Part shown: piece by piece, positions 1 to 34,763 of the stretch | Layout of the letters: every line of letters begins with the position of its first letter | Numbering within the stretch: position 1 is the first letter of the stretch | NCBI GenBank assembly: GCA_030613505.1 | Contig: JAUWLW010000032.1 | Location: forward strand, 1-34,763 | Source of the DNA: Candidatus Zixiibacteriota bacterium | GTDB lineage: Bacteria; RBG-13-66-14; B26-G2; WVWN01 | DNA: 34,763 nt | Direction: 5' to 3' | The notes under the pieces: model-generated | Told to the model about the DNA's origin: nothing | Database searches by the model: none | Seen by the model: the letters and a program-made list of their open reading frames with translations, nothing else | Translations under genes and position numbers: made by a program

Positions 1-696
1 AACATGAACGGGACGCTGACCGGGCCGGAGGTCGCGCGGGAGCGCGAGATGGCGCAGGTCCTCGGCCCCAGCTCCATCGCGGCCTGCGGCCCGGAGACCC
101 CCCGCGACAACACCCCCCAGGAGACGGTCCTCAAGCCGCGCACGATGTACGGCGTTACCAAGGTGGCGGGCGAGCTGGTGTGCGACTACTACTTCCACAA
201 GTACGGCCTCGACGTCCGCGGCCTCCGCTACCCCGGCATCATCTCCGCGGAGACGCCCCCCGGCGGCGGCACCACCGACTACGCCGTCGCGATATACTAC
301 GCCGCGGTCAAGGGCGAGCCGTACCAGTGCTTCGTGCGTGAGGACACGGTCCTGCCGATGATGTACATGCCCGATTGCCTGAAGGCCACGCTCGACCTGA
401 TGGAGGCCGACCTCGCCAAACTCAAACACCACTCGGACTTCAACGTCGGCTCGATGAGCTTCTCCGCCGGCGAGCTGGCCGCCTCGATCCGGAAATACGT
501 ACCCGACTTTAAGGTGACGTACGAGCCGGACTTCCGCCAGGCCATAGCGGACAGCTGGCCGCGCTCGCTGGACGACGGCGCCGCCCGGGAGGAGTGGGGC
601 TGGGCGCCGGCCTACGACCTCGACGCTATGACGCAGGACATGCTCGAGAAGCTGAAGAAGAAGTACGAAGACGGGACGCTTCCGGAAATGGGGTAA
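1..696 (+). CDS. tdh: L-threonine 3-dehydrogenase, short-chain (epimerase-like) type, 5'-truncated by window edge
   Basis: The frame is open from base 1, so the gene begins upstream; about 231 residues are present of a family of about 315. The Rossmann GxxGxxG nucleotide-binding end is missing. Counting from the first visible Met, the remainder shows the extended-SDR catalytic set: the serine region PSSIA (22-26) and YGVTK (Tyr49, Lys53). Family-typical blocks follow: LRYPGIIS, PPGGGTTDYAV, LPMMYMPD, the PDFRQ.IADSWP segment and DDGAAREEWGW near the C-terminus. These blocks separate NAD-dependent threonine dehydrogenases of the SDR type from UDP-sugar epimerases. The enzyme oxidises L-threonine to 2-amino-3-oxobutyrate in the cytoplasm, which glycine C-acetyltransferase normally cleaves to glycine and acetyl-CoA; that partner is not in view. 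Confidence in the family is high, from remembered family motifs rather than a search. Confidence 0.88.
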   Translation, partial: NMNGTLTGPEVAREREMAQVLGPSSIAACGPETPRDNTPQETVLKPRTMYGVTKVAGELVCDYYFHKYGLDVRGLRYPGIISAETPPGGGTTDYAVAIYYAAVKGEPYQCFVREDTVLPMMYMPDCLKATLDLMEADLAKLKHHSDFNVGSMSFSAGELAASIRKYVPDFKVTYEPDFRQAIADSWPRSLDDGAAREEWGWAPAYDLDAMTQDMLEKLKKKYEDGTLPEMG

Positions 697-703
697 GGCT
701 CCG

Positions 704-886
704 GTGGCGCTGATTTGCGTGAAATGCCCGCTCGCCCGGTTCCCGGAGCCGCGGGAGCAGTGCTACGGGACCGGCGGCCTTATCTGCCGCGTCGACGACG
801 GCAACGTCGGCAAGTACGACGAGTGCCGCTTCGGCTGGGACGAGCGCCGCGTCGCGGAGGAGGCGGAGTGTTTGGAGGAGGAATGA
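704..886 (+). CDS. Small cysteine-rich protein, unknown function
   Basis: A 60-residue ORF starts with GTG 7 bases after the threonine dehydrogenase stop, so it is probably cotranscribed. It has six cysteines, including CVKC near the N-terminus (residues 5-8), then EQC, IC, DEC and EC. This could bind zinc or an iron-sulfur cluster, but no family is recognised. Codon third positions are GC-rich like the preceding gene, which argues for real coding. Its 3' end contains the sequence TTGGAGGAGGA that recurs at 2009, so it may abut or have been trimmed by the AT-rich island that follows. No clear Shine-Dalgarno is visible. It could be a chance frame. Confidence 0.5.
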   Translation: MALICVKCPLARFPEPREQCYGTGGLICRVDDGNVGKYDECRFGWDERRVAEEAECLEEE

Positions 887-898
887 TAATTAATTATA
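872..898 (+). repeat. Direct repeat, left copy, flanking the HARE-HTH nuclease gene
   Basis: TTGGAGGAGGA (872-882) is followed after six bases by ATTAATTATA (889-898). The same two blocks occur fused without the six bases at 2009-2028. The copy sits exactly where GC-rich chromosome changes to AT-rich DNA. Confidence 0.6.
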
Positions 899-901
899 TA
901 G

Positions 902-928
902 TTAGGCAAAAACCAGATGGTGTATAAT
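902..928 (+). promoter_or_regulatory. Candidate promoter for the nuclease island
   Basis: A perfect TATAAT lies at 923-928, about 92 bases before the chosen start at 1021. The best -35 nearby is TTAGGC at 902-907 with a short 15-base spacer, so only the -10 is convincing. The island's AT-richness makes chance matches likelier. Confidence 0.35.
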
Positions 929-1020
929 TGCGAAAATAGATAAAAAGATATGATAAGATATTAAGTCGAAGTACCGTAAAGTTACCGAACGAAAAAATGG
1001 AGGACGGCTCGGGAGGAAAA

Positions 1021-1980
1021 ATGAATAGTAAAAAATTAATGACGACACTCGAACTCGCCGAGAAAATACTACGCGAAACACGGAAACCATTAACGCCCGA
1101 AGAAATTTGGGATGTCGCTAAGGGAAAAGGGTACGATAAAAAATCTACGTTAAAAGGTAAAACGCCGTGGCGAACGATTGGAGCTTTGCTTTACGTCGAC
1201 ATTAGGGATAATCCTGAGAGTATGTTTATTAAAACTGGTATACGTCCAAGGCGGTTCTATCTAAGGGAGCACGCAGGAGAGTTAAAAGGTTTAACTATTT
1301 CTGACGAGCCGACGAAAAAGAAGGTTAAACCTGAATACACGGAAAGCGACCTCCACCCATTCCTAACGTACTTAGCTTTCACTAAATTATCGGCGCATAC
1401 TAAAACAATAAGGCATTCCGGGTCGAAAAGGCATAAAAAAGGCCAAACGGAATGGTTACACCCCGACGTAATAGGGTTCTATTCCCCGATAGAAGATTGG
1501 GAACAGGAAGTACTAGAATTCACCATGGAGGTAGATCGGCCGAGTATTAAACTTTATTCCTTCGAGTTAAAAAGGGAATTAAACTTCGCTAATCTCAGAG
1601 AAGCGTTTTTCCAAACGGTATCGAATTCGAGCTGGGCAAACGAAGGATACCTCGTAGCGGCCGAAATAAGGGACGAGTTAGAATTCCGTGACGAGTTAAA
1701 AAGATTATCTAATTCTTTCGGAATCGGGGTAATCCAAATAGACATTACGGACCCGGATTCTTCTTCAATAATATTACCAGCCGAAACGAAAGAGAATATC
1801 GATATGGATACGGTCAACCGCTTAACCTACGAAAATAAAGACTTTAAGAGTTTTTTAGTCAGAATAGTTAAAGACGTTAATATTAGGGAATTTAGGAAGG
1901 AGATGTACGATGAGGTATTCGAAACGGGGGACGAGGTTCTAAAGGATTTTAAACGGAAGATTAAAAAAAGGAAGAAATAG
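1021..1980 (+). CDS. HARE-HTH domain PD-(D/E)xK nuclease-like protein (HrgA/COG2958-like)
   Basis: A 319-residue cytoplasmic protein. The ATG at 1021 is preferred because GGAGG lies 4 bases before it; the in-frame ATG at 997 has no Shine-Dalgarno. Residues 1-83 look like a HARE-HTH winged-helix domain (TPEEIWDVAKGKGY, then TPWRTIGALLYVDI). The C-terminal half has a nuclease-like core: HPDVIG with Asp149, then SFELK with Glu182 and Lys184, a D...ExK arrangement. HARE-HTH domains are linked to restriction and modified DNA, and the combination recalls HrgA of Helicobacter restriction loci. The gene is AT-rich with many TTA and ATA codons, unlike its surroundings, pointing to horizontal acquisition. 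The next gene is also a nuclease-like protein 91 bases downstream. The family call is likely; catalytic activity and target are inferred. Confidence 0.75.
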   Translation: MNSKKLMTTLELAEKILRETRKPLTPEEIWDVAKGKGYDKKSTLKGKTPWRTIGALLYVDIRDNPESMFIKTGIRPRRFYLREHAGELKGLTISDEPTKKKVKPEYTESDLHPFLTYLAFTKLSAHTKTIRHSGSKRHKKGQTEWLHPDVIGFYSPIEDWEQEVLEFTMEVDRPSIKLYSFELKRELNFANLREAFFQTVSNSSWANEGYLVAAEIRDELEFRDELKRLSNSFGIGVIQIDITDPDSSSIILPAETKENIDMDTVNRLTYENKDFKSFLVRIVKDVNIREFRKEMYDEVFETGDEVLKDFKRKIKKRKK

Positions 1981-2008
1981 AGAAACGCCCGCCAAAAAAG
2001 CGGGGTGG

Positions 2009-2028
2009 TTGGAGGAGGATTAATTATA
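2009..2028 (+). repeat. Direct repeat, right copy
   Basis: TTGGAGGAGGATTAATTATA matches the blocks at 872-898 with six bases missing. It lies between the two nuclease genes, so the pair of repeats brackets only the HARE-HTH gene. Confidence 0.6.
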
Positions 2029-2071
2029 CTAGGCCGCGGTAAAAAGAGAATTTAGATTTAAGGGGTACGCT

Positions 2072-3115
2072 ATGGCCGTATGGCAAGTGGCCGCAGGAGA
2101 ACCGGGTCGAGACTATACTCAGGTTTTTTTAGATTACGATATAATGTTAATCGGCCCGGGGCGCGCCGGGCCGCATCCTAAAAAAGGCGCTAACTACTCT
2201 AAACGTACCGTTAATCAAAACAAACGGTTCGCCGAAAAACCGAAAGGTAACGATGTTGTATTACTACGTTTTAGGAAAGAGATCAGGGCCGTAGGGTTAA
2301 TAAAAGGGTATTACGTATGGTTAGATATGTTTTCTGACGTTCTAGGCTGGGATTTACAACATTCGATGAGGGTCGTTTGGACACCGATCAAAAAGAAGAA
2401 ACTCAAGGAAATTACCGAGCGCGAGGGAATATTCACAAACGTTATAGGCCCCATGCACACCTTTTCTAAAACTAACGAATTCGCCGAATACGAAAAAGAA
2501 CTAAAGGAATACGTTACCGATAGGCCCCCGGGTAGATTGCCTGATATCCCCCCACCTCTCGAGCGCGACGACATAAAGCACAGGCTATTCGCGAATGGAT
2601 TCCCTGAAATTACTATCGAAGCGATTATAAAAACGATTGAATCGGCTAAGGCGTTAAACGAGTTCTATAAGAACCCTACCCTATCCGGCGACAAAAGGCC
2701 ATCCGAACACGAGCTAGTTGCTTTCGTATTAATACCGTTGTTCGAAGGACTAGGATGGTCAAAACAGCTTTTAGCGGTAGAATGGAATAATATCGACCTA
2801 GCGATATTTAAAAAGACGCCGACGAACCCCAGTAATTGTATAATAATATGCGAGGCTAAAAAACGTGGCGGGATATTATCAGGCACGTACGAACAAGCAT
2901 TGAAATACGTAGGTAAATATAAATTATCGAACGTTAGTAAATTAATCACTACCGATGGAGAGAGAGTTTTCGTATATTCCGTAAATTATAAAGGAGGGAC
3001 AGCGTCCTTACAAGGTTATATAAATTTCGCCAATATAAGGGAAACTGATATTATCCTAAAAGACTTTAATAGTTTTGAAACGTTATTATCTCTAACGCGT
3101 TTCGGTAACTATTGA
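2072..3115 (+). CDS. Restriction endonuclease-like protein: EVE/PUA-like N-terminus plus HsdR_N-type PD-(D/E)xK nuclease
   Basis: A 347-residue protein. The N-terminal 150 residues (WQVAAGEPGRDY, IMLIGPG, DVVLLRF, AVGLIKGYYVW) read like an EVE/PUA-type module, a fold used in prokaryotes to recognise modified bases; this is recalled pattern, not a search. The linker 150-165 is proline-rich. Residues 205-300 resemble the HsdR N-terminal nuclease: SEHELV with Glu213, NNIDLAIF with Asp242, ICEAKK with Glu261 and Lys263, then the YEQALKYV helix with Gln275. That is a complete-looking D...E-x-K site. No helicase or methyltransferase is present, so a modification-dependent (type IV-like) role is plausible. 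Composition is AT-rich like the preceding gene, and the two are probably cotranscribed and functionally paired. Confidence 0.72.
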   Translation: MAVWQVAAGEPGRDYTQVFLDYDIMLIGPGRAGPHPKKGANYSKRTVNQNKRFAEKPKGNDVVLLRFRKEIRAVGLIKGYYVWLDMFSDVLGWDLQHSMRVVWTPIKKKKLKEITEREGIFTNVIGPMHTFSKTNEFAEYEKELKEYVTDRPPGRLPDIPPPLERDDIKHRLFANGFPEITIEAIIKTIESAKALNEFYKNPTLSGDKRPSEHELVAFVLIPLFEGLGWSKQLLAVEWNNIDLAIFKKTPTNPSNCIIICEAKKRGGILSGTYEQALKYVGKYKLSNVSKLITTDGERVFVYSVNYKGGTASLQGYINFANIRETDIILKDFNSFETLLSLTRFGNY

Positions 3116-3163
3116 CCAATGCAATAAGCGCCCCCCCGCCGCGCTCCCCCACTCTCCAACAAA

Positions 3164-3184
3164 AAAGGGCCCTTCGGGCCCTTT
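3164..3184. terminator. Bidirectional rho-independent terminator
   Basis: AAAGGGCCC-TTC-GGGCCCTTT forms a 9-bp stem. It has a T-rich tail on the plus side and an A run on the left that gives T's on the minus strand. It serves the island (plus) and the TPR gene (minus). Confidence 0.85.
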
Positions 3185-3214
3185 ATTTTTTATTAACCGC
3201 GGAAGCCGGCGCCG

Positions 3215-3751
3215 CTACTTGAAGGCCACGAGGTCGAGGAACCAATCCTCGTTGCGGTACTGTCGGAGGTCGACGTCGGTGGCGGCGATGACGTTGAGCT
3301 TGGGGTCGAACTCCAGCGCGCGCTCGAGGTAACTGCGGCAGCGCTCGGCATCGCCCCGGAACGCCCAGTAGCAAGCGAAGTTGTAGTGGCTGCCGGCGTG
3401 CTGCGGCCCGAAGGTGACGGACTTCTCGAACGCGGCCTGCGCCTCGTCCAGCCGGCCCATGGCCTGGTAGGCGACGCCCCGGGCGTTGTACGCGTGCGGG
3501 CTGTTGGCCTCGAGGTTAAAAATCCCGTTGGCCGCGGCCAGCGCGCCGTCGTAGCGGCCGAGCCGCGTCAGCGCCAGGCTCCGCCCCATCAACGCGCGGG
3601 CCTCGGCCGGGTCCAGCTTGGCCGCTTCATCGAACGCGGCCAGCGCCTTCTCATAGTGGCCGGCGCGCAGGTACTCTTTGCCGAAGGTGAGCTGCGTCTG
3701 GGTGCGTATCTTTTGGAGTTCTTCTTCGGTTATGCGTTTTTCGTCGGCCAC
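3215..3751 (-). CDS. TPR-repeat protein (paralog of 18412-18948)
   Basis: A 178-residue soluble protein with no signal peptide, starting at GTG. It contains about four tetratricopeptide repeats (GKEYLRAGHYEKALAAFDEAAKLDP, ending in DP, is the first) and a distinctive C-terminal segment: HYNFACYWA..GD..RC..YLERALEFDP, then ATDVDL..YR..DWFLDLVAF. The same length and the same C-terminal signature occur in the gene at 18412, so the two are paralogs. TPR proteins are protein-protein scaffolds; no partner can be deduced. It is transcribed alone, ending at the terminator at 3164-3184. Confidence 0.85.
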   Translation of the reverse strand: MADEKRITEEELQKIRTQTQLTFGKEYLRAGHYEKALAAFDEAAKLDPAEARALMGRSLALTRLGRYDGALAAANGIFNLEANSPHAYNARGVAYQAMGRLDEAQAAFEKSVTFGPQHAGSHYNFACYWAFRGDAERCRSYLERALEFDPKLNVIAATDVDLRQYRNEDWFLDLVAFK

Positions 3752-3938
3752 CCGCCATAACCCCGCACGGCTTTTTTTTTAAAGTTCAGGACGGAAGCTT
3801 GCGCGTTAGATTTCGCGGGAATATAAAAAACCTGATAACACTTGTCAAGTAAAAAGGAGCACCCGGGTACGGCCTGCATAAGAACTCGTTACCGATTCAC
3901 GGCCCGGGCGCGCCGGGGGTTAAGAACAAGGCGAAATA

Positions 3939-3961
3939 AAAGCCGCCCGCGGGGCGGCTTT
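3939..3961 (-). terminator. Rho-independent terminator of the tagged secreted protein gene
   Basis: AAAGCCGCCC-GCG-GGGCGGCTTT forms a 10-bp stem, followed on the minus strand by TTTTATTT. It lies just beyond the stop of the gene at 3976-4779. Confidence 0.85.
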
Positions 3962-3975
3962 AGCGCTCATAGGCG

Positions 3976-4779
3976 TTATTCGAATATGGCCTTAACCTTA
4001 CCGAGCGACGCCGGCTCGACGTCGGTGTAGGAGCAATCGTATACCCAGATGTACTCGTCGGGGGACCCGCCGGACGTACTCACGTAGAGGCGACCTGCGT
4101 GATACGCCACGCCGTAAGGATAGGAAACGGTAGATTTAAGCGGCCACGATTCCCGGACGGAGCCGGCGGACGTCATGCCGACTACCCACCGCGTAGCGTA
4201 ATTCGCGTACCAGATATAGTTGTGGGTATAATCCCAAGCCAAGTCGTAGGCGTAGTTGGTAAACGGCGCCTGGAAGGAAGATATCAAGCTGCCGTTGGTA
4301 TTCGATACCCACCAAATTCCGGTAAGGTAGTTCTGGTAGATGCGGGTGGCCGTTCCGGGGTTCTTCTTGTCGCCGTTGATGCACATGCCGTAACGGCTCG
4401 CGCCGCCGCTCCACCGCCACGAGCTTACCCAGCTCCCGGTGGAGGCGCGGAGCCTCGCCACGTACCGGTTGTTGTAGTTATTTGCGCGGAGGAAGCCGCC
4501 ACCCTCGTAGGAAAGGCCCCTAAGGAAGCGGTTCTCGAGATACGGGAAGCGGACCGGGATCGACTTCACGAAGGACCCGTTCGACCTCCTCAAAATATTA
4601 ATAGGGTAGTTCGTCGTGGCGTCGTAGTGGTAGGAGTAGAGGTAGCTGGCGTCGGCGGCCATGCCGAGGTGGGTAAACCTTCCACGGTTCGGGAAGGAAT
4701 TTACCAGGCTGCCCATCCCGGCCAACGCGGGAGCCGCGGCCGACATAACGCAGGCTATAAGGATTACGCCTTTACGCAT
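3976..4779 (-). CDS. Secreted protein, beta-propeller-like, with the SLGKVKAIF C-terminal tag
   Basis: A 267-residue protein. The start is the ATG at 4779 because AGGAGG lies 10 bases upstream and it opens directly into a signal peptide (MRKGVILIACVMSAAAPALA). An upstream in-frame ATG at 4911 would add 44 residues before the signal. The mature part is rich in Trp, Tyr and Asn with recurring blade-like strands (SYHYDATTNYP, GIWWVSNTNGSLISSF, YIWYANYATRWVVGM, GRLYVSTSGG). This suggests a beta-propeller; no family is recognised. The last residues are VEPASLGKVKAIFE, matching the C-termini of three other secreted proteins in this window. It is monocistronic, with its own terminator. Role unknown; probably exported and possibly surface-located. 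Confidence 0.8.
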   Translation of the reverse strand: MRKGVILIACVMSAAAPALAGMGSLVNSFPNRGRFTHLGMAADASYLYSYHYDATTNYPINILRRSNGSFVKSIPVRFPYLENRFLRGLSYEGGGFLRANNYNNRYVARLRASTGSWVSSWRWSGGASRYGMCINGDKKNPGTATRIYQNYLTGIWWVSNTNGSLISSFQAPFTNYAYDLAWDYTHNYIWYANYATRWVVGMTSAGSVRESWPLKSTVSYPYGVAYHAGRLYVSTSGGSPDEYIWVYDCSYTDVEPASLGKVKAIFE

Positions 4780-4816
4780 ACTTAATTTACCTCCTGAAAC
4801 GTTTGATATGTCATTA

Positions 4817-4845
4817 ATATTAACAGAAATGCCGCCCGTTTCCAA
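4817..4845 (-). promoter_or_regulatory. Candidate sigma70 promoter for 3976-4779
   Basis: On the minus strand, TTGGAA (4845-4840), 17 bases, then TAATAT (4822-4817). Each box matches consensus at four of six bases. The leader would be about 30 bases and contains the AGGAGG. Confidence 0.45.
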
Positions 4846-5000
4846 ATCGTCAAGATAAAACTCGCTACCGTGCCGGCCGCCTATTTGGCTTATCCTCCCC
4901 GTGGCAGACACGTCGGGCCGTTAATGCACGACTGTTTTTAAAACATTGAGCGAAAAAGCAGTGCGAAAAAACCGAAAGGTGATATACACCGCGCGGGGTC

Positions 5001-5963
5001 CTATTCGAACAAGACCCTTATCCGCCCCAAAGATGTCGGCAAGACGGCAGGTTCGGTATATTTATAATATTGAATGCGTTTATTGCCGGTATCGCCTACG
5101 TAGAATCGGTCGCCGCTTTTCGTGAGTGCGACGTCGCGCGGCCGGTTGAATTCGCCTTTTTGGTACCCTTTCGTACCCCAGGAGTCAAGAAACGAGCCGG
5201 TGGACGTGAAGCATTGGATGCGGTGGTTGCCGCTGTCGGCCACGAACACGCTGCCGACCGGGGCGACGGCTATGCCCATGGGGTTTACGAACTCGGCTTC
5301 GCCGGGCCCTTCGCTACCCCACTGGTCGCGGTAAGAGCCTTTCAACGAGAAGTACTGTACGCGGTGGTTGCCGTATTCGGCTACGTAAACTTTACCCGTC
5401 GAATTCACGGCTACGCCGTCGGGGTAGTTGAACTGACCGGGGCCGGACCCTACTTCCCCCCACGAGCCCAAGAAAGAACCGCTCGAGGTAAAATATTGTA
5501 CGCGGTTGTTTCGGTATTCGGTTACGTAGACGCGGCCGTTGGGCGCGATGGCGACGCCGGACGGCCACCGAAATTTGCCGGGGCCGGTCCCATCGTCCCC
5601 CCATTCGCCGACGAACGAGCCGGTGGGGGTGAAATATTGAATGCGGTCGTTACCGGCGTCGACCACGTAGACGCGGCCGCTAGACGCTACCGCTACGTGC
5701 TCGGGGTGGTAGAACTGGCCGTCGCCTTCTCCCGCCTCGCCCCATTTCCTTAAAAACGACCCGTTAGGCGTGAAGTATTTGACGCAATGCAGGTCTTGGT
5801 CTACGACGTATACGTTGCCGTCCACGGGCGAGACGGCGACGCCGGAAATCTCGTCAAAATCGCGGCGCCATTGGCCGCCGTAAACGTACTCCGCAACCGC
5901 CGCGACGTTCGCCAGAGCGAACGTCGCCACCGTTGATATTATAAGTTTTCTCACTGCGTCCAC
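5001..5963 (-). CDS. Secreted NHL-repeat beta-propeller with the SLGRIRVLF C-terminal tag
   Basis: A 320-residue protein starting at GTG (5963); a second in-frame GTG at 5954 would give MRKLIIS..., an equally good signal peptide. After the signal (ending near AAVAE) come six NHL repeats of about 47 residues. Each has the pattern GVAV...G.VYV.D..N.R.QYF...GSF...WG..G...G.F..P, together a full six-bladed propeller. NHL propellers usually bind proteins or ligands. The C-terminus is VLPTSLGRIRVLFE, the shared tag, placed after the last blade and so not part of the propeller fold. A perfect -35 (TTGACA, 6028-6023 on the minus strand) lies upstream but the matching -10 is poor. Confidence 0.88.
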   Translation of the reverse strand: MDAVRKLIISTVATFALANVAAVAEYVYGGQWRRDFDEISGVAVSPVDGNVYVVDQDLHCVKYFTPNGSFLRKWGEAGEGDGQFYHPEHVAVASSGRVYVVDAGNDRIQYFTPTGSFVGEWGDDGTGPGKFRWPSGVAIAPNGRVYVTEYRNNRVQYFTSSGSFLGSWGEVGSGPGQFNYPDGVAVNSTGKVYVAEYGNHRVQYFSLKGSYRDQWGSEGPGEAEFVNPMGIAVAPVGSVFVADSGNHRIQCFTSTGSFLDSWGTKGYQKGEFNRPRDVALTKSGDRFYVGDTGNKRIQYYKYTEPAVLPTSLGRIRVLFE

Positions 5964-6031
5964 TCTTTACCGACCGATAAAACTTTCAATTTCCTATATA
6001 TCTTGTCATATATATGTCGGTTTGTCAAATA

Positions 6032-6056
6032 TAAAGGGGCCACGGGGGCCCCTTTA
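6032..6056 (-). terminator. Rho-independent terminator of the gene at 6077-6742
   Basis: TAAAGGGGCC pairs with GGCCCCTTTA across a 5-base loop, a 10-bp stem. On the minus strand it continues into TTTATATTT. It sits just after the stop at 6077. Confidence 0.8.
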
Positions 6057-6076
6057 TCCGCCTCTGAACCCGGGCG

Positions 6077-6742
6077 TTACTTTTGGTACTGGATAAGGCC
6101 GATGTCGAGCTGGCCGTCGGTGATGAGGAATCCCTCGGTCGGTTCGTACGTCCAGGTGAACGTGGCCTCGTAGTTCTCCGTGTCCACCTCTACTTCAGCG
6201 CCGTACTCGGTCAGGTCGAGGTACTTGGGCGTCGCGATGCCCTCTTCCAGCTTACCCTTTAGACCTTTAGGGTTAACGACGGAACCCCAGAACCCGGGCG
6301 AATTTGCTACCGGTATGAGGTACTCCGGTTTGATGTTGCCCAGTTTGACGCGGTTGGCAACCTGGCCCACGAAAACGACGCGCATCGTTATGGTCGCCTT
6401 ACCTTCGGGGTAGAAGTCCCGGAACTGCGCCAGGCCGACGCAATTCTTACCGACCAGGACCTCCTTAACGACGTTGCCCCAGGTGAAATAGAATTTCGCC
6501 TCGGCGTCGGGCATGTGTTCCGGGTCGAGCCAGTATACCTTGACGTCTTTTTTACCCTGGCCGACCCCGGAACACTTGATATCCATTAGCGGGTTACCGG
6601 CGGTGTCGTTTACGATAGTCTCGAAAGGTTCGCCGTCTCCGGGACCGGAGACCTTCGTCGAAATTATCTTACCGGTATTCTCGCCCGCAAAGGCCGCGGC
6701 GGCCAGCGCGAGCGCCGTCAAACCAACTAGTATCCGCCTCAT
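6077..6742 (-). CDS. Secreted protein of unknown function, no C-terminal tag
   Basis: A 221-residue protein with a clean signal peptide (MRRILVGLTALALAAAAFA) and AGGAGG 7 bases before the ATG. The mature part is beta-rich and moderately charged. It contains two cysteines (KCSGVG and KNCVGLA), which could form a disulfide after export. No family is recognised. Unlike its two secreted neighbours it ends in IGLIQYQK, without the SLG-type tag, so the tag is not a general feature of exported proteins here. A perfect TATAAT lies upstream on the minus strand (6777-6772) without a good -35. It is monocistronic. Confidence 0.8.
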   Translation of the reverse strand: MRRILVGLTALALAAAAFAGENTGKIISTKVSGPGDGEPFETIVNDTAGNPLMDIKCSGVGQGKKDVKVYWLDPEHMPDAEAKFYFTWGNVVKEVLVGKNCVGLAQFRDFYPEGKATITMRVVFVGQVANRVKLGNIKPEYLIPVANSPGFWGSVVNPKGLKGKLEEGIATPKYLDLTEYGAEVEVDTENYEATFTWTYEPTEGFLITDGQLDIGLIQYQK

Positions 6743-6928
6743 ATCGTTTCCTCCTGGATAACAATTAAGGGATTATAACGGTTTCGCTTCGACGTCGACG
6801 GGCATCATACCATAAAGCGGTGCTTCCGTCAAACCGCTACCGCTTACGCCGTAAAGGTAGCGGCGGCGCTCCGGCCGTGTTAAAATAACGTGTATCTTAT
6901 ACCCCCATCGGAACGATAGGAGTTAAGT

Positions 6929-8512
6929 ATGCGTAGACTACTCATCGCGGCGGCGATAGCGCTCGCCGTTTCGGCTACGGCCGCCGAGAAGTACGACCTC
7001 GAGAAGGTCCGGGCCGACAACGAGCGGCTCATCCGGGAATGGTGCCAGGCCGGGTGGGACAACTCGGTCTACGGCAAGCCGGTCGACATTGCCGGCCTGT
7101 TGGAGAAGTACTCGTACCTCTCCGACGACCCGGGGCTGCTGGCTTTTTTGCGCGAGAAATGGACCACGGCCACGAACGCCGTCGAGGCGCGGCGCCTCCA
7201 ATACTTGTATCGCGACCTCGCCACTACGTACGAGGCGAAGCGCGTCGCCGCCATCGCGGACGAGATGGATAACCGCAGCGCCTCGGACCACGTTTGGGTA
7301 AAGGGCTTCGAGAAGCCGGTCGCGGTGCGGGATTTCTACCCCTTGTCGCGCGCCACCGACGACCCCGAAAAATACATGAACCTTTACTACGCCCGGTATA
7401 ATTACTCCATCAACGTCATGAACCCGCTCCGGCGCGAACGCCTCCGCGCGCACCACGAATCGACCCGCGCCGCCGGCTACGACAGCTACAGCGACTTCTA
7501 CTATCAGATGCTCGGCTACGAACCGGGGGTGCCGGCGGCGCAGGCGCGCAAGTTCCGCGACGCGACGTTCCCCACCTACAAAGAGCTCGTGACCGAGAGG
7601 TGCCGGGCGCTGTACGGCAAAGACCCCGCCGACACTCCCCCATGGGAATCGAAAAACATATACTGGGGTAAGGACTTCGACGCGTACTTCCCCAAGGAGA
7701 CGTTCCTCGAGTTCACGTACGGTTTCTTCGCCGGGATCGGCTTGGATATTCGAGACATGCCCAACGTTACCGTGGACGACGCGGACCGGCCCGAGAAAGA
7801 GGCCCGCGCGGCGTGCTGGGGATTCGACGCGCCCTCCGACGTACGCGTCAACCTGAAGCCGGCGGGGGGCGTCAACGACTACGAGGCCGCGTTCCACGAG
7901 TTCGGCCACGCCCTTCACCACGGCAACACCGACGCCGACCTCCCCTACGAGTTCCGCATGTTCGGCTCCAACGAGCTCACCGAGACGTACGCCATCTTCT
8001 TCGAACAGATGTTTAACAACCGCACGTTCCTGGCCGAGGAGCTCGGCATGCCGGAGGAAGTGATCGACGAATTCCTTAAATACAAGCTCATAACGGATAT
8101 GGGTGGGGCGCGCGGCATCGCCTTCGTCGTTTTTTACGACGAGGCGCTGCATTCAGGAAAGCTGGAAGACCCGCTCTCGTACTACGACGCCGAAGCCGAC
8201 AAGCAGCGGCTGTTCCCCAAGTACGCCGTCCGCGTCGAGGCCAATTATTTGGCGGTCGACGAGGGTTTCTACGCGTTGTACTATATGGCGGCTTTCTGCG
8301 CCGCGGCGCAGCTCCGAGCCAAGGTCGTCGAGGAGTTCGGCTCAAGGTGGTACAAAAACCCGGCCGCGGGCGAGTTCTTCAAAAATTTGTTCCGCCGGGG
8401 CGACAGCATAACCGTGACCGAGATGTTGCAGCATACCGGCTACCCTGAGGGTTTGAACCCGGACTATTTAATCGCCGAGTACCGGGCCCGTTACGACGCG
8501 CTTAAGGAGTAA
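6929..8512 (+). CDS. Secreted zinc metallopeptidase, M3/M2-like gluzincin
   Basis: A 527-residue protein with a signal peptide (MRRLLIAAAIALAVSATAA). AGGAG lies 6 bases before the ATG. It is mostly helical. The active site HEFGH is at 323-327 (His323, Glu324, His327); the third zinc ligand is probably Glu349 or Glu352 in the helix NELTETYAIFFE. The arrangement FHEFGHALHH, then a helix with E-T-Y-x-x-F-F-E, resembles oligopeptidases of family M3 and angiotensin-converting-enzyme-like M2 proteins. The length is slightly short of the usual 550-700 residues. It probably degrades peptides in the periplasm. It lies divergent from the secreted gene at 6742, with an intergenic stretch of 186 bases. 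Confidence 0.82.
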   Translation: MRRLLIAAAIALAVSATAAEKYDLEKVRADNERLIREWCQAGWDNSVYGKPVDIAGLLEKYSYLSDDPGLLAFLREKWTTATNAVEARRLQYLYRDLATTYEAKRVAAIADEMDNRSASDHVWVKGFEKPVAVRDFYPLSRATDDPEKYMNLYYARYNYSINVMNPLRRERLRAHHESTRAAGYDSYSDFYYQMLGYEPGVPAAQARKFRDATFPTYKELVTERCRALYGKDPADTPPWESKNIYWGKDFDAYFPKETFLEFTYGFFAGIGLDIRDMPNVTVDDADRPEKEARAACWGFDAPSDVRVNLKPAGGVNDYEAAFHEFGHALHHGNTDADLPYEFRMFGSNELTETYAIFFEQMFNNRTFLAEELGMPEEVIDEFLKYKLITDMGGARGIAFVVFYDEALHSGKLEDPLSYYDAEADKQRLFPKYAVRVEANYLAVDEGFYALYYMAAFCAAAQLRAKVVEEFGSRWYKNPAAGEFFKNLFRRGDSITVTEMLQHTGYPEGLNPDYLIAEYRARYDALKE

Positions 8513-8603
8513 CGTTACGATTCCGGGCGTGACGCGCCGGGCGTTACGGCGCCGCGCCGGACCGCCGTTAGTGCGATCGGCAACGTCCCAACGCCTTTTT
8601 TCG

Positions 8604-8632
8604 TTGACAAGCATATGCTTTGGAGTTAACAT
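8604..8632 (+). promoter_or_regulatory. Sigma70 promoter with palindromic spacer
   Basis: TTGACA (8604-8609), a 17-base spacer, then TAACAT (8627-8632). The spacer begins with the perfect 12-base palindrome AAGCATATGCTT (8609-8620), overlapping the last base of the -35, a typical position for a repressor site. Confidence 0.7.
8609..8620. promoter_or_regulatory. Palindrome, possible operator
   Basis: AAGCATATGCTT is a perfect 12-base inverted repeat within the promoter spacer. No regulator gene is adjacent, so the binding protein is unknown and chance is possible. Confidence 0.4.
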
Positions 8633-8648
8633 TTTTAAGCTAAATATT

Positions 8649-9035
8649 ATGAAACCCACCCTCGACGACCAGATAAAGCGCGAATTCATCGAGTACGTCG
8701 GCGTACCGATGAAGGCCGGCGAAATAACGATCGGTGCCAAGGAAGACGGGACCCCCATAACGCGGCCCTTCGACCTCATCTCCGAAGACCAATCCCTCGT
8801 GGCGTCGGTCCAGACCTCGTGCCTCCACCTCAGGTCGCGCCCGGGGCAGAAGGCGTACGGCAGCCTCTACCGCGTCATGGGCGCCATTCTATACCTTCAC
8901 CTCTGCAATAAATGCAGTGACCGCTACCTTATTATGAGCGACCGGGATATGTACGACGAGATCACCGAGGACTTCAGCAATATCTTCAAAGACATTAAAA
9001 TGCTCTTTTGGGACGATATCAAAAAGCAATCGTAA
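8649..9035 (+). CDS. Small protein of unknown function, 128 residues
   Basis: The ATG at 8649 follows the promoter at 8604-8632, giving a leader of only about 10 bases and no Shine-Dalgarno. An open frame continues upstream to 8529, but that part would overlap the promoter and has poor amino-acid content. The protein is soluble with one hydrophobic stretch (YRVMGAILYLHLC). The segment PFDLISEDQSLVASVQTS has the rhythm of the D...ExK strand pair of PD-(D/E)xK nucleases, but the Glu and Lys positions are Gln and Thr, so any relation would be to an inactive member. No family is firmly recognised. Confidence 0.65.
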   Translation: MKPTLDDQIKREFIEYVGVPMKAGEITIGAKEDGTPITRPFDLISEDQSLVASVQTSCLHLRSRPGQKAYGSLYRVMGAILYLHLCNKCSDRYLIMSDRDMYDEITEDFSNIFKDIKMLFWDDIKKQS

Positions 9036-9125
9036 TCCCCCGCCGCGGCGCCGAAATCGGCCTCCGCGCTCGGCACGAGTCAACCTCTCCATATCCCATA
9101 GCGAACCGTAACGAGGTCTAGCTCC

Positions 9126-10307
9126 ATAACTGATCTAATCTACCTCGACAACGCCGCAACGACCTTTCCGAAACCGGACGTCATGCACGACGCCGTGCAC
9201 GAGTTCTACAAAAACTACGGCGTCAACCCCGGCCGCACGGGCTGCGACCTGGCCCTCCACGCCGAGCAGATGATCCACGGTACGCGAAAGAAGCTCTCCG
9301 CTTTCTTCAACAAGAGCCTGGTCGAAGCGGGAAAGGAAAAAGACCCCAACCGCCTCGTCTTCACGGCGAACGCTACGATGGGCCTCAACCTGATCGTCAA
9401 CGGCATGGTCGGCCCGGGCGACCACGTCGTTACCACGATGGTGGAGCACAACTCCGTAATCCGTCCCGTCAACCACAAAGTCAAAGACGGCGCCGAAGCG
9501 ACGTACGTGGTGCCGGACGGCGAGGGATACGTCGACCCGGAGGATATCCGCAAGGCCGTAAAGAAGAACACCAAGCTCGTCGTCGTCAACCACGCTTCGA
9601 ACGTCACCGGCGTAGTGCAGGATATCGAAGCCATCGGCGTCGTATGCCGCGAGGAAGGCGTGCCGTTCGCGGTCGACACCGCCCAAAGCGGCGGCGTATT
9701 ACCCATCGATATGACAGCGTGGAACATAAGCTTCGTCGCCTTCACCGGCCACAAGGGGCTCTTCGGTCCCACCGGAACCGGCGGCGTGTGCGTGGCCGAC
9801 GACGCCGAGATAAGGGGCACGGTCTACGGCGGCACCGGCGTGCGGAGCGCCCACCCGTACCACCTGGAGGAGTATCCGTACCGGCTCGAGGCCGGGACGC
9901 TGAACTCGGCGGGAATCGCGGGCATGTCCGCGGGCCTCGACTGGGTCCTCGAGAAAGGGCTCGAGGCCATCCACGCCCACGAGATGGACCTTCTGGCAAA
10001 ACTGCAAGACGGCTTGTCCCTAATCAAGGGCGTCAAGATCTGGGGAACGAAGAACCTCGAGCGGCGGGTTGCGACGATGTCGGTGACGGTGGCCAACTAC
10101 GACGCGGGCGACGTCGGCACCATCCTCGACGTAGACTACGGGATTTTAACCCGCACCGGCCTGCACTGCGCGCCGCTCATCCACGAACATCACGGCTCCG
10201 CCCCGCGCGGCACGGTGCGTTTTTCCGTCGGCCCCTTTAACGCCGAAGAACACGTCGAGGCCGCGGTCAAGGCCGTGGCCGAGGTCGCCGCGGACCGCCC
10301 CGCGTAA
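9126..10307 (+). CDS. Cysteine desulfurase (class V aminotransferase, SufS-like), apparent ATA start
   Basis: PLP enzyme that releases sulfur from cysteine as an enzyme persulfide. The family's N-terminus (IYLDNAATTFPKP) is encoded at 9138-9176, but no ATG, GTG, TTG or CTG lies between the in-frame TAG at 9099 and that block. The natural start is ATA at 9126, with GAGG at 9113-9116 upstream, giving MTDLIYLDN and 393 residues. The first canonical start, ATG at 9183, would delete the conserved block. On the long numbering, the PLP lysine is Lys210 (TGHKGLFGPTG) and the sulfur-carrying Cys is Cys348 (TGLHCAP). The subtype resembles the 'cysteine desulfurase family protein' group. It heads a cluster with dsrC and DsrMK-like genes, suggesting it feeds sulfur to DsrC. 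Confidence 0.88.
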   Translation: MTDLIYLDNAATTFPKPDVMHDAVHEFYKNYGVNPGRTGCDLALHAEQMIHGTRKKLSAFFNKSLVEAGKEKDPNRLVFTANATMGLNLIVNGMVGPGDHVVTTMVEHNSVIRPVNHKVKDGAEATYVVPDGEGYVDPEDIRKAVKKNTKLVVVNHASNVTGVVQDIEAIGVVCREEGVPFAVDTAQSGGVLPIDMTAWNISFVAFTGHKGLFGPTGTGGVCVADDAEIRGTVYGGTGVRSAHPYHLEEYPYRLEAGTLNSAGIAGMSAGLDWVLEKGLEAIHAHEMDLLAKLQDGLSLIKGVKIWGTKNLERRVATMSVTVANYDAGDVGTILDVDYGILTRTGLHCAPLIHEHHGSAPRGTVRFSVGPFNAEEHVEAAVKAVAEVAADRPA

Positions 10308-10341
10308 TCGCAACCTCTAACATTAGCGCCGGAACGATTAT

Positions 10342-10665
10342 ATGACAGAGCACAAGATACAGGTAGGCGACGCCGACGTCGAATTCGACCAGGACGGCTT
10401 CATGCTCGAGCCCGGGCTGTGGAACGACGCCGTCGCCCGCGCCATCGGGCGGGAAGAGGACATCGACGAGATGTCCGAAGACCACTGGAGTATCGTCAAC
10501 TTCATCCGCGAGTACTGGAAGGAGCACGACCTCGCGCCTCCCGTCCGCCTCATCTGCCAGCAATGCGAGGTGAGCGTACGCCAAATTTATAAACTTTTTA
10601 CGGCCGGCCCCGCACGGGGGGCGTGCCGCGTAGCCGGCCTACCCAAACCCGACGGGTGCGTGTAG
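10342..10665 (+). CDS. dsrC: DsrC/TusE-family sulfur carrier with both redox cysteines
   Basis: A 107-residue cytoplasmic protein. Family features include the central helical block EDHWSIVNFIREYW, PPVRLICQ and the flexible C-terminal arm ACRVAGLPKPDGCV. The arm carries Cys95 and the penultimate Cys106, spaced by 10 residues. Presence of both cysteines is the hallmark of true DsrC, which forms an intramolecular trisulfide, rather than single-cysteine TusE. In sulfur-metabolising organisms DsrC trisulfide is reduced by membrane DsrMK. Here DsrMK-like genes follow directly (gaps of 19 and 4 bases), and a cysteine desulfurase precedes. No DsrAB is in view, so the sulfur may come from cysteine. 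Confidence 0.92.
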   Translation: MTEHKIQVGDADVEFDQDGFMLEPGLWNDAVARAIGREEDIDEMSEDHWSIVNFIREYWKEHDLAPPVRLICQQCEVSVRQIYKLFTAGPARGACRVAGLPKPDGCV

Positions 10666-10684
10666 GTACCGCGAATAATACCCG

Positions 10685-11314
10685 ATGTTGGTAATCGAAC
10701 GAATCGTCGCCGCGGCTAGCTTGGCCTGGGCCGCGGCCTTACTTCTGGCGCAGCTCCTGACGGCCTGGGGCGGCGGCCGCAAAGATTACAGCGTACGCGC
10801 CGGAAGCCCCGGCCGCGCCGTCCTGTTCAACTTGACCGCGGCGATGGCGCCCGCCCACAAGGAGGCCGCGCGCCTTCACCCGGGGAAATTCGCCGTCGGC
10901 GTCGCGCTGCACGTCGGCGTGGCCGTCGCCGTCGTCGAGGCGCTAGTCGCGATGGTCAAGCCGGAGGCGGCGCCGCTCTGGCCGGCCGCCGCCGGCACGC
11001 TGGCGGCGTTGTCCGTCGCCGCGGGCCTGTACCTGCTGGTGCGTCGGGCGGTATCGAGGACGCTGCGCGCTATGAGCTGCCCCGACGACTACGTCGCCGC
11101 CGCCGTCACTTCCGGTTTCATCCTCGCCGCCGCGCTCTACGGATTCGGCGTACTGGCCACGTCGCCGTTTTTGATATTCACGGCCGTTACGTTCTTCTAC
11201 CTGCCACTCGGGAAACTCCGCCACGCGCTCTTCTGCCCCGTCTCGCGGGTGGACCTGGGCCGGCGGCTGGGATACCGCGGGACGTACCCCACGCTCCGCG
11301 GCACGAAATCATAA
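10685..11314 (+). CDS. DsrM/NarI-like cytochrome b membrane subunit
   Basis: A 209-residue integral membrane protein with about five transmembrane helices (near 5-27, 70-91, 98-118, 138-157 and 161-178). Histidines at 58, 65, 76 and 180 are candidate haem b ligands; those in the HVGVAV helix and in GKLRH near the end match positions used by DsrM/NarI-type subunits. The family passes electrons between the quinone pool and a partner iron-sulfur protein, here encoded 4 bases downstream. It could equally be called TmcC-like. There is no good Shine-Dalgarno before the ATG, so coupling to upstream translation is possible. Confidence 0.75.
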   Translation: MLVIERIVAAASLAWAAALLLAQLLTAWGGGRKDYSVRAGSPGRAVLFNLTAAMAPAHKEAARLHPGKFAVGVALHVGVAVAVVEALVAMVKPEAAPLWPAAAGTLAALSVAAGLYLLVRRAVSRTLRAMSCPDDYVAAAVTSGFILAAALYGFGVLATSPFLIFTAVTFFYLPLGKLRHALFCPVSRVDLGRRLGYRGTYPTLRGTKS

Positions 11315-11318
11315 GGAA

Positions 11319-12647
11319 ATGTCGGAAAAAGAACAAGACGAAAGCACGGCCGCGCGGGTTTCGGACCCGGCCGAAGTCGCGAGGATGGCGCGCGAGGCAC
11401 TTCGGAGCGCCGCGCGGGGGTTGGCCGCCTACCACTTCGACGCCTGCGTCAGGTGCGGCCTGTGCGGCGAGAGCTGCCACATCTACAAAACGGACCCCGT
11501 GCCGGAGAACCTGCCGGGGGCCAAAGCCGCCAAGGTCGCGAGCTTCTTCCGCCGCTACCACACCGCGTTGGGAAGGATAGCGCCGTTTCTGGTCGGCGCC
11601 CGGGCCCTGACGCCGGCGGCCCTGGACGAGCTCGTGGAGGCGGCCTACGGCCGCTGCACCGCCTGCGGCCGCTGCGGCCTGAACTGCTCCGTGGGCACGG
11701 ACGTGGGCGCGATAATGCGGGCGGGGCGAAACGTCCTGGCCGCGGCGGGAAAGGTGCCGCCGAACCTGCAAGCGGTGGTCGACAATCAACTCGAGACCGG
11801 CAACCAGATGGCCATACCGCCCGAGGAGCTCCGCGATACGGCGGCCTGGATCTCCGACGACCTCCGCCTAGAGATGGGCGACGACGACGCGAAGGTACAC
11901 GTCGACGAGCCGGGAAAGCGCGTCGTCTACCTCGTCAACCCGCGGGAAGTCAAGTTCTTCCCGCTGTCTCTCATGGCCGCCGCCGGCGTCTTCCACGCCG
12001 CCGGCGAGCGCTGGACCATGTCGAGCAGGTTCTACGACGTGACCAACTACGGCCTATACTCGGGCGACGACCCCGCCGCGGCAGCGATAACCAAGCAGGC
12101 GGTAGAAGAAGCGGAGCGGCTCGGCGCCGACGAGATAGTCCTCTCGGAATGCGGCCACGGCTTCCGCTCGTTCCGCTGGGAGGGTCCCAACTGGCTGGGC
12201 GAGAAATACGCGGTGCCGATGCGGAGCGTATTGGAGCTTCTGCTGGAATACGTACGAGAAGGCCGGATACGGGTGGACCCGGCAAAGAACCCGGCTCGAG
12301 TGACGCTCCACGACCCCTGCAACCTGGTGCGGTGGGGCGGCATCGTCGAGCCGCAGCGGGAGATTCTACGGCGGGTTACGAGCGACTTCGTCGAGATGGT
12401 CCCGAACCGCGAGCAGAACTTCTGCTGCGGCGGCGGCGGCGGGATGCTCTCCATGAGCGAGTACGGCGACCGCCGCGTGGCCTCGGGCGAGGTCAAGGCG
12501 GAACAGATCCGCGCCACCGGCGCCAAGATAGTCGCCGCGCCCTGCCACAACTGCGCCGACCAATTGCTCGACCTCAACAAGAAGTACCGACTCGGCGTCG
12601 AAATTAAGGCCGTGGTCGAGTTGGTATACGAGGCGCTGGTTTTGTAA
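11319..12647 (+). CDS. DsrK/HdrD-like iron-sulfur protein with CCG domain
   Basis: A 442-residue protein. Two [4Fe-4S] ferredoxin motifs lie near the N-terminus: Cys43, 46, 49, 53 and Cys113, 116, 119, 123. A degenerate first CCG element follows (SECGH, Cys278). A complete CCG domain comes next: Cys334, the pair Cys369-Cys370 in FCCGGGGG, and Cys409-x-x-Cys412. CCG domains hold the non-cubane cluster that reduces disulfides in HdrB/HdrD and, in DsrK, acts on the DsrC trisulfide. With the DsrM-like protein and DsrC upstream, this forms a minimal DsrMK-DsrC module without the periplasmic DsrJ/O or DsrP. TmcB is an alternative name for related proteins. It ends at the terminator at 12674. Confidence 0.85.
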   Translation: MSEKEQDESTAARVSDPAEVARMAREALRSAARGLAAYHFDACVRCGLCGESCHIYKTDPVPENLPGAKAAKVASFFRRYHTALGRIAPFLVGARALTPAALDELVEAAYGRCTACGRCGLNCSVGTDVGAIMRAGRNVLAAAGKVPPNLQAVVDNQLETGNQMAIPPEELRDTAAWISDDLRLEMGDDDAKVHVDEPGKRVVYLVNPREVKFFPLSLMAAAGVFHAAGERWTMSSRFYDVTNYGLYSGDDPAAAAITKQAVEEAERLGADEIVLSECGHGFRSFRWEGPNWLGEKYAVPMRSVLELLLEYVREGRIRVDPAKNPARVTLHDPCNLVRWGGIVEPQREILRRVTSDFVEMVPNREQNFCCGGGGGMLSMSEYGDRRVASGEVKAEQIRATGAKIVAAPCHNCADQLLDLNKKYRLGVEIKAVVELVYEALVL

Positions 12648-12673
12648 CAAGGCCGAAATTGGAATAAAAAACG

Positions 12674-12693
12674 GCGGCCCTGCGGCCGCTTTT
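12674..12693 (+). terminator. Terminator of the dsr-like cluster
   Basis: GCGGCC-CTGC-GGCCGC followed by TTTT, with a matching A run just upstream. It lies 27 bases after the DsrK-like stop. Confidence 0.75.
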
Positions 12694-12710
12694 CCTATTC
12701 AGGCAAAACC

Positions 12711-12758
12711 CTAAAGTTCCTTCTCGTAAATCCTGTATCTCTTATACGGCCGCGCCGC
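12711..12758 (-). pseudogene. Relic of the 3' end of a third GNAT-like paralog
   Basis: Read on the minus strand, this encodes AARPYKRYRIYEKEL and then TAG. It matches the C-terminus of the gene at 14166 (GGRPYKRYRIYEKEI) at the protein level, and closely in DNA over about 37 bases. No reading frame continues upstream, so only the last 15 codons survive. Together with the living paralogs at 12872 and 14166, it points to past duplication and deletion at this locus. Confidence 0.7.
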
Positions 12759-12871
12759 CCGGAATTCGTTGTGGACGGCTGGCGGGAGATAATATATATT
12801 GGAGAGTTAAGAGAGACGTCGGGATGCGGGGCGAGCGACGCGGAAGGACACCCCCGGCCGGGTAGGAGCAC

Positions 12872-13990
12872 ATGGACGTGCAAATACAACAGGTCACGGG
12901 CGGTAGAGAATTAAAGAAGTTTATTTACCTGCCCGCGCGGATCCATCGCGATCACGCGATGTGGGTTCCGCCAATCTACGCGGACGAGCGGCGCTTCTTC
13001 AACCCCCGTAAAAACCGGGCGTTCTCCTACTGCGAGGCGACGCTCGGGCTGGCGTACCGCGGCACGCGTCTCTCCGGAAGGATCATGGGCATCATCAACA
13101 CGCGAAGTAACGACCTCCGCGGCGAAAGGAACGCCCGATTTAGTTGCCTCGAGTGTTTCGAAGACGAAGAGGTCGCCCACCTCCTGCTGGATTACGTGGA
13201 GGCGTGGGCCCGCGATAAAGGAATGGACAAGCTCGTCGGGCCTTTGGGTTTTACCGAGCAAGACCCCGAAGGTTTTCTGGTGGAAGGATTCGAATACGAG
13301 CCCACGATCGCCACCTACTATAACTTCGAATACATCCCTCGCTTCCTACTGTCTAAAGGGTATACCAAAGAGGTGGACTACGTCGTCTACAGGGTAAAAA
13401 TCTTCGACGAAATCCCCGAATTCTATCAGAAGATCTACGACCGCGTTCTGGCGCGGGGTAAATTTTCGGTGGTCGAGTTCACCAAAAGAAAAAAATTTAA
13501 ACCGTACATCCTACCGATTCTCCGCCTCATGAACGAAACATTCAACGATCTATACGGCTATACGGCCCTCGACGAGGCCGAAATGGCCAGCTTAGCCAAA
13601 CAGTACCTCCCGGTAATAGACCCGCGGTTCGTCAAAGTGATCGCTGAAGACGAAAGGGTCATCGCCTTTGTTTTAGGTATCCCGAATATGAGCGAGGGGA
13701 TACGCCGGGCAAAGGGACGCCTTTTCCCGTTCGGGGTATTCAAAATAATGCGGGCGGCTAAAAAGACGAAACAGCTCGACTTGTTACTGGGCGGGATTAA
13801 GCAAGAATACCGGGGAAAAGGCTTGGATGTGTTAATGGGTACGGCGATGATGCGCTCCGCCAAGAACGGCGGGTTCGCACACATGGATTCGCATCACGAA
13901 ATGGAAACGAACGTTAAAATGCGCGCCGAGATGGAGCGGCTGGGAGGGGAACTTTATAAGCGATACCGTGTCTTTCAAAAGAAACTTTGA
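12872..13990 (+). CDS. GNAT-like acyltransferase-family protein, paralog of 14166-15278
   Basis: A 372-residue soluble protein. Near the N-terminus is the family block FIYLPARIHRDHAMWVPPI..DE..FFNP.KN, followed by a GNAT-like core (SGRIMGIIN) and KLVGPLGFTEQDPEGFLVEGFEYEP. It ends in YKRYRVFQKKL. The layout is the same as the gene at 14166, but divergence is large, for example NFEYIPRFLLSKGY where the other has NPPYYATLAEEYGF. It therefore probably has a different substrate. AGGAG lies 3 bases before the ATG. In other bacteria this uncharacterised family sits next to serine-palmitoyltransferase-like genes, as here. The promoter is unclear; AT-rich boxes lie at about 12790-12800. It ends at the terminator at 14046. 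Confidence 0.75.
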   Translation: MDVQIQQVTGGRELKKFIYLPARIHRDHAMWVPPIYADERRFFNPRKNRAFSYCEATLGLAYRGTRLSGRIMGIINTRSNDLRGERNARFSCLECFEDEEVAHLLLDYVEAWARDKGMDKLVGPLGFTEQDPEGFLVEGFEYEPTIATYYNFEYIPRFLLSKGYTKEVDYVVYRVKIFDEIPEFYQKIYDRVLARGKFSVVEFTKRKKFKPYILPILRLMNETFNDLYGYTALDEAEMASLAKQYLPVIDPRFVKVIAEDERVIAFVLGIPNMSEGIRRAKGRLFPFGVFKIMRAAKKTKQLDLLLGGIKQEYRGKGLDVLMGTAMMRSAKNGGFAHMDSHHEMETNVKMRAEMERLGGELYKRYRVFQKKL

Positions 13991-14045
13991 GATACCCTTG
14001 CTATATTCAAGATCTCACGAACGGCCAAACCAGGGTTTAAAAGAT

Positions 14046-14074
14046 GCGCCGGGGCGCGTACCGGCGCTTTTATT
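14046..14074 (+). terminator. Terminator of the GNAT-like gene at 12872
   Basis: GCGCCGG (14046-14052) pairs with CCGGCGC (14061-14067), followed by TTTTATT. Confidence 0.75.
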
Positions 14075-14116
14075 GCATCTTCTCGGTAATCCCCTCCCTC
14101 GCCGCTCCGCGCAAAT

Positions 14117-14142
14117 TAAAAAAAGCGCCCCTTACCGCCTTT
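14117..14142 (-). terminator. Possible terminator of the minus-strand lipid operon
   Basis: On the minus strand, AAAGGCG and CGCTTT flank about 8 bases, with one bulged G, followed by a T7 run. It is a weak stem in the right place. Confidence 0.4.
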
Positions 14143-14165
14143 ATAAAAACACACGCCGACCCCCC

Positions 14166-15278
14166 TTAAATCTCCTTCTCGTAAATCCTATACCTCTTAT
14201 ACGGCCGGCCGCCCAACATCGCCACGGTGCGCTTGGTCAATTCGTTCTCCTCCAGCACCCACGAGAACTCCGCCTCTTCGTAGCCGAGCTCGAGCGCCGC
14301 GCGGTGGTTGGATGCCATTAGGACCGCGTCCATGCCCCGCTTGCGGTACTCCGGGCAGATGCCGAAGAGCATAACGCGGCAGCTCTTTATCCTGCGCTTG
14401 CCCGACAAGAATTTTATCAGGCTCACCGGGCCGGTCGAGCCCCCCATCCTGGCCAGGACCTCGTTGTAATTGGGCACCGTAAAGATGAAGGCCGCCGGAT
14501 CGCCGTTCACGAAGGCGAGGGAGACGAGCTCCGGGACGACGAGGGACTTCAACCGTTGGGCCGTACTGTCGAACTCCTCGCGCGTCGGCGGCACGAAGCC
14601 CCAATTGTACTCCCAGGCGCGGTTGTAGATCTCGCGCACGAGCTGGACCTCGCCGGCGAAGTCGGCGACGTCGACGCAGCGGACCGTCAACCCCGGGTTG
14701 CGCGCTCGCGCCCGGGCGGCGACGCGCTCGACGCGCTCGAGCCGCGCCAGCGAGAGTTCCCAGACGAAAGCGAACAAGTCCCGGCCTTTGCGGAAACCGT
14801 ACTCCTCCGCCAGCGTCGCGTAGTACGGCGGGTTGTGCGTCATCATTATATAGGGGGGGCGGTCGAAACCCTCCACCAAGAACGCGCACTCCTCGTTGGT
14901 GGAGGGGTTCATGGGGCCTATAAATTTGGTTAGACCCCGGCCGCGGAGCCAAGCGGAGGCCGCGTCCCACAGCGCCGCCGCGGCTTCGCCGTCGTCTTCC
15001 GCCTCGAAGAAACCGAAATAACCGCACGGCTCGCCCGCGAATTTTACGTAATCTTCGTCTTTGATGGCGGCGACGCGGCCTACGACCCGCCCCTCCCGGC
15101 GCGCGACGAAAAGCGCCCGCTCGGCGTGATGCCAGAACGGGTTCTTTCCGCTGAACGTAAACTTGACGTCGCGCTTGAGCGGCGGCACCCAGTTGACGTC
15201 GTCGCGGTACAAAAGGTAGGGGAAATCGACGAACGCGTTGAAATCGCGTCGCGAGGCTACCTCCGCTACGTCGACCAC
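14166..15278 (-). CDS. GNAT-like acyltransferase-family protein in the Spt operon
   Basis: A 370-residue soluble protein starting at GTG one base after the stop of the Spt-like gene. A GGGGGGAGAG Shine-Dalgarno lies inside that gene's end, so translation is coupled. The family blocks are FVDFPYLLYRDDVNWVPPL, KNPFWHH, the GNAT-like VVGRVAAI, KFIGPMNPSTNEECAFLVEGF, NPPYYATLAEEYGF and RPYKRYRIYEKEI. Known bacterial ceramide synthesis in Caulobacter uses Spt, a GNAT-type acyltransferase (bCerS) and an epimerase-like reductase (CerR). The gene order here (reductase, Spt, GNAT-like) fits that trio. I therefore infer an N-acyltransferase on a sphingoid-like base; orthology with bCerS itself has not been shown. 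Confidence 0.78.
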   Translation of the reverse strand: MVDVAEVASRRDFNAFVDFPYLLYRDDVNWVPPLKRDVKFTFSGKNPFWHHAERALFVARREGRVVGRVAAIKDEDYVKFAGEPCGYFGFFEAEDDGEAAAALWDAASAWLRGRGLTKFIGPMNPSTNEECAFLVEGFDRPPYIMMTHNPPYYATLAEEYGFRKGRDLFAFVWELSLARLERVERVAARARARNPGLTVRCVDVADFAGEVQLVREIYNRAWEYNWGFVPPTREEFDSTAQRLKSLVVPELVSLAFVNGDPAAFIFTVPNYNEVLARMGGSTGPVSLIKFLSGKRRIKSCRVMLFGICPEYRKRGMDAVLMASNHRAALELGYEEAEFSWVLEENELTKRTVAMLGGRPYKRYRIYEKEI

Positions 15279-15279
15279 G

Positions 15280-16497
15280 CTACACTCTCCCCCCGATAAC
15301 GCCCATCTCGCGGCCGGCCTCGTCGAACGCTTCCACGACGCGGTCGACGTGGTCGCCGGTGTGCGTCGCCATGCAACTCACGCGGATGAGGGCGCGGTTC
15401 TCCGGAACGGCAGGCGTCATAACGGGCGTCGTGAATATCCCCCTGTCGAACAGCTTGCGCCACATCGTCCGCGCGGTGAGGTCGTCGCCGACGATAACGG
15501 GGATGATGGGCGTCGTGCTCTCGCCGGTATCGTAGCCGAGGTTCCGGAAGCCGGCGCGCATTTTTTCGGCCACCTCCATCAGGCGCTCGCGGCGCTCCGG
15601 CTCGTTCTCGATAATATCCAGCGCAGCTATCACAGAGGCCACGTTGGCGGGGGGCAGGCTGGCGGAGAATATCATCGACCGCGCGAAATGCTTGAGGTAA
15701 TGGACGACCGTCTCGGTAGCGGCGACGAAGCCGCCCACGCAGGCGAAGGACTTGCTGAACGTCCCGATTATCATGTCCACCTCTTCGTCAAGGCCGAAAT
15801 GGTCGGCGACGCCGGCGCCCCGCGAACCGAGGACCCCGATGCCGTGCGCGTCGTCGACCAGGACCCGGGCGCCGTACTTCTTCGCCAGCTCTACGATGGC
15901 CGGCAGGTCGCAAACGTCGCCCTCCATGCTGAAGACGCCGTCAACCGCGATGAGGACACCGCCCCCGTCGGCGGGAGATTGCAGGACGCGCTCCAGGTGG
16001 CGCATGTCGTTATGGCGGAAGCGCTTCATGTGGCCGTAGCTCAGCCGGCAGCCGTCGATGATGCTGCCGTGGTCGTACTTGTCGGTTACGATGACGTCGC
16101 CCTTCCCGGCCAGCGCGGAAATGACGCCGAGGTTCGTCTGCATGCCGGTGGAGAAGACGAGCGCCGCCTCCTTGCGGCAAAACTTCGCGAGCCTTTCCTC
16201 CAGCTCTATGTGCAACGTGAGGGTACCGTTCAGGAACCTCGAACCGACGCACCCGACGCCGAACTTCTGCGTCGCTTTGATCGCCGCTTCCTTGAGCTTG
16301 GGGTGGGAGGTCAAACCCAGGTAGTTGTTCGACCCCACCATAATCATCTTGCGCCCCTCGACCATAACCTCGGGGTCCTGGCCCGATTCGATAACGTGGA
16401 AGTACGGGTAAACGCCCGCGGCTATAGCCGCTTTCGCAGTCGTAAACCTCCCGCACTTCTCGAATATATCCGGCCGGTGACGTTGTTGTTCGTTCAT
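15280..16497 (-). CDS. Alpha-oxoamine synthase, serine palmitoyltransferase-like
   Basis: A 405-residue fold-type-I PLP enzyme. The ATG at 16497 (MNEQQRHRP) is preferred. An earlier GTG at 16530 would overlap the upstream gene by 28 bases. Key sites are NNYLGLT (58-64), GSRFLNGT (85-92), DHGS (His143), VDDAHG (Asp215, His218) and the PLP lysine Lys249 in GTFSKS. The sequence is closer to bacterial Spt than to biotin-synthesis BioF or Kbl: GCVGSRFLNGTLTLH and MKRFRHNDMRHLE are typical of Spt. The enzyme would condense an acyl thioester with serine (or glycine or alanine) to give a long-chain ketoamine. Neighbouring genes upstream (5 bases) and downstream (1 base) support a lipid pathway. The substrate amino acid cannot be read from sequence. 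Confidence 0.82.
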   Translation of the reverse strand: MNEQQRHRPDIFEKCGRFTTAKAAIAAGVYPYFHVIESGQDPEVMVEGRKMIMVGSNNYLGLTSHPKLKEAAIKATQKFGVGCVGSRFLNGTLTLHIELEERLAKFCRKEAALVFSTGMQTNLGVISALAGKGDVIVTDKYDHGSIIDGCRLSYGHMKRFRHNDMRHLERVLQSPADGGGVLIAVDGVFSMEGDVCDLPAIVELAKKYGARVLVDDAHGIGVLGSRGAGVADHFGLDEEVDMIIGTFSKSFACVGGFVAATETVVHYLKHFARSMIFSASLPPANVASVIAALDIIENEPERRERLMEVAEKMRAGFRNLGYDTGESTTPIIPVIVGDDLTARTMWRKLFDRGIFTTPVMTPAVPENRALIRVSCMATHTGDHVDRVVEAFDEAGREMGVIGGRV

Positions 16498-16502
16498 AAC
16501 GT

Positions 16503-17480
16503 TTACAACCACCCTTTTTCGCGATACCACGCGGTCGTTAATTTCGCTCCCTCGGCAAACCCGACGCGAGGGATAAAACCCAATTCTTTCCTGGCTTTAC
16601 TTATATCGCACACCCAGAATTCTTCCCACATGACGCGGGCGCGCTCGCGGTTGAGCGTCGCCACCTTCCCGGAAAGGGTGGAGGCGAGCTCCGCAATCGT
16701 CGCCGCCCCGAAGAGGACTACCTTGGGAACGCGAACCGTCCTGGTCTTTACGCCCAACGCCGCGGCCGCCGCGCGCGCTACGCCGCGCCAGTCCCAAACC
16801 TCGTCGTGGGCCACGAAGTACACCTCGCTCCGGACCCTTTTATTACGGCCCGCCAGCAACAACGCGTCCACCACGTCGCCCACGTAACATAGGCTCAAGT
16901 ACCGGTCGTCCCATCCCAACGCCGGCGCGACGCCCTTGTTTATAAATTTGAAGAACAAAAACATCTCCGTATCGCGCGGGCCGTAGACGGCCGAAGGCCT
17001 AATTATAACGAAAGGCAATTCGGCCTCGCGCTTCCGTAGCGCGCGTTCCCCCTCGAGCTTGCTGCGGCCGTAGTGGCTCACGGGGGCGCACTCGTCGGCT
17101 TCGCGGCGGACGCCGTCCGGCCCGCAGGGCCCGGCCGCGGCCTGGCTCGAGACGTATACCAACGACGGCGGCGTGCCCCGCGCCGAACACGCGTCGGCCA
17201 GGTTCGCGGTCCCCTCGGCGTTGACGCGGTACAACGATTCGGCTTTGCGGGCTTTAGTCGCGCCGGCGCAATGGTAGACCACGTCCACGCCGGCTACCGC
17301 CCGGGCCAACGAGCCGTCGTCGTCGAGAGCGCCCGGCGCCTCTTCGTAGTCGAGCCCTTCCAACCAGCGCCGGTCCGACGTAGGCCGAAGCAAACACCTG
17401 ACGTCATCCCCCCTTGAGAGAAGGGCTTCGACGAGGTGGCTCCCGATGAAGCCGTTGGCCCCTGTAACTAATACCTTCAC
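16503..17480 (-). CDS. NAD(P)-dependent epimerase/reductase, CerR-like by context
   Basis: A 325-residue extended SDR protein. The nucleotide-binding motif GANGFIGSH is at 7-15. The catalytic residues are Ser111/Ser112, Tyr137 and Lys141 in HYGRSK. The C-terminal domain contains a hydrophobic stretch (VVLFGAATIAELASTL), as in 3-beta-HSD-like and lipid-modifying members, which fits a membrane-associated lipid substrate. It is the first gene of a tight operon with the Spt-like and GNAT-like genes. By analogy with Caulobacter CerR it could reduce the 3-keto group of an acylated sphingoid base. A sugar or sterol-like substrate remains possible. Confidence 0.75.
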   Translation of the reverse strand: MKVLVTGANGFIGSHLVEALLSRGDDVRCLLRPTSDRRWLEGLDYEEAPGALDDDGSLARAVAGVDVVYHCAGATKARKAESLYRVNAEGTANLADACSARGTPPSLVYVSSQAAAGPCGPDGVRREADECAPVSHYGRSKLEGERALRKREAELPFVIIRPSAVYGPRDTEMFLFFKFINKGVAPALGWDDRYLSLCYVGDVVDALLLAGRNKRVRSEVYFVAHDEVWDWRGVARAAAAALGVKTRTVRVPKVVLFGAATIAELASTLSGKVATLNRERARVMWEEFWVCDISKARKELGFIPRVGFAEGAKLTTAWYREKGWL

Positions 17481-17507
17481 GGTTAAGAAACCTCAACCCA
17501 ACTATTA

Positions 17508-17536
17508 ATTTTAACAAAAATGCCCCGCGACGACAA
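17508..17536 (-). promoter_or_regulatory. Promoter for the lipid operon
   Basis: On the minus strand, TTGTCG (17536-17531), 17 bases, then TAAAAT (17513-17508). It is placed about 28 bases before the ATG at 17480 and is divergent from the promoter at 17562-17590. Confidence 0.5.
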
Positions 17537-17561
17537 GTACAAGGACGGCGGCACTTTTTCG

Positions 17562-17590
17562 TTGCGTTCATACTATTTTGTAAGTATTAT
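17562..17590 (+). promoter_or_regulatory. Promoter for the lipoprotein gene, nearly leaderless
   Basis: TTGCGT (17562-17567), 17 bases, then TATTAT (17585-17590). The expected transcription start at about 17597 is within a few bases of the ATG at 17600. Confidence 0.5.
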
Positions 17591-17599
17591 TAAACGTTG

Positions 17600-18148
17600 A
17601 TGGCGGCGCTTGAAAAATACCCCCGGGCGAAACGGCTCGGCGTGTCTATCGTAATCCTCGCGTGGGCGACGTGGCCGGCGCTCGCGGGGTGCCGCGCGGC
17701 CAAAGGGCCGTCGTCGGTCAAATCGGCCCCGGCCTACCGCGCCGACCTATTCGCCGTCACGAAAAAAATCAACGACTACCTATCGGCCAACACGCCCGAG
17801 GACACCGCGCGCCGGGAGCTGCAGCAAACCGTGGGCGCGATAGCGCATGAATACGCCATGCTCGCCGCCGAGGCCGGCCCCCTCCAGGGCAAGACCGGCG
17901 ACGCCGAGTACGGCGAGGTGGCCGCGCAGGCCGAGGACGGCGAAATCGTCGCCGGGAATCTGGCCGGCGCGCTGGCCGCGGACCCCCAAAAAAAGCCGGA
18001 TGCCGTCTCCGACCTCGCCGCCGCCGTCGACGACTGGGCAACGTACAATGACGAACTCGTCTCGCGCGGTGGCGCCGAAGTAACTTTCGAGCCGAATCGT
18101 TGGTGGGAAACGCCGGCGTGGCGCCGCGCGCTGGGGGCCGGAGGTTAG
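17600..18148 (+). CDS. Putative lipoprotein, alpha-helical, unknown function
   Basis: A 182-residue protein. After a charged start (EKYPRAKR) comes a hydrophobic signal ending in the lipobox LAGC, with the lipidated Cys at 31, so it should be membrane-anchored. The mature domain is almost entirely helical and rich in Ala, Glu and Asp (TKKINDYLSAN, RRELQQTVGAIAHEYAMLAAEAGPL), with no recognised family. There is no Shine-Dalgarno. The ATG lies only about 10 bases after a -10 box, so the transcript may be leaderless. The small secreted protein at 22435 has a similar helical composition, but I cannot show homology. Confidence 0.75.
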   Translation: MAALEKYPRAKRLGVSIVILAWATWPALAGCRAAKGPSSVKSAPAYRADLFAVTKKINDYLSANTPEDTARRELQQTVGAIAHEYAMLAAEAGPLQGKTGDAEYGEVAAQAEDGEIVAGNLAGALAADPQKKPDAVSDLAAAVDDWATYNDELVSRGGAEVTFEPNRWWETPAWRRALGAGG

Positions 18149-18411
18149 TAAGGTCCCACCGGGTATTGCGGGAGGACTCCTTTTTTGATCGACCGGTTGT
18201 GACGCCGGCGTGGAGGGAAACCAACGTCCGCACGTATAAGTCAAGGGTAACGGGGGTCGCCTTCACCTCGACGTCCGCCATTCCTCAATAAGAGCGAGGT
18301 AAAGCGAACTAACGGCTAAGCCCCCACGGCCTGGCGCCGCACCGAGTTGGGCACCGGCGGTATTAGCGTTATTTAGCACTAACCTTAATTTCGGGAAACG
18401 GCAGAAAAGAA

Positions 18412-18948
18412 ATGGAAGGTCAAACGAAAAGCGAAGACGATACGGCGCGGTTGCGCGCCAAAGTGCACTTCGAACGGGGTCGCCACTACTTCGACGCCAA
18501 CCGCTTCGAGGATGCGTTAGCGGCGTTCGAGGAAGCTATAAAGGCGGACCCCGAATACCTGCGCGCGCATACCGCACAAGCCAACGCCCTCACTTTGTTG
18601 GGCCGCGTCGAGGAAGCTCTCATTATCTGCGACGATATAATAGCGAAAGACGCGACCTTCGCGCTGGCATATACGACGAAGGCGACGACGCTCCACCGCG
18701 CCGGCCGGCCGGCCGAGGCCGCCGAACACTACCGCGGCGGCGTCGAACTTGCCCCCGACGAACACGCGACCCATTACAACTTCGCCTGCTTCTGGGCGCT
18801 GGAGGGCAACGAAGAAGAATGTGAAAAATACCTCCGCCGCGCGCTCGAGCTCGACCCCCATTCCAAGCCGAAAGCCGCGACCGACGGCGATTTCGCGTCG
18901 GTGCGCGAAAAAGAGTGGTTCCAAAACCTGGTCGCGTTCGGAAGTTAA
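18412..18948 (+). CDS. TPR-repeat protein (paralog of 3215-3751)
   Basis: A 178-residue soluble protein with no signal peptide. Four tetratricopeptide repeats (GRHYFDANRFEDALAAFEEA is the first) precede the C-terminal signature HYNFACFWALEGNEEECEKYL, RALELDP, ATDGDF, WFQNLVAF. It has exactly the same length as the protein at 3215, and the C-terminal signature is the most conserved part, so that segment rather than the repeats is probably functional. It is convergent with the secreted gene at 19045. The 263-base region upstream (18149-18411) holds no clear promoter or gene. Confidence 0.85.
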   Translation: MEGQTKSEDDTARLRAKVHFERGRHYFDANRFEDALAAFEEAIKADPEYLRAHTAQANALTLLGRVEEALIICDDIIAKDATFALAYTTKATTLHRAGRPAEAAEHYRGGVELAPDEHATHYNFACFWALEGNEEECEKYLRRALELDPHSKPKAATDGDFASVREKEWFQNLVAFGS

Positions 18949-18991
18949 AGCCGGGTACGGCGCCGGCCGGGCCAGCGCACCAGGTAAAACA

Positions 18992-19017
18992 GAACGCCCC
19001 TCGTGCGAGGGGCGTTC
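18992..19017. terminator. Strong hairpin between convergent genes
   Basis: GAACGCCCCTCG-TG-CGAGGGGCGTTC forms a near-perfect 11-12 bp stem between the TPR gene and the minus-strand secreted gene. T tails are short on both sides (GTTT on the minus side), so it could serve both. Confidence 0.7.
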
Positions 19018-19044
19018 GTTATCGCAACGGATTAGCGTTAAAAG

Positions 19045-19689
19045 CTAATTGAACAACGCCCTGACCCGGCCCAGGCTGGTCGGGTTGACGGCGGGATTGC
19101 CGATCGTAATCCTGGCGAGATGACCCTGGTTCGGCAACAGCTTGCCGGTAGCCCCGGTCGCGTCAAACACGCGAAGCCGGCCCGGCTGGTCGGCAAGGGA
19201 TATGTAGGTCTTCGTAGTAGCCCCGGTGGCGTTGGTCCAGGATATTTCCATCAGCAAGTTGTTCTTGTTGTTGTAGACGAAGTTATCGGGCTCGACGACC
19301 GTGAACCAGTCATTATTCTTGAGGCCTTCCGGCACGGTATACTTCCCTTTGAAGACCTCGACCGGCGTCTTGAAGTCGTAGTTCTTCTTGAAGGTGTTGG
19401 TAAGCTTTTCCTTGCTGGAGTGGCAAAGGATCATCTTGCAACCTTCGAGCGCGGTTGGCGTCGCGCCGCCGGATTCGAATAGGAACTCGATCCGGGCCAC
19501 GTTACCCTTCTCATCTATCTCGAACTGGAACCACATACACTGGAACCGCATCGCCGCGGCGGGCGAATAGAACGGTACGGTATGTCCCTGATCCGCGGAG
19601 CCGCCCACTTCGTGTTCGTTGCCCGTCGCCAACACGTTCCCTGCCGTAGCCAAGGCTAACGCCAATGTAAAGAAAAGCACGTTCCTCAT
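19045..19689 (-). CDS. Secreted beta-rich protein with the SLGRVRALF C-terminal tag
   Basis: A 214-residue protein with a signal peptide (MRNVLFFTLALALATAGNVLA). AGGAGG lies 7 bases before the ATG. The mature part looks like a beta-sandwich (MRFQCMWFQFEIDEKGNVARIEF, MILCHSSKEKLTNTFKKNYD, VEVFKGKYTVPEG, NLLMEISW). I recall this layout from secreted proteins of uncultivated bacteria, but no named family fits. It ends in VNPTSLGRVRALFN, the tag shared with the genes at 3976, 5001 and 34150. It is monocistronic with a good promoter (19752-19780) and a terminator. Function unknown; probably exported. Confidence 0.82.
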   Translation of the reverse strand: MRNVLFFTLALALATAGNVLATGNEHEVGGSADQGHTVPFYSPAAAMRFQCMWFQFEIDEKGNVARIEFLFESGGATPTALEGCKMILCHSSKEKLTNTFKKNYDFKTPVEVFKGKYTVPEGLKNNDWFTVVEPDNFVYNNKNNLLMEISWTNATGATTKTYISLADQPGRLRVFDATGATGKLLPNQGHLARITIGNPAVNPTSLGRVRALFN

Positions 19690-19751
19690 TTCCTTACCTC
19701 CTCATCGCCGATAATCGAAACGTTAGTAATCACAGTTAAAAGTACCCTATA

Positions 19752-19780
19752 TTTATAAATTAAAATGGGGAAAATATCAA
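19752..19780 (-). promoter_or_regulatory. Sigma70 promoter for the tagged secreted gene
   Basis: On the minus strand, TTGATA (19780-19775), 17 bases, then TATAAA (19757-19752). Five of six bases match in each box. The leader of about 55 bases carries AGGAGG. Confidence 0.65.
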
Positions 19781-19805
19781 GTCAAATTTTTAATAGTACG
19801 CTCGC

Positions 19806-19834
19806 TTTACTTCGGCGGATTTTAACCTTATAAT
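19806..19834 (+). promoter_or_regulatory. Sigma70 promoter for the nitroreductase operon
   Basis: TTTACT (19806-19811), 17 bases, then a perfect TATAAT (19829-19834). It is divergent from the promoter at 19752-19780. Confidence 0.65.
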
Positions 19835-19861
19835 ACACGGAAATCGCTAGGTAAAATCGCC

Positions 19862-20422
19862 ATGGACTTATTCGAAGCTATCGCGGGCCGCCGTTCCGTA
19901 CGGAAATACAAGCCGGACCCGGTCCCGGACGGCGTTTTGGCGCGCGCCCTCGAGGCGGGCAGTTTCGCCCCCTCCGGCCATAACCGCCAACCGTGGCGCT
20001 TCGTCGTCGTCCGCGACCCAGGCCGACGCCGCGCCCTGGCCGACGCCGCCGCCCCCCACAACAGCTTCATAGCCGAGGCCCCCGTAGTCGTCGCCTTTCT
20101 GGGTTTCCTGGCGCACGAGGGCGCCCCCGCGCCCGACGCGCGCACCCGCGGCAGCTGGACGTGGGACATGTACGTACGCTACAACGTCGCCATCGCCGCG
20201 GCGTACGTCACGCTGGCCGCGACGGCCGAGGGGCTCGGCACGTGCTGGATAAACAATTACGACGAGGAACGGGTGCGCACCGTCCTGAACGTCCCGGAGC
20301 AGTACGCGCTCGTATGTCTGATGACTTTAGGTTACGCCGCCGAAGAACCGCCGGCGAAGCCGCGTCTACCCCTCGCCGAGCTCCGCTTCGACGAGGAGGT
20401 AGAGCCGGGTCGGGATGGATAA
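19862..20422 (+). CDS. Nitroreductase-family FMN protein
   Basis: A 186-residue cytoplasmic protein. Typical FMN-binding landmarks are RRSVRKYKPDPVP near the N-terminus (10-22), the APSGHNRQPWRFVVV strand (36-50), and near the C-terminus GLGTCWINNY and LMTLGYAAEEPPAKPR. The family transfers hydride from NAD(P)H to nitro compounds, quinones or flavins, and includes several specialised members; the substrate cannot be read here. The stop overlaps the start of the DUF362/ferredoxin gene by 8 bases, so the two are translationally coupled and probably form a redox pair in which the ferredoxin domain supplies electrons. Confidence 0.88.
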   Translation: MDLFEAIAGRRSVRKYKPDPVPDGVLARALEAGSFAPSGHNRQPWRFVVVRDPGRRRALADAAAPHNSFIAEAPVVVAFLGFLAHEGAPAPDARTRGSWTWDMYVRYNVAIAAAYVTLAATAEGLGTCWINNYDEERVRTVLNVPEQYALVCLMTLGYAAEEPPAKPRLPLAELRFDEEVEPGRDG

Positions 20423-21584
20423 TAGGGTTCGCATTGTCCGCTGCGCCTCCTACGGCGACGCCTCCGTCGGCCGCGCCGTCGCCGAGGCGGTCGAACCGTG
20501 GGGCGGATTCGGCGCCTTTTTCAAACCCGGCCAGCGCGTCGTCTTAAAAGTAAACCTGCTGCGCGGCTCGCGACCCGAGGAAGCGGTAACGACGCACCCG
20601 GCAGTGGTGAAGGCCGTGGCGGCGGCGGTGCGGGAAGCGGGCGCGACGCCGATACTGGCCGACAGCCCGGGCTCGGGGTTACCATACACCGAGAGGACGC
20701 TCGAGAAATGCTACCGCCGCTCCGGCTACCTCGGCCTCGCCGACGAAACGGGGCTCGAGCTCAACTACGATACCACCTCGCGCGAAGTATTATTCGACGA
20801 CGGCCGCGTCGCTAAAAAGTTCACCGTAATCACGCCGGTTCTGGAGGCCGACGCCGTCGTCAACCTGTGCAAACTCAAGACTCACACCTTCACCATGCTT
20901 ACCGGCGCCGTAAAGAACCTCTTCGGCGTCCTCCCCGGCTTCGACAAACCGGCCTACCACGCGCGAATACGGACGGTGGACAACTTCGCCGACGTCCTGC
21001 TCGACGTCGCGTTCTTCGTCAAACCGGCTTTTAGTATTATGGAGGCCGTGGTCGCGATGGAGGGCAACGGCCCGGGCGCGGGCGAACCGCGGAACGTCGG
21101 CCTTATCTTGGCCGGCACGTCGCCGCTGGCGGTGGACACGGCCGCGGGGGCGATAACGGGGTTGCCGCCCGAAAACCATCCCGTTCTCCGGGCGGCAGCG
21201 GCTCGAGGTATCGAACCCAACCGACCCGAGGACGTCGACGTCGTCGGCCCCGCGCTCGAGGCTTTACGGGTTCCCGACTGGAAGTGGCCCCCCACCGTCG
21301 CGGGGGAGGGCGGCTTTGCCGGCTACGGACCGCTGCAGGGGATTTTACGCGCGCTGCTGCGCAACAGCCTGTCGGTTCAACCGCGGGTGCGGCGCGAGCG
21401 CTGCACGGGGTGCGGCCTGTGCCGCGAGAGCTGCCCCGTCAGCGCCATCAGCGTCATCAACGATAAATCTTATATCGACGAGAAACTCTGCATCCGGTGC
21501 TACTGCTGCCACGAGGCCTGCGCCCACGACGCGATTCAGCTTCGCCGCTCGCTATTGCACCGGTTGGTGGGCGGGAGGTTTTAA
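20415..21584 (+). CDS. DUF362 protein with C-terminal 2x[4Fe-4S] ferredoxin domain
   Basis: A 389-residue cytoplasmic protein. The DUF362 part (about 1-290) has KVNLLRG, TTHPAVVKAV, ADSPGSG, KLKTHTFTMLTGAVKNLFGVLPG and the AMEGNGPGAGEPRNVG block. The C-terminus holds two ferredoxin motifs: Cys330, 333, 336, 340 and Cys359, 362, 365, 369. DUF362 proteins of this layout are common in anaerobes and are thought to be iron-sulfur redox enzymes of unknown reaction. The 8-base overlap with the nitroreductase gene suggests shared chemistry. The second cluster motif, CIRCYCCHEAC, carries one extra cysteine. Confidence 0.88.
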   Translation: MDNRVRIVRCASYGDASVGRAVAEAVEPWGGFGAFFKPGQRVVLKVNLLRGSRPEEAVTTHPAVVKAVAAAVREAGATPILADSPGSGLPYTERTLEKCYRRSGYLGLADETGLELNYDTTSREVLFDDGRVAKKFTVITPVLEADAVVNLCKLKTHTFTMLTGAVKNLFGVLPGFDKPAYHARIRTVDNFADVLLDVAFFVKPAFSIMEAVVAMEGNGPGAGEPRNVGLILAGTSPLAVDTAAGAITGLPPENHPVLRAAAARGIEPNRPEDVDVVGPALEALRVPDWKWPPTVAGEGGFAGYGPLQGILRALLRNSLSVQPRVRRERCTGCGLCRESCPVSAISVINDKSYIDEKLCIRCYCCHEACAHDAIQLRRSLLHRLVGGRF

Positions 21585-21651
21585 ACTTGAGGAACCGCAC
21601 GGCGCCGACGTTGCCGCCGGCGCCGAAAAGTGTTAATATCTAAATAGAAAC

Positions 21652-21671
21652 GCCGGGCCTTGCGACCCGGC
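21652..21671 (-). terminator. Terminator of the tRNA-Ala gene
   Basis: On the minus strand, GCCGGG and CCCGGC flank an 8-base loop, followed by GTTTCTATTT. It lies 5 bases after the tRNA 3' end. Confidence 0.7.
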
Positions 21672-21675
21672 AGGT

Positions 21676-21748
21676 TGGAGCAGATCGGATTCGAACCGAC
21701 GACCTCCTCCGTGCGAGGGAGGCGCTCCTCCAGCTGAGCTACTGCCCC
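21676..21748 (-). tRNA. tRNA-Ala, anticodon CGC
   Basis: A 73-base cloverleaf read on the minus strand: acceptor GGGGCAG/CTGCTCC, D stem GCTC/GAGC, anticodon stem CCTCC/GGAGG with loop CTCGCAC, variable AGGTC, T stem GTCGG/CCGAT with loop TTCGAAT. The anticodon CGC reads GCG. The acceptor has the G3:U70 pair, the alanine identity element. The 3' CCA is not encoded (discriminator A is followed by ACC), so it must be added enzymatically. A consensus promoter lies 11 bases upstream. Confidence 0.97.
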
Positions 21749-21758
21749 GTCGGCGGAT

Positions 21759-21787
21759 ATTATAATTGAAACGCCGCCCCTTGTCAA
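21759..21787 (-). promoter_or_regulatory. Perfect consensus sigma70 promoter for tRNA-Ala
   Basis: On the minus strand, TTGACA (21787-21782), 17 bases, then TATAAT (21764-21759). It matches consensus at all 12 bases with ideal spacing. The start would be about 4 bases before the mature tRNA, so little or no 5' leader remains for RNase P. The -35 overlaps the thyX leader. Confidence 0.88.
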
Positions 21788-21797
21788 GGAGAGCGTT

Positions 21798-22442
21798 GTG
21801 GAAGTCGAGCTCTTAACGATTACGCCCGACGCCGAGAAGTTAATCGAGGCCGCGGGCCGCACCTGCTACGACACCGGCGACCGCGCCGGCGCCGACTCCG
21901 CGGCCAAGTTTATCCGCATGCTAATTCGCCGCGGCCACGTCTCGGTCCTCGAGCACGCCGCCGCGACGTTCCGCATCGCGGGCGTTTCGCGCGCCCTCAC
22001 CCACCAGCTCGTCCGCCACCGCCTGGCCTCGTACTCGCAGCGCAGCCAGCGCTACGTAAGCGAGGCCGGCTTCCCGTACGTCACGCCGCCGTCCGTGGCG
22101 CAGAACGCCGACGGCCACCGCGTTTTCGACGACGCCGTCGAGAACGCCCGCGCCGCGTACGAGAAGCTAATCGGGATGGGCGTACCGCGGGAAGACGCAC
22201 GCTTCGTCCTGCCCAACGCGACGGCGACCGAGATAATTATGACCGCCAACTTCCGCGAGTGGCGCCACGTACTCGCGCTCCGCGGCCACGCGTCGGCGCA
22301 GTGGGAAATACGCCGACTCGCCATAGCCATATTGAAAGAACTGAAAAAAGCAGCGCCCGCGACTTTCGCGGATTTCGAAATAAACGAACCGAAACAAACT
22401 ATAAACTTAGTCGAAGAAAAGGGCGGTGGGAGTAATGAGTAA
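21798..22442 (+). CDS. thyX: Flavin-dependent thymidylate synthase ThyX
   Basis: A 214-residue cytoplasmic enzyme starting at GTG, with GGAGA 5 bases upstream. It contains the ThyX signature RHRLASYSQRSQRY (Arg73, His74, Arg75, Ser78, Ser83, Arg85). Before it come HVSVLEHAAATFRIAGVSRALTHQLVRHR, and after it NFREWRHVLALRGHASAQWEIR. The enzyme methylates dUMP to dTMP using methylene-tetrahydrofolate and NADPH through FAD, replacing ThyA and making DHFR less necessary. The length is normal. The stop overlaps the start of the next gene by 8 bases. Confidence 0.96.
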   Translation: MEVELLTITPDAEKLIEAAGRTCYDTGDRAGADSAAKFIRMLIRRGHVSVLEHAAATFRIAGVSRALTHQLVRHRLASYSQRSQRYVSEAGFPYVTPPSVAQNADGHRVFDDAVENARAAYEKLIGMGVPREDARFVLPNATATEIIMTANFREWRHVLALRGHASAQWEIRRLAIAILKELKKAAPATFADFEINEPKQTINLVEEKGGGSNE

Positions 22443-22896
22443 ATTAATATGGGTCGTCGCCGCGGTTGCCGTAGCCGCGGCAACCGCGCCCGCGGCAACG
22501 GAGATATCCGAAGCCGACGCGCAATATTACGACGACTTCGCCGCCGCGGCCAAACGCATCGGCAAACAGCTCGACAAGCTCGGCGAACTCTTCGTCAAGG
22601 CGTCCTCCGGTAAGGATTACTCCATCGATTGCGAGGACCGCGCCAAGGAACTGGCCGACACCTACCACTTCCTCGAGGACCGCGTTCCGCCGGCCGACGC
22701 CATAACGGCCCAAAGGGACCTCATGGCCAGCGCCGAGTTCGGCGCGCAGGCCGCGCTCGCCCTGGCCGAATATTTCGACGCCGATTTCGCGAGCAAAGAC
22801 AAGAAAACCCGGGCCCTCGACTTCTACGAACAGGCGATCGGTAAATACGCCGACGCCCTGGCCGCGGCCCCGCCCGAAGTCCTCAAAGGTTCGTAA
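22435..22896 (+). CDS. Small secreted helical protein, unknown function
   Basis: A 153-residue protein whose ATG overlaps the end of thyX by 8 bases, so translation is coupled. GGGAG lies just upstream. A signal peptide (MSKLIWVVAAVAVAAATAPAA) precedes a helical, Ala/Asp-rich mature part (FAAAAKRIGKQLDKLGELFVKASSG, DFYEQAIGKYADALAAAP). No family is recognised. The last part resembles a single TPR-like helix pair. It is followed 21 bases later by the ECF transporter ATPase. Confidence 0.75.
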   Translation: MSKLIWVVAAVAVAAATAPAATEISEADAQYYDDFAAAAKRIGKQLDKLGELFVKASSGKDYSIDCEDRAKELADTYHFLEDRVPPADAITAQRDLMASAEFGAQAALALAEYFDADFASKDKKTRALDFYEQAIGKYADALAAAPPEVLKGS

Positions 22897-22917
22897 CGTA
22901 AACTCCCCCAACCGCCC

Positions 22918-24573
22918 GTGGCGAACGCCTTCGACGTTGCCAAATTGACTTTTACGTACCGCGGCCGGTCCCGGCCGGCTCTGTCTCACGTCAATCTCGA
23001 GCTGGAAGAAGGCCGCACCCTCGGCATCCTGGGCCATTCCGGCGCCGGCAAGTCCACGCTGCTGGCGATTCTCGCCGCCGTCGTACCCGCCGTTAAGAAG
23101 GGAACGATAACGGGCGGCGTTTTCGTTTTCGGCGCGAGCCTGGAAGGCAAGCGGCCCCGCGACGTCGCCGGCGCCGTAGCTCTCGTCTTCGAGGACTTCG
23201 ACGCCGCGCTGGTGGCGACGACGGTGGAAGACGAAGTCGCGTTCGGGCCGCGGCACCTCGGCGTACCCGCGGCCGAGATAAGCGGCCGCGTCGCCGACGC
23301 GCTGGCGAGCTGCGGCCTCGCCGGCCTCGAAGGCCGCGGCGTCGAAACCCTCTCCGGCGGCCAGAAGCAGCGCCTCGCCGTCGCCGCGGCGCTGGCCACC
23401 GACGCCCGCCTTCTGCTGTTCGACGAGGCCGCGACCGATTTGGACCCGGCCGGCAAGGCAGCGCTGCAGAGGATTATAACGGACCTCGGCGCCCGCGGCA
23501 GCACCGCCGTCGTCGCCGACAACGACCCGGCGCAAGCGCTCGCGTGGGACGACGTGGCGCTGCTGGGCGGCGGCGAGCTCGTCGCGCGCGGAGCCCCGGT
23601 CACGACGCTGGCCGACGAAGAGCGCTGCGGCCGGGCCGGCGTCGCGCCGTTGACCTTTCTTAGACATTTCGAACGGCGCGGTTCGCGTTACGTACTACGT
23701 CCGGGAGTGGAAATCGCTCCTTCAACGTGCGATGAGCAGCCGCCCACCCCCACGGGCGCTCCGGCGGTCGTCGCCGACCGCCTTGCGCTGACGTACCCGA
23801 GCGGCGTCAAGGCGCTCTCCAACTTCAACCTTACCATATGCGAGGGCGACTTCGTCGCGCTGGTGGGCGAGAACGGCGGCGGCAAGACGACGTTCGCCAA
23901 AGCGGCCGCGGGCCTACTGAAGCCTTCCGCCGGCACGGTCAGAGTGCGGGGCCAAGACCCGGCGGCGCTCCCGGCCGGGAACCGCGCGCAGGCCGTCGGC
24001 TACCTGTTCCAAAACCCGGACCACCAGATATTTCAATCTACGGTCCGGGAGGAAGTCGCTTTCGGTCCGCGGCAATTGGGCCTGGCGCACGCCGAGGCCG
24101 AACGCCGCGTCGAGGCGGCCGTCGCCGCCGTGGGCCTGGAGGGCCGCGAGGACGACGACCCGTTCGCGATGCCCAAAGGGGACCGGCAACGCGTCGCGCT
24201 GGCCTCGATCCTCGCCATGGAGCCGGAAATCCTGGTTATGGACGAGCCGACCACGGGGCTCGACCGGCGAGAAGTCGCCGCGCTGATGGATGCGGTCGCG
24301 GCGCTCAACCGGGGCGGCACCACCGTTGTCTTCATAACTCACGCCATGGACGTCGTGGCCCGCTACGCCCGGCGGGTCGCCGTCGTCGCCGGCGGCCGCG
24401 TCGTGGGCGAGGGCCCGCCGCGCGAAGTCCTGGCCGACGACGAGCTATTGTCGCGAGCCGGCCTCGAGCCGCCGCTTGCCGCGCGCCTGGCCCGCGAGCT
24501 GGGCTTGGGCGTTGTCACGGGCGAGGAGTTGGCGCGGGCCTTACGCCCGCCGGGCAACCGAGACGAAATATGA
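22918..24573 (+). CDS. ECF transporter ATPase, two fused ABC domains (EcfA-EcfA'), asymmetric sites
   Basis: A 551-residue protein starting at GTG. Domain 1 has Walker A GHSGAGKS (39-46), signature LSGGQ (145-149) and Walker B LLLFDE (Glu170). Its Q-loop Gln is Glu92 (VFED) and its H-loop His is Asn202 (ADND). Domain 2 has Walker A GENGGGKT (317-324), Q-loop Gln365, Walker B ILVMDE (Glu443) and His475. Its signature region reads MPKGD (418-422). In the dimer, each site combines one domain's Walker motifs with the other's signature. Domain 2 Walker plus domain 1 LSGGQ is canonical, while the other site is degenerate. The fused ATPase energises vitamin or metal-ion uptake with EcfT, encoded with a 4-base overlap. 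No S-component gene is in view. Confidence 0.9.
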   Translation: MANAFDVAKLTFTYRGRSRPALSHVNLELEEGRTLGILGHSGAGKSTLLAILAAVVPAVKKGTITGGVFVFGASLEGKRPRDVAGAVALVFEDFDAALVATTVEDEVAFGPRHLGVPAAEISGRVADALASCGLAGLEGRGVETLSGGQKQRLAVAAALATDARLLLFDEAATDLDPAGKAALQRIITDLGARGSTAVVADNDPAQALAWDDVALLGGGELVARGAPVTTLADEERCGRAGVAPLTFLRHFERRGSRYVLRPGVEIAPSTCDEQPPTPTGAPAVVADRLALTYPSGVKALSNFNLTICEGDFVALVGENGGGKTTFAKAAAGLLKPSAGTVRVRGQDPAALPAGNRAQAVGYLFQNPDHQIFQSTVREEVAFGPRQLGLAHAEAERRVEAAVAAVGLEGREDDDPFAMPKGDRQRVALASILAMEPEILVMDEPTTGLDRREVAALMDAVAALNRGGTTVVFITHAMDVVARYARRVAVVAGGRVVGEGPPREVLADDELLSRAGLEPPLAARLARELGLGVVTGEELARALRPPGNRDEI

Positions 24574-25340
24574 CCGAGGCGCCGGTAAAAAAACTCCACC
24601 CCGCGACGCGCCTGGCGCTGCTCATGTTGACGCTGGTGCTACTCACGACGTTCAACAATCCGGCATACGTGGCGCCGTTGGCCGCCGGCGTTACGCTGGC
24701 CGCGTTATTCTTGTGTCGGGCGGAGACGTCGCTGCGACGGACGGCGCCGCTGGCCGCGGCTTTCGTCGTATCGAGCATCCTACTGTGGCCGCCTTTCATA
24801 AAGGCGGGCGAGCCGTGGGCGCAGCTTTGGGTTTACCGGGCGACGGACCTGGGCGTACTGTACGGCCTCGCCGTCGGCCTGCGCATCGTCGGCATGCTCT
24901 GCGCCGGGTTGGCATTTTTGGCCGTGACGACGCCGGAAGAATTCGGCCAGGCGTTGCGGTCCTTTCGCGTACCGCCGAGCGCGACGGTTACGCTCGCGCT
25001 CGCGTTTCGCCTTTTGCCGGTAATGTTCGAGACCAGCGCCCGGGCGCTGGAGGCCCAACGCGCGCGCGGCCTCGAGTTCGGCTCCAACTTCCTGTCGCAG
25101 GCTCGTCGGTCGCTGCCGCTCGTCGTACCGGTATTCCTGTATAGCCTGCGCTCGGCCGACCAGCTAGCAACGTCGCTGGAGCTCCGCGGATACCGCGCGA
25201 CGAGGAGGCCGACGCCGTACGGCTCCCGCCCGGCGTCGGCGTGGGATTGGGGGTTGGCGGCGGCTTTCGCCGCCGTCGCGGCCGCGGCCTTAGTAATAAG
25301 GCTATGCGGCCATGGCGCCGTCCTGCCCGGGCGGTTATAA
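24570..25340 (+). CDS. ecfT: ECF transporter transmembrane coupling protein EcfT
   Basis: A 256-residue membrane protein. The start ATG at 24570 overlaps the ATPase stop (ATGA). There are about five or six transmembrane helices (15-27, 33-50, 58-74, 92-120, 183-195 and a C-terminal one near 225-245). The two coupling-helix motifs that contact the ATPases are present: ALEAQRARG (Ala165-Arg166-Gly167) and the second SLELRGYRA (Arg206-Gly207). EcfT connects the ATPase pair to a substrate-binding S-component; none is in view, so the substrate is unknown and a shared (group II) module is likely. Confidence 0.9.
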   Translation: MTEAPVKKLHPATRLALLMLTLVLLTTFNNPAYVAPLAAGVTLAALFLCRAETSLRRTAPLAAAFVVSSILLWPPFIKAGEPWAQLWVYRATDLGVLYGLAVGLRIVGMLCAGLAFLAVTTPEEFGQALRSFRVPPSATVTLALAFRLLPVMFETSARALEAQRARGLEFGSNFLSQARRSLPLVVPVFLYSLRSADQLATSLELRGYRATRRPTPYGSRPASAWDWGLAAAFAAVAAAALVIRLCGHGAVLPGRL

Positions 25341-25353
25341 ATGTGGATTTCGG

Positions 25354-25382
25354 TTGACAGAGGGCCGGGTATCGGCTACTAT
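25354..25382 (+). promoter_or_regulatory. Sigma70 promoter for the outer-membrane protein gene
   Basis: TTGACA (25354-25359), 17 bases, then TACTAT (25377-25382). It lies after the EcfT stop and supports the ATG at 25416. Confidence 0.78.
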
Positions 25383-25415
25383 TGCGCGCCCCCGGCCAAG
25401 GGGGTATTATCGCAT

Positions 25416-26705
25416 ATGGGTAGGTTTCCTAAATATTGGAAATACGTAACGGGAGTTCTTGCGGTAACATGCGGGGCCGGGCCCGCCGCGGGCCAGTACC
25501 TGCCGGGGCCGTATCATATCGAGGAGGAATTCGACAAGGAATACGCGATGGACTTGGTGCAGCTCTCGTACGACCGCGACTGGGACCGCATCTGGGCTGA
25601 TAACGACATCGGCGTCCGCGTCGCCATGGGCAGCCTTAACGTGCGACAATGGTTCCTGAACCAGGAGGTCAAGGTCGCCGCCGATTTCACGAGCTGGTTC
25701 CGCTTCCTCTACCGCTACGACTGCTACGAGGGACTCGAGCCGTTGTGGGACGAGCGCCAGCTCAACGAATTCGAGCTGGAATTCGGCCTGTGGCGCTGGT
25801 TCAAGCTCGGTTTGCGGACGGAGCCGACGTTCTGGAAGCGCTACTCCGACGCCGGTTTCACGACCAAGTTCCGCTACGACCGCGGCCGCTACGTCGACGT
25901 CGGCTACACCGCTATCGACTTCGATAACAATTACTCTTTCCGGCGCTCGTCGTACGACGAGGGTTACGAGGAGATGTTCGAGAATAGCCCCCGGCGCTAC
26001 GAGGTCGCCGCTGCCTGGTCGTTCCCTTGGGGTTTCAGGTTGGAGGGCGAAGGTTTTTGGCGGACGCCGTCGACGAAAAACTACACCTACTTCTACGGCC
26101 AACAGCCCGACTGGACACGTCGCTACGCGGAACGGTACGGCTCCCTCACGGCGTGGAAGACGCTGCCGGCGAACCTTGAGGCGTATTACCGCGGCGAAGC
26201 CAACCTTTGGGAAGAGACGCGGCGACTTACGGACCCGCCCACCGGCGAGGCGCAGTTGGAAGAGAACTACGACAGCCGGTTGACGCTGGGCTCCCACGGC
26301 GCCGGCCTCTATTTCCAACCGCCGGGACGCCACCGCCTTCGCGTCGGCCTCCAGCGCCGCCACCAAACGCGGCGGTTCGATTTCGACGACGAGCCGTTCC
26401 GAAGTTACTTCTACGATAAAACGGAACTGGTTTGCCATCTACTCTGGCGCCTACGCACCTGGCGCGAGCTCTACCTCGAAACCGGTTACATGGGGGAGGC
26501 TTTGGACGTAAAGAAAACCAGACTCGCCTCCCAAGAAGTCGAAACGTGGCGGTGGCACGAGAACCGCGTCCCGATATCGCTGGAATACAAATTCGGCCCC
26601 AATTACGCTTTCAAACTGGCCTCGGGCATAGACCTCGACGAACGCGATTGGGGAGCTTACTTGATTTACGATAAAGCGTACGCCTTCGTAATCGCCTGTT
26701 TCTGA
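25416..26705 (+). CDS. Probable outer-membrane beta-barrel protein
   Basis: A 429-residue protein. The start ATG at 25416 follows the promoter at 25354-25382; AAGGGGG lies 11 bases before it. An in-frame start at 25341 would run through the promoter. A signal peptide (ending near PAAGQ) precedes a long series of alternating strands rich in Tyr, Trp, Arg and Phe (RWFKLGLRTEPTFW, TTKFRYDRGRYVDVGYTAIDF, VCHLLWRLRTWRELYLETGY). The protein ends in a strand with a C-terminal Phe (KAYAFVIACF), the usual end of barrels inserted by BamA. No specific family is recognised. It probably acts as a porin-like or structural outer-membrane protein. Confidence 0.72.
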   Translation: MGRFPKYWKYVTGVLAVTCGAGPAAGQYLPGPYHIEEEFDKEYAMDLVQLSYDRDWDRIWADNDIGVRVAMGSLNVRQWFLNQEVKVAADFTSWFRFLYRYDCYEGLEPLWDERQLNEFELEFGLWRWFKLGLRTEPTFWKRYSDAGFTTKFRYDRGRYVDVGYTAIDFDNNYSFRRSSYDEGYEEMFENSPRRYEVAAAWSFPWGFRLEGEGFWRTPSTKNYTYFYGQQPDWTRRYAERYGSLTAWKTLPANLEAYYRGEANLWEETRRLTDPPTGEAQLEENYDSRLTLGSHGAGLYFQPPGRHRLRVGLQRRHQTRRFDFDDEPFRSYFYDKTELVCHLLWRLRTWRELYLETGYMGEALDVKKTRLASQEVETWRWHENRVPISLEYKFGPNYAFKLASGIDLDERDWGAYLIYDKAYAFVIACF

Positions 26706-26747
26706 GTAACGCGGCCGGCGGCGGCGCAACTAATTAGGGGTAAGGAT

Positions 26748-27293
26748 ATGGTCGATGAACTAGTCGTCGGCGACACGGTCGTCGAAATCGCGCAAGGGGA
26801 CATCACCGGCTGGCGGGCCGACGCCATCGTGAACGCGGCCAACACGTCGCTCGTGATGGGCGCCGGCGTCGCGGGCGCCATCGCGAAGCGCGCCGGCCCC
26901 ACGGTACAGCGCGAAGCGCTCGAAAAGGCTCCCGTCGGCCTGGGCGAGACGGCCCGCACCAGGGCCGGCCTTTTGCCGGCGAAGTTCGTCATTCACGCCG
27001 CGGTTATGGGAGACGACCGCAAGACCGACGCCGAAACTCTCGCCCGGGCGACGAGGGCCGCGCTCGAGGACGCCGAATCCATAGGCCTCAAGTCGATAGC
27101 CTTCCCGGCTTTGGGCACCGGCGTGGGGCGGATGCCGTACGACGAGGCCGCCGAAGCCATGCTCGGGCAAACCGTAAAATACCTCTCCACCCGCGAGACG
27201 CCGCGTCTCAAACGGGTCGTCTTCGTTCTCTACGACGACGCGGCGACGGAGAGCTTCCGAAAAGTATTAAGCGCCATTCGCGAAAAATCGTAA
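26748..27293 (+). CDS. Macrodomain protein (ADP-ribose-binding/hydrolase family)
   Basis: A 181-residue cytoplasmic protein with AAGGA before the ATG. It begins with QGDITGWRADAIVNAANTSL (16-35), the macrodomain adenine-binding region; the usual GGGVAGAI is MGAGVAGAI here. Near residue 120 is the phosphate-binding FPALGTGVG. The family hydrolyses O-acetyl-ADP-ribose, ADP-ribose-1-phosphate or ADP-ribosyl-protein. The C-terminus KRVVFVLYDDAATESFRKVL closes the fold. It lies between two outer-membrane protein genes, an unexplained context. A conserved Asn (VNAAN, Asn33) needed in many macrodomain hydrolases is present. Confidence 0.9.
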   Translation: MVDELVVGDTVVEIAQGDITGWRADAIVNAANTSLVMGAGVAGAIAKRAGPTVQREALEKAPVGLGETARTRAGLLPAKFVIHAAVMGDDRKTDAETLARATRAALEDAESIGLKSIAFPALGTGVGRMPYDEAAEAMLGQTVKYLSTRETPRLKRVVFVLYDDAATESFRKVLSAIREKS

Positions 27294-27307
27294 AGGAGTA
27301 AAACCTT

Positions 27308-28678
27308 ATGGGTGCTCGTTCGGTGGTAATCGCGTTTTTAACGTTCTTGGCGGCGGCCTGTTGGGCCGCGGAGGTCGAGGTTTACGGCCACCTGTACGGG
27401 GCCGTCATCGACGACTTCGCGGAAGGCGGCGTCGGGCCGGCGGCTATTCCGGAGCCCGCTACGGAAGAAGGCCGAGCCGACGACATCGTGAAGGACGGCG
27501 ACCACACGTACAATTTTCGTCTGGAAGCGGACCTAGGCATCCGCGCCGTCTTCGACGAAAACCTGGCCGCGAACGTCGAGTTCACGCTCGACGACCGCAA
27601 GCAATCGATATTTTACCGCTACAGCATCTTCGAGCCGGCGGAAGGGGAATACTACCTGACCGAATACGCCGACAGCAAGTACGTATACGCGTCGTTGGAG
27701 CAGGTCAACGTCGAGTTTAGCGACCTGTGGCGGGGGACCGACGTGACGCTGGGCGGCTTCGACGTTCGCTACGGCCACGGCGGCTACTACAACAAGCTCG
27801 TAAATCGCATCGACCCGGTCTCGTTCGTGGCGTACCTCGACCCGTTCGGCGTGCGCGCCGCCCGCGAATTCGGGCCGGTCGCGGCGTCGCTGGACGTGGG
27901 CGCGGGGCTCGAACACCAGGCCGTCGTCGCCGCCAGCTGCCACGTGCGTAACTTCGGCCTATTCGTCGCGACGGAGGGGAGAACGTACGACCTGAAATCG
28001 CTGTGGGACACGCACTACGCGCCGGCCATTCCAAAGTTCTGGCGCCACCTGTATTGGCGGGAGAAGACGTTGGCCCCCGAGCCCCGAGGCGAACTGGGAA
28101 CGTTGGGCGACACCGTCCACGCCGGCGTCGAAGCGTCGTGGAAGTTCTCGACGTGGGACCTGTACACCGTCGCGGCGTACCACGTCTTCGCCGACCACGT
28201 CTTCGCCGACGAGAGGGGCGTCGAAAACCCGACCGGCGGCCAGCTTATTCAATTCTATCCCGACTTCGGCGTGCGCGTAATCCCGCCGCGGCTGTGGCTG
28301 CGGGGGGCCGCGCTTTACGAAGCGTGGCGGTCCAACTATCACAGCACCTTCGGCGACGGCATAGATACCAACGACTACGTACTCCTCTTCGGCGAGCCGC
28401 AGCTTTTCCTCACGGAAAACACGTTCTTCGGCGTCGGCGCCCGTTACATCAACCCGAGCCGCCGCGCCGAGGACAGCCCTCGCACCACGGTCCGGGAAGA
28501 CACCATACTAAGCGTCGCCTTCATTCCCCATCTTGCGTACGCGCCGAACGAGAGCGTAAAAATAGACCTGACGTACGCCGAGATTTGGTGGGACCCGAGC
28601 TACGACTTGAAGACGACGGCGGATTTCGAGGAAAATCGGGGACGCGAATTAAAACTGGAATTCGAGGCCGCTTTCTAG
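27308..28678 (+). CDS. Probable outer-membrane beta-barrel (porin-like) protein
   Basis: A 456-residue protein with GGAG 9 bases before the ATG and a signal peptide (MGARSVVIAFLTFLAAACWAAE). The mature part has many alternating strands (VEVYGHLYGAVID, NVEFTLDDRKQSIFYRYSIF, VYASLEQVNVEFSDL, DVTLGGFDVRYGHGGYY) and a final strand ending in Phe (LKLEFEAAF). The opening and the aromatic terminus fit a barrel of porin or alginate-export type; no exact family is recognised. There is a 15-base gap to the next gene. The substrate is unknown. Confidence 0.72.
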   Translation: MGARSVVIAFLTFLAAACWAAEVEVYGHLYGAVIDDFAEGGVGPAAIPEPATEEGRADDIVKDGDHTYNFRLEADLGIRAVFDENLAANVEFTLDDRKQSIFYRYSIFEPAEGEYYLTEYADSKYVYASLEQVNVEFSDLWRGTDVTLGGFDVRYGHGGYYNKLVNRIDPVSFVAYLDPFGVRAAREFGPVAASLDVGAGLEHQAVVAASCHVRNFGLFVATEGRTYDLKSLWDTHYAPAIPKFWRHLYWREKTLAPEPRGELGTLGDTVHAGVEASWKFSTWDLYTVAAYHVFADHVFADERGVENPTGGQLIQFYPDFGVRVIPPRLWLRGAALYEAWRSNYHSTFGDGIDTNDYVLLFGEPQLFLTENTFFGVGARYINPSRRAEDSPRTTVREDTILSVAFIPHLAYAPNESVKIDLTYAEIWWDPSYDLKTTADFEENRGRELKLEFEAAF

Positions 28679-28684
28679 TATAAT
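28656..28684 (+). promoter_or_regulatory. Possible promoter, nearly leaderless, for the FG-GAP gene
   Basis: A perfect TATAAT at 28679-28684 lies 9 bases before the ATG at 28694. The -35 (TGGAAT, 28656-28661) is weak and lies inside the preceding gene. Confidence 0.4.
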
Positions 28685-28693
28685 TTAAACTGA

Positions 28694-30610
28694 ATGGAAA
28701 TGGGCCCGCGCCGTTACATAAAGCGCTTGACAATATTATGCGCAGTGACGTTGGCGGCGGCTGCGCTTGCCGCCGGCGCGCCGCGTTATCTTCCCGGGTG
28801 GCCCGTGACCGGCGGTTCCTACCACGGGTCGTCGCCCGCTGTAGCGGACATCGACGGCGACGGCCGCCGCGAAATCGCGATTGCCGCCTGGGACGGCAAG
28901 CTGAACTTATTCAACTCGCGGGGCCAACTCCTGCCCGGATTCCCGGTCTCGACGGGGACGCGGAGCGGGGAGCGCAACTCGCCCGCACTCGCCGACCTGG
29001 ACGGCGACAAGGTATTGGAAATCGTCCACGTCTCGGCCGACGGCAACATCTACGCCTTCGACCGGCGGGGGATGCCGGTCGCGGGTTGGCCGCAGAAATT
29101 GGCCGCCGGCGCCAAAGGCCCCGCGGTCCAAGACTTCACCAGTTACCGCGGCCTCGAAATATTCGCCGCGGGCGGTACCGGGCTTTACGGCCTCCACGGG
29201 AACGGCACGGCGGTGGGTGGGTGGCCCGTTCCGCTTGAAGGTTCGTCCACGGCCCCGGCGATAGGAGACCTCGACGGCGACCGCCGGCCGGAAGTAGTCG
29301 TCGCGGCCAACCGGCAAATCCACGCCTTTACGACCTCGGGCACTTCGGTCCCGGGCTGGCCGGCGACGGTGGACGGCGAAGTGGTCGGCGCGCCGGTATT
29401 GGCCGACGTAGACGGCGACGACCGAACGGAGGTCCTGGTGGGCACCGCTGCAGGGTCGGCGTACGTCCTCGACGCGGACGGGAGGGTTCGCGCGGGGTGG
29501 CCGCAATCCCTCGGTTCCAAACCCATAACCGCTCCCGCGGCCGTGGGCGACTTAGACGGGCGAGGCGAACTAACGTTGGTATTCGTCGGCGGCGCCACAC
29601 ATATCGGCAGCGCGACGCTCGCGGCCTTCGACGCCGACGGAAGGCCGCGGCCGGGCTTCCCCAAACAGCTGAACCGCACCGTAGCGGCGGCCCCGCTAGT
29701 GGTCGACGCCGACGGCGACGGCCTCCCCGAAATACTACTCGCCACGTATGACGGCTCCCTGTTGGCCTTCGAGAAAAACGGCGCGCTTAGCGACGGGTTC
29801 CCCCTTAAACTCCAAGGCACCGGCATTACCTCCACGCCCGCGGCCGCGGACGTGGACGACGACGGCTTCATGGACATCGTCGTGGCGGCGCAGAACGGCT
29901 ACGTCGAGGTGCTCCGTACCGACGCGGCCTACGACCCTTCCGTCAACCCCTGGCCCATGTACGGCGGCAACCACTGGCGCACCGGCAAATACCTAGCCCT
30001 TACCGGAATACGTCAAACGTTCGTGCTTTCGGCGCGCGGCGGCGGGATTACGATTCGCTGGAAAGCCGACCCGCGTACCGACCGCTCGGGATGGGCCGTC
30101 TTCAAGGGCATAAAAGACGCCGTCAGCGGCAACGTCGTGTACTTCGAGTTGGCGTACGTCGACGAGCAGCCGACGTCCTCGTACAGCTACCGCGACGACA
30201 AAGTGGAAAACGGCCTCATCTATTACTACAAGCTCGAGGAGCGCCTGTCCTCCGGCGGGTCCTACACCTACGGCCCCAAAGCCATACGGGCCGTGGGCGG
30301 GAGCGCGACCAAGGCCAGAAGCACCATCACGAAGTGCTACCCCAATCCGTTCGCGACGCGCGTCAGCATCGCGTACGAAGTGGCGGCCGTCGAAGGGGCG
30401 GAATCCACGACGTCGATAGCGGTATACGATATTTCCGGGAAGCTAATACGCACCCTCGTCGAAGAGGCTAAAGCCCCCGGCAAATACGTCGTAGAGTGGG
30501 ACGGCACCGACAGCCGAGGCGTACCGGTGGCGAGCGGCGTATACCTGACGAGCCTTCGCTCCAGCGAAGCCGCGTCCCCCTCCACGAAGACGCTCGTCCT
30601 CGTGCGTTAA
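28694..30610 (+). CDS. Secreted FG-GAP/VCBS-repeat protein with T9SS/FlgD-like C-terminal domain
   Basis: A 638-residue protein. The start may be at 28694 or the ATG at 28700; neither has a Shine-Dalgarno. A signal peptide (TILCAVTLAAAALAAGA) precedes seven repeats with Ca-binding-loop motifs D-x-D-G-D (or a variant) followed by a strand such as EIAIAAWDG or EVVVAANRQ, and each repeat has a G-W/F-P turn. Together they suggest a seven-bladed, integrin-like propeller. Next comes a fibronectin-like segment, then a C-terminal domain starting YPNPF with VYDISGKLIRTL, WDGTDSRGVPVASGVYL and the terminal TKTLVLVR. This matches type IX secretion (type A) or FlgD-Ig domains. It is probably secreted or surface-attached. 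Confidence 0.85.
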   Translation: MEMGPRRYIKRLTILCAVTLAAAALAAGAPRYLPGWPVTGGSYHGSSPAVADIDGDGRREIAIAAWDGKLNLFNSRGQLLPGFPVSTGTRSGERNSPALADLDGDKVLEIVHVSADGNIYAFDRRGMPVAGWPQKLAAGAKGPAVQDFTSYRGLEIFAAGGTGLYGLHGNGTAVGGWPVPLEGSSTAPAIGDLDGDRRPEVVVAANRQIHAFTTSGTSVPGWPATVDGEVVGAPVLADVDGDDRTEVLVGTAAGSAYVLDADGRVRAGWPQSLGSKPITAPAAVGDLDGRGELTLVFVGGATHIGSATLAAFDADGRPRPGFPKQLNRTVAAAPLVVDADGDGLPEILLATYDGSLLAFEKNGALSDGFPLKLQGTGITSTPAAADVDDDGFMDIVVAAQNGYVEVLRTDAAYDPSVNPWPMYGGNHWRTGKYLALTGIRQTFVLSARGGGITIRWKADPRTDRSGWAVFKGIKDAVSGNVVYFELAYVDEQPTSSYSYRDDKVENGLIYYYKLEERLSSGGSYTYGPKAIRAVGGSATKARSTITKCYPNPFATRVSIAYEVAAVEGAESTTSIAVYDISGKLIRTLVEEAKAPGKYVVEWDGTDSRGVPVASGVYLTSLRSSEAASPSTKTLVLVR

Positions 30611-30636
30611 ACTATAAACCCGAGCGGCGCACGCGA

Positions 30637-30670
30637 AAGGGGCCCCGCGGTGGGGCCCCTTCTTTCTTCT
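30637..30670 (+). terminator. Terminator after the FG-GAP gene
   Basis: AAGGGGCCCC pairs with GGGGCCCCTT across GCGGT, followed by CTTTCTTCTT. It lies between convergent genes. Confidence 0.85.
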
Positions 30671-30691
30671 TCTGCTGCGGCCAGCCGTATC

Positions 30692-32434
30692 TTATTCCTG
30701 ACCGTATTCCGCCTTCCAGGCGTTTATGGCCGTTTCGACCTCTTCTCGTATCGCAGAGCCCGGCGCAAATTTGGGAAGCCAACCCTCGACCGTCTCCACG
30801 ATATCCTTGCTTTTGGGGGACTTGGGCTCGAGCCTGATATACTGCACGTAATGGTAACTCGCCTTTTCCACGTCCTCAAAGATCTTGTACACCGAGGCCA
30901 GGTTATAATGACAGGCCGCGAAGTCGGGTTCGATAGATAAGGACCTTTCGTAGGACGTGACTGCCGCCCGGAGAAGAGATTTCCAATCCGGGCTGTCTCT
31001 GCCCACGAGCCACAACGTATTGCCGAGGGCGTAATAACCGTCTTTGTTCGTGGGCCAGACGGCTATAAACCTATCGTAGCTCTCGCGCGCCTTCTCGTAG
31101 TCGCCGGCGGCGAAATACATCCCGCCCAAGCCGTCGAAGGCGGGCGCGTACGAGGGGTCGACGGCCAGCGCCTCCCGGTAGAAGTACTCCGCCGCTTCCG
31201 TATTCTCCGGCTCTTCTTTGCGCGAGACGGCGGCCAACGCCACCGCGGCGGAGGGATAGTAATCGGCCAGGCCGCGGGACTCCTCGAGTTGCGCCGCGGC
31301 GTCGGCGTACGCTTTCTCCTTCAGGTAAGCCGCGCCCAAACGCAGATGGGCCTCGGCGAATGTGGGGTCCTTGTCGGCGGCGCGCAAAAAGAAGCTGATC
31401 TGCTCGCCGGTGTAGTATCGGGAAGCGCCCTTGGCGAACCACTTGAACGCCTCCATATCCGAGGTCGGTTGGCGCGCGACGTAGCCCGCGGTCTCGGCAC
31501 CCGTCGCCTCGAGCACGAACTTAGCGGCGTCGTCAATTAAAGAGAACAAGTCGTCCACTTCTCCCGCGAATTCCTCGGAGCTCCCTTTCGGGATCACGAC
31601 GACGACCTCCGCTATCCGCTCAGCCTTCTTCTTCATTTCGGCCTGAATTTTCGCCGCGCGGCGTTTTTTCTCGTCGAGAGTTAACGTCGTGCTCGTTAAA
31701 ATTTCGCCTAGCTCGGCGCCGAGCTCGTTCAATTCCTCTACCCGCGCCTTATTCACTTCCACGGCGTACTCGGCGCGGACAATATTCTTTATTTCCCTAC
31801 CGATTTCGGCCATCCGCTTGCCGTTCGCATCCATCTCGGCGCGGATCTCCGCGGCGCGGCCTTTCTTGTCTTCCCAGGCGAGGGAGGGGTCGGTCATAAG
31901 CACCCTCAGCTCCTCGCCCAACGCCGCCAACTCCCGGCCGAGGCTCTTCAGCTCGGCCTTGCTCTTCTCATAGACTCCGAGCTGGGGGACGTGGAGCACT
32001 TCTTCGCCGACGGGCCAAACCCGGACCTTGAAAGAAAGCTCCTCACCCTCCTTGAAAAACGACCCGGCCACGACGTGCGTCACGCCCTCTCGCTTCGCGA
32101 CGTCGCTAACGCCGCCCATCGGCGTATCGGGCGCGAGCTCCATACTGCGGCTTTTCTTGAGGCCGAGCGCCAGGTCCGCACGCGGCACGAGATTGACCGC
32201 GGCGGAGCGCTCGAGCGCCAGCTCCAACACCGCGGGAATGCCGTCGCCCAGCCACGGCATCGGCGCTTCGACGTCGAACGGCATCCCGGGGACGGGGGGC
32301 AGCTCCGCCCCGGCGCCGGGCGATTCGTCGCCAAAAGGCATAAAGGTCAAAGCAGGCCGAGCGGACGCGGGCGCCTCCAGGGCGAAGGCCCAAGCCGCCG
32401 CGACGATTATCGCTAATAAAGTAAAGGCGCGCAT
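30692..32434 (-). CDS. Secreted TolB/FlgO-like domain interrupted by a tandem coiled coil, followed by TPR repeats
   Basis: A 580-residue protein. The start is ATG at 32434, with AGGAGG 4 bases upstream and a signal peptide (MRAFTLLAIIVAAAWAFA). The first part resembles the amino domain of TolB/FlgO-type proteins: LELALERSAAVNLVPRADL, GVTHVVAGSFFKEGEELSFKVRV. That domain appears split by about 110 residues of charged coiled coil with two similar units (DKKGRAAEIRAEM and EKKRRAAKIQAEM). The closing part of the domain (LFSLIDDAAKFVLEATG) follows, then at least five TPR units to the end. It may be a periplasmic scaffold. It does not carry the SLG-type tag. No exact family is recognised. Confidence 0.78.
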   Translation of the reverse strand: MRAFTLLAIIVAAAWAFALEAPASARPALTFMPFGDESPGAGAELPPVPGMPFDVEAPMPWLGDGIPAVLELALERSAAVNLVPRADLALGLKKSRSMELAPDTPMGGVSDVAKREGVTHVVAGSFFKEGEELSFKVRVWPVGEEVLHVPQLGVYEKSKAELKSLGRELAALGEELRVLMTDPSLAWEDKKGRAAEIRAEMDANGKRMAEIGREIKNIVRAEYAVEVNKARVEELNELGAELGEILTSTTLTLDEKKRRAAKIQAEMKKKAERIAEVVVVIPKGSSEEFAGEVDDLFSLIDDAAKFVLEATGAETAGYVARQPTSDMEAFKWFAKGASRYYTGEQISFFLRAADKDPTFAEAHLRLGAAYLKEKAYADAAAQLEESRGLADYYPSAAVALAAVSRKEEPENTEAAEYFYREALAVDPSYAPAFDGLGGMYFAAGDYEKARESYDRFIAVWPTNKDGYYALGNTLWLVGRDSPDWKSLLRAAVTSYERSLSIEPDFAACHYNLASVYKIFEDVEKASYHYVQYIRLEPKSPKSKDIVETVEGWLPKFAPGSAIREEVETAINAWKAEYGQE

Positions 32435-32480
32435 CTTTCCTCCTGCGTTATCTTCTGCGGCATCACACCCCCCTTCATAA

Positions 32481-32508
32481 AGTATAACAAACGCCCGCCG
32501 AAAATCAA
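32481..32508 (-). promoter_or_regulatory. Promoter for the TolB-like/TPR gene
   Basis: On the minus strand, TTGATT (32508-32503), 16 bases, then TATACT (32486-32481). The leader of about 40 bases includes AGGAGG. Confidence 0.55.
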
Positions 32509-32521
32509 GGCGCCGTCTTAA

Positions 32522-32550
32522 AAAACCCCCGCTGCGAGCGGGGGTTTTTC
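32522..32550 (-). terminator. Terminator of the radical SAM gene
   Basis: AAAAACCCCCGCT-GCG-AGCGGGGGTTTTT forms a 13-bp stem just after the stop at 32571. Confidence 0.85.
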
Positions 32551-32570
32551 GTAGCATTGGTACGAGTAAC

Positions 32571-34001
32571 TTAGCGGGCTTTGACCCGTTGCTTTTCCTT
32601 CGACGGCGGCACCCACCCGGTTTGCTCGACCTCGCCGAAGTCGCGGTACGGATCGGCATCCAGTTCGCGGCTGTATTGGTCCACCTCCGCCTCGAATTTT
32701 CCGGCGTAGGCGTCGAGGTCTTCGGCCAGCTCCGTGAGAAGTTTGGCGTTTTCAGGGTACGACGGGCGGCCGCCCCCGAGCTGGACGCACTCCCGCAGTA
32801 CGGACGGATTGTCGATGATGGCGCACGGTCGCCGGAGGTCCTTGCTGAACGGCTGCCTGCTGCGGAACTGGCGGAAGAAGTCACTGCGCAGGCACTCGAC
32901 GAGCGGCTTGTCGCGCACGTTGTCGACCGTAAACTGGGCGAAGACACAGGGCTCGACGTCGCCGTGGACGTTTATGTGGAAGTAGCGCTTCCCACCCATG
33001 ATGCAGCCGTCGACGTGGGGGCCGTCGTTCCAGAAGTCCGCGGCGAAGATGGTCCTGGTCTCGCGGACACGGCGATTGCGCGCGCCCAACGTATAGCGCT
33101 GTTTCGGCGTCGGCATTAGCGACGTATCCGGGTCGCGGCCGATGGGTATGTACGTGAAGTACCACCCCATCGTACAACCCTTACGCTCCACGAAGTCGAT
33201 GAACTCGGGGCTCGTGATGGCGTCGAGGTTGTAGCGGGTGCACGTGGTGCTGAAGCCGTAGCAGATGCCCTCTCTCTTCATGTAGTCGAACGCCTCCGAG
33301 CACTTCTCGAAGACGCCTTCGCCGCGGCGCTTGTCGGTCTCCTCTTTGAGGCCCTCCAGGCTGATGCAGGGAATTAAATTGCCGGTCTTGGCGATGCGCT
33401 TGGCCATCTTCTCGTCGATGAGCGTGCCGTTGGTGTACATCAGGAAAGCTATGTCCGAATGCTTCTCGACGAGGTCCATCATATCGGGGTGGAAGAGCGG
33501 CTCGCCCCCCGAGATGACGATGAAGTGGATGCCCATCTCCTTGGCCTCGGCGAAGATCCGGTCGATGAGCTCCGGCTCCATCTCGTCCTTCTTGGGATAC
33601 TGCGCCGCGTAGCAGCCGGTACAGGTTATATTGCACCGCATCGTCGGCGAGATGACGAACAGCGTCGGCGGGTAGAAACCGATCTCCTCCTCGATCTTGT
33701 GCCGCTTGTCGGCGCCGACGAGGGCCTCTTTGACGACGAGGTTGGTGAGGAGCCGCCGACGCACTTTGGGGTTGAACTCCTTCATGAAGCGCCGGGCGAT
33801 CTCCATTAACGGGTGGTTTATCTCCAGGCGGTACTTGAAGCCCTGAATGGCGTCCACCCACAGCGGGTCGCTGGTTATCTTCTCGCCGAGCTTTATTATG
33901 CGCTTTAAATTTTTATCCGGGTCGCCTTTGGCAGCCAGGTCGGCCATCCGATTAACAGTCTGCTCCAAAGCGAACTCTCGGACTTTGTCTTTAAAGCCCA
34001 T
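32571..34001 (-). CDS. Radical SAM/SPASM-domain protein, unknown substrate
   Basis: A 476-residue cytoplasmic protein with AGGAGG 4 bases before the ATG. The radical SAM motif is Cys123-x3-Cys127-x2-Cys130 (SPTMRCNITCTGCYA), followed by the SAM-binding GGEP (165-168). The C-terminal part has the SPASM-type cysteines (GCIMGG, EPCVF, RPCA, RECV) for one or two auxiliary iron-sulfur clusters. Recurring family blocks include LMYTNGTLIDE, FYPPTLFVISPT and YFTYIPIGRDPDTSLMPTP. I recognise this family from many anaerobes, but its reaction is not established; some relatives mature peptides. No candidate peptide substrate lies beside it. It is monocistronic with its own promoter and terminator. Confidence 0.85.
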   Translation of the reverse strand: MGFKDKVREFALEQTVNRMADLAAKGDPDKNLKRIIKLGEKITSDPLWVDAIQGFKYRLEINHPLMEIARRFMKEFNPKVRRRLLTNLVVKEALVGADKRHKIEEEIGFYPPTLFVISPTMRCNITCTGCYAAQYPKKDEMEPELIDRIFAEAKEMGIHFIVISGGEPLFHPDMMDLVEKHSDIAFLMYTNGTLIDEKMAKRIAKTGNLIPCISLEGLKEETDKRRGEGVFEKCSEAFDYMKREGICYGFSTTCTRYNLDAITSPEFIDFVERKGCTMGWYFTYIPIGRDPDTSLMPTPKQRYTLGARNRRVRETRTIFAADFWNDGPHVDGCIMGGKRYFHINVHGDVEPCVFAQFTVDNVRDKPLVECLRSDFFRQFRSRQPFSKDLRRPCAIIDNPSVLRECVQLGGGRPSYPENAKLLTELAEDLDAYAGKFEAEVDQYSRELDADPYRDFGEVEQTGWVPPSKEKQRVKAR

Positions 34002-34066
34002 GGTTCCTCCTAACGTAAAAGAACGCCTCCGGCCGCTACGCCGGGCGTATTCCTTACTTCGGCGGT

Positions 34067-34095
34067 AGTATAACCAATCGACACAATGAAATCAA
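34067..34095 (-). promoter_or_regulatory. Promoter for the radical SAM gene
   Basis: On the minus strand, TTGATT (34095-34090), 17 bases, then TATACT (34072-34067). Confidence 0.55.
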
Positions 34096-34103
34096 GAGTA
34101 AAA

Positions 34104-34125
34104 AAAGGCGGCCTGAGCCGCCTTT
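34104..34125 (-). terminator. Terminator of the edge gene at 34150
   Basis: AAAGGCGGC-CTGA-GCCGCCTTT forms a 9-bp stem, followed by T's on the minus strand. Confidence 0.85.
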
Positions 34126-34149
34126 CGTAAGCGCTGTTTCGCCGGCCTT

Positions 34150-34763
34150 TCAATAATACAGGCCCTTTATCCGGCCCCACGACGACGGCGCTACGCCCGG
34201 GTACGTCGCCCTCGTCTCCACCACCACCCGCAACATAAGATTGGAATACCCGTACGGACCTTCGAGCGGGGCCCAGGAACCCGAGTAATAGGCCCACGAG
34301 TGGCGGCGGGGCGTTGGGTTCGTATCCACCATCAGCGGGTCGCAATTGGGCCACGGCCGAAACCGCTCGGCTCCGGCGAGGAACGCCGTACGCCCAAGGG
34401 CGAAATCGAGGGAATATTCGTACCAGTTCCAACCGGTTCCCGTCGGCTTGAAAAAGGCGTGGCTGCCGCCCTTGGGCCAAATCCGCGAGGCCGGCACGCC
34501 GCCGCGGAAATCGTACAGAGTTAAGTACATGCCGTCCCATCGGCCGTTGGGCCATTCGTCCGTGGTATAGATGCGAAAACGTTTTACCGAAACGTGGCGG
34601 GTCTTCAGTGTCGCTACGTTAAACTGGTTACCGAAACCGTCCGCGCCGCTACCGCGCGAGTTTAATACGTAAGACGGTTTACCGTTATCCCACTTTAGCT
34701 CAACCTCCACCGCTAACGCCGTGGAAATAAACGTTATCAAAACTAACAGCAATATTTTACGCA
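34150..34763 (-). CDS. Secreted protein with the SWGRIKGLY C-terminal tag, start lost by one base
   Basis: On the minus strand the frame reads (A)TG-CGT-AAA-ATA from base 34763, so the natural start would be ATG with its first base at 34764, just outside the window. This gives about 204 residues and a signal peptide MRKILLLVLITFISTALA. The mature part is beta-rich with many Trp and Tyr (RFRIYTTDEWPNGRWDGMYL, RHSWAYYSGSWAPLEGPYG, NLMLRVVV), like a carbohydrate-binding or adhesive sandwich, but no family is recognised. It ends in VAPSSWGRIKGLYY, a variant of the shared tag with Trp for Leu and Tyr for Phe. It has its own terminator. Confidence 0.78.
   Translation of the reverse strand, partial: RKILLLVLITFISTALAVEVELKWDNGKPSYVLNSRGSGADGFGNQFNVATLKTRHVSVKRFRIYTTDEWPNGRWDGMYLTLYDFRGGVPASRIWPKGGSHAFFKPTGTGWNWYEYSLDFALGRTAFLAGAERFRPWPNCDPLMVDTNPTPRRHSWAYYSGSWAPLEGPYGYSNLMLRVVVETRATYPGVAPSSWGRIKGLYY

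Follow-up and report, generated by a model that had tools for sequence, protein, structure and literature searches.

Four minus-strand genes in the window (the whole 34,763-nucleotide stretch analysed) encode exported proteins that share a short C-terminal tail, the tag, raising the question of whether this tail is a sorting signal and, if so, what would read it. The four tails of the original prediction were all found at the coordinates it gave: VEPASLGKVKAIFE in gene 3976, VLPTSLGRIRVLFE in gene 5001, VNPTSLGRVRALFN in gene 19045 and VAPSSWGRIKGLYY in gene 34150.

3976..4779, minus strand: tagged propeller-like exported protein, 267 aa from the ATG at 4779; tail DVEPASLGKVKAIFE
3976..4023, minus strand: C-terminal tag of gene 3976, final 15 residues plus stop
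5001..5963, minus strand: tagged, exported NHL-repeat beta-propeller (Pfam NHL, E 2.2e-46); tail AVLPTSLGRIRVLFE
5001..5048, minus strand: C-terminal tag of gene 5001, final 15 residues plus stop
19045..19689, minus strand: tagged, exported beta-sandwich protein, 214 aa; tail AVNPTSLGRVRALFN
19045..19092, minus strand: C-terminal tag of gene 19045, final 15 residues plus stop
28694..30610, plus strand: untagged, exported FG-GAP protein with a type IX secretion system (T9SS) type A sorting domain at residues 541-638
34150..34763, minus strand: exported protein with the tryptophan form of the tag, GVAPSSWGRIKGLYY
34150..34197, minus strand: C-terminal tag of gene 34150, final 15 residues plus stop

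The start of gene 3976 is most likely at 4779 (MRKGVILIACV...), while the start codon of gene 34150 begins one base past the contig end, so that its true start is likely MRKILLLVLITF. The four bodies had been described as dissimilar, and they are, except that the 3976 protein and the NHL proteins (including 5001) fall into one loose cluster, leaving three body families. The 19045 protein belongs to an aligned family of 17 members; in its AlphaFold2 model (mean pLDDT 81) the tag is predicted as a helix (residues 205-213, pLDDT ~50). Homologues of 34150 within the phylum bear the tag in its L, I, F and W versions. Gene 28694 does lack the tag, as had been noted, but its T9SS ending (CTD) had been missed: the sorting domain matches FlgD_ig (5.6e-10), TIGR04183 (25 bits; cut-off 23) and a CTD model built in this analysis (E 4.7e-24). 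It represents the alternative C-terminal ending, CTD instead of tag, within the same window.

Form, bearers and distribution of the tag

The tag is ~15 residues long, with conservation setting in sharply at -15/-14 among 128 distinct tagged ORFs of this genus; upstream of -15 there are no conserved positions, and conservation continues to the final residue. All 128 end exactly one residue past the aromatic, as predicted from the four window genes, although the regular expression that collected them, while fixing part of the motif, permitted 0 to 3 residues there. The proposed consensus, P-x-S-[LW]-G-[RK]-[IV]-[RK]-x-[LI]-[FY]-x, holds as a pattern and is more accurately given as [AG]-V-x-P-[AT]-S-[LFVW]-G-[RK]-[VI]-K-A-L-[FY]-[RK]; across phyla the tag recurs with S-L-G or S/T-W-G. 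Figures for the W form refer to the matches listed; position -14, where that scan accepted only V, and the last residue, for which it accepted a limited choice, are biased among them. A strict DNA pattern that takes in the stop gave 62 matches in the window’s own genome (2.86 Mb) versus 0 for the reversed pattern, a wider pattern including the stop codon gave ~165 tails versus 0, and 47 genomes gave 1105 tails (sum of per-genome counts) versus 0 in the control. A chance origin of the tails is ruled out because the reversed-pattern controls were empty. Internal copies are essentially absent (31 C-terminal, one near-terminal).

Tagged proteins comprise 17 body families in this genus and 72 overall, with 82/303 in one loose propeller cluster, and these many families of differing fold rule out the tag as the end of a single homologous domain. 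Surface-type domains occur among the bodies (NHL, Kelch, LTD, cohesin, X25, laminin B, beta-helix, cupredoxin, DNRLRE and choice-of-anchor J), and tagged propellers and sandwiches form tandem arrays, with very many copies per genome. Signal peptides are found on nearly all tagged proteins: in a 620 kb sample of one relative, with calls made by a simple script and not SignalP, they are present in 28/34 tagged versus 165/577 untagged genes (p 5e-10), and no tagged gene there was assigned any membrane segment besides the signal peptide. The six tagged genes in this sample that lack one, and with them each apparent cytoplasmic bearer, are accounted for by masked bases, by a start that was missed, or by a TGA in frame below a signal peptide.

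Among the matches listed, with taxa outside the window as labelled in record titles, the tag recurs in Coatesbacteria, Eisenbacteria, Krumholzibacteria, Latescibacterota, Zixibacteria, Cloacimonadota, Marinimicrobia and Ignavibacteria-like lineages, in numbers that range from a single copy to more than a hundred per genome (up to about 170) and do not track CTD number. Ignavibacteria-like lineages have a single tag per genome, borne by a conserved Fn3 protein with a tail far better conserved than its body; the cultured Melioribacter roseus P3M-2 appears to carry one tagged protein, with tail ...VKRTWGSIKALFR.

The last 12 residues have a mean net charge of ~+2.4 and combine W/F/Y with basic residues. 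A short amphipathic helix had been proposed, and low-confidence, detached C-terminal helices in the AlphaFold2 models of two proteins make one plausible; strand periodicity fits at least as well. The helical moment barely exceeds that of shuffles (0.40 vs 0.34) and the strand-angle moment is higher (0.50 vs 0.34), so a strong amphipathic helix was rejected.

Relation to the type IX secretion system and other C-terminal signals

SprA, the type IX translocon, was identified in 46/47 genomes chosen solely for the tag and, in a Bacteroidota-type set representing another phylum, in 69/69 tag genomes versus 229/296 overall; the tag co-occurs with a fixed secretion system, T9SS, of the kind that the original prediction had named as support. 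SprA is not sufficient for the tag, which is absent from 160/229 SprA genomes of the latter set, and the association is confounded by common ancestry of these phyla. No SprA was seen in genome G027 (1.7 Mb, 15 tags), where PorV-family proteins are present. The window’s own genome encodes the SprA, PorU and PorV expected of a host of T9SS cargo (SprA 313 bits, cut-off 200; PorU 416.5, just under its cut-off of 420; PorV family 130.6, cut-off 90) and has 48 CTD matches.

The T9SS type A CTD comprises ~80 residues, folded as an Ig-like domain and bearing motifs A to E (PMC10202324). The tag resembles it (TIGR04183, PF18962) in its position at the extreme C-terminus of Sec-exported surface-type proteins, in occurring in the same genomes and on the same bodies, and in usually closing with one basic residue after a hydrophobic stretch. 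It differs in length (~15 residues), in S/T-[LW]-G and in a conserved K at -5, and the known CTD motifs and fold are absent from it. As predicted, it is no T9SS domain: 0/308 tagged ORFs match the CTD model, and no CTD family was found for 71 tagged proteins (NCBIfam; Pfam, best 25 of 34 families). No protein carries both endings (308 tagged and 79 CTD ORFs from the same loci, by the CTD model), an absence that is partly trivial because both need the C-terminus. With neither overlap nor a model match, the tag is ruled out as a CTD fragment. The two endings are exchanged on related bodies: 36 tagged bodies match bodies ending in a CTD instead, one homologous pair on a single contig shares 49% identity, and in the L135 pair the homologous body reaches to ~20 residues from the tagged end. 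The original observation was correct but understated; the spread of the tag and its alternation with the CTD lay beyond its view.

Short T9SS CTDs of Prevotella intermedia have 43 to 55 residues, three strands and motifs B, D and E, and the same paper cites the final 22 residues of Hbp35 as the part that GFP absolutely needed in order to be secreted and attached (PMC11969387). Like these, the tag would be a reduced C-terminal signal, but its conservation begins only at -15, well short of 43 to 55 residues. T9SS cargo can also end in a type B (PF13585, TIGR04131) or a type C CTD instead; type B, which is served by its own barrel shuttles, is unlike the tag in having ~100 residues and five motifs, and gave no match among the 71 tagged proteins (NCBIfam; Pfam, best 25 of 34 families).

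PEP-CTERM/exosortase, GlyGly-CTERM/rhombosortase and MYXO-CTERM/myxosortase are short C-terminal signals on unrelated exported proteins that were found via genome comparison (PMC1569441, PMC3237569, PMC11980579). The tag likewise is shared by many unrelated exported proteins per genome; unlike those signals, in which a membrane helix and then a basic tail follow the signature, it has no membrane helix and its signature is the terminus itself (128/128), which bears out its predicted distinction from PEP-CTERM and LPXTG. The motif, membrane helix and basic tail of an LPXTG/sortase substrate are all missing from its sequence profile. Encapsulin and microcompartment cargo peptides are short terminal peptides on unrelated cytoplasmic cargo, read by a protein groove. 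They resemble the tag in size, terminal position and unrelated bearers, but tagged proteins have signal peptides. No description of the tag was found in Pfam, NCBIfam or the open-access literature searched. The proposal of a possibly undescribed export, anchoring or assembly signal is supported by the many exported body families and the co-occurrence with T9SS, and the observations that were to refute it (a single homologous domain, cytoplasmic bearers, random internal copies) did not materialise; the tag appears to be a protein-address label undescribed in that literature.

Neither copy number nor gene order names a reader. PorV/PorQ-family barrels number 6 to 31 per genome, and PorV-family copy number does not correspond to tag number within the phylum, ruling out an expansion of this family as the reader. 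No conserved neighbour gene was found around tagged genes, only recurring body families, and the neighbourhood of the Fn3-tag gene displays clade-level synteny (Maf, HIT, EF-G-like, MATE and a sphingolipid-like trio); with no partner common to the loci, a fixed neighbouring gene was likewise rejected. SprA adjoins two tagged genes in the window’s own genome, an adjacency given no weight because tagged genes come about every 17 kb.

Possible routes and readers

At about even chances, the tag is a short sorting signal of a new type, standing in at the C-terminus for the ~80-residue T9SS CTD of homologous proteins, with a T9SS part as its likely reader. A tagged protein would be exported by Sec and lose its signal peptide, its body folding in the periplasm while the tag remains flexibly tethered. 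The free C-terminus, [ST]-[LW]-G-x-[IV]-K-x-[LM]-[FY]-[RK]-COOH, would be recognised by a single receptor requiring the carboxylate at a set distance, most likely an outer-membrane part of T9SS such as a PorV/PorQ-family barrel, and the protein would then be moved to, or retained at, the cell surface.

The tag may instead, as a tentative second possibility, belong to a distinct export or surface-anchoring pathway, so far undescribed and with its own receptor, common to many FCB-group phyla and running beside T9SS and not through it, which in Ignavibacteria-like bacteria would be reduced to one conserved Fn3 client. That it works as a sorting or anchoring signal without T9SS, its basic hydrophobic segment binding either a membrane surface or a receptor dedicated to it in the outer membrane or periplasm, and its bearers meeting a fate different from that of CTD proteins, seems rather unlikely. 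The positive charge and aromatic residues, the detached terminal helix in two models, the lack of resemblance to any T9SS CTD and a tag number independent of CTD number are consistent with such binding, but a general affinity for membranes does not explain the exact one-residue C-terminal distance or why Gly and Lys are fixed, the helical moment exceeds that of shuffles only slightly while strand-like periodicity is higher, and tags are almost confined to SprA genomes.

Tandem arrays, very many copies per genome, the fixed C-terminus and body families typical for surface coats would also suit a docking peptide which, once exported by whatever route, inserts into a receptor repeated along a surface scaffold (compare dockerin/cohesin), building a coat or filament. 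This is improbable: no scaffold candidate was found, and a lone tagged protein, as in Ignavibacteria-like genomes, fits a fixed component or a sorting receptor better than a coat. A processing or quality-control mark, recognised by a periplasmic protease that trims it or degrades the protein, is very improbable; the peptide is short and strictly C-terminal, and a small A/G at -15 before V-14 might be a cleavage site, but degradation of over a hundred surface-type proteins is implausible and conservation runs from -15 through to the last residue. The loose propeller cluster is what the end of one inherited domain, spread via gene duplication and with no signal function, might leave behind. The 72 body families of different folds, tail conservation far above that of the bodies and CTD exchange on homologous bodies leave this scarcely credible.

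For T9SS, the tag raises the question of whether 15 residues can act in place of an 80-residue folded domain or whether these bacteria run a second route, and a bench test is feasible because the cultured M. roseus appears to have a single tagged protein. If the tag is a signal, the surface proteome of several mostly uncultured phyla, up to ~170 exported proteins per genome, would become predictable from sequence.

Sequence, position and bearers of the tag

Direct reading of the sequence places the four tails of the original prediction at the ends of the window genes at 3976, 5001, 19045 and 34150 (all on the reverse strand). Sampled stretches yielded 128 distinct tagged ORFs from the genus; in these the tag follows the consensus [AG] V x P [AT] S [L/F/V] G [RK] [VI] K A L [FY] [RK]; conservation sets in sharply at -15, upstream of which these ORFs have nothing in common except family resemblance. 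The protein ends exactly one residue past the aromatic (F/Y) in 128/128, as noted at the outset for the four tails. In a sample of genome G005, which belongs to the same genus (611 genes called from 620 kb), signal peptides were identified by a simple test in 28/34 tagged vs 165/577 other genes (p = 5e-10). The six exceptions were rejected as cytoplasmic bearers: two extend into masked sequence, the start of one was missed, and the other three carry a signal peptide upstream of an in-frame TGA. The motif stood at the C-terminus in 31 cases and three residues short of it in a single case. No clear cytoplasmic bearer and essentially no internal copy, both named at the outset as counter-evidence, turned up.

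Tagged bodies represent 17 families within the genus and 72 across all loci, in line with the predicted attachment to dissimilar secreted proteins and excluding restriction to one homologous C-terminal domain. Pfam and NCBIfam domains on tagged proteins include NHL, Kelch, lamin-tail, cohesin, X25, CHRD, laminin B, GDSL lipase, beta-helix, cupredoxin, DNRLRE and choice-of-anchor J, the last two being known to bear differing C-terminal signals. Tandem arrays of tagged paralogues are common, particularly of NHL propellers (loci L041, L037, L246, L006 and L053).

Tagged genes at L229:8186, L233:17089, L239:13232, L239:17335 and in L028 (contig 56 of the genome containing the window) are interrupted immediately behind the signal peptide by an in-frame TGA, whose contexts include CGS-TGA, CGT-TGA and TGA-GSC. 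This genome has a tRNA-Sec gene (C62:50539-50632, 67 bits). The interrupted genes appear to encode exported selenoproteins, of which one may be related to Omp28.

Distribution and co-occurrence with type IX secretion

The genome to which the window belongs, as contig 53, measures 2.86 Mb. In it, a strict tail pattern including the stop codon has 62 matches and a looser one 165, with 0 for the reversed control in each case. Searching relatives, as originally proposed, gave matches in 14/14 genomes of the phylum: 110 to 174 tails per genome in the genus, ~23 to 26 in three further families, and 1 to 7 in the remotest one. In this last family the reversed control gave up to 4 matches and the tag takes the W or F form, named by the residue after S/T (e.g. 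VEETSWGKIRAMYR, TASDATFGWIKALYR). A W-form scan covered 84,980 species; according to record titles, the matches listed include Eisenbacteria, Krumholzibacteriia, Effluviviaceae, Latescibacterota, Zixiibacteriota, Cloacimonadota, Neomarinimicrobiota, Ignavibacteriales, Bacteroidetes, Chlorobiota, Gemmatimonadota and Coatesbacteria. Among these listed matches, a signal peptide is clear in 77/96 tagged ORFs, most others being cut by the locus end, and 47 genomes drawn from them carry 1 to 120 tails of all forms each (sum 1105; reversed, 0).

In the window's phylum, SprA-like proteins (PF14349; SprA is the translocon of the type IX secretion system, T9SS) were found in 11/14 genomes, Peptidase_C25 in 14/14, and 23 to 67 matches to the T9SS type A C-terminal sorting domain (CTD) per genome. 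The window genome encodes SprA (score 313, cut-off 200), PorU (416.5, just under the cut-off of 420) and, adjoining PorU, a PorV-family protein (130.6, cut-off 90). On its contig 76 (L218:8811-16796), a divergent SprA gene is followed by TolQ- and TolR-like genes, possibly a motor beside the translocon. SprA is present in 46/47 genomes picked solely for carrying the tag; the exception, G027 (1.7 Mb), has PorV-family proteins and its assembly may be incomplete. In a second, Bacteroidota-type phylum (centre G036), SprA occurs in 69/69 tag genomes vs 229/296 overall (p = 1e-9, uncorrected for shared descent). SprA, proposed in kind as a co-occurring fixed secretion gene, is therefore nearly constant with the tag, yet insufficient for it. 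PorV/PorQ-family barrels number 27 to 31 per genome in G036 and G059 vs 6 to 15 in other genomes tested.

The tag in the second phylum (real in 69/296 genomes, nearly always in one copy) reads TWGSIKA[ML]F[RKQ], with synonymous codons varying freely. Where examined, its bearer has ~135 residues, comprising a signal peptide, one Fn3 domain and the tag; in 21 aligned proteins the tag W, G, I, K, F and R are invariant, against a mean column identity of 42%. A cultured strain, Melioribacter roseus, appears to carry a single such protein (L314:9024-9416). The predicted amphipathic helix gained only partial support: AlphaFold2 models a terminal helix, less certain than the confident Fn3 fold, at residues 117-128 of the Fn3-tag protein, and a helix (205-213; pLDDT ~50) on a tether in window protein 19045, but hydrophobic periodicity of the tag shows no preference for helix over strand.

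Consecutive acyltransferase-like, serine-palmitoyltransferase-like and NAD-epimerase genes (window 14166-17480), which we take to resemble a bacterial ceramide/sphingolipid cluster, have counterparts near the Fn3-tag gene in L308-L312 (36-51% identical).

Exchange with the T9SS sorting domain

The T9SS type A CTD has ~80 residues. In the window it forms the end of one protein, which contains FG-GAP repeats (28694-30610).

Across all loci, 308 tagged and 79 CTD ORFs show an overlap of 0, weak evidence alone because both require the C-terminus. More telling are 36 tagged proteins with bodies homologous to CTD-ended bodies. Contig L135 encodes two proteins with 49% identity over 247 residues; at the equivalent position, one ends in ...SVEHTTWGGVKTLFR and the other in a full CTD. 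The Fn3 domain of the single-copy tagged family matches the Fn3 domain that immediately precedes a CTD in Coatesbacteria (L251). Tag and CTD both terminate in a hydrophobic run plus one basic residue; the last residue is K/R in 75% of tagged proteins (unbiased genus set), 92% of CTDs and 21% of other proteins.

The tag is thus a conserved signal found strictly at the C-terminus of Sec-exported proteins with many different folds. It occurs in T9SS-bearing lineages and can occupy the position of a known sorting domain; for these reasons it is very probably a sorting signal. As the best single mechanism, with roughly even prospects, T9SS parts, most likely PorV/PorQ-family barrels, would read the tag and deliver the protein to the surface. 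The main rival, an anchoring route independent of T9SS, is rather unlikely.

Described T9SS CTDs comprise types A, B and C (PMC10202324) as well as short forms of 43 to 55 residues (PMC11969387); the latter paper also notes that, for GFP secretion, the absolutely required part of Hbp35 was its last 22 residues. The tag is shorter than these CTDs and has none of their motifs. It also differs from PEP-CTERM, as originally stated, and from GlyGly-CTERM and MYXO-CTERM; all three depend on a membrane helix. Neither a Pfam or NCBIfam model nor a description in the open-access literature searched was found for it. The tag would represent a C-terminal sorting signal of a new class.
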